This document shows, piece after piece, positions 1 through 64,000 of a stretch of DNA of 64,000 nucleotides. The position numbers were made by a program, and so were the translations under genes. Positions within the stretch are counted from its first letter, which is position 1; every line of letters begins with the position of its first letter. The notes under the pieces were generated by a model. The model was not told the DNA's origin, ran no database searches, and saw nothing but the letters and a program-made list of their open reading frames with translations. The DNA comes from Rufibacter immobilis (GTDB lineage Bacteria; Bacteroidota; Bacteroidia; Cytophagales; Hymenobacteraceae), in contig NZ_RJJE01000017.1 in NCBI RefSeq assembly GCF_003721565.1, positions 1 through 64,000 of the forward strand, given 5' to 3'.

Positions 1-2
1 AC

Positions 3-36
3 AGACGCCCACCCCTGGAGACAGCGGTGGGCGTCT
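3..36. terminator. hairpin at window edge
   Basis: An 11-bp perfect stem (3-13 with 26-36, agacgcccacc) and a 12-base loop. It could end a gene lying to the left of the window. There is no clear T tract, so the role is uncertain. Confidence 0.35.
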
Positions 37-99
37 CCCGTTTACAGCCAAGGGGGAAGGCAGTACCTCCCTACAACACCCCGCCAGGCAAGACATAGC

Positions 100-149
100 C
101 CTAACAAAGAAGGGCGGCACAATTAGATGTGCCGCCCTTCTTTGTTAGG
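100..149. terminator. bidirectional terminator downstream of purB
   Basis: A 21-bp perfect stem (100-120 with 129-149) around an 8-base loop. It lies 20 bases past the purB stop on the minus strand, and the outer arms are rich in A and T. It fits a factor-independent terminator for purB and possibly for a gene entering from the left. Confidence 0.75.
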
Positions 150-168
150 ACGATTAGTCTTGTGCTCC

Positions 169-1521
169 TCAATAAAGCATGATGCCTGTATAGTTGAAAG
201 GAGTGATGGCTTTCAGCTCTTCTCGAACTTCATCTGTAACGGCTAAGGTCTCAATAAAAGACCTAATGGATTCCTTCGTTATTTTCTCATTAGTTCGGGT
301 TAAGCCTTTAAGTGCTTCATAAGGTGCCGGGTATCCTTCCCGGCGAAGTACAGTTTGAATCGCCTCGGCCACTACTGCCCAGTTATCTTCTAGATCATGC
401 TCTAAGGCAGCAATGTTCAATTGCAGCTTTCCTATTCCTTTCAATAGAGATTTCAAAGCAAGGAGGGAATGGGAAAGCGGTACCCCAATGTTTCGTAAAA
501 CAGTAGAATCTGTAAGATCTCTTTGCAATCTGGAGATGGGCAGTTTCTCAGACAGATAAGAGAATATTGCATTTGCCATACCTAAATTTCCTTCGGCATT
601 TTCAAAGTCAATTGGGTTTACCTTATGGGGCATGGCAGACGAGCCTATTTCACCTTCTTTGATCTTTTGTTTGAAGTAACCCATAGAGATGTATTGCCAT
701 ATATCTCTGGAGAAGTCTGTAAGAATTGTGTTGATGCGCTTTATACTATCAAACAAGGCTGCAAGATGATCATAGTGCTCTATCTGTGTCGTGACCTGAC
801 TTCTTTGCAATTGGAGCTTTTCCTTCAAGAATTGATTTCCAAATTCAACCCAATTAATTTCCGGATACGCCACATGATGGGCATTAAAGTTTCCGGTAGC
901 GCCACCGAATTTTCCAGCAAAAGGAATTTGGTTAAGCAATAGCAGTTGCTGGTCCAGACGCTCAACAAAAACCTGTATCTCTTTGCCCAGACGGGTAGGG
1001 GAGGCTGGTTGTCCATGGGTATGGGCCAACATAGGAACCTCTTTCCACTCCATAGCTAATGAGCCTAATGCCTCTTTTATTTGAGTGAGCGTAGGCAAAT
1101 ATTGGTTCTGTAGCGCATGCTGTAACGATAGAGGAATAGCCGTGTTATTGATATCCTGAGAGGTAAGCCCAAAGTGAATGAATTCCTTTGAATCCCCTAT
1201 ACCTAATACTTCAAGTTTATCCTTAAGAAAGTATTCTACCGCTTTTACATCATGATTAGTTACTTTCTCCGTTTCCTTTATGGTTTGGGCATCTTCAGCG
1301 GAGAAATCTTCATAGATCTTACGCATAGCAGGGAATAAGCTGGCGTCAACCTCTTTCAGCTGAGGGAGAGGTAATTCACATAAGGAGATGAAGTATTCCA
1401 CTTCTACCAGCACACGGTATTTGATAAGAGCAAATTCAGAGAAATATTCAGCAAATGGTGCCACTTGTGAACGGTAGCGGCCATCGATTGGCGAAATAGC
1501 AGTAAGGGCTGATAAATTCAT
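169..1521 (-). CDS. purB: adenylosuccinate lyase
   Basis: Cytoplasmic purine biosynthesis enzyme that cleaves SAICAR to AICAR and adenylosuccinate to AMP, releasing fumarate each time. The 450-residue product has the family's N-terminal ISPIDGRYRSQV motif and the signature loop GSSAMPHKVNPIDFENAEGN, which carries the catalytic Ser region. Length is normal for the family. An upstream in-frame Met at 1572 would add 17 residues that do not look like the family. I chose the ATG at 1521 because a TATCTTTG -7 box lies between the two starts (1538-1545, minus strand). The gene stands alone and ends at a strong hairpin (100-149). Confidence is high. Confidence 0.96.
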   Translation of the reverse strand: MNLSALTAISPIDGRYRSQVAPFAEYFSEFALIKYRVLVEVEYFISLCELPLPQLKEVDASLFPAMRKIYEDFSAEDAQTIKETEKVTNHDVKAVEYFLKDKLEVLGIGDSKEFIHFGLTSQDINNTAIPLSLQHALQNQYLPTLTQIKEALGSLAMEWKEVPMLAHTHGQPASPTRLGKEIQVFVERLDQQLLLLNQIPFAGKFGGATGNFNAHHVAYPEINWVEFGNQFLKEKLQLQRSQVTTQIEHYDHLAALFDSIKRINTILTDFSRDIWQYISMGYFKQKIKEGEIGSSAMPHKVNPIDFENAEGNLGMANAIFSYLSEKLPISRLQRDLTDSTVLRNIGVPLSHSLLALKSLLKGIGKLQLNIAALEHDLEDNWAVVAEAIQTVLRREGYPAPYEALKGLTRTNEKITKESIRSFIETLAVTDEVREELKAITPFNYTGIMLY

Positions 1522-1537
1522 AAGGTCAGATTTTATC

Positions 1538-1545
1538 CAAAGATA
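1538..1545 (-). promoter_or_regulatory. Bacteroidota -7 box of purB
   Basis: On the minus strand this reads TATCTTTG, an exact match to the Bacteroidota -7 consensus TAnnTTTG, 16 bases ahead of the purB ATG. No good TTG -33 element is seen at the usual spacing, so only the -7 part is supported. It argues against the longer purB start. Confidence 0.45.
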
Positions 1546-1744
1546 TAAAGGAACATGAGAACCTCTAGGCACATTTAGAGAAGCAGCGGCCTAACAAGCT
1601 CTTAATACCTTAACTTTGGAGGGGAAGCTGCGTATTTATCCAGTTGCATCACTTGGTGGTTTTAATCTATCAGGGATTACATTAGTTTTGTAAGTTGGAA
1701 TTTTATAGAATTCCTCAATAGTTTATAAACCTTAAGGAAGCGTT

Positions 1745-3745
1745 TTGTCTAAGATTAAAGATTTTTTTATCAGGAATAAGAAAAAGTTATGGATAGGCGT
1801 AGGAGTATTTGTTGCTCTCCTGTTGGTTTCTTTTGCTCTGTTCCTGCTTAACCGCGAACGTATACTCAAATTTGCGGTAGCCAAAATCATCCAGAAAGTT
1901 GAGAACAAGTACCCCGCTAAGCTACATATTGGACAAGCCAAGTTTCTTAACCTCAACACTGTACTTGTTACTGATATCTCACTTTTACCCAATGGTCAGC
2001 CTAAACTGCTACAGGTAGATACAGTGGCTGCCACGGTTAGCTTCAGGTCTCTGTTTCTCGGCCGCATGGTCTTTAAGCAATTTGATATGGCCAGTGGTAT
2101 GATTACCGCTTACATGCAGGACAGTACAGACAATTTCTCCTTTCTGTACCGGAAGAAAGCCACCGGAGAGGCCGTAGATACCACGGCCAAAAACTCTAAC
2201 TATGGTACCCTGCTGAACAGGCTCATAGAAACGGCTTTTGAGAACGTACCAGACGGAGTTAACTTCAGAAACTTAGGGGTGGTGTTCAAGAATGATGGGC
2301 GTACCATCAGCATGCATTTACCAACTATGGTAATAGAAGATGGCGGTATTGATGCCCGAATGACCATCAATACTGATTCTGTGACCAACACCATGTTTGT
2401 GCGGGGCGTTATAGATCCAGACAAATACTTGCTCTCTGCCAAAATGTACGGTGATAACGCCTCTGGCAGTATTGAGGTCCCGTACATAAAGCAAAAGTTT
2501 GGCGCCACCATGCGCTTTGATACCTTGAGCCTAAGTATTACAGACAAGGTCTTCAAGAATAATCAATTAACCATCAAGGGAGAGTCAAGTGCCTTCGGAT
2601 TGGTGCTGAACCACCCTAAAATTGCGGATGAGAATGTGACGGTTCAGAATGGCGCTATGAAGTACGTGATCACTTTAGGCGACCATTATTATGCGCTGGA
2701 GCCTGAATCTGAAGTACGGATCAACAAAGCTATTTTCTACCCTGAACTCACCTATGAAACCCGTCCTAACCGCAAAATCGGTATCAAGATAGGGTCACCT
2801 GATATTCCGGCCAATGATCTGTTTGCGTCTATGCCTCCTGGTTTGTTTGACACTTTCCAAGGTGTGAAAGCGACCGGTACGTTTAAGTACCACATGGATT
2901 TCTATGTAGACATGGCTCAGGTAGACAGCCTCAAATTTGAATCGGATCTGGATGCCCAGAACTTACAGATCACTGATTTCGGACCGAATGACCTGCGTAA
3001 GCTCAACCAGGAGTTTACCCACACGGTGTATGAGCAGGGGAAAGTGGTGCGTACCTTCAAAGTAGGACCATCTAACCCCAATTTCACTCCCTTCAACCAG
3101 ATTCCGCATTATCTCAAGTATGCCATCTTAACGGCGGAAGACCCTAGATTCTTCACACACAAAGGCTTCCATGAAGGGGCGTTCCGGCATTCTTTGATCA
3201 CCAATATCAAAGAGAATTCGTTTGTGCGGGGCGGTAGTACAGTTTCTATGCAGTTGGTGAAAAACGCCTTTTTAACCAGAAAGAAGACCATTACCAGAAA
3301 GGTAGAGGAGGCGCTTATTGTGTGGATCATGGAAAACCTACGACTGACGCCTAAAGAGCGGATGTATGAAGTCTACCTGAATATCATAGAATGGGGACCC
3401 AATGTGTACGGCATCAAAGAAGCGGCCCGCTTTTATTTCTCAAAGGAACCTAGTCAGCTCACGCTGGAGGAATGCTTGTTCCTGGCCAGCATTGTGCCCA
3501 AACCCAAGCAGTACCGCACCTACTTCAATTCATACGGCGAGCTAAGGGCATATCCCAGGTACTTCTTCAAGCTGATTACCGGCAACATGCTGAAACGAGG
3601 GTTGATTTCTCCGTCAGAGCACGCCAGCGTTTCACCTTACGTGAATTTGAGCGGCCGGGCCGGGAGCTTCATCATAGCCAAACCAGATACCACCCAAATC
3701 ATGGATACGCTAGAATTGGCCCCTATTGATTTGCTTGATTTCTAA
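1745..3745 (+). CDS. AsmA-like / GT51 peptidoglycan glycosyltransferase
   Basis: Membrane-anchored protein of 666 residues that probably polymerises lipid II glycan strands in the periplasm. It starts at TTG (1745) after a purine-rich aaggaag; the next in-frame Met is far inside. One membrane segment lies near residues 15-35. Residues about 40-430 resemble AsmA-type periplasmic repeats (weak similarity, by eye). The C-terminal third carries the GT51 motifs in order: EDPRFFTHKGF with catalytic Glu465, GGSTVSMQLVKN, RKVEEA and YEVYLNIIEWG. There is no transpeptidase domain, so it is a monofunctional glycosyltransferase rather than a class A PBP. It is monocistronic and followed by a 30-bp hairpin. 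Confidence 0.85.
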   Translation: MSKIKDFFIRNKKKLWIGVGVFVALLLVSFALFLLNRERILKFAVAKIIQKVENKYPAKLHIGQAKFLNLNTVLVTDISLLPNGQPKLLQVDTVAATVSFRSLFLGRMVFKQFDMASGMITAYMQDSTDNFSFLYRKKATGEAVDTTAKNSNYGTLLNRLIETAFENVPDGVNFRNLGVVFKNDGRTISMHLPTMVIEDGGIDARMTINTDSVTNTMFVRGVIDPDKYLLSAKMYGDNASGSIEVPYIKQKFGATMRFDTLSLSITDKVFKNNQLTIKGESSAFGLVLNHPKIADENVTVQNGAMKYVITLGDHYYALEPESEVRINKAIFYPELTYETRPNRKIGIKIGSPDIPANDLFASMPPGLFDTFQGVKATGTFKYHMDFYVDMAQVDSLKFESDLDAQNLQITDFGPNDLRKLNQEFTHTVYEQGKVVRTFKVGPSNPNFTPFNQIPHYLKYAILTAEDPRFFTHKGFHEGAFRHSLITNIKENSFVRGGSTVSMQLVKNAFLTRKKTITRKVEEALIVWIMENLRLTPKERMYEVYLNIIEWGPNVYGIKEAARFYFSKEPSQLTLEECLFLASIVPKPKQYRTYFNSYGELRAYPRYFFKLITGNMLKRGLISPSEHASVSPYVNLSGRAGSFIIAKPDTTQIMDTLELAPIDLLDF

Positions 3746-3750
3746 AAAAG

Positions 3751-3822
3751 ACCACCATCATAAAAACCAGCAGCGCTCCACCCTGAACAGGATGGAGCGC
3801 TGCTGGTTTTTATGATGGTGGT
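3751..3822. terminator. long perfect hairpin terminator
   Basis: A 30-bp perfect stem (3751-3780 with 3793-3822) and a 12-base loop, starting 5 bases after the GT51 gene stop and followed by tttt. The length suggests a bidirectional terminator, since the next gene is convergent. It does not carry the gtttagggg core. Confidence 0.85.
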
Positions 3823-3937
3823 TTTGCTTCAATTTAGGAAAAAGAGCCTCTAAACAGATTGTCCAGTCAATGGCTGTCTGTGGCGGATGTAAGTTTTAGC
3901 TTCTTGCTCAACTTTGGTTTCTAGTTCCATACGTTAC

Positions 3938-4001
3938 AAAAAGCGTCGGCCGTTTAGGGGCTGTTTTTGGAAAAACAGCCCCTAAACGGCCGACGCTTTT
4001 T
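3938..4001. repeat. palindromic element, symmetric copy with extended stem
   Basis: The core cgtttaggggctgttttt is at 3951-3968 and its complement runs to 3988. The stem is lengthened by 13 locus-specific base pairs on each side (3938-3950 with 3989-4001), ending in A and T tracts. It lies between convergent genes, 13 bases beyond the stop of the TerC-type gene, and probably acts as a bidirectional terminator. Confidence 0.9.
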
Positions 4002-4014
4002 CAATAGACAATGA

Positions 4015-4980
4015 TTATGCTTGCGTTGAGTCTTCTTCCTGGTTAGGTAGTGGTACGGCCGGAGCGTCTTTTTTAGGGAACAACAGCGACAGGATAACCG
4101 ATATCGCTAAGATAAACGCCACAACCCCCAAGGCAATGCGCATGTCTAGGTGAATCACGTCTGAGAGCACCAGCTTAAGCCCGATGAATACCAGAATAAG
4201 CGACAACCCGTAGTGCAGGTAGTGGAAGAGCTGCATAATGCCCGCCAACGCAAAATAGAGCGCCCGCAAACCCAGCAGGGCGAAAACGTTAGACGTGTAC
4301 ACAATAAACGGATCTTTAGAGATAGCCAGAATAGCCGGGATAGAGTCAGCGGCGAAGACAATGTCTGTGGTTTCCACCATGATCAGGACCAGGAACAACG
4401 GCGTGGCGAAGATGGTCTTGTCAATCTTCACAAAGAACTTGTCGCCATAGTGCCGGTTGGTCACGGGCATGTAGCGGCTCACGAACTTCACCACGGGGTT
4501 AGCCTCGGGGTCAATGTCATCATCGCCGGAGGAGAAGGCCATTTTAATACCCGTGAAGACCAGGAAACCGCCCAGGATGTAGATAATGAAGTGGAACTTA
4601 GCAATAAGCGTCACGCCCACCAGAATGAAGACTGCCCTAAAGAACAAGGCCCCCAGCACTCCCCAGAACAAGATCTTGTGCTGCACCGAGGAAGGCACCT
4701 TGAAGAAATTGAAGATAAGGATGAAGACAAACAGGTTGTCTACGCTCAGAGACTTCTCAATCAGATAAGCCGTCAGGAATTCCAGCGCTGGAGTGCTGCC
4801 TCGCCAGTAATAGATGCCCACGTTGAAGGCTAAGGATAAAGCAATCCAGAAGGCACTCCAAAGCAGCGCCTCTTTAATCTTGACCACGTGGCTTTTGCGG
4901 TGGAAGACAAAGAGGTCCAAGGCCAGCAGGATTAGGACGAAGGCGTTGAAGCCTATCCAGAATATGATGTCTGTTTTCAA
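4015..4980 (-). CDS. TerC/Alx-family integral membrane protein
   Basis: Polytopic inner-membrane protein of 321 residues, about eight to nine hydrophobic segments, of the TerC family linked to metal (manganese, calcium) or tellurite handling. The diagnostic motifs are EKSLSVDNLFVF near residue 75 and the ETTDIVFAADSIPAI block near residue 205, whose acidic residues are thought to bind metal in the membrane. The C-terminal tail is short, acidic and polar. No other ter genes are near, so a tellurite role is not implied; Alx-like manganese export is the more likely guess. It appears monocistronic and ends at a palindromic element. Confidence 0.9.
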   Translation of the reverse strand: MKTDIIFWIGFNAFVLILLALDLFVFHRKSHVVKIKEALLWSAFWIALSLAFNVGIYYWRGSTPALEFLTAYLIEKSLSVDNLFVFILIFNFFKVPSSVQHKILFWGVLGALFFRAVFILVGVTLIAKFHFIIYILGGFLVFTGIKMAFSSGDDDIDPEANPVVKFVSRYMPVTNRHYGDKFFVKIDKTIFATPLFLVLIMVETTDIVFAADSIPAILAISKDPFIVYTSNVFALLGLRALYFALAGIMQLFHYLHYGLSLILVFIGLKLVLSDVIHLDMRIALGVVAFILAISVILSLLFPKKDAPAVPLPNQEEDSTQA

Positions 4981-5123
4981 AGCTGTAGGTGAATAGTGAT
5001 GACAGAAAAGCTACTCTGTTAATAGGGCAAATTACCGCAGGCAGAGTACGCTCCTCCAGGATTAAAAGGGAAAGATACACAGGAACGGCGGCAAAACCAT
5101 GAAAAAAGGCGCCGCTGCAAATC

Positions 5124-5160
5124 CGTTTAGCGGCTATTTTTCTGAAATAGGCCCCAAAAC
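5124..5160 (+). repeat. palindromic element, asymmetric copy
   Basis: The left arm cgtttagcggctattttt is clear, while the right arm has decayed to ggccccaaaac. It lies 13 bases beyond the stop of the minus-strand GT2 gene. Confidence 0.7.
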
Positions 5161-5172
5161 AGAACCAGGTTT

Positions 5173-5904
5173 TTATCTGTTGAACCGCCGGAAAAAGCTG
5201 GAGACCTTCATCTGGATGACTCCCAGAAAAGCTTCCCTAATAATGCCTTTGCTCATTTTAGACTGGCCTCTGGTTCTATCTGTGAAGATGATGGGTACTT
5301 CCTTGATCCTAAACCCGAACTTATAGGTCAGAAACTTCATCTCAATCTGGAAGGCATACCCAATAAAACGAATCTGGTCAAGGTTGATGGTTTCCAGTAC
5401 CTGACGCGAGTAGCATTTAAAACCGGCGGTGGCGTCATGAATGGGCATGCCAGTAATGAGGCGCACATAGCGGCTGGCAAAATAGGAGAGGAGCACCCGG
5501 CTCATAGGCCAATTAACTACATTCACGCCGCTGCTGTAACGGCTGCCAATGGCCAGGTCATACCCATCCACCGCGCAGGCGTCATGGAGCTTTATAAGAT
5601 CATCTGGGTTGTGGGAGAAATCAGCGTCCATCTCAAAGATGTACCGGTAGCCAGCGCGCAAGGCGTATTTAAACCCGTGGATGTAGGCGGTACCCAGCCC
5701 CAATTTGCCTTTGCGCTGCTCCAGGAAGAGCCGGTCAGGGAACTCAGCCTGCAGACGCATCACCGCTTGGGCTGTGCCGTCTGGCGAGTTATCATCTATG
5801 ATGAGCAAGTGGAAAGGGTGTGGCAATGAGAAAACTTTCCGGATTATGGCTTCTATGTTCTCTATTTCATTGTAGGTCGGGATGACCACCACAGACTCTT
5901 TCAT
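5173..5904 (-). CDS. polyprenol-phosphate mannosyltransferase-like GT2 enzyme
   Basis: Cytoplasmic family 2 glycosyltransferase of 243 residues, closest to dolichol/polyprenol monophosphomannose synthases, which transfer mannose from GDP-mannose to a lipid phosphate. It shows the N-terminal VVVIPTYNEIENI strand, the IDDNSPDGTA nucleotide-binding motif, the DADFSHNPDD metal-binding motif, and a C-terminal IIFTDRTRGQSKMS block typical of DPM1-like enzymes. It lacks C-terminal membrane segments, like the short DPM1 type. It lies 24 bases downstream of hemG on the same strand and is probably cotranscribed. The substrate is inferred from the family. Confidence 0.88.
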   Translation of the reverse strand: MKESVVVIPTYNEIENIEAIIRKVFSLPHPFHLLIIDDNSPDGTAQAVMRLQAEFPDRLFLEQRKGKLGLGTAYIHGFKYALRAGYRYIFEMDADFSHNPDDLIKLHDACAVDGYDLAIGSRYSSGVNVVNWPMSRVLLSYFASRYVRLITGMPIHDATAGFKCYSRQVLETINLDQIRFIGYAFQIEMKFLTYKFGFRIKEVPIIFTDRTRGQSKMSKGIIREAFLGVIQMKVSSFFRRFNR

Positions 5905-5928
5905 CCCCCAAATATAGGCGAAACGGCT

Positions 5929-7269
5929 TTATTGGAGGGAAGCCCGCTGGGAATATATTTTTTGGGCCAGCTGCTTGGCGTACCGTACACAGTCAGGCAC
6001 CGCGGGGCCAGAGATCCAATTGGCGCAGGCGTACAGTTGCTCCTGCTCCATGAGCTGGGCCAGTTGGTGTACGTCTGTAATGAACATGTCTGCCTGGGGT
6101 AGCGCCTGCGGCCAATGGTGTAAATGCTGAAATACTGGGAGATTGGCAGAGATAGCGTAGTTCTCCTTGAGTTCTTCATGCACGCGCAGCAGAACTTCGG
6201 CCTCCGGCAGACAGGCGTTTTCGGCGGCCGCGCCACCTCCCACAAAAGAAGTGAACAGCACCTCATCATCTGGGCATATACGCGGAAATGAGGAACTGCT
6301 CCAGAAGGTGCCCATGCTGAACGGTTGCTCTTTCTGCGGATGCAGGGCCCCTAAACCATCCAGGGGAAATCCTACGGAGTGCTTCCTATAAGCAGTTTGC
6401 ACCACCGCCATGGGCACGTAATTCACGTTGTGCAGAGCCGCCGCCAGGCCGGGAGTGGTAAAATCCAGGAGTTCTGCGGCGGCGTGCGCGGGCAGGGCAA
6501 TGACCACGGCGTCAAATTCCTCATCGGCTAAGCCTTCAACATCATGTTCAATGCTCAAAAGGTATTTGCCTTTGGCCCGATGGATCATCTCCACTTTGTG
6601 GTCTACGTGCAGCGAGATCAGTTTAGAGGCAATGGCGTTGGGCAATGTCTGTAACCCCTGGAGCAGGGAGAAAACAGGCTTTTGGGGTAGTTCCTGCTCT
6701 AAATCCAAACCTCTCAGCACCGATCCGTGGGCTCTTTCCAGCTCCTTCAGATGGGGAAAGGTTTTCTCCAGCAACAGCTTCTCCGGGTCACCGGCAAAAT
6801 GGCCTGCCACCAGAGGGTCTACCAGGTAATCTACCACCTCCTGCCCAAAACGCCGCCGAAAAAAGTTGCTCACTGTTTCCTCGGGGACTTCCTGCGCCGG
6901 AATGTTGGCCTCCTGCGTAATCTGGAGTTTGGTGCGCCAATGGAAGAACGAGTCTAAGATTAACTTGCGCGGCGAGGCGGGAAGCCGATGATAGCTGCCG
7001 TCTTTTTTGATGTAGCGGTCCTGGGTTTTAGTGGCGGGCCTGATGATTTCGTCTTCCAGCTTGAGTTCCTGTAACAGTTCCTGCAGTTCCTCATTCATGT
7101 GCAGGGAATGTGGACCCAGTTCCAGCTGGTAAGCCCCTTTTTTGGCGCTTTTGATGAGGCCCCCCACCTCGGGCTCACTTTCAAAAAGGTCATAGCGTAC
7201 CCCTAGCTTCTGGAGATAGTAAGCCAATGCCAATCCGGATATTCCTGCTCCAATAATAGCGACGCGCAT
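5929..7269 (-). CDS. hemG: protoporphyrinogen oxidase (HemY-type flavoprotein)
   Basis: FAD-dependent enzyme of 446 residues for the late haem pathway, oxidising protoporphyrinogen IX (or coproporphyrinogen III; the sequence alone does not separate these). The N-terminal dinucleotide-binding motif VAIIGAGISGLALAYYL is at residues 3-19, followed by FESEPEVGG. The C-terminal HHWPQALPQ and CANWISGPAVPDCV segments fit the oxidase family. An upstream in-frame Met at 7326 adds 19 unlikely residues; I chose ATG 7269 because it places the FAD motif at the N terminus. It is divergent from the HAD phosphatase gene and upstream of the GT2 gene. Confidence 0.92.
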   Translation of the reverse strand: MRVAIIGAGISGLALAYYLQKLGVRYDLFESEPEVGGLIKSAKKGAYQLELGPHSLHMNEELQELLQELKLEDEIIRPATKTQDRYIKKDGSYHRLPASPRKLILDSFFHWRTKLQITQEANIPAQEVPEETVSNFFRRRFGQEVVDYLVDPLVAGHFAGDPEKLLLEKTFPHLKELERAHGSVLRGLDLEQELPQKPVFSLLQGLQTLPNAIASKLISLHVDHKVEMIHRAKGKYLLSIEHDVEGLADEEFDAVVIALPAHAAAELLDFTTPGLAAALHNVNYVPMAVVQTAYRKHSVGFPLDGLGALHPQKEQPFSMGTFWSSSSFPRICPDDEVLFTSFVGGGAAAENACLPEAEVLLRVHEELKENYAISANLPVFQHLHHWPQALPQADMFITDVHQLAQLMEQEQLYACANWISGPAVPDCVRYAKQLAQKIYSQRASLQ

Positions 7270-7400
7270 GGGGGACAATTTGTGTGCTGCCCCTTCGTAC
7301 GCAAGAGCGGCCCCCGCGTTATACACGCATACCAGAGAAAATAGTCCAAAATTACGTTAAGGGCAAGAAATGCCGCTTAGGAATGGCTATTTTTGGGCCA

Positions 7401-7937
7401 ATGGAAAAACAGAACCAGCCGTTAAAAAGGAAAGCCGTTTTTTTGGACCGAGATGGGGTCCTCAATGTGGAGCGCGGAGACTATACTTGGCGCCCCAGTG
7501 ATTTTGAGGTAGAGGTCGGCGTGCCCGAGGCTTTGTCTCTCCTGAAGCAGAACGGGTACCTACTCATTGTCATTACCAACCAGGCCGGCATTGCCAAAGG
7601 TTTATACACCAAAGCCGATGTACTGGCCTGCCACGGCAAACTACAGCAAACCTGTGACAACGCCATAGACGCCATTTACATGGCCCCAGGGCATCCGTCT
7701 GTGTCTGAGTCTCTCTCTCGCAAGCCCAACAGTTTAATGCTGGAGCGGGCCATGGCCAAATACCGGTTAGACCCAAGCCAGTGCTGGTTCATTGGAGACC
7801 AACTGCGTGATGTGCAGGCGGCCCAGAAATGCAACATTCCCGCCGTGCTGGTGGGGCCATACCCGGTGGGCACGCACACGTATCAGCAGAAGAACCTGTT
7901 AGCCGCCGCCCAATGGCTCTTGGTACAGCAGAAGTAA
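7401..7937 (+). CDS. HAD-IIIA phosphatase, GmhB-like
   Basis: Soluble HAD phosphatase of 178 residues related to D-glycero-D-manno-heptose 1,7-bisphosphate 7-phosphatase. Motif I is FLDRDGVLN, motif II VITNQAGIAKG, and motif IV WFIGDQLRDV. The Cys/His zinc loop usual in GmhB is missing: where CPHHP...CxCRKP is expected there is APGHPSVSESLSRKP. The substrate may therefore differ. Start choice is uncertain: ATG 7401 or ATG 7383 both work, and the codons around them (MAIFGPMEKQNQPLK) look like a decayed copy of the window's palindromic element. It diverges from hemG. Confidence 0.82.
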   Translation: MEKQNQPLKRKAVFLDRDGVLNVERGDYTWRPSDFEVEVGVPEALSLLKQNGYLLIVITNQAGIAKGLYTKADVLACHGKLQQTCDNAIDAIYMAPGHPSVSESLSRKPNSLMLERAMAKYRLDPSQCWFIGDQLRDVQAAQKCNIPAVLVGPYPVGTHTYQQKNLLAAAQWLLVQQK

Positions 7938-7965
7938 GGACGGGAGGGCAAATCCATCTCCATTT

Positions 7966-8027
7966 AAAGCCGAAGTGCGTTTAGGGGCTCTTTTTCCAAA
8001 AACAGCCCCTAAACGCACTTCGGCTTT
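7966..8027. repeat. palindromic element, symmetric copy with extended stem
   Basis: The core gtttaggggctcttttt and its complement are extended by locus-specific arms aaagccgaagtgc / gcacttcggcttt. It lies between convergent genes (HAD phosphatase and small lipoprotein) and ends in a T tract, so it is terminator-like. Confidence 0.88.
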
Positions 8028-8040
8028 CCCTCTAAAATAG

Positions 8041-8069
8041 AAAGCCCCGGAAGAAGACTTCCGGGGCTT
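8041..8069 (-). terminator. terminator of small lipoprotein gene
   Basis: A 12-bp stem (aagccccggaag / cttccggggctt) followed on the minus strand by a T-rich run. It lies 26 bases past the stop of the lipoprotein gene. Confidence 0.75.
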
Positions 8070-8095
8070 CAGATATATGCTATGGCAGAAGAACG

Positions 8096-8260
8096 TTATC
8101 CGTTCACTCTGTTGGTGGCAGGAGCCTTGGCAACGGCTTTCACCATCACTTTTTGCTCCACCGAGCGGTCAGATTTTTGAGAGTAGGCAGGGCAAGTAGA
8201 TGATTTGCAAGATGCAAAGCCTAACACACAGATTGAAGCGAATAAGAAAAGGTTCTTCAT
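8096..8260 (-). CDS. small lipoprotein of unknown function
   Basis: A 54-residue precursor starting at ATG 8260, with a hydrophobic signal peptide and lipobox LGFASC, so the mature protein begins at Cys18 and is only about 37 residues. The mature part is polar and basic (KSSTCPAYSQKSDRSVEQK). An upstream Met at 8278 is possible but spoils the signal sequence. Many Bacteroidota carry such short lipoproteins; I do not recognise a function. It has its own terminator (8041-8069), which supports expression. Confidence 0.7.
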   Translation of the reverse strand: MKNLFLFASICVLGFASCKSSTCPAYSQKSDRSVEQKVMVKAVAKAPATNRVNG

Positions 8261-8345
8261 ATAGTTATTGTCCAACATTTGAGGTATTCTACTTCAAATC
8301 TACGATTTTAGTTTAGGATTGTGAGAGATTTGAAAGAAAAAAATC

Positions 8346-9746
8346 TCAATCCTTATAACCAAGTATTTGCAGCATAGAATCTACGTTCTGCTCCTCGGCA
8401 AAAACCCATGATTTCAGGCTTCCGTCTTCGGCACGGTCAATAATCACGTGCTTAGGTGCCGGAATAAGACAATGTTTGATGCCGCCGTAACCGCTCAGAC
8501 TTTCCTGGTAGGCGCCCGTGTGGAAGAAGCCAATGTACTGGGGCTCTGGCTGCTCTTTCTGGATCTTGGGCAAGAACACCTGGAAGGAGTGCATCTCAGA
8601 GTTATAGTAGTCCTGGCTGTCGCAGGTGAGGCCACCAATGTTCAGGCGCTGGTAATCTTTGTCCCAGTTGTTGAGGGCCAGCAGGATGTAGCGCTGGTTC
8701 AGGGCCCAGGTGTCTGGCAGGTTGGTAATGAAAGAACCGTCAATCATGTACCAAAGCTCCTTGTCGTTCTGTAGCTTAGTATCCAGAATGGAGTAGATGT
8801 GCGCCCCGCTTTCGCCCACGGTGTAAATCCCGAACTCGGTGAAGATGTTGGGTTCCGCCACGCCTTCCTGCTTGCAGATACGCTGGATGGTACGCAGGAT
8901 CTCCTCAATCATGTACCGGTAGTTGTAATCGAACTGGATAGACGTCTTGATGGGGAAACCGCCGCCAATGTCAATGGTGTCCAGTTCTGGGCACAGCTTC
9001 TTCATCTCACAGTACTTGTGCACAAAGCGGCTCAGCTCAGACCAGTAGTAAGACGTGTCTTTGATGCCCGTGTTGATGAAGTAGTGGAGCATCTTCAGCT
9101 TGAACTTGGGGTTGTTCTTGATCTTGCTCTCATACAGGCCCACCACGTCGTTGTAATTGATGCCCAGGCGCGAGGTGTAGAACTGGAACTTGGGCTCCTC
9201 GTCAGAGGCCAATCTGATGCCCAGTTGGCATTCGCCCTCCACAAACTGCTCGTAATGGTCAATCTCGCCCAAATGATCCAGCACCGGCGTCACGTTCTTG
9301 AAGCCGTCATTGATCATGGCTGTGATGTGGTTGCGGTACAGCTCGCGCTTAAAGCCGTTGCAGACCACAAACACGTCTTTATCTACCTTGCCTTTCTCAT
9401 ACAGCGCCCTGATGATGGGCATGTCATACGAAGACGAGGTTTCAATATGGATATCGTTTTTGAGCGCCTCCTGTAGCACAAAAGAGAAGTGGCTGGACTT
9501 GGTGCAGTAGCAGTAAGTGTACGTTCCCTGGTAATTCAGCTTCTCCATAGACTCCTTGAACAGGATTTTTGCCTTCTGGATTTGGGAGCTGATTTTAGGC
9601 AGATAGGTGAGGCGGAGCGGCGTGCCGTACTGCTTCACCAGATCCATCATAGGAATTCCGTTGAAAGAGAGTTCGTTATTGTGTACCGTGAATTCCTCTG
9701 TAGGAAAATCAAAGGTTTGGTGAATTAAGTCGGTGTATTTATCCAT
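8346..9746 (-). CDS. speA: PLP-dependent arginine decarboxylase (fold III)
   Basis: Cytoplasmic fold III decarboxylase of 466 residues, similar to the short Cytophagales proteins annotated as arginine decarboxylase, which make agmatine for polyamine synthesis. The PLP lysine is expected in YCYCTKSSHF near residue 82. A glycine-rich phosphate-binding segment IDIGGGFPI follows near residue 245. It is shorter than E. coli SpeA (about 650 residues), as expected for this subgroup. The neighbouring divergent gene is an arginase, which fits arginine as substrate; diaminopimelate or ornithine specificity cannot be excluded by eye. The gene is separated from arginase by an 85-base divergent promoter region. 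Confidence 0.82.
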   Translation of the reverse strand: MDKYTDLIHQTFDFPTEEFTVHNNELSFNGIPMMDLVKQYGTPLRLTYLPKISSQIQKAKILFKESMEKLNYQGTYTYCYCTKSSHFSFVLQEALKNDIHIETSSSYDMPIIRALYEKGKVDKDVFVVCNGFKRELYRNHITAMINDGFKNVTPVLDHLGEIDHYEQFVEGECQLGIRLASDEEPKFQFYTSRLGINYNDVVGLYESKIKNNPKFKLKMLHYFINTGIKDTSYYWSELSRFVHKYCEMKKLCPELDTIDIGGGFPIKTSIQFDYNYRYMIEEILRTIQRICKQEGVAEPNIFTEFGIYTVGESGAHIYSILDTKLQNDKELWYMIDGSFITNLPDTWALNQRYILLALNNWDKDYQRLNIGGLTCDSQDYYNSEMHSFQVFLPKIQKEQPEPQYIGFFHTGAYQESLSGYGGIKHCLIPAPKHVIIDRAEDGSLKSWVFAEEQNVDSMLQILGYKD

Positions 9747-9831
9747 TAGAATGTTAAGGCTTACCCAATGCGGATAACGTGCGAAATTGCTTGTATTTTA
9801 CCATCTTTGCAAAAACTAGGTTCTGTTTCGC

Positions 9832-10812
9832 ATGAAAAAAATCAGACTCATAGAAGTAAAATCTGAACTGGGGGCGGGCACGCGCGGAGCTAGTTTGGGC
9901 GTTGATGCCCTCAAGATCGCCTGCCTCAACAAAGGGTCAGATTATTTCAAGAGATTCAACGCCGTGGAGGTGCCCAACTTCAATGAGGTCATGTTTGAGA
10001 AGAACCTGTTTCCGCATGCCAAGTACATTGACAGCATTCTGCAGACGTATAAACGCATCAGCAACACTGTAGAACAAACATTGGAGCTGGGAATGTTCCC
10101 GTTGGTGCTGGCCGGTGACCACTCTAACGCCGGCGGAACCATTGCCGGTCTTAAAGCCGCCTATCCAGACAAGACGCTGGGGGTGATCTGGGTAGACGCC
10201 CACGCCGACATCCATTCGCCCTACACCACCCCGTCTGGCAACATGCACGGCATGCCGCTGGCCGCCTCCCTCTCTGAAGATAACCTAGACTGCAAGGTCA
10301 ATGAGCCAGACGCCCAGACCCTCTTCTTTTGGGAAGCGCTCAAGAAAGTGGGCACGGAGCAGCCTAAGATCAGGCATGAGCACATTGTCTACATTGTGAC
10401 CCGCAGCTATGAGAAGCCCGAGGTGTACTTGTTTGACAAGCACAACATCAAGAACTTCACCTACCCAGAGGTAATGGCCAAAGGCACTGAGCAAGTAGCC
10501 CAGGAAGCCCTGCGCCGCCTCCAAGACTGTGACATGATCTACGTTTCCTTTGACGTGGACAGCCTGGACTCCAAATTCTCCAAAGGAACCGGCACTCCGG
10601 TAGAGGTAGGATTAAACGTGGCCCAGGCCAAGGATCTGTGCCACCACCTGGTAAGCCACCCCAAGGTGGTGTGCTTTGAGATGGTGGAGATCAACCCCAC
10701 GCTGGATGCCGAGAATACCATGGCGCAAAACGCCTTTGAAATATTAGAATACACCACTGACGCGATTCAGAACCGTCTGGCCCAAGAGGGGCAGACCACG
10801 CCTACTGCTTAA
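9832..10812 (+). CDS. arginase
   Basis: Binuclear manganese ureohydrolase of 326 residues that converts arginine to ornithine and urea. Metal-binding motifs are visible in order: AGDHSNAGGT near residue 95, WVDAHADIHSP near residue 122, and SFDVDSLD near residue 240. The segment TTPSGNMHGMPLA matches arginases rather than agmatinases. It is the first gene of a probable operon with argS, whose ATG follows the stop by 5 bases, and it diverges from the arginine decarboxylase gene. The two enzymes compete for the same substrate. Confidence 0.9.
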   Translation: MKKIRLIEVKSELGAGTRGASLGVDALKIACLNKGSDYFKRFNAVEVPNFNEVMFEKNLFPHAKYIDSILQTYKRISNTVEQTLELGMFPLVLAGDHSNAGGTIAGLKAAYPDKTLGVIWVDAHADIHSPYTTPSGNMHGMPLAASLSEDNLDCKVNEPDAQTLFFWEALKKVGTEQPKIRHEHIVYIVTRSYEKPEVYLFDKHNIKNFTYPEVMAKGTEQVAQEALRRLQDCDMIYVSFDVDSLDSKFSKGTGTPVEVGLNVAQAKDLCHHLVSHPKVVCFEMVEINPTLDAENTMAQNAFEILEYTTDAIQNRLAQEGQTTPTA

Positions 10813-10817
10813 TACAG

Positions 10818-12614
10818 ATGAAACAACTTGAGAACCAGATTGCCCAGGCGCTGAGCCAGGCCTTGCAAAATACTTTTCAGCATGCGCTCCCCGCAGAGCA
10901 AATCAACCTGCAGCCTACCCGCAAGGAGTTTGCCGGTACGTTTACCTTTGTCACTTTCCCGCTCACCAAAGCCCTGGGCAAAGGCCCGGAGCAGATAGGG
11001 CAGGCGCTGGGCGAAACCTTGACCCAGAACGCGCCGCAGGTGGCGGGCTATAACGTAGTCAAAGGTTTCCTCAACATTGAGATCAAAGACAGCGTGTGGC
11101 TGCAGCAGTTCGCGGAGCAGGTGAGCGGTTTTGAGGCAAATTCTGAAAAAACGGCTCCTAAACGCAAAGTGGTGGTAGAGTACTCTTCACCTAACACCAA
11201 CAAGCCGCTGCACCTGGGCCACCTGCGCAACAACTTCCTGGGCTACTCCGTGGCCGAGATCCTGAAGGCCGCCGGATATGACGTAATCAAAGCCAACCTG
11301 GTGAACGACCGTGGTATCCACATCTGCAAGTCCATGATCGCCTATGAGAAGTTCGGGCAGGGCGAGACGCCGCAGAGCTCCGGCATTAAAGGCGACCACC
11401 TGGTGGGGAAATACTACGTGGAGTTCGACAAAGCCTATAAAAAAGAGATAGACGAACTGGTGGCGCAAGGCATGGACAAGGAGCAGGCCAAAAAGCAGGC
11501 TCCGCTCATGCTGGAAACCCAGAAAATGCTCCAGAAATGGGAACAGCATGACCCCGCTACCATTGCCTTGTGGGAAAAGATGAACGGCTGGGTGTACGAG
11601 GGCTTCAACGCCACCTATAAAAACATAGGCGTAGACTTTGACAAGTTCTACTATGAGTCTGGGACGTATCTGCTGGGCAAAGACCGCGTGGAGGAAGGCC
11701 TGGAGAAAGGCGTGTTCTTCAAAAAGCCCGATGGCTCGGTGTGGATTGACCTCACGGAGGAAGGCCTGGACGAGAAACTGGTGCTCCGTGCCGACGGCAC
11801 TTCTGTCTACATCACGCAGGACCTCGGCACCGCCGAACTCAAATACCAGGATTTCCACTATGACCAGTCTGTGTACGTGGTGGCCGATGAGCAGAATTAC
11901 CATTTCCAGGTGCTTAAGGCCATCCTGAAGAAACTACAGAAACCTTACGCCGACGGCATTTTCCACTTGTCTTACGGCATGGTAGACCTGCCCAGCGGCA
12001 AGATGAAGTCCCGGGAGGGAACCGTAGTGGACGCCGATGAACTGGTGCAGGAGATGATTGACACCGCCCGCCAGAAAACCGATGAACTGGGCAAGATTGA
12101 CGGTTTTACGGCCGAGGAAGCGCAGCAACTCTACCACACGCTGGCCATGGGTGCGCTCAAGTACTTCCTGCTCAAGGTAGACCCTAAAAAGCGGATGCTC
12201 TTCAACCCAGAGGAGTCCATCGATTTCAAGGGAAATACCGGTCCGTTCATCCAGTACACGCACGCGCGCATTGCCGCCATCCAGCGTAAGGCGAATGAGT
12301 TGGGCATCAGTTCAGACAGCGTCTCTTTCACCGGCATGGAACTGCTGCACGAAACCGAGCGCGAAGCCCTGATTCTGTTGAACTACGCAGATTCTATCAT
12401 TGACGAGGCCGCCCGTAACCATGCGCCGTCCATTATTGCGCAATACGCCTTTGACGTGGCCAAAGCCTACAACCGTTTCTATACCGAGGTGCCTATTTTC
12501 CAAGAGGCCAACGCGCAGGTGTTGAGCTTTAGAATTGCCTTGTCTGCCCAGGTGGCCAAAACCCTGAAGCGCATGATGGGGCTGTTGGGTATTGCCGTGC
12601 CGGAAAGAATGTAA
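10818..12614 (+). CDS. argS: arginyl-tRNA synthetase
   Basis: Class I aminoacyl-tRNA synthetase of 598 residues that charges tRNA-Arg. The N-terminal additional domain covers residues 1 to about 100. The catalytic domain begins at VVVEYSSPNTNKP, with the HIGH motif as HLGHLRNN and the KMSKS-like loop as KMKSREGTVV near residue 396. The C-terminal anticodon-binding domain (DALR) ends in LLGIAVPERM. Residues 103-116 (SGFEANSEKTAPKR), between the first two domains, are encoded by a reverse-oriented copy of the window's asymmetric palindromic element. The frame stays open, and the position is a linker where an insert would be tolerated. It is coupled to arginase. Confidence 0.96.
   Translation: MKQLENQIAQALSQALQNTFQHALPAEQINLQPTRKEFAGTFTFVTFPLTKALGKGPEQIGQALGETLTQNAPQVAGYNVVKGFLNIEIKDSVWLQQFAEQVSGFEANSEKTAPKRKVVVEYSSPNTNKPLHLGHLRNNFLGYSVAEILKAAGYDVIKANLVNDRGIHICKSMIAYEKFGQGETPQSSGIKGDHLVGKYYVEFDKAYKKEIDELVAQGMDKEQAKKQAPLMLETQKMLQKWEQHDPATIALWEKMNGWVYEGFNATYKNIGVDFDKFYYESGTYLLGKDRVEEGLEKGVFFKKPDGSVWIDLTEEGLDEKLVLRADGTSVYITQDLGTAELKYQDFHYDQSVYVVADEQNYHFQVLKAILKKLQKPYADGIFHLSYGMVDLPSGKMKSREGTVVDADELVQEMIDTARQKTDELGKIDGFTAEEAQQLYHTLAMGALKYFLLKVDPKKRMLFNPEESIDFKGNTGPFIQYTHARIAAIQRKANELGISSDSVSFTGMELLHETEREALILLNYADSIIDEAARNHAPSIIAQYAFDVAKAYNRFYTEVPIFQEANAQVLSFRIALSAQVAKTLKRMMGLLGIAVPERM
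11125..11166 (-). repeat. palindromic element inside argS
   Basis: The reverse complement begins gcgtttaggagccgtttt and continues tcagaatttgcctcaaaac, matching the asymmetric element at 40760-40797 over nearly its full length. It is read in frame as ArgS residues 103-116. Confidence 0.8.
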
Positions 12615-12622
12615 AGACTTGC

Positions 12623-12668
12623 TTTCTGTTTCGGGGCTGTTTTTCCAAAAACGGCCCCGAAACAGAAA
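12623..12668. repeat. palindromic element, symmetric copy with compensated change
   Basis: The stem reads tttctgtttcggggc / gccccgaaacagaaa. Compared with the core, A-to-C and the matching T-to-G changes keep pairing, which is evidence that the stem itself is under selection or copied as a unit. It lies 9 bases after the argS stop. Confidence 0.85.
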
Positions 12669-12754
12669 ATCAGGCGCAGATGCGGCGGCTGTGTATATTT
12701 GAACAGAACAAAAACCTATAAAAGCGGTTAAGGAAACTATACCTATCTCACATT

Positions 12755-13345
12755 ATGCAACAGTTTGTCAGTCTTATCTCGCTTACTTTACTGATGGCCT
12801 GCTCCACCACGCCGCCGGCCACTACACAACCGTCTACTTCAACGTCTACCACTATGAATGAAGCCACCACCTCTTCCATCTATGACATTCCGTTGTACAC
12901 CATTGACGGAAAGCCCACCAGCCTGCAGCCCTACAAAGGCAAAAAGGTGCTTATTGTGAACGTGGCCTCTGAGTGCGGCTACACCCCCCAGTACGCCGAC
13001 CTGGAGAAACTCCACAAACTGCACGGCGACAAAGTGGTGGTGCTGGGTTTCCCGGCTAATGACTTTGGCGGGCAGGAAAAAGGCTCCAACGAGGAAATTG
13101 CGCAGTTTTGCCAGAAGAACTTCGGGGTAACGTTCCCTATGTTCCAGAAGGCGTCTGTGGTAGGGGCAGAGCAGCAGCCGCTCTACAAATGGCTCACCAG
13201 CAAAGACGCCAACGGCAGCAACGCCTCGGCACCCACCTGGAATTTCTGCAAGTACCTCATCAGTGAAGACGGCAAAGTCCTCAAGTTTTACCCGTCCAAA
13301 GTTTCTCCTTTAAGCGAGGAGTTGCTGCGCGACATCAATAGCTAA
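12755..13345 (+). CDS. lipoprotein glutathione peroxidase
   Basis: Thiol peroxidase of the glutathione peroxidase family, 196 residues, predicted to be exported and lipid-anchored: the signal ends in the lipobox LLMAC at residues 12-16, followed by a Ser/Thr/Pro-rich linker of about 25 residues. The catalytic Cys is in NVASECGYTPQY (Cys, not selenocysteine). Family motifs GFPANDFGGQEKGSNEEI and PTWNFCKYLI supply the Asn/Gln and Trp/Asn of the active site. It probably reduces peroxides with thioredoxin-like donors in the periplasm. menA follows after 10 bases, so the two may be cotranscribed. Confidence 0.9.
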   Translation: MQQFVSLISLTLLMACSTTPPATTQPSTSTSTTMNEATTSSIYDIPLYTIDGKPTSLQPYKGKKVLIVNVASECGYTPQYADLEKLHKLHGDKVVVLGFPANDFGGQEKGSNEEIAQFCQKNFGVTFPMFQKASVVGAEQQPLYKWLTSKDANGSNASAPTWNFCKYLISEDGKVLKFYPSKVSPLSEELLRDINS

Positions 13346-13346
13346 T

Positions 13347-13385
13347 CAGTTTTAAGTGAATTCAGGAAAAACGGCCCCTAAACGG
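13347..13385 (-). repeat. palindromic element overlapping the menA start
   Basis: The reverse complement reads ccgtttaggggccgttttt and continues cctgaattcacttaaaactg, the asymmetric form. The menA GTG start (13356) and its first ten codons lie inside it. Confidence 0.75.
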
Positions 13386-14294
13386 CCAACGGCGGGAACG
13401 TGGGTCTCAGCTTTCAGGCTGCGCACGTTGCCGCTTTCTTTGTCTTGTATAGGAACCGGTGGTTTTCTGGCCGCCGCCGATCATCTCTCCCGGTGGCCGG
13501 TGCTGCTGCTTTGCGTGCTCACCACCTTGTTCCTCCAGATTCTGTCTAACCTGGCCAACGACTACGGCGACAGCAAACACGGCGCCGACAGCAAAGACCG
13601 CGAAGGGCCGCAGCGCGCGGTGCAGGCCGGGCAGATTTCGCCCACGCAAATGCGGGCGGCCATCATTGTCTTCAGTCTGCTCTCGCTGGTGTCTGGGGTG
13701 GGGCTGCTGTGGGTGGCGCTAGGTACTTCGGGCCTGTATCTGTTCCTGTTCTTCCTGGTGCTGGGCATAGGGGCTATCTGGGCGGCTATTGGCTATACCA
13801 ACGGCGGCAAACCCTACGGCTACGCCGGATTGGGCGACATTTCGGTGTTTTTCTTCTTTGGGTGGGTTGGCGTGCTGGGGACCTATTTCCTGCAAACCGG
13901 CCGAATTTTCTCTGAATTACTGCTGCCGGCCTCCAGCCTGGGCTTTTTCTCCGCCGCGGTGCTCAACGTGAACAACATCAGGGACATGAAATCAGATGAA
14001 CTGGCCGGCAAGCGCTCGGTGCCGGTCCGGTTGGGGGCGTTGCGGGCACGCAAGTACCATTGGTTTCTGCTGTACTCCGGGCTTCTCTGCGCCGCCGCCT
14101 TTGTGGTGCTGCGCGAAAACGCCACGCTCTGGCCCTGGCTTTTCCTGGGCTCAGTGCCGTTGCTCATGTACAACGGTAGGGAGGTGCAGCGCCGCCAGAC
14201 CGCAACCCAGCTAGACCCGCTCCTGAAGCAGATGTCCCTCTCCACGCTGTGCTTTGTAGTGCTGCTGGGCATTGGGCTGCTACTGGACCGGTAG
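13356..14294 (+). CDS. menA: 1,4-dihydroxy-2-naphthoate polyprenyltransferase
   Basis: Integral-membrane UbiA-family prenyltransferase of 312 residues that attaches the isoprenoid tail in menaquinone synthesis. About eight to nine membrane segments are visible. The two Asp-rich motifs are ANDYGDSKHGADSKD near residue 67 and NNIRDMKSDELAGKRSVPV near residue 208. The family sequence starts at WVSAFRLRTLPLSLS (residue 16). The only usable start after the in-frame stop at 13353 is GTG 13356, so residues 1-10 (MNSGKTAPKR) come from a palindromic element. It follows the peroxidase gene by 10 bases. Confidence 0.93.
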   Translation: MNSGKTAPKRPTAGTWVSAFRLRTLPLSLSCIGTGGFLAAADHLSRWPVLLLCVLTTLFLQILSNLANDYGDSKHGADSKDREGPQRAVQAGQISPTQMRAAIIVFSLLSLVSGVGLLWVALGTSGLYLFLFFLVLGIGAIWAAIGYTNGGKPYGYAGLGDISVFFFFGWVGVLGTYFLQTGRIFSELLLPASSLGFFSAAVLNVNNIRDMKSDELAGKRSVPVRLGALRARKYHWFLLYSGLLCAAAFVVLRENATLWPWLFLGSVPLLMYNGREVQRRQTATQLDPLLKQMSLSTLCFVVLLGIGLLLDR

Positions 14295-14312
14295 AAGTAC
14301 ACGCAGAAAATA

Positions 14313-14362
14313 GAAAGCCGTTTAGGGGCCGTTTTTTAGAAAACAGCCCCTAAACGGCTTTC
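14313..14362. repeat. palindromic element, symmetric copy
   Basis: Stem gaaagccgtttaggggc / gcccctaaacggctttc. It lies between the convergent menA and patatin genes and is terminator-like. Confidence 0.88.
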
Positions 14363-14377
14363 ATGTTTCAAGTATTT

Positions 14378-15661
14378 TCAGTTGGGGGTAGGGGCTAAGG
14401 GAAAGGAAGGCAGCGCCGAGGTGGCTCCTTTCCCCCTGATTTGTTTATACTTCTTCCAGTTGAAGGTCCGCAGGAAATCGGCGGCTCCCTGCACGCCAAT
14501 CTCAAAGAGTTTCACCTTATCTGCGGTGCTCATGTTAAAGTCCAGCCAGTTGAGTTCATCGGTGGGCAGGCACTGCACCAGGTGCTTGTAGTCTGGGTTG
14601 CGCAGAATGAAATCAAAGTCATGCACCTGGCGGGCGGCGTCAAAAATAGCCACCACTAAATCAGTGATCTTGTGCACCGTTCTGGGCGACTGCCGGTCTA
14701 CGCCCAGTTTCACCCCAAAGGTGGGGGCTGCCGGAATTTTGCCGTGTTCATGGAAGAGATCAATGGGGAAGTTAGACATGATGCCTCCGTCCACAAAAAC
14801 TACCTCGTCCGGTACATTGCCGGTATAGCCCACTTGCCGCCAGCGGGCAAAGGCCTCGTCATCATAGGGGAGATTCTTTACCTTGTACGGGTGGAAAAAC
14901 AGCGGGATGGACATAGAGGCCCGCACAAAGTCGGCGGGGTTAATTTCCTCCGGATTGGCCCAGTACATGTTGGCCATCTCCGGGAAAACCACCTTGGTTT
15001 GCGTGGTCACATCGGCAGCGATCAAGGCCAGGAACTCTGCCTTCCGGAAGTCATACAGGCGGTCTGTGTTGCGGAGCAGTAAGTTGCCCAAGCCTTCTTT
15101 GCGGCGCTCCCGCAGCTGGGCCAGAGTCTCAATCTTCTTCTTGGCCAGCAAGCTTTTTACCCACTGGTGAAACGCGTGGCCGGGATTAAGACCTAAATCT
15201 TCCCGGAAATTGTCCAGTACCTGCGTGGTTTTGAAAAGCTGGGTGTACCATTTTTTCTTGTGCAGGAGGGCATCCACAAAATCTTTGGCGTCAGCGTCGC
15301 CGTCCACAAATTGGTAGAAGTCCTGGCTGGACAGTTCCTCCAGCAGCCATTGGCTGGTTTTCTCGTTGCGTTTTCCGGCTGCCGCCATGAGCAGCGCGTT
15401 GATGGAGCCCGCCGAGGTACCGCCCAACTGTAGAAACCGGATACCCATTTCTTCCAGCGCATACACGTAACCCACCAACGCAATGCCCAGCATGCCGCCG
15501 CCCTCCATGACCAGGTCCACGTATTGGTGCCCTTCGGGGTCAATCACATCAGAGAATTCCTTGCCTTTGAGATCGGCTTTAAGCTGGGCCAGAATCGCCT
15601 TTACCCGGCCGTTGTTGCTGGTGAATTCCCGCATCTGCGGTGTGGTTCTGTTTACTGCCAT
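14378..15661 (-). CDS. patatin-like phospholipase
   Basis: Patatin-family serine hydrolase of 427 residues, expected to release fatty acids from lipids. The oxyanion motif is EGGGMLGIALVG near residue 55, the nucleophile elbow GGTSAGS near residue 80 (Gly-x-Ser-x-Gly), and the catalytic Asp in VDGGIMSNFPID near residue 290. There is no signal peptide, so it is probably cytoplasmic or peripheral. Length is within the family range; the N-terminal 45 residues are outside the hydrolase core. It appears monocistronic; menA is convergent with a shared palindromic element between them. Confidence 0.9.
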   Translation of the reverse strand: MAVNRTTPQMREFTSNNGRVKAILAQLKADLKGKEFSDVIDPEGHQYVDLVMEGGGMLGIALVGYVYALEEMGIRFLQLGGTSAGSINALLMAAAGKRNEKTSQWLLEELSSQDFYQFVDGDADAKDFVDALLHKKKWYTQLFKTTQVLDNFREDLGLNPGHAFHQWVKSLLAKKKIETLAQLRERRKEGLGNLLLRNTDRLYDFRKAEFLALIAADVTTQTKVVFPEMANMYWANPEEINPADFVRASMSIPLFFHPYKVKNLPYDDEAFARWRQVGYTGNVPDEVVFVDGGIMSNFPIDLFHEHGKIPAAPTFGVKLGVDRQSPRTVHKITDLVVAIFDAARQVHDFDFILRNPDYKHLVQCLPTDELNWLDFNMSTADKVKLFEIGVQGAADFLRTFNWKKYKQIRGKGATSALPSFPLAPTPN

Positions 15662-16105
15662 GATCTGATTTTTGAGAAGGTTTACCGTTGGGGAGAGGAA
15701 GCACTTTCATTCTTTCAGGCGTTGCATTCGCCTGCGGCGGAATCACTGGAAGAGATGATCTTGAAGGGGAAGACCATCGCCTTAAGGTCATTTGAGCCTG
15801 TGTTTCTACGCTGAAGAAGGCGAAGGAACAGAAAAGCAACTTCTGGGAACAGACACCATAAAAGCGGAAGGTAGGCAGTGTAACAGTGCGGGCAGCAGTT
15901 CTGTCAACCAGCCGGAGGGCCGGTGCCGGAGGGTAGATGTAGTAACCTAAGTTAAATTAATTACAGGAAGAAGCAAAATTATTCTACTACATTGAGAATA
16001 GACGTTTAGTGGAAAAGCATTTGCTTGTAATGCAACGAGGGCGTTTAGAGCCTGTTTTTGGAAAAACAGGCTCTAAACGCCCTCGCAAATAATAATCAGA
16101 AAAGC
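15662..16105. other. intergenic region between patatin and helicase genes
   Basis: No convincing coding sequence is visible over 444 bases. It should contain the promoter of the patatin gene and, at 16036-16085, a symmetric palindromic element that probably terminates the helicase transcript. The stretch 15940-16030 is AT-rich. Confidence 0.5.
16036..16085. repeat. palindromic element, symmetric copy with variant core
   Basis: Stem cgagggcgtttagagcctg / caggctctaaacgccctcg. The core differs from the consensus (gagcctg for ggggctg), yet both arms carry matching changes. It lies just past the stop of the minus-strand helicase gene. Confidence 0.87.
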
Positions 16106-17602
16106 TTATTCCGCAGCGGTAGCGGCTGGGGAAGTTGGCTGGCCGCCCTCAGCGGGTTTGCGGTTGGCGGGTTTCTTACGGCGTTTTTTCTTGCGCTTTA
16201 TTTCCTCGCCTTCGGCTCTGGGGGGCTGCGGCTGTCCTTCGGTTTTGGGAGGTCTGGGAGCGGTTGTACCCTCTGTGGTAGGTGCAGCCGATTTCTCCCC
16301 ACTGGGTTTGCCGTCTCTTCTTCTGTTCTGGCTGCGGTCACGGTTGCCTTCTCTCCTAGGGCCTTCGCCTCTAGCGCCTTCGGGTCTGCCGCCTCTTCTG
16401 GCAGGGGTTGTGCCTCTGCCGCCGCGTCCGCCTCTTCTGCTGTTGCCAACCGGATCAAAGGCCGGGCCTTCGCCTACGTCTTCGGGGAGGGGAAGCTTAG
16501 GGAGTTCACGCTCAATCAGTTTCTCGATTTTTACCAGACGTTCCTGGTCCTGTTCGTTCACGAAGGTGATGGCCATGCCGTCTGCTCCGGCCCGGGCCGT
16601 ACGACCAATGCGGTGCACATAATCTTCCGCGTCCTGGGGTACATCAAAGTTCACCACGTGGCTGATGTTATCTACGTCAATTCCTCTGGACATAACGTCT
16701 GTGGCTACCAGTACCTGCAATTGTTTGTTGCGGAACTTCTGAAGGGTTGCCTCACGCTCATCCTGGGTCCGGTCAGAACTGATGCCTTCGGCCTGGAATC
16801 CCATTTTCTGTAGAGAGCGCACAATGTCATTCACCGCGTTCTTCCGCGAAGTGAACAGGATCATGGTCTGTATCTGGGCGTCTTTAAGGATGTGTTGCAG
16901 TACTTTCAGCTTTTGGCTGTCATAAACCAGATAGATACGCTGGTCTATGTTGGCCGCCGGTTTAGAGATTGAGAGGCTGATCTCCTCTGGCTCCTGTAAG
17001 ATCTGCTTGGCGAAGGTGCGGATCTTGGGCGGCATGGTAGCCGAGAAAAGCAAGGTCTGGCGCTCTTTGGGCAACTGGGAGATAATCTTCATGAGATCAT
17101 CCATGAAGCCCATGTCCAACATCTTATCGGCTTCGTCCAGAATAAGGTACTTGAGTTGGTCCAGCTTCACGTAGCCCATCTGCATGTGGGCAATGAGTCG
17201 GCCCGGGGTGGCGATAATGATGTCTGCCCCGCTGGTAAGGGCTTTCTTCTGCTGGTCCCAGTTTTGGGCGTTGTTGCCCCCGTAAATAGCAATAGAGGTA
17301 GCGCCGGTAAAATAGCTGAGGCCTTCTACCTGGTCATCTATCTGTTTGGCCAGTTCGCGGGTGGGTACTAAAATCAGAGTACTGGTGAAATCATACTTCG
17401 CCTCTGAGATTCTGCTCAGGGTGGGCACCAGAAAGGCAGCGGTTTTACCGGTTCCGGTCTGGGCACAGGCAATTAAATCTTTAGACTCTAAGATATGCGG
17501 AATGGCCTGGGCTTGTATGGGAGTGGCCTGCTTGTAGCCCATAGACCAAATGCCTTCCAGCAGGTCGGGTTGCAGGTTAAAATCGTCAAAAGTTACGCTC
17601 AT
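16106..17602 (-). CDS. DEAD-box ATP-dependent RNA helicase (RhlE-like)
   Basis: Cytoplasmic RNA helicase of 498 residues, likely in RNA turnover or ribosome assembly. The motifs run in order: Q-motif region FDDFNLQPDLLEGI, Walker A AQTGTGKTAAF near residue 50, DEAD in LDEADKMLDMGF near residue 158, SAT near residue 190, and HRIGRTARAG near residue 340. The last 120 residues form a basic, Arg/Gly-rich and then Pro/Lys-rich disordered tail typical of RNA binding. The high Arg/Gly codon content of the tail explains the long spurious frames there. It stands alone between palindromic element 16036 and the long leader of the next gene. Confidence 0.94.
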   Translation of the reverse strand: MSVTFDDFNLQPDLLEGIWSMGYKQATPIQAQAIPHILESKDLIACAQTGTGKTAAFLVPTLSRISEAKYDFTSTLILVPTRELAKQIDDQVEGLSYFTGATSIAIYGGNNAQNWDQQKKALTSGADIIIATPGRLIAHMQMGYVKLDQLKYLILDEADKMLDMGFMDDLMKIISQLPKERQTLLFSATMPPKIRTFAKQILQEPEEISLSISKPAANIDQRIYLVYDSQKLKVLQHILKDAQIQTMILFTSRKNAVNDIVRSLQKMGFQAEGISSDRTQDEREATLQKFRNKQLQVLVATDVMSRGIDVDNISHVVNFDVPQDAEDYVHRIGRTARAGADGMAITFVNEQDQERLVKIEKLIERELPKLPLPEDVGEGPAFDPVGNSRRGGRGGRGTTPARRGGRPEGARGEGPRREGNRDRSQNRRRDGKPSGEKSAAPTTEGTTAPRPPKTEGQPQPPRAEGEEIKRKKKRRKKPANRKPAEGGQPTSPAATAAE

Positions 17603-18201
17603 GGTTCTGTGTTTTCATGTAGGCCAACGCATAAACGCTTGTCGCTTTGGCACAACGGTTTGTAAAGATAGCTTTTTCTGCCCATCTGTACCCTGACTTT
17701 TATCAGGCAGAGGGAGGAGATACGTTAAAATCCAGTTAAAGTAATATAGTGAGTCTAAAGATTAAGATTGTACTATATAACAGGTTTTAGATGCTAGGGT
17801 TGCATGTATGTTTAGTAAGAATGCAAAAACCTAAAAGCCCTTGTTTAGGTAAAAATAGTTATTTGGGGCTTTTTAAGCGGTTGTTATTGTTGTGTAATTG
17901 TGTTTAAATAAGAATGTGTTAGTAAGATTTATTAAAAATACAATTGTTTGTAACCGTTCAGCTAAGGTGTCGTTAAAGTCTATATAGCTAGAAAATAGCA
18001 TATAAATAAGTTGTAGAACTTTTACTAAGATAAAAATATGAAACTAACTGTACTTTCCTCTCTTTTAAAGTCTGATTAAGATAGTGTTGTAGTCCCCAAA
18101 GCTACCCATATATTCTCTCTCCTCCGCGCCATCCCTATTTAGTAGGGGTATAGAACAACTACGTCTTCTTACAATACCATTCAGAGTCTAATTTCCTAAT
18201 C
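17603..18201. other. AT-rich intergenic region upstream of T9SS protein
   Basis: About 600 bases, clearly more AT-rich than the surroundings, with no gene of normal size. A weak hairpin with arms aaaagccc / gggctttt and a T run lies at 17833-17873. A 13-codon frame (MKLTVLSSLLKSD, 18038-18079) ends well before the next start. The region may hold the promoter and a long leader for the secreted protein at 18202. Confidence 0.45.
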
Positions 18202-20484
18202 ATGAAAAGAACTATACTTTCATGGGCGAGCACCCTCATGCTTCTACTTTTTGTTTTAGTAACACAAGCGCAAGCCCAAGGCATAGCAGCCGTCGCTAAC
18301 TCCAAAGACAAATCCTTGCAGGTAAAATACTCTGGTGCCACCACTAAAGATGTGGCCCCGGGTTTGGTGAAACTAAGCTTCACTGTATCTGCCCAAGGCA
18401 AAAATGACAAAAACCTTGAAACCATCTTCTTTGAACTACCTGCCGGGGCCGGGGCCATCTCTCCTGTTGGGGCTTATCAGTCAAAGGGAAAGAAATACAA
18501 AGTGGAAGCCGCGGTGAAAGCACCATTCCATGCCATCCGGTTTACAGCAGTGGGCGGTAAAAAAGAGAAAAGTAAAAAGAAAGTAAAAGAAGAGACTTTC
18601 TCTTACGTGTTGAGCGAGGCAGAATTCGCTTCTATGTCTAGCATCAAAGTTCGGGTGAAATCAAATTCCGGAACCAAAGATGTGACCGTTCCACTTAACA
18701 AAAACAAAAGAACCGGTGCTGCTGACGTAACTACCCTTGCCACCTGTACTACTCCGCTTCCGGTGATCAGTGGAAGCCCAGACCTTTGCCCTGGTGAGAT
18801 TGTGAAGTTCGCCATCAAAGAGAACATGGACTACCAAAACATTCAGTGGTCTGTGCCTACCGTAGGATCTGACGGAAAACCTTCCAACTGGGAAATTCTT
18901 TCCGTAACCGGTAAATACAATAACGTTCTTGAGGTAAGAGTAGGAGATGTGTCTGGTACCGTTTATGCCAGCGTAGATGTAGCTAACTGCGGTACCAAAG
19001 TAGTAAGTAAAGCTACTTACATTGGTGATGAAATTCCAGTGACCATTAGTGTGGTGAACGGTACTCAAACTGGTAAAGAAGAATTCAATACCGGTGACGT
19101 GATGGTCTTCAACGCCAATGCCAACCAGAACAGAGACAAGAGAGAGTACATCTACGATTGGGAAGTACCAGTAGGCTGGACCATTGTTTCTGGCCAGGGA
19201 ACAAACCAATTGATCGTGATTGCCGGCGCTGTAGAAGGATTTGTGGAACTGAACGTGAAAAGCAGGTCTGACAGAGAGCTGAGATACTGCGGACTGGGTT
19301 ACGCTTACGTAGAGGTGATTCAGGAGCCAAAAGAAGGCTGTCCTAAACCAGATATTGACGTAGACGCCCCAGAAGAAGTATGCGATGACTCTGAAAACGT
19401 GTACAGATTTGCGGTAACCAATCCAGACCCCAATAAGAAAGTCAAATACCAGTTCTTCTTACCAGATGAGTTCCAGGTTGTAGCCAGCGGTTACGGATGG
19501 GTAGACATCAAAGTAAACAACGCCAAAGCTGACTCTACTTTATTTGTGACCATTGTAGCGGTAAATGCAAACAACTGCGGTGCTGAAGCCATCTGTATCC
19601 CGGTTGATGTGAAAGATTGCCCAACCGGACCATGTGAGAAGCCAGTAGTTAGCTTAGTAGCGCCAGATACCATCTGTAACTTAGCCGACGAGCCGACCAC
19701 CATTAGAGTAGCGCAGACGCAGCCAGGAGTAACTTACACATTCAATGTACCGGAAGGTTTCTTAGTGATAGAGGAAGGTCCTGACTTTGTAACCGTGGTA
19801 GCGGTGTTTGATGAAGAACAGCTTGGTCAGCCGCAGACGATCTCAGTGACTGCCCGCAATGAATGTGGTGTCACTACGGCACAAGAGACACTGATAGTAG
19901 CAGACTGCGGAAACGGTAACCCGCTGCCAGTGACCTTGACCAGATTTGAAGGAGTATCTCGGAACGGATCTGTGGAACTTGCCTGGAGCACGGCCTCAGA
20001 AATCAACAACGACCGCTTTGAGATTGAGCGTAGCACCAACGGTAAAGACTTCGTGAAAGTAGGCGAGGTAAAAGGAATGGGTAACTCTTCTGCTCTGGTA
20101 GATTACACTTACTCAGACCGCAACACAACCTCCGGTACCGTGTACTACCGCCTGAGACAAGTAGACTATGACGCCGCCTTTGAATACTCTAAAGTGATTG
20201 CGGTAAGCCACGTAGCCACTGCCTCTAGCGCCTCGGCCATCAGCCTGTACCCTAACCCGGTAAATGATGGAAACCTGACCGTCCGCTTTGAGGAACTGGT
20301 GAAAGGCCACGCCACCATCCGCCTGGTAGACTTGAACGGTAGAGTGTTGCACACCCAGGAGTTGAGCAGCGTAGATTCTGAAGTAGCCATGAACCTGAGT
20401 GGCCTGAATCTGAGAGCAGGTATCTACATGATCTCTGTCACTGCCAACGGCCGCAACACTACCCAGCGGATTATGATTAGATAA
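18202..20484 (+). CDS. secreted PKD-like repeat protein with T9SS sorting domain
   Basis: Exported protein of 760 residues. A signal peptide covers residues 1-26, with cleavage after QAQAQ. The middle holds several repeated beta-sandwich-like segments with paired Cys (CPKPDIDVDAPEEVCDD, CEKPVVSLVAPDTICN) resembling PKD-like/SprB-type modules. Near residue 575 begins a conserved LPVTLTRFEG segment. The last 75 residues are a type IX secretion sorting domain: ISLYPNPVNDGNLTVRF, then LVDLNGRVL, then LRAGIYMISV and the basic end RIMIR. It is probably displayed on the surface or released. The substrate or partner is unknown. It has its own strong terminator at 20510-20545. Confidence 0.88.
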   Translation: MKRTILSWASTLMLLLFVLVTQAQAQGIAAVANSKDKSLQVKYSGATTKDVAPGLVKLSFTVSAQGKNDKNLETIFFELPAGAGAISPVGAYQSKGKKYKVEAAVKAPFHAIRFTAVGGKKEKSKKKVKEETFSYVLSEAEFASMSSIKVRVKSNSGTKDVTVPLNKNKRTGAADVTTLATCTTPLPVISGSPDLCPGEIVKFAIKENMDYQNIQWSVPTVGSDGKPSNWEILSVTGKYNNVLEVRVGDVSGTVYASVDVANCGTKVVSKATYIGDEIPVTISVVNGTQTGKEEFNTGDVMVFNANANQNRDKREYIYDWEVPVGWTIVSGQGTNQLIVIAGAVEGFVELNVKSRSDRELRYCGLGYAYVEVIQEPKEGCPKPDIDVDAPEEVCDDSENVYRFAVTNPDPNKKVKYQFFLPDEFQVVASGYGWVDIKVNNAKADSTLFVTIVAVNANNCGAEAICIPVDVKDCPTGPCEKPVVSLVAPDTICNLADEPTTIRVAQTQPGVTYTFNVPEGFLVIEEGPDFVTVVAVFDEEQLGQPQTISVTARNECGVTTAQETLIVADCGNGNPLPVTLTRFEGVSRNGSVELAWSTASEINNDRFEIERSTNGKDFVKVGEVKGMGNSSALVDYTYSDRNTTSGTVYYRLRQVDYDAAFEYSKVIAVSHVATASSASAISLYPNPVNDGNLTVRFEELVKGHATIRLVDLNGRVLHTQELSSVDSEVAMNLSGLNLRAGIYMISVTANGRNTTQRIMIR

Positions 20485-20509
20485 CTAGGATTTGGATTGA
20501 TAGGAAGAT

Positions 20510-20545
20510 AAACAGGCAGCGACCCATGGTCGCTGCCTGTTTTTT
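20510..20545 (+). terminator. terminator of T9SS protein gene
   Basis: A 14-bp stem (aaacaggcagcgac / gtcgctgcctgttt) followed by a T run, 25 bases past the stop. Confidence 0.88.
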
Positions 20546-20578
20546 ATGCTATACTATATAAGAGTGGTTTCCAATTCT

Positions 20579-20618
20579 CTGGTTTTTGCCCATTTTTGGA
20601 AAAACAGCCGCTAAACGC
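20579..20618 (-). repeat. palindromic element, asymmetric copy abutting a start codon
   Basis: The reverse complement begins tgcgtttagcggctgttttt and continues with a degenerate right arm ending in aaaaaccag. It ends immediately before the ATG of the CoA-transferase gene (20619) and opens an in-frame extension (MPIFGKTAAKR). Confidence 0.78.
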
Positions 20619-21818
20619 ATGAATGCAAACCAAGGTCTTTTCCATGATGTACTTGTAGTGGAGCTCGCCAGTGTGCTGGCTGGGCCCAGTGTGGGGCAGT
20701 TCTTCGCAGAAATGGGAGCCACGGTTCTTAAGGTAGAGAACATCAAAACCCGCGGTGACGTGACCCGAAGCTGGAAAGTATCATCAGAACCTGCGGAGGA
20801 CACGGTGTCCGCGTACTTTTCGGCGGCTAACTGGGGAAAGAAGTCACTGTGCGTAGACCTTTCGGTACCCAGGGTGCAGGCAATGGTGCATCAGATCATC
20901 GGTCAGGCAGATATTGTGCTGGTGAGCTTCAAACCCGGCGATGCCGAAAAACTGCGGATGGACTACAAAACTCTGGCGCAGCTGAACCCCCGGTTGCTCT
21001 ACGGGCACATTACCGGCTACGGAAGTGGTGAGCCCCGTGCCGGGTATGATGCCGTGCTCCAGGCCGAAGCCGGTTTTATGTTCCTGAACGGCGAGAAAGA
21101 CGGCGGCCCGCTAAAGATGCCGGTAGCTTTGATCGATCTCATGGCCGCCCACCAGTTGAAAGAAGGGGTGTTAGCTGCCTTGTATAGCCGCGAGAAAACC
21201 GGTAAAGGGCAGTATCTGGAAGTATCTTTGCTGCGGGCGGCGGTGGCGTCTTTGGCTAACCAAGCCACTAACTATCTGGTGGCTGGTTCTGCTCCGGTGC
21301 GTATGGGTTCTGAGCACCCCAATATTATGCCCTACGGAACGGTGTTCAAAACCGCCGACCAGAAAGAATTGGTGCTGGCCATTGGGGATGACCGGCAGTT
21401 TCAGGCGCTTTGTGGCCTTCTGGGGAAGCCGGAGTTGGCGCAGGAGCCTGCCTACAAAACGAACCGTCAACGGGTGAAGCATAGGGGGGAGCTTAATGAA
21501 GAGTTGGCCAAGCTCATATCAGGGCATGAGCGGGAAACTTTGTTGCAGGCGCTCATAGATCACCATGTGCCGGCGGGGGCGGTTAACACCGTGCCGGAGG
21601 CATTGGCCCAGCCTTTGGCGCAACCGCAATTATTTTCTCTGGAAGCGGTTGCAGGGGCGGGGGTGCGGCAGGTGGCTTTTGATGGCCCGGCTGTGCCGGC
21701 ATTGGCGCTGGCTCCGCCGCCGGTTTTGGGTCAGCATACCCATGAAATCTTGCAGAAAATGGCAGGCGTGACGGAACAGGAGCTGGAGGAAATGATCCAG
21801 GCAGGTTTGATCCTGTAG
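20619..21818 (+). CDS. CaiB/BaiF family III CoA-transferase
   Basis: Family III CoA-transferase of 399 residues that moves CoA between carboxylic acids. Family features include VLVVELASVLAGPSVGQFFAEMG at the N terminus, GADVxKVE-like TVLKVENIKTRGD, YDAVLQAEAGFM, and the ALIDLMAAHQLKEG block carrying the catalytic Asp. The substrate cannot be told from the sequence. An in-frame extension to 20586 is encoded by a palindromic element (MPIFGKTAAKR); I chose ATG 20619 because the family sequence begins just after it. It is followed after about 100 bases by a conserved hypothetical gene. Confidence 0.88.
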   Translation: MNANQGLFHDVLVVELASVLAGPSVGQFFAEMGATVLKVENIKTRGDVTRSWKVSSEPAEDTVSAYFSAANWGKKSLCVDLSVPRVQAMVHQIIGQADIVLVSFKPGDAEKLRMDYKTLAQLNPRLLYGHITGYGSGEPRAGYDAVLQAEAGFMFLNGEKDGGPLKMPVALIDLMAAHQLKEGVLAALYSREKTGKGQYLEVSLLRAAVASLANQATNYLVAGSAPVRMGSEHPNIMPYGTVFKTADQKELVLAIGDDRQFQALCGLLGKPELAQEPAYKTNRQRVKHRGELNEELAKLISGHERETLLQALIDHHVPAGAVNTVPEALAQPLAQPQLFSLEAVAGAGVRQVAFDGPAVPALALAPPPVLGQHTHEILQKMAGVTEQELEEMIQAGLIL

Positions 21819-21920
21819 ACTTCGGGTAGAAAATGATAACTAAAACGTGCCGCCAAGGGTACTATAAAGAATACCTCCTGCCGCTGGCGCAGAAAGCATG
21901 TTCCACGAAACAAGCGTACT

Positions 21921-22610
21921 ATGGAAGACAGAGAAGACCGTATTGAAACCATCTTTGAGGGGTTAAGACAAAAGTCAACCACCAAACAGGCTATTTTCAG
22001 AAACACCAAATCTATTTTTGAGCAGCTCAGAAACAGTTCCATAGAACTGGTGGAAAACTTGAAGCAACGGATCACGGAGGTAGACTCCAACGTTGTGATT
22101 GAATACCGCAGCATCAATGAGTTTGAGTTTCATATTAAGTTCTCCGGCGATTTACTCGTGTTTGTCATGCACTCCAACGTGATCACCCTGCCAGAAGACC
22201 ATGAGTTGATGAAGAGCAGTTACGTGGAGGAGGATTTCAGGCGGCGGTTCTTTGGGCATATTATGGCGTACAACTTCATGGCAGATTCCATCAAGTACAA
22301 CCGCCTCAATGACCCCGGGTATTTGTTAGGCCGAGTTCTTATTAATATAGAGAACCACTTCTATCTGGAAGGCGTGAAGCAGCTGGACCTCAACTATAAT
22401 GACATGGCCCGCAACGCGATCAATGAGAAGACCTTGCGGCTGTTTATAGAAAGCGCCATGATTGCCAGCGTAAACAATGACCTAATGGCGCCAGACGTAG
22501 ACGAAATCAGGAAGATTACCGTGAAGCAGAAGCTGGAGGAGCAGCAAGTGAGTACACCGCAGAAAGTAGGCTTCTCGTTCAGCTACCAACGCAAGCCAAA
22601 TGTTTATTAG
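21921..22610 (+). CDS. conserved hypothetical protein
   Basis: A 229-residue soluble protein that I do not recognise as a named family. It has no signal peptide or membrane segment. The N-terminal 45 residues are charged and helical (MEDREDRIETIFEG), followed by an alpha/beta part (VIEYRSINEFEFHIKF, LLVFVMHSNVITL) and a Lys/Gln-rich C terminus. Coding quality is good and the frame is intact. It lies 102 bases after the CoA-transferase gene and ends at a 26-bp hairpin terminator. Similar proteins probably occur in related Cytophagales, but I cannot confirm this here. Confidence 0.75.
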   Translation: MEDREDRIETIFEGLRQKSTTKQAIFRNTKSIFEQLRNSSIELVENLKQRITEVDSNVVIEYRSINEFEFHIKFSGDLLVFVMHSNVITLPEDHELMKSSYVEEDFRRRFFGHIMAYNFMADSIKYNRLNDPGYLLGRVLINIENHFYLEGVKQLDLNYNDMARNAINEKTLRLFIESAMIASVNNDLMAPDVDEIRKITVKQKLEEQQVSTPQKVGFSFSYQRKPNVY

Positions 22611-22630
22611 GAAACTTGCCCTTATATAAG

Positions 22631-22687
22631 CCTGTAAGCCAGAGCGCCCGGTTAGATATGTTCTAACCGGGCGCTCTGGCTTACAGG
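22631..22687. terminator. strong hairpin terminator
   Basis: A 26-bp perfect stem (cctgtaagccagagcgcccg onwards, 22631-22656 with 22662-22687) and a 5-base loop, 20 bases after the hypothetical gene. It has no T tract of note. Confidence 0.78.
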
Positions 22688-22725
22688 GTGATCCTGATTG
22701 ACTTGGCTAAAACTGAATGCCTCCT

Positions 22726-22816
22726 GTTTAGGGGCTCTTTTTCTAAAATCAAAGCCAAACTAGTTCTGGTCATTATTCTTGGTTTTGCGCTGTTTCAGGA
22801 AAAAGAGCCCCTAAAC
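22726..22816. repeat. composite palindromic element with 57-base loop
   Basis: Full-length arms gtttaggggctcttttt (22726-22742) and aaaaagagcccctaaac (22800-22816) are perfectly complementary but separated by 57 bases. The first 30 bases of the loop look like the decayed right arm of an asymmetric copy (ctaaaatcaaagccaaac), as if a second right arm had been added. It lies between convergent genes. Confidence 0.75.
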
Positions 22817-22819
22817 GCA

Positions 22820-24718
22820 TTAGATAATCTCGGCTAGTTCCAGCCAGCGCTCTGTCTTGGTTTCCACAGCGTTGTTGATCTCCTGAATGCGCTGGGCAAG
22901 TTCGGCTAAGCGCGTGTGGCTGGCGTCGCCGGAGTTCATTTCAAGGGTTACAGATTCTTTTTCGGCTTCCAGTTCCTCAATCTCTTTCTCCAGGCGTTCG
23001 TATTCCTGCTTTTCCTTGAAGGAGGCCTTGCGTTTTGGAGTAGTGTCTTGGCTGGGAGCTGGTGAAGGAGCGGCAACCGCGGCGGGAACGGGTTTGGTTG
23101 CTGCTTTGGTTTCTTCCTGCGCTTTGAAGCTTTCGCGCTCTTTGGCCCACTCGCGGTAGTCTGTGTAATTGCCCGGGAAGTCGCGCAGGTGGCCGTTTTC
23201 CTCAAACACGAACAGGTGCTCCACCAGACGGTCCATGAAATAGCGGTCGTGGGAAACAATGAGCAGGGAGCCCCCGAAGTTGAGCAGGAAGTCCTCCAGA
23301 ATATTCAGCGTCTGGATGTCCAGGTCATTGGTGGGTTCATCCAGAATCAGGAAGTTGGGGTTCTTGATGAGTACGCGCAGCAGTTGCAGCCGGCGTTTTT
23401 CGCCGCCGCTCAGTTTGCTTACAAATGTGTACTGCTGGGCCGGCGGAAACTGGAAATGCTGTAAAAACTGGCTGGCGGTAATGACCTCGCCGTTGCCGGT
23501 TTCCACTACCTCGGCCACTTCTTTTACCACGTCAATTACCCGCTGGTCTTCATTGAAGGTGAGTTCGCTCTGGGTGTAGTAGCCAAAGACGGTGGTTTGC
23601 CCGGCAATGATCTCGCCGCTGTCTGGGGCCAGACGGCCGGTGAGCATGTTCAGGAAAGTGGTTTTGCCCGCGCCATTGGGGCCCACAATGCCCACGCGGT
23701 CTTTCTTCCGGAAGACGTAGCTGAAATCATCCAGCACCACTTTCTCCCCGAAACGCTTGCTCAGGTGGTCAATTTCCAGAATCTGATTTCCCTGCCGGGT
23801 GCTCTTCACTGATAGCTCCAGCTGGGTGCGGGTGTCTTTCTGGCTGGCTTTGTCCTTGATGTCATAGAAGGCGTCTATCCTGGATTTAGACTTGGTGCCG
23901 CGCGCTTTGGGCTGGCGGCGCATCCACTCCAGTTCCTTTTTCATGAGCTGACGGGCCTTGCCAATCTCGGCGGCGTTGGCTTCTTCCTGCTCGGCTTTTT
24001 TCTCTACGTAATAGCTGTAGTTGCCTTTGTAGGTGTACAGCTGGCCGCGGTCCAGTTCAGCAATTTCGTTGGCTACCTGGTCCAGGAAGTAGCGGTCGTG
24101 GGTAACCATGAGCAGAGTAGTCTGTTCGGTGGTGAGCAGGTTTTCAAACCATTCTATGGTTTCCAGGTCCAGGTGGTTGGTAGGCTCATCCAGAATCAGC
24201 AGGTCGGGTTCTTCAATCAGGACGCGGGCCATGGCCACCCGTTTTTTCTGCCCGCCCGACAGGTGCTCTACCTTGGCCTCCAGGTTCTGTATGCCCAGTC
24301 GGCCCAGGATTTGTTTCGTGCGCACTTCGTATTCCCAGGCGTGCAGGGTTTCCATGCGCTCCATTACCCGCTGCATTTTGCTGTCTGAGGTGTTAGGGTC
24401 GGCAATACAGGCTTCATAGTCACGGATAGCGTCCAGAACTTCAGACTGACCGGAGAAAATGGCTTCCTGCACGGTGGCGCCGGCCGGAAACTCGGGCTGT
24501 TGCCATAAATAACCTACCCGCAGTCCTTTTCTGAGGCTCACGGTGCCGTTGTCTGGCGGCATGGTGCCGGCCAGAATTTGCAGTAAAGTGGTTTTCCCGG
24601 CTCCGTTGGCGCCAATGAGCGCCACGCGCTGCCCGCGGTTAATGCCAAAGGTCAGGTTCTGGAAAAGCCAGCGGTCGCCGAAGCTTTTAGAGATAGAGTC
24701 TGCTGATAGGTAATTCAT
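22820..24718 (-). CDS. ABC-F family ATPase (Uup-like)
   Basis: Cytoplasmic ABC-F protein of 632 residues with two ATPase domains and no membrane part; such proteins act on ribosomes or in DNA/transposon stability (Uup). Walker A motifs are GANGAGKTT near residue 36 and GPNGAGKTT near residue 347. Signatures are LSGGQKKRVAMAR and LSGGEKRRLQLLR, and both Walker B motifs read LLILDEPTNHLD / FLILDEPTNDLD. The inter-domain linker is charged. Residues about 550-632 are a Lys/Glu-rich coiled coil of the Uup C-terminal type, preceded by an Ala/Pro linker. Monocistronic; the palindromic element 22726-22816 lies just past the stop. Confidence 0.93.
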   Translation of the reverse strand: MNYLSADSISKSFGDRWLFQNLTFGINRGQRVALIGANGAGKTTLLQILAGTMPPDNGTVSLRKGLRVGYLWQQPEFPAGATVQEAIFSGQSEVLDAIRDYEACIADPNTSDSKMQRVMERMETLHAWEYEVRTKQILGRLGIQNLEAKVEHLSGGQKKRVAMARVLIEEPDLLILDEPTNHLDLETIEWFENLLTTEQTTLLMVTHDRYFLDQVANEIAELDRGQLYTYKGNYSYYVEKKAEQEEANAAEIGKARQLMKKELEWMRRQPKARGTKSKSRIDAFYDIKDKASQKDTRTQLELSVKSTRQGNQILEIDHLSKRFGEKVVLDDFSYVFRKKDRVGIVGPNGAGKTTFLNMLTGRLAPDSGEIIAGQTTVFGYYTQSELTFNEDQRVIDVVKEVAEVVETGNGEVITASQFLQHFQFPPAQQYTFVSKLSGGEKRRLQLLRVLIKNPNFLILDEPTNDLDIQTLNILEDFLLNFGGSLLIVSHDRYFMDRLVEHLFVFEENGHLRDFPGNYTDYREWAKERESFKAQEETKAATKPVPAAVAAPSPAPSQDTTPKRKASFKEKQEYERLEKEIEELEAEKESVTLEMNSGDASHTRLAELAQRIQEINNAVETKTERWLELAEII

Positions 24719-24789
24719 GCCGCAAAGGTACGCAAAGTGAAAGGCGGAAACTACACCCTGTCAAAGGATAAGGAAAGGTACGGACACAA

Positions 24790-24817
24790 AAAAGCCGGGA
24801 TGCTGGCCCCGGCTTTT
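24790..24817 (-). terminator. terminator of SPW-repeat gene
   Basis: Stem aaaagccggg / cccggctttt, followed on the minus strand by TTTTTTGTG. It lies 38 bases past the stop of the SPW gene. Confidence 0.78.
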
Positions 24818-24855
24818 CTGCGCTGTCTTTAACTTAAAAAAATGAAGGGTTTCCC

Positions 24856-25263
24856 TTAATGGGTGTGGCCATGGTTCATGCTGTTGCCTCTGTACGGCTG
24901 ACGGGTTACGGCACCATGCTCAGGAACTACGCGGGTCATCATGGCTTGCAGAAGAATCACGATACCCACTAACAGGTGAGGCAAGTACACATAATCATCA
25001 AAATTAAAGATCCACGGTGAAGCGGCCAGGAAAATACCTATCAGGTAGTCCATGTTCAAGTGCATATTGGCAGACATGGCTCTGAATACGCCTACTTCCC
25101 AGTTGGTCATTAAGTTCTGTAACAAGATCATAGCACCTACTATAATAGGAACCCAGGTTTCTGCACCGCCGCGGTCAAAACCAAGAATGAACGGGGCTGC
25201 AATCAAGATAATACCCACCAGATAATCCATTATCCCGTGGGCGCGGGTTGATAATACTTTCAT
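24856..25263 (-). CDS. SPW-repeat membrane protein
   Basis: A 135-residue inner-membrane protein with four hydrophobic segments arranged as two similar halves: GIMDYLVGIILIAAPFILGF and LNMDYLIGIFLAASPWIFNF, each followed by another hydrophobic stretch. This is the SPW-repeat pattern, of unknown function. The C terminus is polar and His-rich (NSMNHGHTH), which might bind metal. It diverges from murI across a 158-base AT-rich gap and has its own terminator. Confidence 0.82.
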   Translation of the reverse strand: MKVLSTRAHGIMDYLVGIILIAAPFILGFDRGGAETWVPIIVGAMILLQNLMTNWEVGVFRAMSANMHLNMDYLIGIFLAASPWIFNFDDYVYLPHLLVGIVILLQAMMTRVVPEHGAVTRQPYRGNSMNHGHTH

Positions 25264-25421
25264 TTTTATTCCTCCTATTTTAGTTTCAACTTGTAGGCTC
25301 TTTTACGCCTCTGTGTAGCCTTTGTTTCAGGTAAAGTACATTTTGATTTTGTATTTTATAAATATGGGTATTTTTACGGAGGGTGTAGGATGACCTATTT
25401 AAAGGTAAGACAAGAACAGGA

Positions 25422-26237
25422 ATGGAAGCGGAAAAGCAGAACAGGCCCATAGGCGTCTTTGATAGCGGAATTGGCGGTTTAACAGTAGCTAAAGCCATAA
25501 AAGGGCATTTGCCGAAGGAACAGTTGGTGTATTTTGGAGACACCGCCCACCTGCCGTACGGCGATAAATCAACGGCTGCTATCCAAGCCTATTCAGTGAA
25601 AATATGCGATCTGTTAATTAAGCAGAATTGTAAAATAATTTTGATTGCGTGCAATTCCGCTTCGGCGGCGGCCTATGAATTGGTGCGGGAATACGTAGGC
25701 AGCAAGGCGCATGTCCTCAATGTGATTGACCCGGTGGTCAGCTATGTGGCCGAGAAGTTTGCGGGCAAAACCGTGGGGCTCATTGGTACCAAACAGACGG
25801 TGCACTCCAATGTGTACCGCAAGAAGATTGACGCGCTGGGGCAGGGCATTACCCTCAAGTCATTGGCTACGCCGCTGCTGGCCCCCATGATTGAGGAAGG
25901 TTTCTTCAACAACACAATCTCTGAGAGCGTGATTCAGACCTACCTCTCTGACCCGGTGCTGCAAGACATTGAAGCCCTCATCCTGGGCTGCACCCATTAT
26001 CCATTGATCAAAGAGCAGATTCATGCCTTCTACAAAGGGAAGGTGGAAGTGTTGGATGCCTCAGAGCTGGTGGCCCAGCATGTGGGGCAGGTACTGGAGC
26101 AAAAGCAGTTGGGGGCCACCGCCTTGAAAGGCGAGCCGCATTTTTACGTGTCTGATTACACCGTTTCGTTTGAGGCGTCTACCCAGTTGTTCTTCCGGCA
26201 GAAAGTGCATCTGGAGCATTACCCGCTGTGGGAATAG
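25422..26237 (+). CDS. murI: glutamate racemase
   Basis: Cofactor-independent racemase of 271 residues that supplies D-glutamate for peptidoglycan. The family motifs are present: GVFDSGIGGLTV near residue 12, the first catalytic Cys in IACNSASAAAYE near residue 75, and the second in LGCTHYPLI near residue 190. Length is typical. It is divergent from the SPW gene and followed after about 90 bases by the ygiB-like lipoprotein gene, with an asymmetric palindromic element in between. Confidence 0.96.
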   Translation: MEAEKQNRPIGVFDSGIGGLTVAKAIKGHLPKEQLVYFGDTAHLPYGDKSTAAIQAYSVKICDLLIKQNCKIILIACNSASAAAYELVREYVGSKAHVLNVIDPVVSYVAEKFAGKTVGLIGTKQTVHSNVYRKKIDALGQGITLKSLATPLLAPMIEEGFFNNTISESVIQTYLSDPVLQDIEALILGCTHYPLIKEQIHAFYKGKVEVLDASELVAQHVGQVLEQKQLGATALKGEPHFYVSDYTVSFEASTQLFFRQKVHLEHYPLWE

Positions 26238-26268
26238 TGTCTTTGCCGTTCGTCTTTTTGCAGAACCG

Positions 26269-26308
26269 CTGGTTTTCGTCTATTTTTATAAAAACAAGCT
26301 CTAAACGG
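26269..26308 (-). repeat. palindromic element, asymmetric degenerate copy
   Basis: The reverse complement begins ccgtttagagcttgttttta and continues with a decayed arm ending in gaaaaccag. It lies 18 bases ahead of the lipoprotein start codon. Confidence 0.65.
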
Positions 26309-26325
26309 CTTCGTACCCTCTACAT

Positions 26326-26958
26326 ATGAAAAAGCGTTATTTCCTTATTGGTGATTTCTCGCGCAACGTTTTGTTGGTGAGCGCCGCCGCCTGCCTTGGC
26401 CTAACTTCCTGCTCAGATAACCGCTCGGCCCAAAATGAAGCCTCCACCGAGTGGAATGCCGGGGAAAGTGCCCCCCAATACAGCCAGGGCGTGATCACGG
26501 AGATGACCGAGGTAAGCCCCGACAACTGGAAGATCACCGATGAGCGTCCGGCTGGCGCGGGACAGGTCATGGCTATCCTCAAACACAACGACGGCAAGGT
26601 GGACACGCTGCAAGGGCTGGAACTGGAGCGCCGCATGCAGGAGTACACGCAGGCCAATCCGCACAACGGCACCGGGTTCAGCATGATGAACGTGCTCATG
26701 TGGAGCGGCATTGGCTATATGGCCGGGCGCATGCTCTCGCCAAACCCCGCGTACTACGCCAACCCCAATACTATCCAGCGCAACGAAGCCTGGCGGCAGC
26801 AAACCACCGCCGAACGCAGCAGAGGCGCCCAGGCCTTTAGAAACACCACCGGCACGTACAGCCGTCCGGCCACCTCCTCGGGCAACGTCCGTTCCACCCG
26901 CCCCACCAACAGTCGTTCCGGCACCTTCGGGGGCAGATCGGGTGGTTTTGGTGGTTGA
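26326..26958 (+). CDS. YgiB-like lipoprotein
   Basis: Exported lipoprotein of 210 residues with signal and lipobox GLTSC near residue 29. The mature part is polar, contains a short hydrophobic Gly/Met segment MMNVLMWSGIGYMAGRML, and ends in a low-complexity Ser/Arg/Gly tail (GGRSGGFGG). This layout (lipoprotein, Gly/Met hydrophobic patch, Ser/Gly-rich end) resembles E. coli YgiB (DUF1190). The next gene is a YgiC-type ATP-grasp protein, the same pair as ygiB-ygiC in enterobacteria, which supports the call. The assignment rests on layout and context, not on strong sequence identity. Function unknown. Confidence 0.65.
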   Translation: MKKRYFLIGDFSRNVLLVSAAACLGLTSCSDNRSAQNEASTEWNAGESAPQYSQGVITEMTEVSPDNWKITDERPAGAGQVMAILKHNDGKVDTLQGLELERRMQEYTQANPHNGTGFSMMNVLMWSGIGYMAGRMLSPNPAYYANPNTIQRNEAWRQQTTAERSRGAQAFRNTTGTYSRPATSSGNVRSTRPTNSRSGTFGGRSGGFGG

Positions 26959-26979
26959 TCTAACATAAAATTACCTTTG

Positions 26980-27017
26980 CGTTTAGCGGCCGTTTTTCCA
27001 AAAAAGGCCGCTAAACG
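26980..27017. repeat. palindromic element, symmetric copy with compensated change
   Basis: Stem cgtttagcggccgttttt / aaaaaaggccgctaaacg. The G-to-C change in gtttagcggc is matched in gccgctaaac. It lies between the ygiB-like and ygiC-like genes and could attenuate readthrough. Confidence 0.87.
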
Positions 27018-27062
27018 TTTTCCTTTCAATCAAACTCTTTCACTTTCTAACCAATACAACCC

Positions 27063-28244
27063 ATGCCAGAGCAACCATTCCCCATCAACCTCATGCCCCA
27101 CCACGGCAATGTGAACAATATGGTGCGCCAGATGGGCTGGGGATGGGTGGTGGAGGAAGAGTGCCAGACCTACCTTTCCGGCGAGGCCGTGGTGCTGCCC
27201 CAGGCAGAGGCCGATGATCTTCTGGAGGCCGCTTCCTCTCTGTACCAGATGATGGTGGAAGCCGTGCCCGAAGGATTGCCCGATGATTTCCTGCGGAAGC
27301 TGGGCATTCCGGAGCGGCTGTGGCGCGCGGCCCGTCACTCCTGGGAAGACGAGCGTCACTGGCACATTTACGGCCGTTTTGACCTGGCCCAGACCCCGGA
27401 GGGAGTGAAACTGCTGGAGTTCAACGCCGACACCGCCACCTCCATTCCGGAGACGGCCGTAGTGCAATGGGCTAGTCTGGCGGCGGCGGGCAAAAACGAG
27501 AGCCAGCAGGCCAACGGCTTGTATGAGGCGCTGGTGGAGCAGTTCAAAACCTGGCAAGGACTCAACCCTGAGCTGGAACCGGCCCTATTGTTGGTGTACC
27601 TGGGCGGCAGCAAGGAAGATTACACCAACTGCGAAGTACTCGCTGAAGCCGCCCGCGAAGCCGGTTTTGAGACGCACATCAGCCCGGTGGAGGAAATGGA
27701 AGTGTCTACCCTGGGTGCCGAGCGCGGTATCTGGGCGCAGGTGGAGGCCGAGCAGTGGCGGCGCTTCCCGTTCCTGTTCAAACTGGTGCCCTGGGAGCTA
27801 TTCGCCGAGCTGGAGCCGGAACTGTGCACCGATGTGGTGGACCTTCAGTTCAGCCGCAGCGTGATCATTGCCAACCCGGCCTACGCGCTTATTTTCCAGA
27901 GCAAAGGCTTCCTGGCCTGGCTGTGGCAGCAGTTCCCGTACCACCCGCTGCTGCTGCGCACCGAGTTCCAGGCGTTTGAGGGAAAGGCGGTGGAGAAACC
28001 CATCTTCGGCCGCGAAGGCCAGAACATTCAGGTGCGGGAGAACACAGACGTAGCCTCTACCTCCGGCGAATACCAGAACCAACCCCATATATACCAGGCC
28101 TGGGCCGAACTGCCGCAGGATGCGCAGGGCTACCGTTACCAAGCCGGCGTTTTCTGGGCGGGCGAAGGCAGCGCCATCGGGTTCCGGCGCGAGCGGGGCA
28201 TCATCACCAATCTTTCTCAGTTTGTGGCCCACGTGGTGGAGTAG
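27063..28244 (+). CDS. glutathionylspermidine synthase-family ATP-grasp protein (YgiC-like)
   Basis: ATP-grasp ligase-fold protein of 393 residues, similar over its length to the synthetase half of glutathionylspermidine synthase and to E. coli YgiC/YjfC. Visible family features are HWHIYGRFDLAQTPEGVKLL near residue 99, the LLEFNADTATSIPE segment, and PIFGREGQNI near residue 310. It lacks the amidase domain of full Gsp. From the literature on homologues, YgiC-type proteins are not thought to make glutathionylspermidine, so the substrate is unknown. Downstream of the ygiB-like lipoprotein, forming a conserved pair. Confidence 0.87.
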   Translation: MPEQPFPINLMPHHGNVNNMVRQMGWGWVVEEECQTYLSGEAVVLPQAEADDLLEAASSLYQMMVEAVPEGLPDDFLRKLGIPERLWRAARHSWEDERHWHIYGRFDLAQTPEGVKLLEFNADTATSIPETAVVQWASLAAAGKNESQQANGLYEALVEQFKTWQGLNPELEPALLLVYLGGSKEDYTNCEVLAEAAREAGFETHISPVEEMEVSTLGAERGIWAQVEAEQWRRFPFLFKLVPWELFAELEPELCTDVVDLQFSRSVIIANPAYALIFQSKGFLAWLWQQFPYHPLLLRTEFQAFEGKAVEKPIFGREGQNIQVRENTDVASTSGEYQNQPHIYQAWAELPQDAQGYRYQAGVFWAGEGSAIGFRRERGIITNLSQFVAHVVE

Positions 28245-28280
28245 GAGCATTCCTCCTTGCCGCTGCTGAAGGAGGGGTTT

Positions 28281-28320
28281 GCGTTTAGCGGCTCTTTTTT
28301 CAGAATTTGGCCCAAACTGG
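28281..28320 (+). repeat. palindromic element, asymmetric copy
   Basis: Reads gcgtttagcggctctttttt then cagaatttggcccaaactgg, a clear example of the asymmetric form. It lies between the ygiC-like and flavin reductase genes. Confidence 0.78.
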
Positions 28321-28407
28321 ATTTCAGGCGTTTGATTCAATCCTGCCTGCAAGGCAGCAGGTGCCGATCATGATCACGTTGCACCTGTCCTTCCAACAAG
28401 AAACGTA

Positions 28408-28938
28408 ATGGCTGCGCAACCGCTCATCCTTCTGGCCAGTGCCCGCCAAGACAGCGACACCCGGCGCTTCGTGCAGGAAGTGTTCAAAGACACGTCCCAT
28501 CATCTGCTGGACCTGCTGGACTACCACGTAGCGCCCTATCGCTATGAGAACGACTACCCGAGCGGGGACGAGTTCCGGAAGGTAGTAGACCAAATGCGGC
28601 AACACCAGGTGATCGTGCTGGCCACGCCGGTCTATTGGTATGCCATGAGCGGGCTCCTGAAAAACCTCTTCGACCGATTCACAGACTTGGTGACGGTGCA
28701 AAAGTCAGAGGGACGGAAATTACAGGGAAAAACCATTTTCCTGCTGGCGGTAGGCGCCGATGCAGAATTACCCGACGGCTTTGAAGTGCCCTTCAAACTA
28801 ACCGCCAAATACCTGAACATGCGCTACGGCAGCAGCCTCTACAGCTCCACTGAAGAAGTGGAAACTAGCCTTTACCACCCGGGCAACCACCGGGAATTCC
28901 TGCGTGAGATAGAAGACGCGTTAAAGGAGGTTAACTGA
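28408..28938 (+). CDS. NAD(P)H-dependent FMN reductase-like flavoprotein
   Basis: Soluble flavodoxin-fold oxidoreductase of 176 residues. The N-terminal LILLASARQDSDTRRF is a phosphate-binding loop region for FMN. The block VIVLATPVYWYAMSGLLKNL, with FDRFTDL following near residue 90, is characteristic of NADPH-dependent FMN reductases and related quinone reductases. The electron acceptor is unknown. The last 8 bases overlap the 3' end of the convergent YdeI-family gene, so there is no room for a terminator between them. Confidence 0.85.
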   Translation: MAAQPLILLASARQDSDTRRFVQEVFKDTSHHLLDLLDYHVAPYRYENDYPSGDEFRKVVDQMRQHQVIVLATPVYWYAMSGLLKNLFDRFTDLVTVQKSEGRKLQGKTIFLLAVGADAELPDGFEVPFKLTAKYLNMRYGSSLYSSTEEVETSLYHPGNHREFLREIEDALKEVN

Positions 28939-29527
28939 ATTTCTTTCCTTCAGAAATGCGCTCCACAGTTTTCTGGAGACGGCTGGTGCGGGTTTCTGCG
29001 CGTTTGGCCTCGGTCACCCAGCGCACGTATTCTTTGCGGTGCGTGTAAGCCATCTTCTCAAAGTTCTCCAATTGCCCGGCCTGGGTTAAGGCTTGCTTCA
29101 GATCATCGGGAAGGTCAATGGTGTTGCGTTCCGCAGATTTGGCGGCCGTGCCGGGTTTTAGTTGGGTGGCCGCTTTGAGGTATTCTACAAGCAGCGGTTC
29201 CTGCACCTGTGAGGCCTCCGTGAACTTGACGCTGCGCATGGCCTTGGCGTCTTGGCTGCTGGTAAACAGTTGGTGCGGGTCTGGGAGCAAGGCGCCCTGC
29301 ATGAAAGACAGGTTCACGTGCTGCTTAAACACCCCAATGGCGCAGACCATACCAGCGCCCGGCTTCTCATACACGGGCGCGTTCCATTTCCAGCTGGGCT
29401 TCAGTTCTGGGTCGGCGGTGGCGATGGCCTGGCGTATCTTGGCGCAGATGGGCTGGGCAAAGGCCGGGGCATTGGCGAAAAATGCTTCTATCTTCTCTTC
29501 AGATTGGGCTGGGGTAAGGGTGGCCAT
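28931..29527 (-). CDS. DUF1801/YdeI-family protein
   Basis: Soluble 198-residue protein. The N-terminal half matches the DUF1801 fold (IEAFFANAPAFAQPICAKIR, WKWNAPVYEKPGAGM). The C-terminal third is a YdeI-type bacteriocin-resistance/OmpD-associated helical segment (LKQALTQAGQLENFEKM, then YTHRKEYVRWVTEAKR, then TRTSRLQKTVERI). The molecular role is not established. I chose ATG 29527: the 34-residue upstream extension is encoded partly by a palindromic element. It overlaps the convergent flavoprotein gene by 8 bases. Confidence 0.85.
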   Translation of the reverse strand: MATLTPAQSEEKIEAFFANAPAFAQPICAKIRQAIATADPELKPSWKWNAPVYEKPGAGMVCAIGVFKQHVNLSFMQGALLPDPHQLFTSSQDAKAMRSVKFTEASQVQEPLLVEYLKAATQLKPGTAAKSAERNTIDLPDDLKQALTQAGQLENFEKMAYTHRKEYVRWVTEAKRAETRTSRLQKTVERISEGKKFS

Positions 29528-29550
29528 GGTGTTGCGCGGGTCTGTTGGTT

Positions 29551-29591
29551 TCCGTTTTGGCCTTAATTTAAGAAAAAGAGCCGCTAAACCG
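29551..29591 (-). repeat. palindromic element, asymmetric copy
   Basis: The reverse complement reads cggtttagcggctctttttc followed by ttaaattaaggccaaaacgga. It lies 24 bases ahead of the YdeI-family start and in its sense direction. Confidence 0.72.
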
Positions 29592-29662
29592 AAAAACCGG
29601 TCACTTCTGCTCTTTTCTCCGCGCGTCACAGATAAACAACTTCATTTCATCACGATACCCGT

Positions 29663-29703
29663 CCTGTTTTGGGTCAGATTCCGGAAAAACGGCCGCTAAA
29701 CGC
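29663..29703 (-). repeat. palindromic element, asymmetric copy
   Basis: The reverse complement reads gcgtttagcggccgtttttc, then a degenerate arm ggaatctgacccaaaacagg. It is in the tauE promoter region, and only 72 bases from the previous copy. Confidence 0.72.
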
Positions 29704-29743
29704 AAGTGTGACTTTTATCACTGTGTAGGCTTGGGTAAAGTTC

Positions 29744-29751
29744 TACCTTTG
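29744..29751 (+). promoter_or_regulatory. Bacteroidota -7 box upstream of TauE/SafE gene
   Basis: TACCTTTG, an exact match to TAnnTTTG, 18 bases ahead of the chosen ATG (29770). A proper TTG -33 element is not obvious. It supports the ATG at 29770 over the upstream frame start at 29731. Confidence 0.5.
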
Positions 29752-29769
29752 TCTTCACAAAGCGAGAAA

Positions 29770-30573
29770 ATGGAAATACTGGGCTACATGATGGCATTGC
29801 TGATAGGGCTCTCCCTGGGGCTCACCGGCAGCGGAGGGTCTATTCTCACAGTGCCCATTCTGGTATACCTCATGGGGCTTAACCCGGTACTGGCCACTTC
29901 CTATTCGCTGTTTGTGGTGGGCGCCACCAGCACGGTGGGCGGGGTACGATTTTTCCGGCGAGGGTTGGTGCACGTGAAAGCGCTGCTGCTGTTCGGGTTG
30001 CCATCGCTGCTCACCATTTACGTGACCCGGGTGTTCCTGCTTCCGGCTTTGCCGGAGGTGCTGCTGCGGGCGGGACGGGTGATCATCACCAAAGAGATGT
30101 TTGTGATGGTGCTCTTCTCGCTGCTCATGGTGGCGGCGGCCTACAGCATGGTACGGAGCGGCTCCCCAAAGGCGAAAACGGCAGAGAGAATGGGCGAGGC
30201 CCGAAGCGTGCGCTACGGCTGGGTTTTGGCGCAGGCGCTGCTGGTGGGGCTCATCTCGGGGCTGGTGGGGGCCGGCGGCGGTTTCCTCATCATTCCGGCG
30301 CTGGTGCTCTTCCTGCGCCTGGACATGAAAATGGCCGTGGGTACCTCATTGGTCTTGATTGCGGGCAACTCCCTGGTGGGTTTCCTGGGCGATATGCTTC
30401 ACTACACCATCAACTGGACGTTCCTGCTCACGTTCTCGGCCTTGTCGGTGTCGGGGATTTACCTGGGCTCGGCCTTCGCCCATAAAATTGACAGTCAGGC
30501 CCTCAAGCGGGGCTTCGGCTGGTTTATCTTGGTCATGGGAGTGTTCATTCTGTTCAAGGAGATTTTCCTGTAG
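29770..30573 (+). CDS. TauE/SafE-family sulfur-compound exporter
   Basis: Inner-membrane protein of 267 residues with about eight hydrophobic segments in two similar halves, each starting with a Gly-rich motif: LSLGLTGSGGSILTVPILVY and ISGLVGAGGGFLIIPALVLF. This is the TauE/SafE (sulfite/organosulfonate exporter) pattern. Immediately downstream (59 bases) lies a CstB-like persulfide enzyme, so export of sulfite or thiosulfate from sulfide detoxification is a reasonable inference. Start chosen at ATG 29770, just after the -7 box. Confidence 0.88.
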   Translation: MEILGYMMALLIGLSLGLTGSGGSILTVPILVYLMGLNPVLATSYSLFVVGATSTVGGVRFFRRGLVHVKALLLFGLPSLLTIYVTRVFLLPALPEVLLRAGRVIITKEMFVMVLFSLLMVAAAYSMVRSGSPKAKTAERMGEARSVRYGWVLAQALLVGLISGLVGAGGGFLIIPALVLFLRLDMKMAVGTSLVLIAGNSLVGFLGDMLHYTINWTFLLTFSALSVSGIYLGSAFAHKIDSQALKRGFGWFILVMGVFILFKEIFL

Positions 30574-30632
30574 GCAGAAGTGCATCCACAGCCAATTGTA
30601 AGGAATAAACAAAAACACGTAAGTTTAAGGAT

Positions 30633-32045
30633 ATGAAAGTAGAACAGATTTATACCGGTTGCCTGGCGCAGGGCGCTTACTATATTGAAAGCGACGGCGA
30701 GGCGGCCATCATAGACCCTTTGCGGGAAATAAAGCCGTATCTGGAGAAAGCCCAGCAAGATGGGGCGCAAATCAAATATGTGCTGGAAACCCACTTTCAC
30801 GCCGATTTCGTGAGTGGGCACGTAGATCTGGCCAAGGCCTCCGGTGCTAAAATAGTCTTCGGGGCGGCAGCCCAGCCTACCTTTGAGGCATATCTGGCCC
30901 AGGACGGCGAGGAACTGCACGTGGGGAAGGTCACCATCAAGGTGCTGCACACGCCGGGCCACACCATGGAGTCAGTGACGTATCTCTTGAAGGATGAGCA
31001 GGGCCAGGACTACGCGCTGTTCACCGGCGACACCCTCTTCATTGGCGATGTGGGCCGCCCAGACCTGGCCGCCAAATCTGACCTCACGCAGGAGCAACTG
31101 GCGGGTTACCTCTTTGACTCGCTCCGCACCAAGATTATGCCGCTGGCCGATGACGTGCTGGTGTACCCCGCCCATGGGGCCGGATCTGCCTGTGGCAAGA
31201 ACATGAGCAAGGAGACGTATGACACGCTGGGCCACCAGAAGCAAACGAACTACGCCCTCCGCGCCAACATGACCAAAGAGGAATTCATTAAGGAAGTAAC
31301 CGATGGCCTGTTGCCGCCTCCCGGCTATTTCCCGCTCAACGTGCAACTGAACAAGCAAGGCTACTCCAGCATTGACCAGGTCCTGAACCAGGGCCTCCGC
31401 GCGCTGTCGCCCAACGCTTTTGAAACTCTGGTGAACGAGACCGGTGCCCTGGTGCTGGACACGCGCAAAGCGGCAGATTTCTCCAAAGGGCATGTTCCCA
31501 ACGCCATCAACATTGGCATAGACGGGAGCTTCGCGCCGTGGGTGGGCGAGTTGATCCCAGACATTCAGCAGCCCATTGTGTTCATTTCTGACGCGGGGCG
31601 TGAGGAAGAGGTAGTGACGCGCCTGGCGCGGGTGGGCTATGACAATACCTTAGGGTATCTGGAAGGCGGATTGGCGGCGTGGCAGCAGGCCGGTAAAGAA
31701 ACAGAGACCTTACCTTCCATCTCGGCGCATGAGTTTGCCCAGCGTCTCAAAGAAGAACCGCAGCCCGTGGTGGTAGACGTCAGGAAACCGAGTGAATTCA
31801 CCGCCGAGCACGTGGAGGGAGCCCTCAATTTCCCGCTCAGTTCCCTGAACCAGCACCTGGCCCAAATCCCGAAGGAGCAGCCCGTGTACGTGCATTGCGC
31901 CGGAGGGTACCGCTCCATGGTAGCCGCGTCCATCCTCAAGGCCAGAGGCTTTGACAATCTCATTGACGTGGCAGGCGGGTTCAAAGCCATCTCTGAGACT
32001 GATACGCCCCGCACCGCTTTCGTTTGCCCGTCTACGCTGAAATAA
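30633..32045 (+). CDS. CstB-like persulfide dioxygenase-rhodanese fusion
   Basis: Cytoplasmic 470-residue multidomain protein for persulfide/sulfide detoxification. The N-terminal metallo-beta-lactamase domain has THFHADFVSGH near residue 53, GHTMESV near residue 110, FTGDTLFIGDVGRPDL near residue 130 and YPAHGAGSACG. Two rhodanese domains follow. The first (about residues 260-350) has lost the active-site Cys (FISDAGREEEV), while the second (about 365-460) keeps it in VHCAGGYRSM. This MBL, inactive rhodanese, active rhodanese order is that of Staphylococcus CstB, which turns persulfides into thiosulfate. Pairs with the TauE/SafE gene upstream. Confidence 0.9.
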   Translation: MKVEQIYTGCLAQGAYYIESDGEAAIIDPLREIKPYLEKAQQDGAQIKYVLETHFHADFVSGHVDLAKASGAKIVFGAAAQPTFEAYLAQDGEELHVGKVTIKVLHTPGHTMESVTYLLKDEQGQDYALFTGDTLFIGDVGRPDLAAKSDLTQEQLAGYLFDSLRTKIMPLADDVLVYPAHGAGSACGKNMSKETYDTLGHQKQTNYALRANMTKEEFIKEVTDGLLPPPGYFPLNVQLNKQGYSSIDQVLNQGLRALSPNAFETLVNETGALVLDTRKAADFSKGHVPNAINIGIDGSFAPWVGELIPDIQQPIVFISDAGREEEVVTRLARVGYDNTLGYLEGGLAAWQQAGKETETLPSISAHEFAQRLKEEPQPVVVDVRKPSEFTAEHVEGALNFPLSSLNQHLAQIPKEQPVYVHCAGGYRSMVAASILKARGFDNLIDVAGGFKAISETDTPRTAFVCPSTLK

Positions 32046-32061
32046 GTCTTGATTTCCTGTT

Positions 32062-32109
32062 ATTCCCGTTTAGGGGCTGTTTTTCCAAAATCGGCCCCTA
32101 AACGGGAAT
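32062..32109. repeat. palindromic element, symmetric copy
   Basis: Stem attcccgtttaggggc / gcccctaaacgggaat, between the convergent CstB-like and membrane-protein genes, 16 bases past the first stop. Terminator-like. Confidence 0.88.
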
Positions 32110-32116
32110 TTTGTTT

Positions 32117-32551
32117 TCAGGCCTTCGGGGTGTCTTCCTTCTGGGCCAGCCAGTAGCCTAGTCCGGCGGTGGCCAGCATGAGGAGGGAGAAAGGGCCTTC
32201 GTTCAGCTTGAGTTTGCCCACCGTGGGGATTTTCTCCGGGAACTCCGCGTCCATTCCCTTGGCCCCTGGAAACGCGAAACTGCCGGCCTGGGCAAGAAAG
32301 AACGAGGCGGGTAACAAGGCGCCCATTTTCAGGTGCAGCGCCCGGTCACCGTCTTTTTTCTGGAGCAGGTACAGGCTGCCAGCGCCTAGCATTGAACCCA
32401 GCAGAATGGTCATGGCATCATGGAATTTGGCGTGGGGAGTCCAGCGGGGGTTGAACAGGTGAGTTTTGTTCCAGTCCATCAAGAAGCCACCCACGGTGGT
32501 GAAAGCGGCTACTCCGGTAAGGAGCCAGCGGCCGGTTGCTGCGTTTTTCAT
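32117..32551 (-). CDS. four-helix membrane protein of unknown function
   Basis: A 144-residue inner-membrane protein with about four hydrophobic segments. The first is followed by the polar motif DWNKTHLFNPRWTPHAKFHD near residue 26, which looks conserved and could hold an active or metal site (two His, two Asp). I do not recognise a named function; the motif recalls a small family of uncharacterised membrane proteins in diverse bacteria. Monocistronic, ending at the symmetric palindromic element. Confidence 0.75.
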   Translation of the reverse strand: MKNAATGRWLLTGVAAFTTVGGFLMDWNKTHLFNPRWTPHAKFHDAMTILLGSMLGAGSLYLLQKKDGDRALHLKMGALLPASFFLAQAGSFAFPGAKGMDAEFPEKIPTVGKLKLNEGPFSLLMLATAGLGYWLAQKEDTPKA

Positions 32552-32642
32552 CTTTTCTGGGGTTAGTACGGGTACTGCCTTAGAAACTACGGGAGCGCAG
32601 GCAAGCGGTTGGGCGGGCTATCCTGTAGGGTACTTTGGTTAG

Positions 32643-32680
32643 AGCGATTAGGGGCCCTTTTCTCAAATCAGGTGAAAAAC
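32643..32680 (+). repeat. possible decayed palindromic element
   Basis: gcgattaggggcccttttct resembles the left arm of the element; the right side has diverged. It lies in the rarA upstream region. Confidence 0.4.
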
Positions 32681-32757
32681 AGTCAGGGAAAGAGAGTAAA
32701 TTAGCCTTTTGTTTGGGCCTCTCGCGCAGAGGTCCTCGTCCTTTACCCTTGAATGCC

Positions 32758-34035
32758 ATGTTTCAGTCTACCAAAGCGCCTTTGCCCGAGCGCATGCGCC
32801 CGCACAACCTGGATCAATACGCCGGCCAGAAGCATCTGGTAGGGCCAAAGGGGGTGCTGCGCCGCTACATTGAAGCCGGTATGGTGCCCTCCATGATCTT
32901 CTGGGGGCCGCCCGGCGTAGGCAAAACCACCCTGGCTAACATTATTGCCGGTCACCTCAAAGTACCGTTCGTGGCCATGAGCGCCATCAATGCCGGGGTG
33001 AAGGATGTGCGCGAGGTCATTGACCAGGCCCGCAAACGCCAGGGCACGGTGCTGTTCATAGATGAGATCCATCGGTTCAACAAATCTCAGCAAGATGCGC
33101 TGCTGGGCGCGGTAGAGAAAGGTACGGTGACTTTGATTGGCGCTACCACTGAGAACCCTTCTTTTGAGGTAATTCCGGCCTTGCTCTCGCGCTGCCAGGT
33201 GTACGTGCTCAAGTCCTTGGAGAAAGCCGAGCTGATAGAGCTCGTGCAGAAGGCCTTAACTGAAGACGAGGTGCTGAAGAAGCGCGACATAGAGGTGCAG
33301 GAATACGAGGCGCTGCTCACCATCTCGGGCGGCGATGCCCGCAAGCTGCTCAACCTGCTGGAGATCGTGATTGACGGCAGCGGCAACCCAGGAAGCAAAT
33401 TGATCATCACCAATGACGCGGTAAAGCAGATTGCCCAGCAGAACCTGGCCCTCTATGACAAAGGCGGCGAGGCGCACTATGACATCATCTCGGCGTTTAT
33501 CAAGTCCATGCGCGGCTCAGATCCCAACGCCACCGTGTACTGGCTGGCCCGCATGATTGAAGGCGGCGAAGACCCCAAATTCATTGCCCGGCGCATGCTC
33601 ATCATGGCCAGTGAAGACATAGGCAACGCCAACCCCACGGCTATGATCATGGCCAGCGAGTGTTTCCAGGCGGTGACGGTGATTGGCTACCCTGAGTGTG
33701 ACATCATCCTGTCGCAGACGGCTATTTATCTGGCTACTTCGCCCAAGAGCAACGCGGCCTACAAAGCCATTCGGGCGGCCCGCGCCTACGTGCGGGAGCA
33801 GGGCAGTCCGCCGGTGCCGCTGCATCTGCGCAATGCGCCCACCAAACTCATGAAAGAGATAGGCTACGGCCAGGAATACAAATACGCCCATGACTACGAA
33901 GGCAACTTTGCAGCCCAGAACTTCCTGCCCGATGAATTGAAAGGCACCGTCTTCTTCAACCCCGGCAACAACGCCCGCGAAAACGAGATGCGCAAAAACC
34001 TCCGCAACCAGTGGGAGGGGTGGTACCGATATTAA
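32758..34035 (+). CDS. rarA: replication-associated recombination protein A
   Basis: AAA+ ATPase of 425 residues (MgsA/WRNIP1 family) that works at stalled replication forks together with SSB. It starts with PLPERMRPHNLDQYAGQKHL. Walker A is FWGPPGVGKTTLANI near residue 50, Walker B LFIDEIHRFNKSQQDALL near residue 100, and sensor 1 IGATTENPSFEV. The C-terminal half, with GSDPNATVYWLARMIEGGED and RRMLIMASEDIGNANP, is the tetramerisation region specific to RarA. An upstream in-frame start at 32635 gives a 41-residue extension without family likeness, so ATG 32758 is preferred. Confidence 0.95.
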   Translation: MFQSTKAPLPERMRPHNLDQYAGQKHLVGPKGVLRRYIEAGMVPSMIFWGPPGVGKTTLANIIAGHLKVPFVAMSAINAGVKDVREVIDQARKRQGTVLFIDEIHRFNKSQQDALLGAVEKGTVTLIGATTENPSFEVIPALLSRCQVYVLKSLEKAELIELVQKALTEDEVLKKRDIEVQEYEALLTISGGDARKLLNLLEIVIDGSGNPGSKLIITNDAVKQIAQQNLALYDKGGEAHYDIISAFIKSMRGSDPNATVYWLARMIEGGEDPKFIARRMLIMASEDIGNANPTAMIMASECFQAVTVIGYPECDIILSQTAIYLATSPKSNAAYKAIRAARAYVREQGSPPVPLHLRNAPTKLMKEIGYGQEYKYAHDYEGNFAAQNFLPDELKGTVFFNPGNNARENEMRKNLRNQWEGWYRY

Positions 34036-34734
34036 GGCATTTGGGGTTTTCCTACATGTGGAGCGGGCGAGGTCGGTTTACACCTGTTTTGGAAAAATAA
34101 CTCTCTAAATAGCACATACACTTACTTACCTTAGATGAGCGAGGTTTGTCCTTCAGAATTGAATCTTTATATCTGGGAGCCTCGCGGCCGTGGGGTAGCC
34201 ATTGCCTCAGAATATGCTTATTCCTGTCTGCAAAGTTGCTAATGATGGGCTGGATGAGTCTTGGAAGCTCATCTGTGTGTTGGTCTTTTGCTATCTGTTC
34301 TGTAGCTACGACAGTAGTTTTGGATCTATTGCATGTCTTCTCTTGGTTCCTCCAAATTAGCGGACGTTAGGCGGGTACCACTTCCCGAAATGGATGAAGA
34401 GGCTCTATGCTTCCAATGTCAAAAAAACAGCAGAAATACGCGGCTGAAGGGACTAATTCTGAGGTGGTCTCCGGCAAATACTGGTTTTTCAGGTATAGAT
34501 ACCTGTCTTTCTCCCTCTCTTAAACTATAGGTATAGCCCCGCGTAAATTTCCAACCTGCAGTTGGCTCAGGCACGCTGTAGGTGAGAAATTTAACTAAAT
34601 CTATAGGGCAAGAAGAGTGTGCAGCTGCCTCTTTGCAGAATTTTTACCAATAGTTCTGCCAGAGATGGGACATCTACAGGTTTATTCTTTCCTAAAGATT
34701 AACCTGTAGCCGTTCTAGCCTCAACGTAAGCTAT
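34036..34734. other. 700-base intergenic region, possibly decayed coding DNA
   Basis: No convincing gene. Short overlapping frames on the plus strand look partly natural: MSEVCPSELNLYIWEPRG at 34135-34242 and MLIPVCKVANDGLDESWK at 34214-34360, in different frames, as expected of a gene broken by small indels. None matches a family I know. A weak palindromic-element relic is at 34072-34112 and an inverted repeat at 34674-34709 (ctacaggtt / aacctgtag) lies just ahead of the GH1 gene. Confidence 0.4.
34674..34709. promoter_or_regulatory. inverted repeat upstream of GH1-SDR gene
   Basis: A 9-bp inverted repeat, ctacaggtt and aacctgtag, with an 18-base centre, 25 bases ahead of the ATG at 34735. 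It could be an operator or leader hairpin; no regulator gene is adjacent. Confidence 0.35.
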
Positions 34735-37095
34735 ATGGAGAGAAGCGAAAACCATAACTTGGGTTACCCAGAGGTTTGGGCCGGAGTGGAATGTACCGTG
34801 AACAGGGTAGGAGACGAGTACCTAGACCAGATGCAGCTGAACGGGCACGCCCTTCGGGAAGATGACATAGCCTTGTTTGGCTCTATTGGGGTAAGCAAGA
34901 TGCGGTACCCCTTGCTATGGGAATTGACGGCCCCCAATGGTCCCGCCACTGCCGACTGGAGCTGGGGCGACCGCCGGCTGAAACTGTTACAGGAGCACAA
35001 GATCACCCCCATCATTGGTTTAGTGCACCACGGCAGCGGTCCCCGGCACACCAACTTAGCTGATCCAGCCTTTGCCGAAGGGGTTGCTGAATATGCCCGG
35101 GCGGTGGCAGAGCGCTATCCGTGGCTGGAATATTTTACCCCGGTCAATAAGCCTTTGACCACGGCCAGGTTCAGCGGCCTGTACGGCGTGTGGTACCCGC
35201 ATGGCAGAGACGGCAAAACGTTTGGCTTAACTCTGTTGCATCAATGCAAGGCCACCGTGCTGGCCATGCGCGCCATTAGGGAAGTGATTCCTAACGCCAA
35301 ATTGGTGCAGACCGAAGACCTTGGCAAAACTTACAGTACCCCCTTGCTGGCCTACCAGGCTGCTCTGGACAATGATCGCCGGTGGGTAAGTTTAGACCTG
35401 CTTACGGGTACACTCACACCGGAGCACTCCATGTGGAAATACTTCGTAGACTGCGGCATCCCGGAAGAAGACCTGCAGTGGTTCAGAGATAATCCCTGTC
35501 CGCCAGATATCATTGGTATTAACCATTATCCCACCAGTGAGCGCTATTTAGACGAAAACCTGGCGGCCTATCCGGAGTGGTCGCACGGCGGCAACGGGAT
35601 TCATGCGTACGCAGACGTGGAAGCTCTGCGGGTGAAAACCCAGAATCCGGCTGGTTTGTATTCGGGGCACAAGGTGCTGCTGCGGGAAACCTGGGAGCGC
35701 TATGGTTTGCCCATTTCCGTTACTGAAGTCCATATTTGCGGGGCCCGTGAGGAACAGATCCAGTGGTTCAAGCACGTGTGGGATTCCTGCACTGAGTTGA
35801 AGCGTACCGGAGTAGCTATAGTAGGAGTAGCTGCCTGGTCTCTGCTGGGCACTTTTGACTGGGTGAACCTGGTGACCCGCGCCGATGGCTTTTATGAACC
35901 GGGGGTGTTTGATGTGCGGAGCCCTAAGCCCAGACCAACTGCCTTGGCCAAAATGCTGACCCAGTTGGCGCAGGGAAAGGAGTATGCCCACCCTCTGTTC
36001 CAGCTGCCCGGCTGGTGGCAACGCCCAGACCGCTACTTCTATCCGTTCACAGATGAAACCAAGGCAGAACATGCAGACCTCTTCCTGAGAAGAGAGGAAA
36101 GCCGGTTTGGGCGGGGCACCAAGGCGGTCTGGCGCCTGAATTGGAACCCTATCTATGAAACAGACACCATTCCAGACGGTGACGTCCTCACTGAGCAGCA
36201 GGTACACCATCTGGAAAACACCACCAGGCCCATCCTGATCACCGGAGCCACCGGTACCTTGGGAAGCGCCTTTGCCCGTATTTGCGGCGACCGCCATATT
36301 CCGTACCGCCTGGTGAGCCGGAAACAGATGAACATTACAGATCCGTTCTCCATTGAGCGGGCCATGAACTACTATAACCCTTGGGCGGTGATCAATGCCG
36401 CTGGGTATGTGAAAATAGACGAGGCAGAAGCAGAAGAAGAGTCTTGCCACTTGGTAAATAGCCATGGAGCCATGTTACTGGCGGCTACCTGCCAGAAACG
36501 GGGAGTGCAATACCTTACTTTCTCCTCAGATTTAGTGTTTGACGGGTTACAGCAACAGCCGTACACTGAAAGCGATGAAGTAAATCCTTTGAATGTCTAC
36601 GGCAAGAGTAAAGCGCAGGCCGAGAAGTATGTGCTGGACATGCACCCACAGGCTTTGGTGGTGCGCACCAGCTCGTTCTTCGGGCCTTGGGACGATTTCA
36701 ATTTCCTGACTCTGATGGTAACGCAACTTGCCCAGGGAAACACGTTTCTGGCTCCCGAAGACATTATCATTTCCCCCACCTATGCCCCAGATCTGGTAAA
36801 CGCCTGCCTGGACTTACTTGTGGATGAAGAATCCGGCATCTGGCACCTGACCAACGAGGGCGAAATCTCCTGGGCCGGGCTGGCACGTAAAACAGCTGAA
36901 CTAGCCGGTCTGGATCCTAAGTTGATTCAGGGGTTTTCGGCGAATGAACTGCAAGGGCAGCAAGCCCTTAGGCCCCGCTACAGTGCCTTGAGCAGCGAGC
37001 GCGGCCAGCTCCTTCCTGCGTTGGAAGATGCCTTGCTCCGTTACACCAACCGCATGAAATGGGCTAAGCGAATTGCCGTGGGTGTTTCTTCCTGA
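34735..37095 (+). CDS. GH1-like glycosidase fused to RmlD-type sugar-nucleotide reductase
   Basis: A 786-residue fusion protein. Residues 1 to about 410 are a family 1 glycoside hydrolase barrel (EVWAGVECTVNRVGDEY, YPLLWELTAP, GLVHHGSGPRHTN). The acid/base motif, normally TxNEP, reads TPVNKPL with Lys139 in place of Glu (AAG codon at 35149-35151). The nucleophile motif ISVTEVH keeps Glu331. Residues about 498-786 are an SDR of the dTDP-4-dehydrorhamnose reductase type: ITGATGTLGSAF near residue 502, INAAGYVKIDEAE, and YGKSKAQAE. There is no signal peptide. Such GH1-SDR fusions occur in Bacteroidota and cyanobacteria; the substrate is unknown. Monocistronic. Confidence 0.88.
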   Translation: MERSENHNLGYPEVWAGVECTVNRVGDEYLDQMQLNGHALREDDIALFGSIGVSKMRYPLLWELTAPNGPATADWSWGDRRLKLLQEHKITPIIGLVHHGSGPRHTNLADPAFAEGVAEYARAVAERYPWLEYFTPVNKPLTTARFSGLYGVWYPHGRDGKTFGLTLLHQCKATVLAMRAIREVIPNAKLVQTEDLGKTYSTPLLAYQAALDNDRRWVSLDLLTGTLTPEHSMWKYFVDCGIPEEDLQWFRDNPCPPDIIGINHYPTSERYLDENLAAYPEWSHGGNGIHAYADVEALRVKTQNPAGLYSGHKVLLRETWERYGLPISVTEVHICGAREEQIQWFKHVWDSCTELKRTGVAIVGVAAWSLLGTFDWVNLVTRADGFYEPGVFDVRSPKPRPTALAKMLTQLAQGKEYAHPLFQLPGWWQRPDRYFYPFTDETKAEHADLFLRREESRFGRGTKAVWRLNWNPIYETDTIPDGDVLTEQQVHHLENTTRPILITGATGTLGSAFARICGDRHIPYRLVSRKQMNITDPFSIERAMNYYNPWAVINAAGYVKIDEAEAEEESCHLVNSHGAMLLAATCQKRGVQYLTFSSDLVFDGLQQQPYTESDEVNPLNVYGKSKAQAEKYVLDMHPQALVVRTSSFFGPWDDFNFLTLMVTQLAQGNTFLAPEDIIISPTYAPDLVNACLDLLVDEESGIWHLTNEGEISWAGLARKTAELAGLDPKLIQGFSANELQGQQALRPRYSALSSERGQLLPALEDALLRYTNRMKWAKRIAVGVSS

Positions 37096-37115
37096 GAGGC
37101 TGCTGGTGGTCAGGT

Positions 37116-37159
37116 TTCCGTTTAGGGGCTGTTTCTCCAAAAAGAGCCCCTAAACGGAA
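37116..37159. repeat. palindromic element, symmetric copy
   Basis: Stem ttccgtttaggggct / agcccctaaacggaa between the convergent GH1-SDR gene and the next minus-strand gene. Terminator-like. Confidence 0.88.
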
Positions 37160-37213
37160 GTTCCTCTCCAATGGCACATCATTCCATTTTCGAATCTCCA
37201 CATCAACAGATCT

Positions 37214-37798
37214 TCAAATCTTCTCCTTGAGCCAATATCGAACGCCAAAAGACAAACTCATGATGTCTGGGTAGCCCGGCACGAAGGAAACAGAGAAGTC
37301 GGTGCGGTCTGAGAGGCGGTAGTTGTACTCAAATTCGCCGGCGTACCAGATCATCTTGTATTGCCACTTGTCCTCGGGGTCGCCCCCGAAGAAAGACGTA
37401 GACACGTTGTAGCCCTCCAACTCAGACCAATTGCGGCGGTACACCAGCGTGGGGCCAATGCCGCCGTTGAGCGAGTGGCGGCCCAGCGTAAACACCACGC
37501 CCCGCAGCCCCAGATGGGTGAACCCCGCGAAACGCAGGGCGCAATCGGCGTAAAAGGCTTGGATCGCTTTCACAGAGAACTTGTCTGGCACAATGAAATG
37601 CTCGTAGCCCACGCTGGCGCCTATGTTCAGGACCAGGTATCCCTTGCCGTCGGGGTTCAGGGGCATCAACTCGGCATTGTCATCGCCTTTGGGGTGCAGC
37701 GTGAGCCCGAAATATTTGAAATTCACGTTCCGTCTGTGCTGCGCCTGCGCCCAGGAACACCCCAGGAAGAGAAGCGTAAGGAGTATCCAGTTCTTCAT
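37214..37798 (-). CDS. exported protein, probable outer-membrane beta-barrel
   Basis: Secreted 194-residue protein with a signal peptide (MKNWILLTLLFLGCSWAQAQ) starting at ATG 37798. The mature chain alternates hydrophobic and polar residues with many aromatics (YKMIWYAGEFEYNYRLSDRT, DFSVSFVPGYPDIMSLSFGV) and ends in VRYWLKEKI, consistent with a small beta-barrel. I do not recognise a named family. An upstream in-frame start at 37879 would bury the signal peptide and is rejected. Confidence 0.72.
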   Translation of the reverse strand: MKNWILLTLLFLGCSWAQAQHRRNVNFKYFGLTLHPKGDDNAELMPLNPDGKGYLVLNIGASVGYEHFIVPDKFSVKAIQAFYADCALRFAGFTHLGLRGVVFTLGRHSLNGGIGPTLVYRRNWSELEGYNVSTSFFGGDPEDKWQYKMIWYAGEFEYNYRLSDRTDFSVSFVPGYPDIMSLSFGVRYWLKEKI

Positions 37799-37983
37799 GT
37801 GTGCTTTTATACGGCAGATTGTATTTTTGGCTTTCACCAAGACCTGTATCTGAAGGGCTACAAACCGCTCGTGGGGCAAGGCCCGAAAAACAGAATGCGG
37901 CGAGGCTGTAAGTATTCTGCCGCCCCTGCGACTAATAGCACCAAATAGCCCGGGTCTGGCCCGGACAGTTTCAAAACCTATCT

Positions 37984-39756
37984 ATGCGACAATTCTTTAA
38001 ATTCGTGCTGGCCACTCTGGTTGGCTTGTTTCTGTTCATGATTCTGGGCTTCGTGCTCGTGCTGGGGATTGCCGGCTTGGTTGCCTCTTCCGGTGACACC
38101 GTGACCATTGCCGAAGGCTCCGTGCTGGAGATAAAACTGAGCCAACCCATCACGGAGCGCTCACCCCAGGACCCTCTTGCGGAACTGGGCTTTGGCGGAG
38201 TAATCGGGTCACAGGGCATTGGCCTGGATGAGATCAAAGCCTCCATCAAAAAAGCGAAATCCGACGACAACATAAAAGGCATTTTCCTGAACCTTGATTT
38301 GCTGCAGGCCGGTATGGCCAGCGTGGAGGAAATCAGGAACGAGCTGCTGGACTTCAAGAAATCCAAGAAGTTTGTGGTGGCCTACAGCGAGCTCTCCACC
38401 GAGAAAGCCTACTACCTGGCCTCCGTAGCCGACCGGTTCTACCTCAACCCGCAGGGCACCCTGGAGTTCAACGGTCTCAGCTCTGAGGTCATGTTCTTCA
38501 AAGGCACCCTGGAGAAACTGGACCTGCAGCCGTACATCTTCAAAGTAGGTGAGTACAAAAGCGCCGTGGAGCCGTTCCTGCTGGACAAAATGAGCGACCC
38601 CAGCCGCGAGCAGACCCAGTCTTTCCTGAACTCGCTGAATAACTTCATGCTCCAGAAGATTTCACAGGCCCGCAAGAAGAGTTTTGCGGAGGTGAAGAAC
38701 ATCTCAGACTCCATGTTGGTGCACAACGCCGATGATGCCCTGCGCCTGGGACTGGTCACCCACCTGGGCTATTATGATGAAGCCACTGATTTCATGAAAA
38801 CCAAAGCCGGGGTGAAAAAGGACAAAGAACTGAAACTGGTGAACCTAGGCACCTACAGGAAAGCGGCAGACCCAGAGAAACCAGAAGGCTCGTCTTCCAA
38901 TAAAATAGCCGTGATCTATGCCTCCGGCGATATTGTGACCGGCGAAGGCGGGAACGAATCCATTGGCGGCAAGGGCATGTCAGAAGCCATCAGAAAGGCG
39001 CGGCTGGACAAGAACGTGAAGGCGGTGGTGCTGCGCATCAACTCGCCGGGCGGCAGCTCTCTGGCCTCAGACGTGATCTGGCGTGAGGTGATGCTCACCA
39101 AGAAAGTGAAGCCCATCATTGCCTCCATGTCTGATGTGGCCGCCTCCGGGGGCTATTACATTGCCATGGCCTGTGATACCATTGTTGCGCACCCTACCAC
39201 CATTACCGGCAGCATTGGCGTGTTTGGTATGCTGGTGAACTCAGAGAACTTCCTCAAAAACAAGCTGGGCATCACTACAGACCGTGTGAACACGGGTAAG
39301 TTCTCAGACATCCCTACCGTAACCAGAGCCATGACCCCTTATGAGAAAATGCACATCCAGCGCGAGGTAGACCGCATTTACGAGGACTTCACCACCAAAG
39401 CGGCCCAATCCAGAAACATGCCGGTGGCCGAACTGAAGAAAGTAGCTTCTGGCCGTGTATGGTCGGGTTTGGAGGCGAAGGAGCGTGGGCTGGTAGACGT
39501 GTTGGGCAGTCTGGAAGACGCCATTGCCATTGCCGCCCGCAAAGCCAAACTGAAGGAAGGCGATTACCGCCTGCGCCAGTTGCCGGTGCAGAAATCCTTC
39601 ATGCAGACCCTGCTGTCAGACACGGAGACCCAACTCAAGACTTATTCCATGCAGAAAGAACTGGGGCCGCTGTTCCCGTATTACCAGCAGTACAAGCAGG
39701 TAATGCAGATGCAGGGCGTGCAGGCACGTATGCCGTTTGAGCTGGAGATTCAATAA
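37984..39756 (+). CDS. sppA: signal peptide peptidase SppA, 67K type
   Basis: Membrane-bound Ser/Lys protease of 590 residues that degrades cleaved signal peptides on the periplasmic face. An N-terminal membrane segment lies at residues 8-35. Two tandem SppA/ClpP-like domains follow. The general-base Lys is predicted as Lys141 in STEKAYYLASVADRF and the nucleophile as Ser358 in INSPGGSSLASDV, followed by SDVAASGGYYIAMACD and TITGSIGVFG. Length and layout match the long bacterial type. It has its own terminator at 39777-39806. Confidence 0.94.
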   Translation: MRQFFKFVLATLVGLFLFMILGFVLVLGIAGLVASSGDTVTIAEGSVLEIKLSQPITERSPQDPLAELGFGGVIGSQGIGLDEIKASIKKAKSDDNIKGIFLNLDLLQAGMASVEEIRNELLDFKKSKKFVVAYSELSTEKAYYLASVADRFYLNPQGTLEFNGLSSEVMFFKGTLEKLDLQPYIFKVGEYKSAVEPFLLDKMSDPSREQTQSFLNSLNNFMLQKISQARKKSFAEVKNISDSMLVHNADDALRLGLVTHLGYYDEATDFMKTKAGVKKDKELKLVNLGTYRKAADPEKPEGSSSNKIAVIYASGDIVTGEGGNESIGGKGMSEAIRKARLDKNVKAVVLRINSPGGSSLASDVIWREVMLTKKVKPIIASMSDVAASGGYYIAMACDTIVAHPTTITGSIGVFGMLVNSENFLKNKLGITTDRVNTGKFSDIPTVTRAMTPYEKMHIQREVDRIYEDFTTKAAQSRNMPVAELKKVASGRVWSGLEAKERGLVDVLGSLEDAIAIAARKAKLKEGDYRLRQLPVQKSFMQTLLSDTETQLKTYSMQKELGPLFPYYQQYKQVMQMQGVQARMPFELEIQ

Positions 39757-39776
39757 TAAATCAGCACATTTCCTCT

Positions 39777-39806
39777 GGAAAAGACTGCCGTAAGGCGGTC
39801 TTTTCC
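39777..39806 (+). terminator. terminator of sppA
   Basis: Stem ggaaaagactgcc / ggcggtcttttcc with a 4-base loop and a T-rich tail, 20 bases past the sppA stop. Confidence 0.82.
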
Positions 39807-39874
39807 GTTTTATACGGAGGCGGCTTTTCGGCTTCCTTAGATTTTTTTCCGAGATTGCCGCCATTTCTCACGTA

Positions 39875-39916
39875 CCTGTTTAGGGGCTCTTTTTCTGAAA
39901 ACAGGCCCAAAACAGG
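39875..39916 (+). repeat. palindromic element, asymmetric copy
   Basis: Reads cctgtttaggggctcttttt then ctgaaaacaggcccaaaacagg; the outer arms cctgttt / aaacagg pair. It lies 20 bases ahead of the purine nucleoside phosphorylase ATG. Confidence 0.78.
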
Positions 39917-39936
39917 AACCAAGTTTACGAAAGACG

Positions 39937-40755
39937 ATGATTCAATACCTGCAAGAAGCCGCCGCGTTTATCCGCCAGCAGACGGACCAGTTTACTCCAG
40001 ATTTCGGGATTGTGTTAGGGACCGGCCTGGGCGCCCTGGTACAGGACATTAAGGTGGCGCACAGCCTAGACTACGCAGACATTCCGCATTTCCCGGTGTC
40101 TACCGTAGAGAGCCACTCCGGCAAACTGATTTTCGGGGAGCTGGGCGGCCGTAGGGTGGTGGTCATGCAGGGGCGTTTCCACTACTATGAAGGCTACACC
40201 ATGGAACAGGTGGTGTTCCCTATCCGGGTCATGAAGTTGCTGGGCATCCAGAAGCTGTTCGTCAGCAATGCCGCCGGTGGCCTCAACGAGGAATTCAACA
40301 CCTCAGACCTGATGGTGATCACAGACCACATTAACCTACAGCCCACCAACCCGCTCATCGGGAAGAACATAGACGAACTGGGGCCGCGTTTCCCAGACAT
40401 GAGCGAACCGTATGACCAGCATCTGGTGCAGCAGGCCCTGGATGTATCGCAGCAGCATAACCTCCAGGTGAGAACCGGGGTGTATGTGAGCGTGCCCGGC
40501 CCCATGCTGGAAACCAAAGCCGAATACCGTTACCTCAGCACCATTGGCGCCGATGCCGTGGGCATGAGCACCGTGCCCGAAGTGATTGCCGCCGTGCACA
40601 TGGGCCTGCCGGTCTTCGCCGTTTCCGTCATCACCGACCTGTGTGTGCCGGGTAAAATCAAGAAAGTTGTGCTGCTGGATATTCTGGAGGCCGCCGCCAA
40701 AGCCGAGCCCAACATGACCTTGCTCATCACTGAGTTGATTAAGCGGCAAGCGTAG
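39937..40755 (+). CDS. punA: purine-nucleoside phosphorylase, trimeric type
   Basis: Purine salvage enzyme of 272 residues that splits inosine and guanosine with phosphate. Family motifs: FGIVLGTGLGALV near residue 24 (phosphate loop), the VESHSGKLIFGEL segment, MQGRFHYYEGYTMEQV near residue 73, VSNAAGGLNEEF near residue 108, and GMSTVPEVIAAVHMGLPV near residue 209. This is the PNP class I (PunA) type rather than the hexameric DeoD type. Start at ATG 39937. A terminator with T tract follows at 40815-40867. Confidence 0.94.
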   Translation: MIQYLQEAAAFIRQQTDQFTPDFGIVLGTGLGALVQDIKVAHSLDYADIPHFPVSTVESHSGKLIFGELGGRRVVVMQGRFHYYEGYTMEQVVFPIRVMKLLGIQKLFVSNAAGGLNEEFNTSDLMVITDHINLQPTNPLIGKNIDELGPRFPDMSEPYDQHLVQQALDVSQQHNLQVRTGVYVSVPGPMLETKAEYRYLSTIGADAVGMSTVPEVIAAVHMGLPVFAVSVITDLCVPGKIKKVVLLDILEAAAKAEPNMTLLITELIKRQA

Positions 40756-40759
40756 CTGC

Positions 40760-40797
40760 CGTTTAGCGGCTCTTTTTTCGGAATTTGCCTCAAACCA
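40760..40797 (+). repeat. palindromic element, asymmetric copy
   Basis: Reads cgtttagcggctctttttt then cggaatttgcctcaaaccag. It is the closest relative of the copy embedded in argS (11125-11166). Confidence 0.78.
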
Positions 40798-40814
40798 GAG
40801 GTAGCATTGTCATG

Positions 40815-40867
40815 AACCAGCAGAAGCGGGTCCTTTTAATCAGGGGCGTTTCTGCTGGTTTTTTTGT
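40815..40867 (+). terminator. terminator of punA
   Basis: Stem aaccagcagaa / ttctgctggtt, followed by a run of T, about 60 bases past the stop. Confidence 0.78.
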
Positions 40868-41152
40868 GGTTGCCGTTGGCTGATGCCTTGGCTGTGGCGT
40901 TTGTCTATGGGTTTAATGGCTGTAGTGTTTCATCTTTTCTGGTAAGCGCTCACGGCCGCGGGGCCCCGTCTTCCCCTCTCGCACTGCCCTTGTGGCCATG
41001 TAATGCAGCTTCCTCTTAGCTCTTACTTTTCTTTGGCCACAAGCGAGGCGCTCGAAGGAAAGACTGGAAATGGTGCGTTTAGCAGCGGCAGTTCTTACTG
41101 GAGGCTGTTTCAGATTCTTTAGAAGAGAACATATATCATTGGAGACTGGCGC

Positions 41153-41197
41153 GAGTCTCCAGACTCATGCCTCCGGATGAGGGGGAGTCTCCAGACT
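41153..41197 (+). repeat. local direct repeat
   Basis: The 13-mer gagtctccagact occurs twice (41153-41165 and 41185-41197) with a centre containing catgcctccggatg. The flanking ggagact at 41141 and the gagtctcc parts can pair, so it may be a fragment of another dispersed repeat. No gene is associated. Confidence 0.5.
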
Positions 41198-41270
41198 ACC
41201 CTCGCTGCCACGCAGCGAAAACGGGATGGCAAAGTCCAATAGGAGCAGAGTAAATTGACGAGGAATCAGC

Positions 41271-41314
41271 TCCTGTTTAGGGGCTGTTTTTGGAAAAAGA
41301 GCCTCTAAACAGGA
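41271..41314. repeat. palindromic element, symmetric copy
   Basis: Stem tcctgtttaggggct / agcctctaaacagga with one G-U-type mismatch. It ends 2 bases before the 3' end of the minus-strand DUF4249 gene. Confidence 0.85.
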
Positions 41315-41315
41315 A

Positions 41316-42161
41316 TTACTTGATGATGATGCGTTTGGTCTCGTAGTTGAGGAAAGTGAACACGCCAAAGCCGCCGGCTACGGTAGACTGAATATTTACC
41401 GGTTGCGCGAAGGGGTTGCCGTTGGCGCGGCGGGCATCTTCTACGCTGGAGATGAAATTGTAGTAGTTCTCCTCTACGTGGAACAGCTTGATGTCCAGGA
41501 TGTCGTTGCGGTCAAAGCGGTAGGTGGTGGTGTAGCTGATCTTCTTGCCGTTTCGCAGCCGGTCGTTGACCTCCGCGTCCATTTCGCTGTCTATGCCGTT
41601 GGCCGAGCTGTCTTTCTTATGGGTCAGGAGCCGGTAAAAGTTCTTCATAGCAGGGTCATCCTGCCACCTGATGAGCAAATATGCCTCCTGGGTCTGCGCG
41701 GGCTTGTCGTTGAACTTATAGCCCACGCTGTCAAAAGGGACGGTGGGGAGTACGGTGGTGGTACCAGTGAGCCGGCGGCCTTGTTTGTCGGTGACCTGAA
41801 GGGTGAACACATCGCCAGGCACGGCGCGCACCCGGCGGCGGTTGAAGTGGGTGTACACCTTCTGGTTTTTTGTGTCTACCGACACTGAGTCTTTGAGCGT
41901 GATGGGAGCCTCGTTGTTTTTGGTGATGGTGACCGTGGCACCCGCCACAATGGTGGCCTGGGGTGCATCAAAATACCCCGCCGATTCTGACAGCGCCAGA
42001 CGCAGGGGCTGTCCGTTCTCCAGGTAGCATTCCACCACCAGCTGTGGCGGCAGAACAGGTAACTTCACCTCAATCTCCTGCTCCATGTCACAAGCGGAAA
42101 CCAAACCGGCTGCCAGCAGCAGAAGGAACAGAAAAGCGCGCAAGGAAGGAAAGGTTGTCAT
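41316..42161 (-). CDS. DUF4249 lipoprotein
   Basis: Exported lipoprotein of 281 residues with a lipobox near GLVSAC (residue 24). It carries the DUF4249 pattern: LVVECYLENGQPLRLALSES, ATVTITKNNEAPITL, then DVFTLQVTDKQGRRLTGTT. It is translationally coupled to the upstream TonB-dependent receptor: the receptor stop TGA and this ATG share one base (TGATG at 42161). DUF4249 proteins regularly follow carboxypeptidase-regulatory-like TonB receptors in Bacteroidota and probably serve as their surface partner lipoprotein; the ligand is unknown. Confidence 0.9.
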   Translation of the reverse strand: MTTFPSLRAFLFLLLLAAGLVSACDMEQEIEVKLPVLPPQLVVECYLENGQPLRLALSESAGYFDAPQATIVAGATVTITKNNEAPITLKDSVSVDTKNQKVYTHFNRRRVRAVPGDVFTLQVTDKQGRRLTGTTTVLPTVPFDSVGYKFNDKPAQTQEAYLLIRWQDDPAMKNFYRLLTHKKDSSANGIDSEMDAEVNDRLRNGKKISYTTTYRFDRNDILDIKLFHVEENYYNFISSVEDARRANGNPFAQPVNIQSTVAGGFGVFTFLNYETKRIIIK

Positions 42162-44512
42162 CAGAATTTAAAGTTATAGGTCACGGACGGGATCACGGGG
42201 AACAGCGACACCTGTTTGGCCACAAAACCGGTGATCAGGTCAGAATCTTCCTCCTGTAGGGTTTCAAAATACACGAAGTAGGGGTTGCGGCGGTTATAGG
42301 CATTGTACACGCTGAAGGTAAGGTCTGAGCTGCCGCGTTTGGGCCGCAGTTTCAGCACCAAGCCCAGGTCCAGGCGGTGATAAGCCGCCAGCCGGAACGA
42401 GTTCCTTTCTGGGTAAACCGGGATCACGGTGTAATCTTCGCCGGGCACATCCTGGAAAATGAAGCGCTGTACGGGCAGTGAAAAAGCGTTGCCTGTGCCG
42501 TACACAAACGTGGCGGTGGCGCTCACGCGTTTGCTCACCTCCTGGATGGCCACAATGGAAAGGTCGTGGCGGCGGTCAAAGCGGGTGGGGAAGGTCTTGC
42601 CGTTGTTGATGTCTGGGAACGTGCGGTTGCTCCAGGAGAGGGTGTAGCCAATCCAGCCGGTGGTTTTGCCGTCTTTCTTCTCCACGTAAAACTCCTGCCC
42701 GTAGCTCTCGCCGGAACCAAACACAAACTCCTGTTCCAGCTCGTTGTTCCCAAAAATCTGGGCTCCGTCGCGCAGGTCCAGCTGGTGGTTCATCTTCTTG
42801 TAATAAGCCTCGGTACTGAACAGATATTTGTCTTTGTAAAGCTTGGTGAGGCCCAGCGTATACTGGTCTGAGCGCTGCGGCCGTACGCCGGGGCTGGAGG
42901 GATACCAGATGTCGGTGGGGAGGGAGGCCCCGGAGTTGGAGATGAGGTGCACGTATTGGTACATGCGGGTGTAATTGCCCTTGAGCGTGAGCGTTTCAGA
43001 GAGGCGGTAACTGGCGGCGGCCCGGGGCTCCAGACCCAGAAAGTTTTTGCCGCCGTTCACAAAGCCAGACAGGCGCAAGCCGTAGCTCAGGGTGAATGAG
43101 GGGCTGAAGGTCCAGTCATCAGACACGTAGGCGCCGTATTCCTGGCCGGTGTAGGTGTTGCCCGCATTCTCGTTCACAGATCCGTCCTGGCTCGTGGATT
43201 CCAGACGGCCCACCGTGAAGGTATGGTCTGTGATGGCCCCGCCAAACCGCAGGTGGTGTTTGTCTGAGGCGATGTACTCAAAATCTGATTTCAGGCTGAA
43301 GTCTGTGATGTTGGAGGTGAGGCTGAACGAGTAAATGTCCAGTTGGTTCTGGATCTGGTACTCATAGTTAGACGCTGAGAAGGTGGTGTTCACGAAGAAC
43401 CGGGGCGAAAACTGGTGCATCCAACGGGCCGAGGCCACCCGGTTGCCCCAGTTGAAGTTGAAATTGAAGTTCTCGTCATCGAATTTGAAATAATCGCGGC
43501 CGTAGTAGCCGCTGAAGAACAGACGGTCGTTGGGGCCCAGGTCAAACGTGGCTTTGGCGTTGAAATCGTAGAAGTAATAGTCGGGGATGGGGCTCCAGTC
43601 CGGGTCGTTTTCCTTGCCTTTGTTGATCATGCGCGTGAACACATCCACGTACGTGCGGCGCCCCGAAATGAGAAAGGATGATTTGTCTTTCTGGATAGGG
43701 CCTTCCACAGTGAGGCGCGACGCGATGAGGCCAATGCCGCCGCTTACGTCAGTTTCCTTCCGGTTGCCTTCGCGCAGCTTTACGTCCAGCACGCTGGAGA
43801 GCCGCCCCCCAAACTGCGCCGGAAAGCCGCCTTTGTACAGCTCCACGCCCCGCACCGCATCTGGGTTGAACACACTGAAAAACCCGAACAGGTGGCTGGG
43901 GTTGTAGACCAGGGCATCGTCCAGGAGAACCAGGTTCTGGTCAGAGCTGCCGCCGCGCACAAACAGGCCGCTGCTGCCCTCGCCGCCGCTCTGTATGCCG
44001 GGTTTAAGCTGTAAGGTTTTGATGATGTCCACTTCGCCAAACAAAGCCGGCAAGAGTTTCGCCTCACGCGAGGAAAGCGTTTCCATGCTCATCTGGGGAG
44101 TGGAAAGCCGTTCCTGAAAAGTGTTGCGCTGGGCCTCCACCACTACTTCCTTTAGTTGGCTGGCGCTTTCCTGCAATTCAACGTTCAGGCGGGTGTTCCG
44201 CCGGAGGGTGATTTCTCTGGTCAATGTCTCAAACCCGAGGTAAGAGAACTGAATCTGGTAGGTGCCCGGCACTAGCGTAAGGGTGTACACGCCGTTGGTG
44301 TTGGTTTCCACGCCGTTGGTAGTACCCGCCACCGCCACACTGGCCCCAATCAAAACTTCCCCTGAAGCCGCCGAGCGGAGCGTTCCGGTAAGGGAAACCC
44401 GGTCCTGCGCCTTGGCCTGTAGCCCCGGTAACAGCAGCAGGAACAGAAAAAACAGGAAGAAATGCCTACACGCTGGCCACGGGGTATGGGTATGTTGGGT
44501 CTGGAAGTGCAC
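42161..44512 (-). CDS. TonB-dependent outer-membrane receptor with regulatory-like domain
   Basis: Outer-membrane receptor of 783 residues. A signal peptide (core FFLFFLFLLLLPGLQAKAQ) ends near residue 36. A carboxypeptidase-regulatory-like (CarbopepD_reg_2) domain follows: VSLTGTLRSAASGEVLIGAS and GVYTLTLVPGTYQIQFSYLG. The plug has GGEGSSGLFVRGGSSDQN and VLLDDALVYNPSHLFGFFSV, and the C-terminal barrel ends in VTYNFKF with a terminal aromatic. It imports an unknown large or scarce ligand. It forms an operon with the DUF4249 gene (1-base overlap). Confidence 0.92.
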   Translation of the reverse strand: MHFQTQHTHTPWPACRHFFLFFLFLLLLPGLQAKAQDRVSLTGTLRSAASGEVLIGASVAVAGTTNGVETNTNGVYTLTLVPGTYQIQFSYLGFETLTREITLRRNTRLNVELQESASQLKEVVVEAQRNTFQERLSTPQMSMETLSSREAKLLPALFGEVDIIKTLQLKPGIQSGGEGSSGLFVRGGSSDQNLVLLDDALVYNPSHLFGFFSVFNPDAVRGVELYKGGFPAQFGGRLSSVLDVKLREGNRKETDVSGGIGLIASRLTVEGPIQKDKSSFLISGRRTYVDVFTRMINKGKENDPDWSPIPDYYFYDFNAKATFDLGPNDRLFFSGYYGRDYFKFDDENFNFNFNWGNRVASARWMHQFSPRFFVNTTFSASNYEYQIQNQLDIYSFSLTSNITDFSLKSDFEYIASDKHHLRFGGAITDHTFTVGRLESTSQDGSVNENAGNTYTGQEYGAYVSDDWTFSPSFTLSYGLRLSGFVNGGKNFLGLEPRAAASYRLSETLTLKGNYTRMYQYVHLISNSGASLPTDIWYPSSPGVRPQRSDQYTLGLTKLYKDKYLFSTEAYYKKMNHQLDLRDGAQIFGNNELEQEFVFGSGESYGQEFYVEKKDGKTTGWIGYTLSWSNRTFPDINNGKTFPTRFDRRHDLSIVAIQEVSKRVSATATFVYGTGNAFSLPVQRFIFQDVPGEDYTVIPVYPERNSFRLAAYHRLDLGLVLKLRPKRGSSDLTFSVYNAYNRRNPYFVYFETLQEEDSDLITGFVAKQVSLFPVIPSVTYNFKF

Positions 44513-44729
44513 GCTTGAGAAGGTCAGATTTAAACCATAACGCCTAAACCCTCCATTTGTTTTTACGGAATGAAGGGGGTAGGCTGCTGTGTTTCAGCTT
44601 TCTTTAAGGTGGGCGGTACTTGTTAGCAGGAAGATAGTAAAAATATGCCAGAGAAGGCAGCGGGTAGAAGCCATCACGTAAAGTCTCCGCCTTCTGTGTT
44701 CTAAACTATTTGCCTAACCAAGGAGCGGT

Positions 44730-44769
44730 GCGTTTAGGAGCCGTTTTTGAAAAAGGAGCCGCTAAACGC
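44730..44769. repeat. palindromic element, symmetric but imperfect copy
   Basis: Outer arms gcgtttag / ctaaacgc pair perfectly; the inner parts gagccg and gagccg do not, so the copy is partly decayed. Confidence 0.72.
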
Positions 44770-44776
44770 AAGAACT

Positions 44777-44965
44777 ATGGCAAGAGCATCAGAACATAAT
44801 AAGGGTATTCATATAGAATGCGATAACCAAGAACAGTTTAAAAGGAAAACCCTGCGTTTAAGGGCCGTTTTTCTGAAAACAGCCCCTAAACGCAGGGTAG
44901 ATCTGTTGCTCATTCTTAATGGTGAACCCCACTTGCCAGGGGCGAACGGAGGATCATATCAATAA
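44777..44965 (+). CDS. possible small protein interrupted by a palindromic element
   Basis: A 62-codon frame, MARASEHNKGIHIECDNQEQ at its start, with the palindromic element 44849-44898 read through in frame as the segment TLRLRAVFLKTAPKRR. The tail VDLLLILNGEPHLPGANGG looks protein-like. If real, the ancestral protein without the element would be about 46 residues. No family is recognised and no ribosome-binding site is seen; it may be chance. The KTAPKR stretch is the same one the element encodes in ArgS and MenA. Confidence 0.3.
   Translation: MARASEHNKGIHIECDNQEQFKRKTLRLRAVFLKTAPKRRVDLLLILNGEPHLPGANGGSYQ
44849..44898. repeat. palindromic element, symmetric copy
   Basis: Stem accctgcgtttaagggc / gcccctaaacgcagggt. 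It lies 94 bases past the stop of the minus-strand M61 gene. Confidence 0.87.
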
Positions 44966-44991
44966 CTAAGCAGTCTGCAGATACTTTACTT

Positions 44992-46857
44992 CTACAGGTT
45001 GGAATACAGCCAGGCCTGTCTCAGGGCCAGTTGCGCAGGCGTGGCGTTAGGGTCTGGGGTGAGCAAATGCGAGACCGTTTCATCTGCGGCCACCAGGTTC
45101 GCCTTCAGCTCTACCGGTTTCACGGTGCCGCTGGCATCTTTGCGGCCCACCACTATGGTGAGCGGGCTGCCTTCCTTGCCGTGGAGCACGTGCTTGTTGA
45201 TGAGTTCAGTGGCGTTGCTCAGCTTCACGTCTTCGCCGTTGATCTGCCAGAGCTGGTCACCGGCTTTGTAGCCCATCTGCCTCCCAAAGGAGTTGAGGTT
45301 CTCGGTGCTGGCAATGATGAGGTGGCCCGAGGCCTGGTCATAGCCAATGGTAGGCTTGCCCAGGGAAATGCGCTTCTGCAATCCGCTCGGTTTATAGGTA
45401 ATGCCCACTTTCTGGAACAGCTCTGCGTACGGCAGTTGCTCCGCGCCCTCCACGTATCTCTTGAAGAAATCTCTGATCTCGGGGTAGGTAAGGGCGGTGA
45501 TTTTGTCAAACAGCTCCTCGTCCTTGAACGACTTGTCTTTGCCGTAGGTCTGGCTCAGGTCATTCATGAGGTTCCGGATGCCGTATTTGCCGCCAGAAAG
45601 CTCGCGCAGCCTGATGTCCAGGGCCATGCCAATGAGCGCGCCTTTCTGGTACACGTTGCCGTACTGCTTTTCGTGCTTGTCCAGGGCGCCCAGGCTCAGC
45701 TCGGTGAAGGCCAGGGCATCATTGTACTGCTGCTGGGAAGCCACAATCTTGCTGCGCAGCTCAGAAAGGAAATCAGGGAGTTCTTTCAGACGCTGGTTTA
45801 CCTGCACGTGGTGCGCGAAGTACTCGGTTACGCCTTCGTACATCCAGAGGTGCTTAGACATCTTGGGGTTGCTGAAATCAAAGTTCCCGATCTCCTCTGA
45901 GTGGATGTTGAGCGGCGTCACAATGTGGAAGAACTCGTGGGCGGCAATATTCCGCACCTGTTCGGCCAGCATGGACGGCGGCATCTCCGGGAAGTAATAC
46001 ACAGAGGAGTAGGAGTGCTCCAGCGCGCCGTAAGAGCCGGTGCGGTTCTGCTTGTTGTCTATGTAAATGAGGAAGGCGTATTTGTCTACCGGCAGCTTGC
46101 CGCCCAGGTAGTTTTTCTGCGCTTCCAGAATGGTCTGGATGCCCTGCGCCAGGTTTTTGGAGCGGGCCCCACCGCCGCCGGCGTAGGTAGAGATGAGCAC
46201 CTCGGCGTTGCCTACTTTGAGCATGGCCGTGTCTGGGCGGCTGTAGAGCATGGGCGCGTCTACCAGGTCATTGTAGTTCTGGAGCAGGTACGTGTCTGAG
46301 GTGGCCGTGGAATTGGTGGTTCTGAGCGGCGTGGCCCCGTAGAAATCCTGCGGCTTGGTCACCGTGATCTGGTAAGGCTCCTTGGAACGGTTGGCGAAAT
46401 ACCCGAAGAACCCGTGCGTGTTGATCAGGAACACTTTGCCTTCCTCAATGTCTGTGGCGGCGGGCTCAAACACGATGTCCTCTTTCTTGGGGGTGTCCCA
46501 GGTGTCGTCTACCAGGTAGGTGAGGCGGGCCAGTTTCTTGGCTTTCTTGATCTTCCAGGTGTTCTGGTCCAGGCGCTCCACGCTCAGTTTCTTGCCTTTC
46601 TTGTCATAGGCCGCAAACTCAGACACAAACTTCCCGAAGTCATACACCGCGTACGTGCCCGGCACCATCTTTGGCATGTGGTAGAGCACTTCGTCCTCTT
46701 TGAAGTCTGGGGTGATGAGGGTCACTTGCAGTTTGTCGTCCTTCACCTGCGTGAGGTCCAGGGAGAATCTGTAGGTGGGGGTGGCATTGTTCTGCGCCAG
46801 CAGGGGGGAGTGCAGGAGGGCGGCGAACGCCAGGGCCGCCAGTGATTTTTTGAACAT
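44992..46857 (-). CDS. M61-family (glycyl aminopeptidase-type) metallopeptidase
   Basis: Exported zinc aminopeptidase of 621 residues. A signal peptide (ALAFAALLHSPLLAQ) opens the protein. The catalytic motif HEFFH is at residues 307-311, followed by the third-ligand region LWMYEGVTEYFAHHV. A C-terminal PDZ domain (about residues 500-580) contains GRQMGYKAGDQLWQINGED. The N-terminal beta domain of M61 precedes the catalytic domain. It probably trims peptides in the periplasm. Monocistronic, ending at the palindromic element 44849-44898. Confidence 0.92.
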   Translation of the reverse strand: MFKKSLAALAFAALLHSPLLAQNNATPTYRFSLDLTQVKDDKLQVTLITPDFKEDEVLYHMPKMVPGTYAVYDFGKFVSEFAAYDKKGKKLSVERLDQNTWKIKKAKKLARLTYLVDDTWDTPKKEDIVFEPAATDIEEGKVFLINTHGFFGYFANRSKEPYQITVTKPQDFYGATPLRTTNSTATSDTYLLQNYNDLVDAPMLYSRPDTAMLKVGNAEVLISTYAGGGGARSKNLAQGIQTILEAQKNYLGGKLPVDKYAFLIYIDNKQNRTGSYGALEHSYSSVYYFPEMPPSMLAEQVRNIAAHEFFHIVTPLNIHSEEIGNFDFSNPKMSKHLWMYEGVTEYFAHHVQVNQRLKELPDFLSELRSKIVASQQQYNDALAFTELSLGALDKHEKQYGNVYQKGALIGMALDIRLRELSGGKYGIRNLMNDLSQTYGKDKSFKDEELFDKITALTYPEIRDFFKRYVEGAEQLPYAELFQKVGITYKPSGLQKRISLGKPTIGYDQASGHLIIASTENLNSFGRQMGYKAGDQLWQINGEDVKLSNATELINKHVLHGKEGSPLTIVVGRKDASGTVKPVELKANLVAADETVSHLLTPDPNATPAQLALRQAWLYSNL

Positions 46858-47039
46858 AGGAGTTAAATAACTGAGATTGCTAAGAAAACGAAAGTTATTG
46901 GGTTTAGGTACCTGCGCCGGCAGAAACCTTACGGCAGATTTTGGCCCAAAAAACGATAGCCTTCCCTGTTGGTCGGGCGCGGGGGCAAAAACTTACACCT
47001 TGTCCTGTATTGATTTGTAGTATGGACGGCAAAAGTTTG

Positions 47040-47077
47040 GGTTTAGGGGCCGTTTTTCCGGAATCAGGCCTAAACCG
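47040..47077. repeat. palindromic element, imperfect copy
   Basis: ggtttaggggccgtttttcc, then ggaatcaggcctaaacc; the outer arms ggtttagg / cctaaacc pair. Confidence 0.72.
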
Positions 47078-47175
47078 GAAGTGAGCGCACCCACTTGTTT
47101 TCTGCCGCACCAACCGCTGACTCAAATCAGTTTGGGAGTTACCGGAAATTTTATGGGCGGCCGTTTCCTTTGATT

Positions 47176-47215
47176 GCGTTTAGGGGCTCTTTTTTCAAAA
47201 ACAGCCCCTAAACGC
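47176..47215. repeat. palindromic element, symmetric copy
   Basis: Stem gcgtttaggggct / agcccctaaacgc with a T-rich/A-rich inner arm, 17 bases past the thioredoxin stop on the minus strand. Confidence 0.88.
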
Positions 47216-47231
47216 GTAGAGAAGATGCGTG

Positions 47232-47540
47232 CTACGGCAGATGCTGTTTTACCACCTGGCTCAGATGTTGGGCCGGTACCACCCCAGACTGCCGCCAGAG
47301 CTGCTTGCCCTGGTGGAAGAGCAGGAGCGTAGGAATGCCCTGCACCCGGTACTGCTGCGCCACCGCGGGGTTCTTGTCTACGTCAATCTTAATCACCTTC
47401 AGTTTCCCCTCGTACTGTTGCGCCACCTGTTGCAGAATGGGGGCCATGGTTTTGCAGGGGCCGCACCAATCGGCGTAAAAGTCTACCAGCACCGGCATGC
47501 CCGGGCTGTTGATGAGTTCCTGAAAAGATTTCTTAGGCAT
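47232..47540 (-). CDS. trxA: thioredoxin
   Basis: Small cytoplasmic dithiol reductase of 102 residues with the redox motif DFYADWCGPCKTMAPIL and the cis-proline region VQGIPTLLLFHQGK. I chose ATG 47540 (MPKKSFQELINS); the frame extends 15 residues upstream to 47585, but the extension is unlike thioredoxin. It stands alone and ends at a symmetric palindromic element. It could reduce the periplasmic or cytoplasmic thiol peroxidases nearby, but no operon link is visible. Confidence 0.92.
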   Translation of the reverse strand: MPKKSFQELINSPGMPVLVDFYADWCGPCKTMAPILQQVAQQYEGKLKVIKIDVDKNPAVAQQYRVQGIPTLLLFHQGKQLWRQSGVVPAQHLSQVVKQHLP

Positions 47541-47619
47541 GGTCTTGGCTACGATTGTTCTAGGCAAGTATACGGAAAAAGCCAATTCTTAGTGATAAGC
47601 CCCCCGTACAACCAGTAAG

Positions 47620-47656
47620 GCGATTAGGGGCTCTTTTTTCAAAACAGAGCCTGAAG
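47620..47656 (+). repeat. palindromic element, decayed copy
   Basis: gcgattaggggctctttttt / aaaacagagcctgaagc; the left arm is clear and the right arm partly decayed. It lies in the upstream region of the esterase gene. Confidence 0.6.
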
Positions 47657-47702
47657 CAGGCGGTTGACCAGGAACTTATCCTGGGGATAGATCCTTTTTT
47701 AT

Positions 47703-48938
47703 ATGAAACTCACCAAAGACTTTATTCCCTTGAAAACTATATTTTTATCAATGCTGCTGGCCATGACCTCGTGGTTTTCCTCCTGTAAGGAATCTGAGGT
47801 ACTGGAGGAAAAGCAGGTGCTGGAAACCCAGAAAGACCATCTGGTCTCGGCGGAGAAATTGACCACCATTCCGGCGGCCGGTTTGCGCGAAGTGGCCGTG
47901 TCTAACGGGCAGCCGCAGCTGGCCCAAATGGTCAAGTTTGATGTAGACGTGTACCGCCTGGTGTACCTGACCCAGTACAACGGGCAGGAGATCCAGGCCT
48001 CGGGGCTGATGGTGGTGCCGCTGAAGTTGACCCAGCCGGCGCCTATCCTGAGCGCCCACCACGGCACCACCTTTGACCAGAAGTACGCGCCCAGCAATTT
48101 CCAGCTCAGTTCCTTAACGGGTTTTGAGGCCTTCGGCGCAGCCGGTTACTTAACCCTGGTCCCCGACTTTATTGGCTACGGTAGCTCCAAGCACATTCTG
48201 CACCCGTACTATGATGTGCAGCACTCAGGTTTGGCGGTGGTAGACATGATTAAGGCGGGCAAATCTTTTTTCCAGAAGAACAACGTGAAGGCTTCTGACC
48301 AGCTTTTTCTGGCCGGTTATTCAGAAGGGGGCTACGTGACGTTGGCGGCCCAGAAAGAGATAGAGGAGAACCCGGAACACGGCCTGGCCGTCACGGCCAG
48401 CGGAGCCGGGGCCGGGGGCTATGATCTGGAAGGCATGTTGGGCCGCGTGGTATCTGGCGAGCCTTACGACTATCCGGCTAATTTGGCGTTTATTTTGCAG
48501 GCCTACAACAAGGCCTACAACTGGAACCGCCCCCTCACCGACTTCTTTCAGGAGCCCAACGCCACCCGCATTCAGGAACTGATAGATGGCACGCGCACCA
48601 GCGGTTCCATCAACTCGGCGCTGTCCAAAGACCCGGCCAAGCTGTTCAACCCCACTTTCCTGGCCGGCCTACGGGGCGATGGGGAACAGGCCCTGAAAGA
48701 GGCGTTGAAAAAAAACAGTCTGAAAAACTTCGTGCCTAAGAGCCCTACCAGAATGTACCACGGCACCGCAGATCCTATGGTGCCGTTTGAGAATTCCCAA
48801 GCCACGTATGATGCCATGAAAGCCGCGGGAGCAACCAACGTTAAGTTTATTCCCATCAAAGGCGGCACCCACTTCAGCAGCCTGGAGCCCATGATCAAAG
48901 ACCTGATTCCCTGGATGGAAGGTCTGCGAAACCAGTAA
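47703..48938 (+). CDS. alpha/beta hydrolase lipoprotein (secretory lipase-like)
   Basis: Exported esterase/lipase-like protein of 411 residues. The signal sequence ends near SWFSSC, giving a lipid anchor at about residue 27. The hydrolase core has an oxyanion region SAHHGTTFDQ near residue 118, the nucleophile elbow AGYSEGGYVTLA near residue 205, and a late Asp/His pair in YHGTADPMVP and KGGTHFSS. It resembles fungal-type secretory lipases. Substrate unknown. It ends at a strong terminator. Confidence 0.87.
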   Translation: MKLTKDFIPLKTIFLSMLLAMTSWFSSCKESEVLEEKQVLETQKDHLVSAEKLTTIPAAGLREVAVSNGQPQLAQMVKFDVDVYRLVYLTQYNGQEIQASGLMVVPLKLTQPAPILSAHHGTTFDQKYAPSNFQLSSLTGFEAFGAAGYLTLVPDFIGYGSSKHILHPYYDVQHSGLAVVDMIKAGKSFFQKNNVKASDQLFLAGYSEGGYVTLAAQKEIEENPEHGLAVTASGAGAGGYDLEGMLGRVVSGEPYDYPANLAFILQAYNKAYNWNRPLTDFFQEPNATRIQELIDGTRTSGSINSALSKDPAKLFNPTFLAGLRGDGEQALKEALKKNSLKNFVPKSPTRMYHGTADPMVPFENSQATYDAMKAAGATNVKFIPIKGGTHFSSLEPMIKDLIPWMEGLRNQ

Positions 48939-48955
48939 TTAAGAGTTAATTGCGG

Positions 48956-48988
48956 AAATCCCCGCCTCTTCAGAGGCGGGGATTTTTT
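48956..48988 (+). terminator. terminator of esterase gene
   Basis: Stem aaatccccgcctc / gaggcggggattt and a T run, 17 bases past the stop. Confidence 0.88.
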
Positions 48989-49159
48989 GTGCCTTTGCAT
49001 GTGCCAGTTGTTTCCCGGTTAAGTGGGTTGAGCGTGTGCATTTGGCTGAGAGGGTGTTGCTAGGTGATGTTTTCCCGTTTTTACCTTACCTTACAAGGCC
49101 AGGCTGCGTAGAAAGCAGCAAAAAGCAGTGCGCAGAGAACTGTTGAGAGTTACTTCCCC

Positions 49160-49173
49160 AAACATTTAAACAA
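49160..49173. promoter_or_regulatory. candidate operator upstream of crtZ
   Basis: AAACATTTAAACAA, 26 bases ahead of the crtZ ATG. It matches, apart from one extra T, each half of the inverted repeat in front of the carotenoid sigma-factor gene (50853-50885). A shared site for the MerR regulator encoded in the crtZ operon is an inference. Confidence 0.45.
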
Positions 49174-49199
49174 TTGGCCAGGCTTCTGGTTAAGAGAGT

Positions 49200-49649
49200 A
49201 TGCTGACGAACGCGGCGATAGTAATAGGAACCTTTGTGATCATGGAGCTGGTGGCGTGGGCGGTGCACAAGTATGTGTTACACGGTTTTCTGTGGAGCAT
49301 TCACAAGTCACACCACACGCGGCATAACCACCCCTTTGAGCTGAACGATGTCTCGTTTGCGTTCTACGGGGTAATTGCGGCACTCTGCTTTATCTACGGC
49401 TCTGAGAACATGGACTACCGGTTCTGGATAGGGACAGGCATCTCGCTGTATGGCGCGGCCTACTTCCTGGTGCATGATCTGTTCATCCACAGGCGGCTCA
49501 AGCTGTTTGGGAAAACCAGAAGCACCTACCTCCGGGCCTTGGATATTGCCCACAAAGTGCACCACAAAACCAGAGGCAGAGACGGCTCAGAGTCGTTCGG
49601 TATGCTGTGGGTGCATCCTAAATTCTTTCGTATCGCCCGGAAGCGTTAA
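49200..49649 (+). CDS. crtZ: beta-carotene 3-hydroxylase
   Basis: Membrane di-iron hydroxylase of 149 residues that adds 3-hydroxyl groups to carotenoid end rings. All four His boxes are present: VHKYVLH near residue 22, HKSHHTRH near residue 34, HDLFIHRR near residue 92 and AHKVHHKTRG near residue 116. Three to four membrane segments separate them. It is the first gene of a probable operon with the MerR regulator (29-base gap). The ketolase CrtW is at the far end of the locus; together they would give astaxanthin-type xanthophylls. Confidence 0.95.
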   Translation: MLTNAAIVIGTFVIMELVAWAVHKYVLHGFLWSIHKSHHTRHNHPFELNDVSFAFYGVIAALCFIYGSENMDYRFWIGTGISLYGAAYFLVHDLFIHRRLKLFGKTRSTYLRALDIAHKVHHKTRGRDGSESFGMLWVHPKFFRIARKR

Positions 49650-49678
49650 CTTTACGTTTCGTTTCTAAACTCTCTCCT

Positions 49679-50578
49679 GTGGCGCATTACTCTATTAAAG
49701 AGTTAGAGCATTTGTCTGGTATCAAAGCCCATACGCTTCGTATCTGGGAGCAGCGGTACCAACTGCTCAACCCAAAACGTACCCAGACCAACATTAGGTA
49801 TTATGACGATGCCGACCTTAAAAGTCTGCTCAACGTGGCGCTGCTGTACCAGGAGGGATACAAAATCTCCAAGATTGCCCAGCTTCCCCCGGAACAGGTA
49901 GCCCATGAAGTCCTGAAAGTAACCCAGGCCGAATTGGGCAAAGACCAGTACATGAGCCAGCTCATCATAGCCATGGTGGAGCTGGACGAAAGCCTGTTTG
50001 AGCGGGTCCTGAGCCGGGCCGTGCTGCAACTGGGGTTCCCAGTGGCGGTGCAGCAGGTGGTTTATCCGTTCCTGAACAAAATTGGGCTTCTCTGGCAGAC
50101 CAACAACATCACACCTGCGCATGAGCATTTCATGAGCCAGTTGATCAGGCAGAAAATGCTGGTAGCCATAGATGCCCAACAACTGCAACACGCGCCGGGA
50201 GCGCCTAAAGTCCTGCTGTATTTGCCTGAAGGGGAACTGCATGAGCTTTCCTTGCTGTACATGCACTACCAGTTCAGGGCCTTCGGATTCAAGACGTTGT
50301 ACCTGGGGCAGCATTTGCCGCTGTCAGATCTGGTGAAGGCTGCTGAGCAGTACCAGCCAGACTACCTGTGCTCTGTGTTTACCACCACCCCCTCCAGAAC
50401 AGAAGCGGAAGAGTATCTCTCCACCTTGCTGGAGCAGCTTCCAGGAGTGGAACTGCTGGTGAGTGGTTTTATCTTGCAGCCGTTCCAGGGGCAGTTGCCC
50501 ACCCGGGTGCACTACTTCCGGGAACTCATGGACTATGAAAATTGGCTAACCGCCCGGGCAGCGGCCGTCACCAATTAG
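49679..50578 (+). CDS. MerR-family regulator with B12-binding domain (CarH/LitR-type)
   Basis: Transcription regulator of 299 residues, probably an adenosylcobalamin-based light sensor that represses carotenoid genes in the dark. It starts at GTG 49679. Residues 1-70 are a MerR winged helix (YSIKELEHLSGIKAHTLRIW, RYYDDADL). A helical bundle follows with the W-x9-EH motif (LWQTNNITPAHEHFMSQL, near residue 140) that caps the upper face of AdoCbl in CarH. A Rossmann-like cobalamin domain with GELHELSLLYMH (candidate lower-axial His) follows. Located between crtZ and the ECF sigma gene. Light sensing is inferred from the motifs. Confidence 0.9.
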   Translation: MAHYSIKELEHLSGIKAHTLRIWEQRYQLLNPKRTQTNIRYYDDADLKSLLNVALLYQEGYKISKIAQLPPEQVAHEVLKVTQAELGKDQYMSQLIIAMVELDESLFERVLSRAVLQLGFPVAVQQVVYPFLNKIGLLWQTNNITPAHEHFMSQLIRQKMLVAIDAQQLQHAPGAPKVLLYLPEGELHELSLLYMHYQFRAFGFKTLYLGQHLPLSDLVKAAEQYQPDYLCSVFTTTPSRTEAEEYLSTLLEQLPGVELLVSGFILQPFQGQLPTRVHYFRELMDYENWLTARAAAVTN

Positions 50579-50588
50579 CTCTCCACTT

Positions 50589-50661
50589 CTAAAAAGCCTT
50601 GCCTGCGTTTAGGGGCTGTTTTTCCAAAAACGGCCTCTAAACGCAGGCAAGGCTTTTTTAG
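50589..50661. repeat. palindromic element, symmetric copy with long extension
   Basis: The longest stem in the window: the core is extended by 16-18 locus-specific base pairs, ctaaaaagccttgcctg on the left and its complement on the right, ending in A/T tracts. It follows the MerR gene by 11 bases and is an evident terminator. Confidence 0.9.
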
Positions 50662-50852
50662 CACCTTCCTAAAGGGCTAGAAAAGACCGCTTGTTCCTAA
50701 GTTAAAATTACTCAGTTCAATAAAGGTCATTCCTCTTGTTGCCCTGCTTAGGGTTCAATGATGCTCCATGGGTTTCTGTGTTGATTATTTTGTTTAATCA
50801 TCCAAAAAATATCTTAAGCATTTATAGCTAAATAAAATTTGATATCGTAATA

Positions 50853-50885
50853 TTGTTTAACGTTTACTTGATAAACATTAAACAA
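50853..50885. promoter_or_regulatory. inverted repeat operator candidate before sigma factor gene
   Basis: Two 13-mers face each other: TTGTTTAACGTTT (50853-50865) and AAACATTAAACAA (50873-50885), complementary at 12 of 13 positions, with a 7-base spacer. It ends one base before the sigma-gene ATG (50887), so a bound repressor would block expression. A single copy of the same word lies ahead of crtZ. Confidence 0.6.
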
Positions 50886-50886
50886 A

Positions 50887-51402
50887 ATGACAGCACTCGA
50901 ATTTACCTCCGTTGTAGAGCACATGGCGCCAACGCTTCGTCCGGCTGCGTATAATCTAACCCGCGATTCTGATGACGCGAAGGATTTAGTGCAAGAGACC
51001 CTCCTCAAGGCTTTCGTGAACCGCAATAAGTTTAAAGCCGGTACCAACCTCAAGGCCTGGCTGTACACCATCATGCGGAACACGTTTATCAACCATTATA
51101 ACAAAGTTACCAAGCGCACCAGTAGCATAGACACCGCTGACTTGATTCAACTCAAGCCGTCTGATGACCGCATTGTGACGCTTAACCGGGCATCTGGCGC
51201 GTTTGCGCTGCAAGACATTCATGCGGCTATTGATAAATTACCGGAAGACCTGCGCGCGCCTTTCATGATGTACTATATAGGGTACAAGTACTTGGAGATT
51301 GCGGATAAACTGGAATTGCCCATTGGTACCGTAAAGAACCGTATCCACTTGGCCCGTAAAGAGTTGAAGCAGGAATTAAAAGCCTACGCCTACGCAGACT
51401 AA
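50887..51402 (+). CDS. ECF RNA polymerase sigma factor
   Basis: Extracytoplasmic-function sigma factor of 171 residues. Region 2 covers about residues 10-80 (DSDDAKDLVQETLLKAF, LKAWLYTIMRNTFINHY) and region 4 about residues 108-165 (LPEDLRAPFMMYYIGYKYLE, IADKLELPIGTVKNRIHLAR). No anti-sigma gene is adjacent, so control probably comes from the MerR regulator through the inverted repeat before its ATG. It lies between the regulator and crtI, and likely drives carotenoid genes, as CarQ-like factors do. This role is inferred from position. Confidence 0.93.
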   Translation: MTALEFTSVVEHMAPTLRPAAYNLTRDSDDAKDLVQETLLKAFVNRNKFKAGTNLKAWLYTIMRNTFINHYNKVTKRTSSIDTADLIQLKPSDDRIVTLNRASGAFALQDIHAAIDKLPEDLRAPFMMYYIGYKYLEIADKLELPIGTVKNRIHLARKELKQELKAYAYAD

Positions 51403-51554
51403 CAAGTGTTCAGCTTTTTTGGCGTGATCTACGTAGGGCATGGCTGTACAGTAGGTAGATTGAGCCAAAAAACGTACTTTGTTTCTACAACGGTTTCCTT
51501 TTTCTCTACAAGTTCAGTATCTGTTCACACGCAACCCTTTGAAGCACCTGTTTT

Positions 51555-53069
51555 ATGCAACATCATGTACCCGGTAAAAAAGTTATTGTCATAGGTGCCG
51601 GTTTTGCCGGCTTAGCCGCCGCCGCCAGCTTGGCCCAAGCGGGTTACCAGGTAACGCTGTTGGAGAAAAATGAGGTGGCAGGAGGGAGGGCTCGCGTATT
51701 TGAGGCCGAAGGCTTCACATTTGACATGGGTCCCAGCTGGTACTGGATGCCAGACGTGTTTGAGCAGTACTTCCAGAAGTTTGGGAAAACCACCGCAGAT
51801 TACTATGACCTGAAACGGCTAGATCCCTCTTACCAGGTGCTGTATGCTCCCCAGGACGTAATGGAACTGCCCGCGGCTATGCCTCAGTTGGAAGCCCTGT
51901 TTGAGTCGCTGGAGCCGGGTTCTGCCGCAAAACTCCGGGACTTCCTGAAACAGGCCGCCTATAAGTATGAAGTAGGCATCAATAACCTGGTGTACAAACC
52001 CAGCCGGTCTTTCACAGAGTTTATAGACATGAAGCTGCTGGTAGATGTGCTGCGGTTAGATGTGTTTCAGTCCATGCACAAGCACGTACGCAAATATTTT
52101 AAGCACCCGCGGCTTATCCAGCTCATGGAGTTCCCTATTCTGTTTCTGGGCGCATTGCCGCAGAATACTCCGGCCTTGTATAGCCTCATGAATTACGCAG
52201 ACATGAGCCTGGGTACCTGGTATCCCATGGGCGGCATGCACAAGATTGTAGAAGGCATGGTGGCGCTGGCCAAAGAGCAGGGCGTAGAGATAAGACTGGG
52301 TGAAGAAGTAAAGAAACTGGAGCTGAACAGCGACCACATCACCCAGGTCATCACCACCCAAGGAAGCTATGAAGCAGATATAGTGATAGGTGGTTCTGAC
52401 TATCATCATATAGAAACCCAACTGTTGCCCCCTGCTTTCCGTACTTATACTGACAAATACTGGGACAGCCGGGTAATGGCTCCGTCCTCTTTGATCTTCT
52501 TCCTGGGCATAGACAAGAAACTGGAAGGACTGCGCCACCACAACTTATTTTTCGATGAAGATTTCGGTCCGCACGCTCATGAAATCTATACGGAACCGGC
52601 CTGGCCTAAAAAGCCTCTGTTCTACGTTTCTGTTCCGTCCAAGACAGACGCAACGGTAGCCCCGGAAGGGAAGGAGAATGTATTTATCTTGATCCCCGTG
52701 GCACCCGGGCTACAGGATTCTGAGCAGGTACGGGAGCATTATTACCAGATGGTGATGGAGCGGCTGGAGAAGATTACCGGGCAGGAAATCAGAACGCAGG
52801 TGCTGTACAAGCGGAGCTACGCGCACCAGGATTTTATCAAAGATTACCACGCGTTCAAAGGGAACGCCTATGGCTTGGCCAACACCTTGCTGCAAACGGC
52901 AATACTCAAGCCCAGCCTCAAAAGTAAGAAAGTCCGCAACCTGTTTTATACTGGGCAATTAACCGTACCGGGGCCAGGAGTGCCGCCTTCGCTCATTTCG
53001 GGGCAAGTAGTGGCCGCAGAGGTTGTGAAAGAATTTGCCTTACAGGAAACCAGTTTACCCGTTGTATGA
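51555..53069 (+). CDS. crtI: phytoene desaturase
   Basis: FAD-dependent carotenoid desaturase of 504 residues converting phytoene to lycopene. The N-terminal motif VIVIGAGFAGLAAAASLAQA is at residues 10-29, followed by EVAGGRARVFE. The C-terminal signature is TVPGPGVPPSLISGQVVAAEV near residue 470. The chosen ATG (51555) gives the normal short N terminus. It overlaps crtB by 4 bases (ATGA), indicating translational coupling. The 152-base gap from the sigma gene contains a TGTACA palindrome near 51446, of uncertain meaning. Confidence 0.96.
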   Translation: MQHHVPGKKVIVIGAGFAGLAAAASLAQAGYQVTLLEKNEVAGGRARVFEAEGFTFDMGPSWYWMPDVFEQYFQKFGKTTADYYDLKRLDPSYQVLYAPQDVMELPAAMPQLEALFESLEPGSAAKLRDFLKQAAYKYEVGINNLVYKPSRSFTEFIDMKLLVDVLRLDVFQSMHKHVRKYFKHPRLIQLMEFPILFLGALPQNTPALYSLMNYADMSLGTWYPMGGMHKIVEGMVALAKEQGVEIRLGEEVKKLELNSDHITQVITTQGSYEADIVIGGSDYHHIETQLLPPAFRTYTDKYWDSRVMAPSSLIFFLGIDKKLEGLRHHNLFFDEDFGPHAHEIYTEPAWPKKPLFYVSVPSKTDATVAPEGKENVFILIPVAPGLQDSEQVREHYYQMVMERLEKITGQEIRTQVLYKRSYAHQDFIKDYHAFKGNAYGLANTLLQTAILKPSLKSKKVRNLFYTGQLTVPGPGVPPSLISGQVVAAEVVKEFALQETSLPVV

Positions 53070-53914
53070 TGACTTCCCCCATGAGTCTTTTTGATACCAC
53101 CACCTTGGAGTGCAGCAAACTCATTACGCAGCGCTACAGCACCTCCTTTACGCTAGGCATCAAAACGCTGCACCCGCGGTTTCATGATCCCATCTACGCC
53201 ATCTATGGGTTTGTGCGCTTCGCCGATGAGATTGTGGATACCTTCCACACCCACGACAAGGCAGGGCTGCTGGAGCGTTTCCGGCAGGAAACTTACCAGG
53301 CGCTGGAAGAGAAGATAAGCCTGAATCCGGTGCTGCACGCTTTCCAGCTGGTGGTGCACCGGTACCACGTTGACCGTACCTACATAGATGCCTTCCTGCA
53401 CAGCATGGAGATGGACCTGGAAGACTATGTGTATGACTGTGACCTCTATAAGGAATACATCTACGGCTCTGCCGAAGTGGTGGGGCTCATGTGCCTGCGC
53501 GTGTTCTGCGAAGGAAACGAAGAGCTTTTTGAGCGTCTGAAAGAACCAGCCTGCGCGTTGGGGGCGGCCTTCCAGAAAGTGAATTTTCTCAGAGACATCC
53601 GCAGCGATTTCCATGACCGGGGGCGCGTCTATTTCCCCAAAGTGGATTTCCTCAAGTTCTGTAACCAGGACAAAGAAGAGATAGAGGCAGACATCCAAGC
53701 CGATTTTGACCGGGCTTACCAAGGCATCCTGGGTCTTCCCAAGGGCGCGCGGCTGGGGGTTTATCTGGCGTATATCTATTATTTGAAACTTTTTAAGAAG
53801 ATAAAGGGGCTTCCGGCTGCCCATATTTTGGCAGAACGCGTAAGAGTGCCTGATAATACGAAACTGGCTTTGCTGCTTAGTTCGTATATTAGGTTTCAGT
53901 TTAATACCATCTAA
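53066..53914 (+). CDS. crtB: phytoene synthase
   Basis: Head-to-head prenyl synthase of 282 residues joining two GGPP molecules. Substrate-binding Asp-rich motifs are visible as FADEIVDTF near residue 51 (DExxD-type) and FLRDIRSDFHDRGRVYFP near residue 173. The stretch YGSAEVVGLMCLRVF is also typical of squalene/phytoene synthases. It is coupled to crtI by a 4-base overlap and to the next gene by a one-base overlap (TAATG). Either of two nearby Met codons (53066, 53069) could start it. Confidence 0.96.
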   Translation: MMTSPMSLFDTTTLECSKLITQRYSTSFTLGIKTLHPRFHDPIYAIYGFVRFADEIVDTFHTHDKAGLLERFRQETYQALEEKISLNPVLHAFQLVVHRYHVDRTYIDAFLHSMEMDLEDYVYDCDLYKEYIYGSAEVVGLMCLRVFCEGNEELFERLKEPACALGAAFQKVNFLRDIRSDFHDRGRVYFPKVDFLKFCNQDKEEIEADIQADFDRAYQGILGLPKGARLGVYLAYIYYLKLFKKIKGLPAAHILAERVRVPDNTKLALLLSSYIRFQFNTI

Positions 53915-54444
53915 TGCAGTTACTCGCTTTCCTTCTTTCGCTTTGCTTTTTACTGGTCCCTTTGGGCCAGAAAACAGACCCATATGCGCACAGTGCCTTG
54001 TTGAACTATTACCAGACAGCGGCGAAAGATGAAAAAGTAGCCGAGGAGTTCCACGGGCTGATGGAGAAATACCGCGGAAAGGATCCATTAAAGCTGGGGT
54101 ATAAGGCCGTTTCCAACGCCATCATGGCCAAGCATGTCTGGAGCCCGTACACCAAACTGAAGTTTCTCCGCACGTCGTCAGAGGTGTTTGAGCAGGCGGT
54201 GGCTTTGGATACCCAGGATCCCGAAGTGCGTTTTCTGCGCTTCACCATTGAGAACTCTATCCCCCGGTACCTGAATATGAGCGGGCATCTGGCTGAAGAC
54301 AAGAAAGTATTCATGGCGGCTATTCTGCGGTACCCGCGCTCCAACATGCCGGTAGAGTCTATCAAGATCATGCGCGATTATCTGCTCCGGAAAGATTTAG
54401 TCACCGGCGAGGAAAGGCATCGGGTTGAAAACTTGAATCTATGA
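53914..54444 (+). CDS. exported conserved protein of the carotenoid operon
   Basis: A 176-residue protein with an N-terminal hydrophobic segment (MQLLAFLLSLCFLLVPLG) that is either a signal peptide or an anchor. The rest is helical, with TPR-like spacing of residues (YTKLKFLRTSSEVFEQAVAL, then DPEVRFLRFTIENSIPRYL). I do not recognise a named family, but its tight packing (1-base overlap with crtB, 4-base overlap with the next frame) ties it to carotenoid synthesis or pigment placement. No catalytic motif is evident. Confidence 0.82.
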   Translation: MQLLAFLLSLCFLLVPLGQKTDPYAHSALLNYYQTAAKDEKVAEEFHGLMEKYRGKDPLKLGYKAVSNAIMAKHVWSPYTKLKFLRTSSEVFEQAVALDTQDPEVRFLRFTIENSIPRYLNMSGHLAEDKKVFMAAILRYPRSNMPVESIKIMRDYLLRKDLVTGEERHRVENLNL

Positions 54445-54761
54445 CATACAACTACTATCTGTTTTTAATACTTGTTCTGCTTTTCTTTCCGCTAGTGCTG
54501 TTCTTTCACCGGCGGGTTCATTCTTTCCAAAAGTGCCTCCGCAGGGTGGAGCCGGTTCAACGGCGGCAAACAGTGGGATTAAGGCACTTTTGGTTTTCAA
54601 TTCTAACTTCTCTGTGGGCGGTCTTCTTGCGTTGGGGCCGCAGTTACGTCGTTTTCTACCAGAATATCAGATATTCCGTGCTTTTGCTGCTGATGTTTCC
54701 TGCGATGCTCCCACAAAAAGCGGCGGTTCGGGCAAACAAACCGGCGATTGAATTTGTTTAG
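54441..54761 (+). pseudogene. probable broken lycopene cyclase (CrtYcd-type)
   Basis: A 106-codon frame overlapping the previous gene by 4 bases (ATGA). The first 28 residues (MTYNYYLFLILVLLFFPLVL, then FFHRRVHSF) look like the first helix of heterodimer-type lycopene cyclases, which are about 230 residues long. After that the frame turns Arg-rich and unlike the family, while a different frame (54533-54751) shows more natural codons. This suggests a deletion or frameshift joining unrelated sequence. A lycopene cyclase is needed here for CrtZ and CrtW to act, so a working copy would have to be elsewhere. It might also be an intact small protein I do not recognise. Confidence 0.45.
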
Positions 54762-54766
54762 TAGTC

Positions 54767-55612
54767 ATGCGTCAGCTACAGGTACATATCGATCCGAATT
54801 CAGGCTTTTGCTTTGGGGTAATCTACGCCATCCAGATGGCTGAGGACCTATTGGAGGAACAGGGTTACCTGTACTGCCTGGGCGACATTGTGCACAATGA
54901 CGAGGAAGTGGAGCGTTTGCAAAACAAAGGCCTGCGCATCATCAACTATGACACGCTGGGTACCCTGCGCGACGAGGCCGTCCTCATTAGGGCCCACGGC
55001 GAACCGCCCTCTACATACCAGACGGCCATGGAGAACAACCTCACCCTGATTGATGCTTCCTGCCCGGTGGTACTCAAATTGCAGAACCGCATCAAAACCT
55101 CTTTTGACAAGAAAGAGCAGATCTTTATCTACGGAAAGCACGGCCACGCCGAAGTACTGGGGCTGCTGGGCCAGACCAATAACCAAGCGGTGGTTTTTGA
55201 GAACATGGAGGAACTGCTGCGGCATGAGCTTCCCCAGAACATTACGCTCTACAGCCAGACTACCAAAAGCACCGATAATTTCTACCGCATTAAGCATGAG
55301 CTGGAGAGCCGCGGCTATTCTGTAGCTGCCAATGATACTATCTGCCGCCAGGTTTCCAACCGGGATAAGGAGCTACGCCGTTTCGCCCAGCAATATGATA
55401 AAGTGGTGTTCGTGTCCGGGACCAAATCATCTAACGGGCGGGTGCTGTACCAGGTCTGCAAAGACACCAACCCCAATACGTATTTTGTCTCCAAGGTAGA
55501 GGAACTGCAGCCCGGTTGGTTTGAAGACGGAAACAGAATTGGTATTTGCGGGGCCACCTCCACGCCCATGTGGCTGATGCAGGAAGTACGAGATGCGCTA
55601 CTGGCGTTTTAA
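54767..55612 (+). CDS. ispH: 4-hydroxy-3-methylbut-2-enyl diphosphate reductase
   Basis: Iron-sulfur enzyme of 281 residues, last step of the MEP isoprenoid pathway, making IPP and DMAPP. The three cluster-binding Cys are in NSGFCFGVIYA near residue 15, DASCPVV near residue 98 and DTICRQVSNRD near residue 193. Conserved IRAHGEPP and GTKSSNGRVLY flank them. Location within the crt operon makes sense as a boost in precursor supply for carotenoids. It starts 5 bases after the broken cyclase frame and is followed by an asymmetric palindromic element and crtW. Confidence 0.96.
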   Translation: MRQLQVHIDPNSGFCFGVIYAIQMAEDLLEEQGYLYCLGDIVHNDEEVERLQNKGLRIINYDTLGTLRDEAVLIRAHGEPPSTYQTAMENNLTLIDASCPVVLKLQNRIKTSFDKKEQIFIYGKHGHAEVLGLLGQTNNQAVVFENMEELLRHELPQNITLYSQTTKSTDNFYRIKHELESRGYSVAANDTICRQVSNRDKELRRFAQQYDKVVFVSGTKSSNGRVLYQVCKDTNPNTYFVSKVEELQPGWFEDGNRIGICGATSTPMWLMQEVRDALLAF

Positions 55613-55615
55613 AGT

Positions 55616-55655
55616 GCGTTTAGCGGCTCTTTTTCCAGAATTTGGCCTAAACTGT
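55616..55655 (+). repeat. palindromic element, asymmetric copy
   Basis: Reads gcgtttagcggctctttttc then cagaatttggcctaaactg. It lies 3 bases past the ispH stop and 80 bases ahead of crtW. Confidence 0.76.
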
Positions 55656-55735
55656 GGCGGTGCACCTGAGGCCAACGGAAGCAGAACGCGCTCGTTTTCG
55701 TACATTGGCAGGGAGGGAAAGAAAAAGAATCTGTT

Positions 55736-56449
55736 TTGACTCAATTTTTGCAGAAATATACCGGTATCATCATCGCGTTCGCCATTATGGCGGCCTGGGG
55801 AAGTACGCTCTGGTTGCTGCTGCACTGGCAGGTAGATCTCAAATCTGTGCTCATCTATCTGGCCGTGTTACTGATGATGCACCTCTACACCGGGCTGTTC
55901 ATCACGGCCCATGATGCCATGCACGGGGTGGTGGCGCCGGGGAACAAGAAACTGAACACCTTCATAGGAACGGTTACCGCGGGCTTGTTCGCCTATAATT
56001 ACTACGGAAGGCTGTACCCCAAACACCACCAACACCACCGCCACGTAGCCACCGACCAAGACCCCGACTACCATGGCGGGAATTTTTTCCTCTGGTTTCT
56101 GAGTTTCGCCCGGCAATACATTACCGTATGGCAGATCTTGCTCATGGCGGGGACTTACCATCTGCTGCAACACTGGTTTCCGTTGGAGAACATCATTCTG
56201 TTCTGGATGCTGCCGGCCGTGCTGGCTACTTTTCAGCTGTTTTACTTCGGGACGTACCTGCCGCACCGGGGTGAGCATGAACCAGGGAACAGACACAGAT
56301 CAGGGACCCAGCGCCGCAACCATGTCTGGGCTTTTTTAAGCTGCTATTTCTTCGGGTACCACTATGAGCACCATGACAAACCCTACCTGCCCTGGTGGAA
56401 ACTGTACCAGGAGAAAGACCGCCTCCTGAAAGAAAATGAACGCGTTTAG
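55736..56449 (+). CDS. crtW: beta-carotene ketolase
   Basis: Membrane di-iron ketolase of 237 residues that introduces 4-keto groups. His motifs: FITAHDAMHG near residue 57, PKHHQHHRHVA near residue 98, and YHYEHHDKPYLPWW near residue 206; the YLPHRGEHEPGNRH segment is also typical. The start is TTG 55736, since no ATG fits. The stop codon TAG (56447-56449) is contained in the left arm of a palindromic element, so the last two codons (Arg-Val) and stop come from it. It follows ispH on the same strand after 123 bases. Confidence 0.93.
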   Translation: MTQFLQKYTGIIIAFAIMAAWGSTLWLLLHWQVDLKSVLIYLAVLLMMHLYTGLFITAHDAMHGVVAPGNKKLNTFIGTVTAGLFAYNYYGRLYPKHHQHHRHVATDQDPDYHGGNFFLWFLSFARQYITVWQILLMAGTYHLLQHWFPLENIILFWMLPAVLATFQLFYFGTYLPHRGEHEPGNRHRSGTQRRNHVWAFLSCYFFGYHYEHHDKPYLPWWKLYQEKDRLLKENERV

Positions 56450-56538
56450 AGGCTGTTTTTGGAAAAAGAGCCCCTAAACGTAAATTCCCCGGAAAAGCGA
56501 GCAGCAGCTCAGCCCTTCCGGGGAATTTACGTTTAGGG
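56443..56538. repeat. palindromic element with three arms after crtW
   Basis: Arm A (56443 onward, cgtttagaggct) pairs with arm B (ending 56480, agcccctaaacg). Arm B extended, ccctaaacgtaaattccccg onward, also pairs over about 21 bp with arm C ending at 56538. The two hairpins exclude each other. A contains the crtW stop codon. The M1 peptidase gene is convergent. Confidence 0.82.
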
Positions 56539-56552
56539 AATCGTGCCAGATT

Positions 56553-58424
56553 CTATTTCACCTCATACACGTTGTCTCTGGGGTTGGTGTCTGGGATGTA
56601 GGTGCCTTTGAGTTCCAGCTTTTTCACGGCTTTGGTAGGGGTGAACTCCACCTGTACCGTGGTATTGCCTTTCTCCCACACAGAGATATCCCGTTTTACT
56701 TTGCTGGTAGTATTGTCTGCGTACGTGATGTTCAGCTCTACGGGAACTGGCTTGGTGCCTTTGGCTTCCACGGTTACCTGGTATTGAGTACCGTTTTTCT
56801 GCACGTGGGCAATGGCCAGATCAGGAATGCCGTCGTCAAAGAACCAGCGTTTCCAGAACCAGTTGAGGTTGCGGCCGGCCCCGGCATTCATGGAGTTGAA
56901 GAAGTCCCAGGGCAGCGGGTGCTTGCCGTTCCAGTTCCGGATGTAGGTGTGCAGCGCCTTGGTGAACAGCTCATTGCCCAGCATTTCCTTCACATAAAGA
57001 TACCCGAAGGCGGGTTTAGGGTAGGAGTTCAGGTAAAATGCTGCCCCCGTCTGTTGCGTGGAGAGCGTAGTGATAGGCAAATCAACCTCCGTGCCTGCCA
57101 TCATAGAGTAGGGCTGCACGCCGTAATCGTCTACCAGTTTGGGTTCAATGATGGAGGAGATGATCCACTCCCCAATGGTGGCCCAGCCTTCGTCCATCCA
57201 GCCGTACTTGGTTTCATTGGTACCCATGTAGAACGGGAACATAGTGTGAAAGATCTCATGGTCGGTGAGGGTGATGGCGTCTTCGCGGGTGGCCACCGGG
57301 TTGTCATTCACCATCATGGGGTATTCCATTTGGTCCAGGCCGTCAAAGATGGTTTCATGCGAGTAAGGGAAAGGCCACTTGGGAAACGTGTAGCTCATGG
57401 CCTCCACAGTTTTGCGCGCGAAATGGATCACCTCCTCAAAGTCTTTGTGCGCCGGGTTGAAAGCCACATCTACGCGGGTACGGCGTTTGGTAGCGGGATC
57501 TACCACTAAGCTGGTGGCGTTCCAGAGATAATGGTCAGACGTGGCGAAGGCGAAATCCACCACATTTTTGGCCTCAAACTTCCAAGTGTTCTGGGTGTTT
57601 TTGGCGGTGATGTCGCGGCGCTTGAGGTCTGTGCTGTCAATGATGGCAACAATGGCGTCTTTCTTCTCGGCGTCTTGCAGGCGCTTGGCGTACTTCTTGG
57701 TGAATACTTCCGAAGCGTTTTTCAGGTCGCCGGTGGCCCATACCACAAAATGCTGCGGCACGGTGATCTCCACATTGAAGTTGCAGAAGTCATTGTAGAA
57801 TTCCTGCGGCCCCAGATAGGGGATGCGGTTCCAGCCGTCTACATCATCATACACGGCAATGCGCGGGAAAAAATAGGCCAGAAAAGCGGCTCCGGCTTCG
57901 TCTACCTGCCCGGTGCGGTTATGGGAGCCAGCGTTCAGCTGGTAATGGTAGGCCAGACTGAAACGGCCTTTCTGCTTAGGGGCAAGCGGCTTAATGCGCA
58001 CGGTCATGTTGGTGTTCTCCATGCGCAGTTTCTGAACATCCTGCGGCTCCTGGTTCACATTCAGGCGCTCAATCTGGACACCTTCGCTCACATCTTTCGG
58101 GTCAATTCCGTTCGCGCGGGGGGCACCTTTCTGGTACAGGTTGGGGTAGAGCTTGAAAACAATCTGCTTGAGTGTGTCTGAGCTGTTGTTGGTGTAGTCA
58201 ATCTCTACGGTGCCGGCTACTCTGCGCGAGGCCGGGTCATACTGAACCTTGATGGTGTAGTCGGCGGTGTTCTGCCAATAGTTTTTTCCGGGCGAGCCGT
58301 CTGCTTGGCGGGTTCCCTTTTGATAGGCTACCTCAATGTTGCGGGGCATGGGCAACTGCTGTGCAAAGGAACGGGCGCTGCCCGAGAGGGTGGCAACGAA
58401 AAGTAAATATTTCGCGATTTTCAT
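56553..58424 (-). CDS. M1-family aminopeptidase
   Basis: Exported zinc aminopeptidase of 623 residues starting at ATG 58424, with signal peptide YLLFVATLSGSARSFAQ. The catalytic HExxH is HEIFH at residues 389-393, and the third ligand Glu412 is in WMDEGWATIGEW, 19 residues further on. The GAMEN-like substrate loop reads DQMEYPMMVND, and a C-terminal barrel-like part follows. The upstream frame to 58493 would add 23 unlikely residues. It may trim peptides in the periplasm. Convergent with crtW, sharing the element above. Confidence 0.92.
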   Translation of the reverse strand: MKIAKYLLFVATLSGSARSFAQQLPMPRNIEVAYQKGTRQADGSPGKNYWQNTADYTIKVQYDPASRRVAGTVEIDYTNNSSDTLKQIVFKLYPNLYQKGAPRANGIDPKDVSEGVQIERLNVNQEPQDVQKLRMENTNMTVRIKPLAPKQKGRFSLAYHYQLNAGSHNRTGQVDEAGAAFLAYFFPRIAVYDDVDGWNRIPYLGPQEFYNDFCNFNVEITVPQHFVVWATGDLKNASEVFTKKYAKRLQDAEKKDAIVAIIDSTDLKRRDITAKNTQNTWKFEAKNVVDFAFATSDHYLWNATSLVVDPATKRRTRVDVAFNPAHKDFEEVIHFARKTVEAMSYTFPKWPFPYSHETIFDGLDQMEYPMMVNDNPVATREDAITLTDHEIFHTMFPFYMGTNETKYGWMDEGWATIGEWIISSIIEPKLVDDYGVQPYSMMAGTEVDLPITTLSTQQTGAAFYLNSYPKPAFGYLYVKEMLGNELFTKALHTYIRNWNGKHPLPWDFFNSMNAGAGRNLNWFWKRWFFDDGIPDLAIAHVQKNGTQYQVTVEAKGTKPVPVELNITYADNTTSKVKRDISVWEKGNTTVQVEFTPTKAVKKLELKGTYIPDTNPRDNVYEVK

Positions 58425-58517
58425 GAAAAGCGAGCGTTGTAGTTGATGGGGTGGACGGACAAAGTATAAAGGTAACCTGTTTTTCCGTTGCATTTACTTG
58501 TTTGCCAAGAAGAAAAG

Positions 58518-58567
58518 AAAAGCCGTTTAGGGGCTGTTTTTTCAAAAACAGCCCCTAAACGGCTTTT
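58518..58567. repeat. palindromic element, symmetric copy
   Basis: Stem aaaagccgtttaggggctg / cagcccctaaacggctttt, near perfect and with A/T tracts. It follows the minus-strand esterase gene by about 110 bases. Confidence 0.9.
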
Positions 58568-58679
58568 GCCCAGATTCTATTGGGCAGGAAAATGCTAGAT
58601 GAAGCCTTTGCCCCTCTAGCGTGCCAGCATAGTTTTCAGAAGAGCTTCTAGAAGTAGCTGAATTCTCTCTAAAGTTTAC

Positions 58680-59459
58680 TTACAAGCCGTGGGCCTTCAG
58701 ACTTTTACAGACGTGTTTGGCCACTTCTTCCCAACCGGTTTCACCGCAGATGAAGTGGCTCCGGTTGGGGAAAATTTTACACTCTGTGATGCTATCAGGG
58801 TCTGTGTAAGCTTCTGCGTTCTTACGGACCAGATCAGCAGGAATGATTTTGTCTTCAGAACCGCTCACAAACAGCAAAGGTACATGCGGTTTGGAAACGT
58901 CTACCTTGGCGGTTAGGCAGTCCCGGAAAACATTGCGGCTGTCATGGGTGGCTAATTTCTGATACATTTCCTTGGCTTCTTCCTCTGCCAACGTATTGGC
59001 GAAAACGCTGTGAAAGGTGTTCACATCCATGTAAATGGGTTCATCTCCTTTTAGTGGATTGGCGATGGTAACGCTGTTCTTGAAGAAAGACCAATCTAAG
59101 TCAAGCATACCGTTAGGAGCCACTGAACTGATAAGAACACCAGCTTCAATTAAACCACGGTTGGCCAAAATTTGAGTGATTAATCCGCCCACAGAGTGAC
59201 CTATCACAATGGGTTTCGTGCCCAAGTCGTGAATAAGAGATTCCATCTCGGTAACAATTTCATCCAACCCTAGCTGGCCTAGATTAGCCGGTGGATTAGA
59301 GCGCAGTTTGGCTGGGTCGCCTGCGTGTAGGGGCCATGAGGGAGCTAAGCAATTATAGCCATGTTCTGTAAAATAAGCATCCCATTTGTCCCAACTTTTA
59401 GGGTTTTGGAACATTCCGTGAATAAAAATGATATTCCCCATAGTCGTGTTGTTTGTCAT
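58680..59459 (-). CDS. alpha/beta hydrolase
   Basis: Cytoplasmic hydrolase of 259 residues. The oxyanion region is IIFIHGMFQNPKSWDKW, the nucleophile elbow VIGHSVGGLITQ near residue 93, the Asp region LLFVSGSEDKIIP near residue 197, and the catalytic His in NRSHFICGE near residue 237. No signal peptide is seen. The substrate is unknown; similar proteins are annotated as carboxylesterases or non-haem peroxidase-like hydrolases. Two Met codons near the start (59459 and 59441) are possible; I give the longer. Confidence 0.86.
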   Translation of the reverse strand: MTNNTTMGNIIFIHGMFQNPKSWDKWDAYFTEHGYNCLAPSWPLHAGDPAKLRSNPPANLGQLGLDEIVTEMESLIHDLGTKPIVIGHSVGGLITQILANRGLIEAGVLISSVAPNGMLDLDWSFFKNSVTIANPLKGDEPIYMDVNTFHSVFANTLAEEEAKEMYQKLATHDSRNVFRDCLTAKVDVSKPHVPLLFVSGSEDKIIPADLVRKNAEAYTDPDSITECKIFPNRSHFICGETGWEEVAKHVCKSLKAHGL

Positions 59460-59550
59460 GCGCTATATACGCGGAAAACAATAGTTTGGAATAGAATCAC
59501 ATATGATTTACCCTATATGTGGTATATAAACTGAGAAACTTATGCATATA

Positions 59551-59587
59551 AACAGAGAGACCTACCAAATTGGTAGGTCTCTCTGTT
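59551..59587 (-). terminator. terminator of HMA protein gene
   Basis: An 18-bp perfect palindrome (aacagagagacctaccaa and complement) with a one-base centre, 23 bases past the stop of the HMA gene on the minus strand. Confidence 0.75.
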
Positions 59588-59610
59588 ATTGATGAAAGGA
59601 AATAAAAGGA

Positions 59611-59964
59611 TTAGTGGATTCCCGCATCCTTTTTGCAACAGGCGTCCAGGCGATCATAAGCTCTTGGAGTAGCCTTTGAGTCATCGGCATCATAGCCTAA
59701 ATCATTGACGGCTTTTTTCAGTTTCTCAACAGAGGTCTTCTGGTTGTTATACTGAACCGTGAGAATTTTGCTGTCCTCGTCTAAGGTGGCTTTCTCTACC
59801 CCCTTTTCATACGCCAGGCCCTTTTCTAAGGTGGCTTTGCACATACCGCATACCGCCGAAGTTTTAAATTTCACTTCTTCAGATTTCTTTCCGCCTTGGG
59901 CATACACCAACGTAGCAAGAGCGGTGAGCAGTAAAGAGAGGGTCAGGATTCTAAGGTTTTTCAT
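59611..59964 (-). CDS. periplasmic heavy-metal-associated (HMA) domain protein
   Basis: Exported protein of 117 residues with a signal peptide (LTLSLLLTALATLVYAQ). The HMA domain contains the metal motif AVCGMCKATLEKGLAY near residue 38 (Cys-x-x-Cys), then KATLDEDSKILTVQYNNQ. A CC pair near the C terminus (LDACCKKDAGIH) may add ligands. It probably binds copper(I) in the periplasm. It follows the TonB receptor gene on the same strand after 99 bases, suggesting that the receptor imports the metal or a metal complex. Confidence 0.88.
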   Translation of the reverse strand: MKNLRILTLSLLLTALATLVYAQGGKKSEEVKFKTSAVCGMCKATLEKGLAYEKGVEKATLDEDSKILTVQYNNQKTSVEKLKKAVNDLGYDADDSKATPRAYDRLDACCKKDAGIH

Positions 59965-60063
59965 GGGTTTATGAATGGTTAACGGTTGATTCTGTTTTAA
60001 AAGTGTTTTGCGAAAATCAGGCCAATTTACTTTAGGTTATTATTGTTTGGAAGTAAAATGACT

Positions 60064-62295
60064 TTACTTGATGGTAAACCGAAGTCCTGCATAAATTACT
60101 CGGCCAATAACCGGGGCCCAGACCATACTGGCATCAAAATCTTGGCTGAACGGCCGGTCTGCGGCTATGATAGGATTCTTCTGTTTGTAATCCAATAGGT
60201 TTTCGCCGCCCAGATATACTTCCCAGCGTTTAAAGGCCCGGGTGATCTGACCATTGAACACCGCATAAGGGTGAACAGTTCGCGTTCTGAAATCGCTGCC
60301 CTCATGCTGGTGTTCCATGGCCGGTACTGTTCTTGGACCAAACCATTGGGCCGTGAGGTCTGCCCGCCACTTGTCAAAAGGCGTTGCGAAGCCTAAGTTA
60401 AGAAACGCGCGGTGATTAGGAATAAAGGGCCGTTGTTCCAGTTGCCCGTTGTAGGTGGTGCGCACGTCAAAGTACTTGTAGGCAGCCTTCACATCTAACA
60501 TGGAGCTAAGCTCATACTGCACTTCGGCCTGAAAACTCTTAGAGAAGGAACGGCCGTTGAGGTTGGTGAACACTACCTGATACGGGCTGCTGTACATGTC
60601 TGGCACTACCTGGTTCTGGAACGTGGTGTAGTAGTAGTCGGTGATAAAGGCACCTTTGCGTTCGCCCACCTCAAAGTACTGCGTGAAAGAACCACCCATG
60701 TTCCAGGCTTTTTCCGGCTGAAGGTTGTCTCTGAACACGAACTCACGATTACTGATGAGAGAAGCCACGTTCTCAGCAATAGGATTGGCTACCCTAAACC
60801 CTTTGCCGGCGGCCAAACGCAGAATGGTATTTGGAGTGAAGTCATATTTCACATTGAACCGAGGGGTGTACACCCACCCATACAAATTATGATGATCTGC
60901 TCTTATGCCGCCTACCAGGGTCAGGTTTTTGCTGTTCTGATACACGTATTCAAAAAATGCTCCCGGTACCCGCTCTTTGCGGCGAAGCTGCTGGCCCGCC
61001 AGATTTTCCTCATAGTCCTCCAGTTGGTAGCTTAGGCCGGTCTTGTACGTATGTGCCGTATTCCCAAACGCCGATTGAAAGATCAGATTGGCTAAACCAC
61101 TGTTCTGGTGACCGTCATACGTTCTGGGGCCGTAGTGCGAATCAAATTGGTGCCGTGAACCAGATAAAATCAACCCAATGCTCTGGTAAGGTTTGTTCTT
61201 GAAGGTGTAAGAGGTCTTGGAAAAGCCGCTGATACGGTCTGTTTCAGACTCTGTGCCATAGAAGCTGCCTTCCTGCTGGGGCATTCCAGAACGGTAGTCT
61301 ACTTGTCCGCCGGTGCGGGTCTCACGCAAGGCCTGAAAACCTACTTCAGCCACCCACTGTTTGCCGGTATTGTATTTCCACTTGTTGAAGACGTTGTAGT
61401 GTTTTCCCAAGGGTAAGTCCAGGAAACCATCATCGTTGCCGTCTACCCGGTTGCTGATCTGGTCTGTGTGCAGCATAAGCACGGTACTCAGTTTGGGAGT
61501 AAGGGTAAAGGAGGTGTTTAGGTTCGCGTCCCACTTGGCCAGGCTGTTTCCGTACAGGTTCAGGTACAGGCGATCTGACTTCTCAGGGTCTTTCAGCCGC
61601 ACGTTCACCTGACCAGAGATAGATTCATAGCCGTTCAGTACTGATCCCGTTCCTTTGATAATGTCAATGGCGTCAATGTAAGTGCCAGACAGGTAATTAA
61701 GGCGGTACGGCGTGGCCAATCCCCGGAGGGCAGGCACGTTATCGGTTGTCATTAGGGTGTAGGAACCGTCCAAACCTAACATCTGAATCTGTTTAGCCCC
61801 GGAAACCGCATCAGAGGTGGAAACTTCTACAGATGCGTTTGTCTCAAAGCTCTCTGCTAAGTTACAGCACGCAGACTTGGTTAAGTCTTTGGCCGTAATC
61901 ACCTGTGAATTGGTAGGCGTAAGCGCAGAGTAACGGTCCTGTTTGCCCGTTACCGTCACTTCCTGCAGGGAGGTGACGGCTTTTAGCTTTACCACCAAGT
62001 TACTCAGGTTTGCCACCTGCACGGTATCTGTTTTATACCCAATGTAACTGACGGCTACAGCAGTTTGGCCGGCCGGAGCGGGTTTTAGAGTAAAGGCGCC
62101 GTTGGCATCGGTGCTGGTGGCTTGGTTGCTGCCTACCCAAACCACAGAGGCACCAATTAGCGGAGCAGCGTTGGCGGCGTCTACTACGCGGCCAGAGAGG
62201 TCTTGGGCTACAGCTAAGAATGGAGTTAGCAGCCCCAAAAGTGTCAATGCCCAGAAAGCATGACGTGTATAGGAAAACATAGTATAATTTTTCAT
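60064..62295 (-). CDS. TonB-dependent receptor, probable copper receptor
   Basis: Outer-membrane receptor of 743 residues. A signal peptide is followed by a carboxypeptidase-regulatory-like domain (DLSGRVVDAANAAPLIGASV, GYKTDTVQVANL), a plug with KSACCNLAESFETNASVEVS and YLSGTYIDAIDIIKGTGSV, and a barrel ending in IYAGLRFTIK. The Cys pair in the plug (SACCNLAESF) resembles metal-associated receptors in Bacteroidota. Flanked by an HMA protein and a Cys-rich HYC_CC_PP-type protein in one transcription unit. Copper is an inference from these neighbours. Confidence 0.85.
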   Translation of the reverse strand: MKNYTMFSYTRHAFWALTLLGLLTPFLAVAQDLSGRVVDAANAAPLIGASVVWVGSNQATSTDANGAFTLKPAPAGQTAVAVSYIGYKTDTVQVANLSNLVVKLKAVTSLQEVTVTGKQDRYSALTPTNSQVITAKDLTKSACCNLAESFETNASVEVSTSDAVSGAKQIQMLGLDGSYTLMTTDNVPALRGLATPYRLNYLSGTYIDAIDIIKGTGSVLNGYESISGQVNVRLKDPEKSDRLYLNLYGNSLAKWDANLNTSFTLTPKLSTVLMLHTDQISNRVDGNDDGFLDLPLGKHYNVFNKWKYNTGKQWVAEVGFQALRETRTGGQVDYRSGMPQQEGSFYGTESETDRISGFSKTSYTFKNKPYQSIGLILSGSRHQFDSHYGPRTYDGHQNSGLANLIFQSAFGNTAHTYKTGLSYQLEDYEENLAGQQLRRKERVPGAFFEYVYQNSKNLTLVGGIRADHHNLYGWVYTPRFNVKYDFTPNTILRLAAGKGFRVANPIAENVASLISNREFVFRDNLQPEKAWNMGGSFTQYFEVGERKGAFITDYYYTTFQNQVVPDMYSSPYQVVFTNLNGRSFSKSFQAEVQYELSSMLDVKAAYKYFDVRTTYNGQLEQRPFIPNHRAFLNLGFATPFDKWRADLTAQWFGPRTVPAMEHQHEGSDFRTRTVHPYAVFNGQITRAFKRWEVYLGGENLLDYKQKNPIIAADRPFSQDFDASMVWAPVIGRVIYAGLRFTIK

Positions 62296-62373
62296 TTAAG
62301 TACAACATCAGAAACCTTGACCAACAGACATAGAAAGCCATGCCCAGGTCAGCGGAGCGAAAAATTGATGAAC

Positions 62374-62811
62374 CTAAATGATGAGGATGTGCAGGCGGTG
62401 CAGAAGGTCTTTACCCGCCAGCGGAGGTGAAGTGTCTGTATAGAGTGGCCACGTGCTACTTTGCGCTGTGGCAGAAATCTGAGGAAGTAGAAAAGAACTA
62501 ACCAGCATTGGCTGCAGCGTCAGTACCTCTACTTTGTCAAACTTGAGCGCAGATTGTACGTCCAGTTTGTGGTGGGTGGTGGAAACGGAGCAGCACTTTT
62601 GCTTCTCCACTTTGGCCGCCGCCTCAGGGCAGGAGGTGGGCTTCTGCTTTTTGGTGCAGCATCCCATCGCCTTCATTTCTTTAGAGGCGGCAGGTTTAGA
62701 ATCCATTCCCAACATTGCGCAGAAACGCTGGGTTGCAGCCATCCCCACAGACCCTGTGAGCAGGCTAAACACCAGTAGGAGCAGCACAATATTTCTGGAT
62801 TTCCACCGCAT
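62374..62811 (-). CDS. HYC_CC_PP-type Cys-rich protein
   Basis: Exported or membrane-anchored protein of 145 residues with an N-terminal hydrophobic segment (NIVLLLLVFSLLTGSVGM). Cys pairs follow: GCCTKKQKPTSCPE near residue 50 and KCCSVSTTHHKLD near residue 72. The C-terminal SPPLAGKDLLHRLHILII matches the ending of the HYC_CC_PP family as I recall it. It is first in a minus-strand group with the TonB receptor and HMA protein, consistent with a metal-handling role. A TATCTTTG box lies only 5 bases ahead of the ATG, so the transcript may be nearly leaderless. Confidence 0.8.
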   Translation of the reverse strand: MRWKSRNIVLLLLVFSLLTGSVGMAATQRFCAMLGMDSKPAASKEMKAMGCCTKKQKPTSCPEAAAKVEKQKCCSVSTTHHKLDVQSALKFDKVEVLTLQPMLVSSFLLPQISATAQSSTWPLYTDTSPPLAGKDLLHRLHILII

Positions 62812-62928
62812 GCCGCAAAGATATGGAATTTTGCTCCACTTTCCTCCACTTCACACCTTTAGCTTAGTTTCCAAAGATTAACATTAGTCTGTCTTTCTTT
62901 AACTTGCTGATACATAGGTATTTGATGG

Positions 62929-62944
62929 TGTTTCACGTGTTATT
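62929..62944. promoter_or_regulatory. parS-like partial palindrome
   Basis: tgtttcacgtgttatt matches 12 of 16 bases of the ParB site consensus TGTTTCACGTGAAACA, including the complete left half and the central CACGTG. The right half is degenerate, so ParB binding is uncertain. Confidence 0.35.
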
Positions 62945-63000
62945 TAGTAAATAATACTGAATGGTTTTCCAAAAGTTATCCCAAAGTGAGAGGGTAGAAA

Positions 63001-63047
63001 TGTGGATAATGTGTATAAGTGGGGTGGATAACCATGATTTATCCACA
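63001..63047. promoter_or_regulatory. DnaA-box cluster
   Basis: Three perfect TTATNCACA boxes: 63001-63009 and 63010-63018 (minus strand, adjacent) and 63039-63047 (plus). A fourth, 63023-63031 (minus), has 8 of 9 matches. Four sites in 47 bp cannot be chance. It may be a replication-origin part or DnaA control of the dcw cluster. Confidence 0.7.
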
Positions 63048-63049
63048 AA

Positions 63050-63075
63050 GTGGGAAAAAGTGGGAAACCGTGGTT
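63050..63075 (+). promoter_or_regulatory. MraZ-binding boxes
   Basis: gtggga at 63050 and 63060 and gtggtt at 63070, spaced exactly 10 bases, match the known tandem TGGG boxes of MraZ. They overlap the -33 element, so MraZ should repress its own operon. Confidence 0.75.
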
Positions 63076-63103
63076 GACTTTGCTGCACCCTTTAGTACTT
63101 TTG
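63074..63103 (+). promoter_or_regulatory. mraZ promoter, Bacteroidota type
   Basis: TTG at 63074-63076 and TACTTTTG at 63096-63103, separated by 19 bases, fit the Bacteroidota consensus TTG-N(17-20)-TAnnTTTG. The ATG of mraZ is 37 bases downstream. Confidence 0.75.
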
Positions 63104-63140
63104 CTTTGTACCAAAGACTGTAGTCACTACCACAACTGTC

Positions 63141-63608
63141 ATGAACTTCCTCTCCGGCGAATATGAATGTAAGCTAGACCCGAAGGGAAGATTGGTGCTG
63201 CCTGCTAAAATCAAGGCCAATTTGCCAGATGAATGCGGGAATCAGGTGGTGTTGACGCGGGGCTTTGAACCTTGCCTGGTACTTTACCCCAGAACTGAGT
63301 GGAAGACCATTTATGACAAAGTTGCCAACCTGAACGAGTTCAATGAGGAATACCGCCATTTTCAGCGGAATTTCTTCAGGGGGAACACAGAAATAGAGCT
63401 TGACAATGCCGGCCGTTTCATCTTGCCGCGCACCATGGTGCGTTATGCTGAGATTGAGAAGGAAGCCATTGTGGTGGGCTTGGGCAACCGGGTAGAAATC
63501 TGGAACCCAGACAAGTACGATGAATTTTTAATTAAAGACCAGCAGAACTTCTCCCAATTGGCGCAGAAGTTCCTCGGGGATCAACCGAGTGCATTAAAAC
63601 AAGAATAG
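63141..63608 (+). CDS. mraZ: transcriptional regulator MraZ
   Basis: DNA-binding repressor of 155 residues that controls the division and cell-wall (dcw) operon. It has two SpoVT-AbrB-like halves: GEYECKLDPKGRLVLPAKIK near residue 6 and NTEIELDNAGRFILPRTMV near residue 78, each with the DxxGR motif. It starts at ATG 63141. Tandem GTGGGA boxes and a Bacteroidota promoter lie immediately upstream. rsmH follows 6 bases after the stop, as in most bacteria. Confidence 0.96.
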   Translation: MNFLSGEYECKLDPKGRLVLPAKIKANLPDECGNQVVLTRGFEPCLVLYPRTEWKTIYDKVANLNEFNEEYRHFQRNFFRGNTEIELDNAGRFILPRTMVRYAEIEKEAIVVGLGNRVEIWNPDKYDEFLIKDQQNFSQLAQKFLGDQPSALKQE

Positions 63609-63614
63609 AGGCCT

Positions 63615-64000
63615 ATGCAGTACCATCAGCCCGTTTTGTTACAGGAGTCGGTAGATGCGTTGGCTATTAAGCCCGGCGGCATTTACGTAGACGTTACTTT
63701 TGGCGGCGGCGGCCACACTGCGTTCATCCTGGAGAAAATGGAGGGAGGGCAGTTGTATTCCTTTGACCAGGACACGGATGCCGAAAAGCAATCTGAAAAA
63801 TTTATCTCTGAGAAGTTCACGTTTGTGAAGGCCAACTTCCGCTACCTGAAGAAGTACTTGCGGTTGTATGGTGTACGTCAGGTAGATGGGATTTTGGCAG
63901 ATTTGGGCGTTTCTTCCCACCAGTTCAATACCGCCGAGCGCGGTTTCTCCACCCGTTTTGATGGCCCTCTGGATATGCGCATGGACAAAGATGGCGCACT
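63615..64000 (+). CDS. rsmH: 16S rRNA m4C1402 methyltransferase, 5' part
   Basis: The first 128 codons of rsmH (mraW), cut by the window edge. The SAM-binding segment VDVTFGGGGHTAFILEKM begins near residue 20, and LADLGVSSHQFNTAERGFS near residue 95 is the family signature. It methylates N4 of C1402 in 16S rRNA. It is in an operon with mraZ (6-base gap) and would be followed by ftsL and ftsI in the usual dcw order, which lies outside the window. Confidence 0.95.
   Translation, partial: MQYHQPVLLQESVDALAIKPGGIYVDVTFGGGGHTAFILEKMEGGQLYSFDQDTDAEKQSEKFISEKFTFVKANFRYLKKYLRLYGVRQVDGILADLGVSSHQFNTAERGFSTRFDGPLDMRMDKDGA

Follow-up and report, generated by a model that had tools for sequence, protein, structure and literature searches.

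The highly iterated palindrome HIP1 of cyanobacteria has an unclear function; at 8 bp, it is much shorter than the 36-bp element described here in the genus Rufibacter. CGTC-tagged REPs, as portrayed in one paper, occur in some Bacteroidetes without a dedicated transposase and have stems of 8 to 9 bp, loops of 4 to 5 nt and unpaired ends (PMC3733652). For uptake sequences, the cited papers report an origin by substitution (PMC1626085), the existence of dialects (PMC3630211), and absence from recently acquired genes together with a preference for permissive core sites (PMC2397512); the systems they treat belong to two proteobacterial families. We argue below, from sequence comparison, that the Rufibacter element may be a genus-wide, two-fold symmetric 36-bp DNA recognition site that works like an uptake or self-recognition signal, a reading to which we give slightly less than an even chance.

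Geometry, copy number and genic context of the element

The DNA analyzed, hereafter the window, is a 64-kb stretch of the Rufibacter immobilis genome. A position weight matrix detected 32 copies in it, one of them weak, in line with the original prediction of some 30; all 25 coordinates given there (14 for a "symmetric" and 11 for an "asymmetric" form) coincide with a 36-bp element of fixed geometry, GTTT-N8-TTTT-N4-AAAA-N8-AAAC. Further copies lie beyond the window: the matrices found 254 in 544 kb of the genome, counted on the same chromosomal stretches that served to train them, and a strict pattern gave 763 forward and 750 reverse matches genome-wide versus 0 for a reversed control. Extrapolation from the stretches puts the chromosome total in Rufibacter at roughly 2,000 to 4,500 copies. 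The two forms were also recovered, 142 of the 254 copies having at least 12 of the 16 possible pairs and the other 112 fewer, and the dispersed palindromic family is genuine. We found no named family that fits it, as had been surmised: Rfam at the gathering score gave 0 matches in the window, and a literature search gave none.

Genes were called with our own hexamer script, which undercalls (73% coding in the 544 kb). Only 10 of the 254 copies lie in genes, 4 of them scoring less than 27 bits. A copy was present in 39 of 44 convergent, 114 of 179 tandem and 12 of 42 divergent intervals, in an analysis whose R. ruber loci were chosen by pattern match. Between tandem genes, 69 of 81 symmetric copies lie closer to the stop of the preceding gene (median 29 nt), confirming their assignment to gene 3′ ends. 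The asymmetric form had been placed mainly near gene starts. This was not confirmed: of its tandem copies, too, most (44 of 66) lie on the side of the preceding stop, and divergent intervals hold just 13 of the 112. Relative to transcription, the orientations are 41:40 for symmetric copies, showing no strand bias, and 40:26 for asymmetric ones. The spacing is not more even than in an interval-matched null (dispersion 1.121 versus 1.057 at 5 kb, 1.093 versus 1.109 at 10 kb). A first null had suggested evenness because it was inflated by uncalled genes; matching the intervals removed the effect.

The association with gene 3′ ends would be expected of RNA hairpins serving as intrinsic or bidirectional terminators or as stabilizers of mRNA 3′ ends. 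Pairing past the core points the same way, with means of 4.05 bp for symmetric tandem and 4.86 bp for symmetric convergent copies versus 0.64 to 0.77 bp for asymmetric intergenic ones, as do the matched arm changes that many species show at a single site. On the transcribed strand, G.T exceeded A.C mismatches by 28:12 (p = 0.017) in the symmetric tandem copies of R. immobilis with 13 to 15 pairs, a hint of RNA-level selection; the signal is weak and mixed across sets, being 31:20 (p = 0.16) for all symmetric tandem copies and 37:31 for the relatives, the latter again with R. ruber loci chosen by pattern match. However, the 112 copies with fewer than 12 pairs are too poorly paired for a full hairpin, and just 13 of 81 symmetric tandem copies have the T-run of an intrinsic terminator behind them, versus 5 with one on the other side, as do 7 of 66 asymmetric ones. 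When we asked whether symmetric copies displace canonical terminators, our terminator detector fired about as often in divergent intervals and so did not discriminate. The copy conserved inside argS, the near-absence of the element from conjugative DNA and the lack of comparable density in the sampled other genera (all below) also count against hairpins as the explanation, which we consider quite unlikely.

Dialects and positional conservation in the genus

A search of related genomes, as the original prediction had proposed, was positive within the genus and negative outside it: R. immobilis and 12 other Rufibacter genomes carry 4.1 to 8.8 copies per 10 kb, and the sampled other genera of the same family nothing at comparable density. 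Each species has its own dialect, that of R. immobilis being GTTTAGsGGCys. Dialects are sharp in R. immobilis and in the genomes G012, G006 and G037 and looser in six relatives (20 to 30 bits). Between species, the TT/AA steps, which are 11 bp apart within each arm, hardly vary; the middle varies, and a change in one arm is matched in the other. Among orthologous copies (848 comparisons, which share genomes and are not independent), TT3-4, TT14-15, AA22-23 and AA33-34 differed in 2 to 7% and positions 5 to 13 in 31 to 62%, a contrast partly built in because copies needed at least 22 bits to be counted.

Presence or absence is partly conserved locus by locus, with 137 shared intervals holding a copy versus 100.1 expected, and in 58 of these 137 intervals the nearest offsets differ by no more than 2 nt, versus 6.6% for random placement. 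For the window, an offset was scored as kept if a copy lay within 10 nt of the same offset in the orthologous interval of a relative; brackets below give the strand, the paired positions and the relatives with a kept offset. Six copies keep theirs in 8 to 11 relatives: one between a stop and the start region of menA (TIGR00751) at 13348 to 13383 (−, 5/16, 9/9), an asymmetric one at 20581 to 20616, 2 nt before the start called at 20619 (−, 9/16, 8/8), two other asymmetric ones at 26271 to 26306 (−, 9/16, 10/12) and, between divergent genes, at 47622 to 47657 (+, 8/16, 9/11), a symmetric one with matched arm changes between species at 26981 to 27016 (+, 15/16, 9/12), and one at 39878 to 39913, 23 nt before a start codon (+, 13/16, 11/11), whose pairing contradicts its earlier listing (at 39875) as asymmetric. 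Conversely, 6 of the 28 testable copies have no counterpart at their own offset, namely the symmetric copies at 7979 to 8014 (+, 15/16, 0/5) and 37120 to 37155 (+, 14/16, 0/5), the asymmetric ones at 28283 to 28318 (+, 7/16, 0/11), 47041 to 47076 (+, 9/16, 0/4) and 55618 to 55653 (+, 6/16, 0/4), and the copy at 44732 to 44767 (−, 11/16, 0/12).

Among the other symmetric copies, the one with its core at 3952 to 3987 belongs to a palindrome with 31-nt arms at 3938 to 4001 (unstranded, 16/16, 2/4), and the palindrome is also longer than the core at 50607 to 50642 (+, 14/16, 1/6). Those at 14320 to 14355 (+, 15/16, 1/1) and 32068 to 32103 (+, 14/16, 1/2) lie between convergent genes. The remainder are at 12628 to 12663 (+, 15/16, 1/8), 41275 to 41310 (−, 14/16, 3/12), 44856 to 44891 (+, 14/16, 1/12), 47178 to 47213 (+, 15/16, 1/4) and 58525 to 58560 (+, 16/16, 2/2), and a copy at 56444 to 56479 overlaps a stop codon (−, 14/16, 3/3). 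Asymmetric copies are found at 3820 to 3855 (−, 6/16, 1/4; 37.3 bits), 22726 to 22761 (+, 8/16, 3/11), 22781 to 22816 (−, 10/16, 2/11), 40761 to 40796 (+, 9/16, 1/12) and, with a stop 12 nt away, 5125 to 5160 (+, 11/16, 4/4). The interval occurs in 0 relatives for the symmetric copy at 16043 to 16078 (−, 16/16) and for the asymmetric ones between divergent genes at 29554 to 29589 (−, 9/16) and 29666 to 29701 (−, 10/16). The weak copy, at 34075 to 34110 (−, 6/16, 1/1; 14.5 bits), has a counterpart at a similar offset in the only relative with the interval, which points to decay of a true copy and not to a chance match.

Locus-wise conservation of this kind would also be expected under the main rival to a self-recognition signal, a binding site for a putative genus-specific global or architectural chromosome protein, dimeric or tetrameric, that marks gene boundaries. 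Selection would then maintain the sites one by one, and the dialect would follow changes in the protein. The two-fold symmetry, the slowly changing TT/AA steps with their 11-bp distance, the lack of single arms (below) and of a strand bias in symmetric copies are all consistent with such a protein. However, each change of dialect would require parallel change at thousands of sites, copies are scarce in the divergent intervals, which bear promoters (12/42), and the copies inside argS and the methylmalonyl-CoA mutase gene would have no obvious boundary role. We regard a chromosome protein as a serious but rather unlikely explanation.

In-gene copies, conjugative DNA and RAYT genes

The copy within argS, at 11128 to 11163 on the minus strand (42.8 bits), encodes KTAPKR; all 13 genus genomes have it, versus 0 of 12 others, and the gene is not longer. 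The corresponding figures are 13 of 13 versus 0 of 10 for a copy in the methylmalonyl-CoA mutase gene and 11 of 13 versus 0 of 10 for one in a PALP enzyme gene. No element-sized length change was found at these three sites, and judging from the sequences compared, the copies at all three (3/3 tested) arose by substitution, not insertion. In the two closest pairs of genomes (82 to 84% identity), no clean empty site was seen, many flanks being unaligned; several "absent" cases there were low-scoring, coding-like matches, and others had poorly aligned flanks.

The conjugative DNA of six genomes holds 2 copies at 20 bits versus 84.8 expected from comparable intergenic intervals, and 10 versus about 115 at 12 bits, the expectation being set by chromosomal stretches that also trained the matrices. 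Separately, two low-density stretches (L089 and L092) were considered as possible islands; of 10 proteins, 5 had Pfam names, all of ordinary kinds, and the other 5 had none.

The original prediction implied a mobile, REP-like unit and a RAYT partner in genomes that carry it. One RAYT was indeed found in R. immobilis, on contig C1 (REP_Tyr_transpos, 98.7 bits; cut-off 80), and none on the contig of the window (C10), whereas G006 carries the element without a Y1_Tnp match. Copies of the element lie about 0.26 kb from the R. immobilis gene on both sides, but different palindromes are closest to it. The same was seen, by eye, at the 7 of 21 RAYT loci that were readable; 12 element copies lie no more than 1.5 kb from the 7 genes, about the chromosomal density. 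From the loci that could be read, mobilization by RAYT appears improbable. A pattern modelled on the palindromes beside the R. immobilis RAYT had 0 matches in 544 kb, and a RAYT search of viral contigs returned no relative.

An old REP- or MITE-like palindrome, perhaps moved by a RAYT, might have burst in the genus ancestor and then been kept. The element is short, palindromic, abundant, genus-limited and mainly intergenic, and copies lie at about 0.26 kb on both sides of a RAYT gene. Nevertheless, mobility is unsupported because many offsets are conserved, the tested in-gene copies appear substitution-born (insertion at 0 of 3 sites) and the element is almost missing from conjugative DNA; the lack of a clean empty site in the two closest pairs, where many flanks did not align, the other palindromes beside the readable RAYT genes and the status of G006 also weigh against it, and we consider it very unlikely. 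Combined with the poor pairing of 112 of 254 copies, the kept offsets, the substitutions and the scarcity in conjugative DNA make it unlikely that the element is a mobile REP/REPIN, or a terminator and nothing more.

A candidate self-recognition signal among described systems

For the uptake-like reading, we propose that a putative receptor or recombination-linked protein would prefer DNA bearing the mark, so that marked alleles would spread within species by biased transfer (molecular drive). The mark would settle at sequence-tolerant places, after stop codons and in protein linkers, and when the preference of the receptor shifts, the sites would drift in place to a new dialect. In addition, the symmetric copies may serve as hairpins at gene ends. 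Rufibacter could then have evolved self-DNA recognition independently, with a symmetric 36-bp mark and species dialects kept by biased DNA exchange, a scenario that we advance tentatively as having two chances in five. A signal based on half-sites was rejected because no strict dialect arm stands alone (0/296). We count this result against the uptake-like reading also, together with the 10 of 254 copies in genes, the lack of even spacing, the six loose dialects, the G.T hint and the 6 of 28 copies without a counterpart. ComEC occurs in all 10 genomes tested, including 5 from genera without the element at comparable density, and is thus not specific.

If true, the uptake-like reading would provide the first such system known to us in Bacteroidota, with a new two-armed architecture; a chromosome-protein site would instead represent a gene-boundary system with very many conserved sites. 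Under either reading, a simple sequence test can tell chromosomal from conjugative DNA in Rufibacter. The 13 genomes hold graded dialects at orthologous sites, which bears on the way thousands of sites move from one dialect to another, and turnover, matched arm changes and conjugative exclusion can thus be traced site by site.

Like REP/REPIN-RAYT systems, the element consists of short, high-copy intergenic palindromes at gene 3′ ends in a genome with a RAYT, and like the CGTC-tagged REPs as described, it is a palindrome without a dedicated transposase. It differs in its 16-bp arms, in the paired GTTT/AAAC ends of symmetric copies, where GTAG/CGTC REPs have in that description an unpaired terminal tag and a 5- to 13-bp stem, in showing no signs of insertion at the sites compared, and in that palindromes other than the element are closest to the readable RAYT genes. 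Unlike the DUS of Neisseriaceae and the USS of Pasteurellaceae, whose core is asymmetric and 9 to 12 bp long, it is a two-fold symmetric 36-bp site with no single arms, few in-gene copies and no spacing more regular than random. With DUS and USS, as far as the cited papers describe them, the element nevertheless shares thousands of copies without orientation bias, dialects, an origin by substitution, permissive core-genome sites, scarcity in acquired DNA (here conjugative DNA only) and inverted forms at gene ends.

Structure, spelling and spread of the element

The core of the element comprises 36 bp, with two 16-nt arms flanking 4 nt (GTTT-N8-TTTT-N4-AAAA-N8-AAAC). A strict pattern in the dialect of this genome, i.e., its own spelling of the middle positions, matched 763 times on the forward strand and 750 times on the reverse strand of the 4.77-Mb genome, and never when the pattern itself was reversed; these matches are arms rather than copies, as symmetric copies may match both strands. 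All 296 of 296 strict dialect arms sat within two-armed elements. With a matrix trained on this genome, 544 kb yielded 254 copies, or 4.67 per 10 kb (none with the reversed control), which extrapolates to about 2,200 copies per genome. Scanning the window located the palindromes of the original prediction, with each of their coordinates coinciding with one of 32 matrix copies, 1 of them weak. The two forms it had distinguished correspond to a bimodal distribution of arm pairing, 142 copies having at least 12 of the 16 positions paired and 112 having fewer. Pairing extended beyond the core by a mean of 4.05 bp in symmetric tandem, 4.86 bp in symmetric convergent and 0.64 to 0.77 bp in asymmetric intergenic copies, and AA was present at both 22-23 and 33-34 in 105 of the 112 asymmetric copies.

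The commonest arm starts are GTTTAGGGGCTG/C and GTTTAGCGGCTC in this genome, and, among its relatives in the genus, GTTTTCGGGCTC in G012, GTTTTTGGCCTG in both G006 and G037, GTTTTRGGCCTG in G005, and GTTTTGGGGCTG at R. ruber loci chosen by pattern match; the dialects of the remaining relatives are looser. The own-dialect pattern matched 12 of 100 family genomes, all within one genus (16 genomes sampled), with at most 29 matches per strand outside this genome. Because relatives spell the element otherwise, this pattern understates its spread. Per-species matrices yielded 4.1 to 8.8 copies per 10 kb in 12 relatives (shuffled controls, 0 to 1; reversed controls, 0 to 6, highest in G008, the loosest genome). 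The proposed covariance-model search of related genomes, with a model built from 74 copies of six species, gave at least 112 to 113 matches in each of 14/14 genus genomes. Outside the genus, the model gave 0 to 7 matches in each of 46 genomes from five genera, with any match in 24 of the 46 and a best E of 4.3e-8, and rare look-alikes may exist in those genera. A generic matrix (>10 bits) run on one genome per genus (80 kb) in these five genera returned 0 to 2 matches each, and its reversed controls 0 to 4.

When a collection of 84,980 species was searched with a degenerate palindrome pattern, 77 of the matches listed (at least 80 loci) were from Rufibacter, 2 from Sabulibacter ruber and 1 from Pontibacter harenae. 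The last, on a 4,953-bp contig (L173:4683-4718), is one palindrome of the element's kind, either genuine or contamination. The sole match in viral contigs (L223:1275-1310) lies between reading frames of a stretch that appears phage-like by eye.

Placement and conservation of the sites

Among intergenic intervals of 60 to 1000 bp, copies occupied 39/44 convergent, 114/179 tandem and 12/42 divergent ones. Only 10 of 254 matches overlapped genes by 18 bp or more, 4 of these scoring below 27 bits. The 25 stretches read differed in density, the lowest having 1.0 and the highest 6.5 copies per 10 kb and most having about 5. Other repeats share the window: long near-perfect hairpins with arms of 27 to 38 nt, unrelated in sequence to the element, lie at gene ends (3748-3825, 22626-22692 and 95-154), and a second dispersed repeat of about 150 to 440 bp lies at 40866-41315 (core about 40926-41073). 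The latter has many more copies in this genome and occurs in at least 7 other genus genomes; an Rfam search of the window gave no match.

In syntenic stretches, copies often hold their offset from flanking genes while much of the surrounding intergenic sequence is no longer alignable by eye. Comparison with 12 relatives found 137 intervals with a copy in both genomes, versus 100.1 expected from marginal rates. Of these intervals, 58 had nearest offsets that differed by no more than 2 nt (random placement, 6.6%), and 82 by no more than 10 nt (random placement, 24.1%). For six window copies, the offset was the same to within 10 nt in 8 or more relatives: 13348 (9/9), 20581 (8/8), 26271 (10/12), 26981 (9/12), 39878 (11/11) and 47622 (9/11). 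No counterpart at the offset was found in relatives for 6 of the 28 testable copies (7979, 28283, 37120, 44732, 47041 and 55618).

When orthologous copies were compared pairwise (848 comparisons), TT3-4, TT14-15, AA22-23 and AA33-34 differed in 2 to 7% and all other positions in 15 to 62%, the 22 bits needed for a copy to count favoring conserved positions. Both arms changed jointly in 1,845 cells, whereas permutations gave 1,590 (at most 1,653), and matched arm changes in the 74-copy alignment numbered 106 versus 56.9 after shuffling. Most species that retain site 26981 have it in symmetric form, with matched arms that differ between species. The element is a fixed-geometry site under constraint, with dialects, many conserved places and exclusion from conjugative DNA, as detailed below.

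Origin of the copies and mobile DNA

If copies arose by insertion, genes bearing them should exceed their homologues in element-free genera by about 12 residues. Three of the 10 in-gene copies were tested (argS, 42.8 bits; a mutase gene, 58.0; a PALP gene, 26.6 in this genome), using the own matrix of each genus species, the mean matrix for others, and a threshold of 12 bits. The copy in the argS linker was present in 13/13 genus genomes (26.0 to 43.1 bits) versus 0/12 others, that at the mutase N terminus in 13/13 (13.4 to 57.9 bits) versus 0/10, and that in the PALP gene in 11/13 (none in G006 and G037) versus 0/10, the gene of G015 not being located. Counted by eye, the argS segment spans 17 to 20 residues over 18 rows (19 here), the mutase segment, measured from the start as far as FYT or the corresponding residues, 41 residues in this genome and 38 to 42 in 10 other-genus rows, and the PALP segment 27 residues in the family rows checked, being longer in G015, of another family. 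These lengths point to substitution, not insertion, at 3/3 sites, and the element arose by substitution where tested. The published gap analysis of Haemophilus USS uses the same logic (PMC1626085).

A possible mobilizer, a RAYT, is encoded once in this genome (a single Y1_Tnp match, 181 aa), between dnaE- and trxA-like reading frames named by eye, with two element copies flanking it at about 0.26 kb. Of 21 RAYT loci fetched, 7 were readable with the motif used; within 1.5 kb of their RAYT genes lie 12 element copies, about the chromosomal density, and, by eye, their close flanks carry other palindromes, which mostly vary from locus to locus. Rufibacter RAYT genes at L017, L062, L065, L066, L072, L075 and L079 stand amid short palindromes that differ at most loci, possibly a set of RAYT-REP pairs.

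TraM-type conjugation genes, used as markers of conjugative DNA, occur in 9/16 genomes. The 185 kb around such genes in six genomes, including contig C13 of this genome, held 2 copies at 20 bits or more, versus about 85 expected from comparable intergenic intervals (56) and about 138 from intergenic bases; at 12 bits there were 10, versus about 115 expected from chromosomal density. The single C13 copy (L313:8198) has a foreign spelling, GTTTTGGGG, rather than the own dialect, and was possibly imported from another Rufibacter. This near-absence speaks against a general terminator role, since terminators would be needed in conjugative DNA as well; it also speaks against an element that moves freely. 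A parallel exists in Neisseria, in which integrative conjugative elements are revealed by atypical DUS distributions (PMC7371117).

Possible mechanism and known systems

The element would be recognized as double-stranded DNA, as copies with poor pairing are retained at sites including 13348 and 20581. Since very many sites in permissive places jointly carry the species dialect, it may have spread by biased DNA exchange, serving as a self-recognition mark for uptake. A serious rival is that it represents the site of a chromosome-binding protein. Searches of the open PMC literature on Rufibacter, Hymenobacter and Bacteroidetes repeats, Cytophagales transformation and uptake sequences turned up no description of the element, going by titles and abstract openings. 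It differs from DUS and USS in having no solo arms, few in-gene copies and no even spacing, and we therefore do not class it with them. To our knowledge, uptake is nevertheless the sole precedent that unites constrained geometry, dialects, fixed places, substitution origin and exclusion from conjugative DNA.
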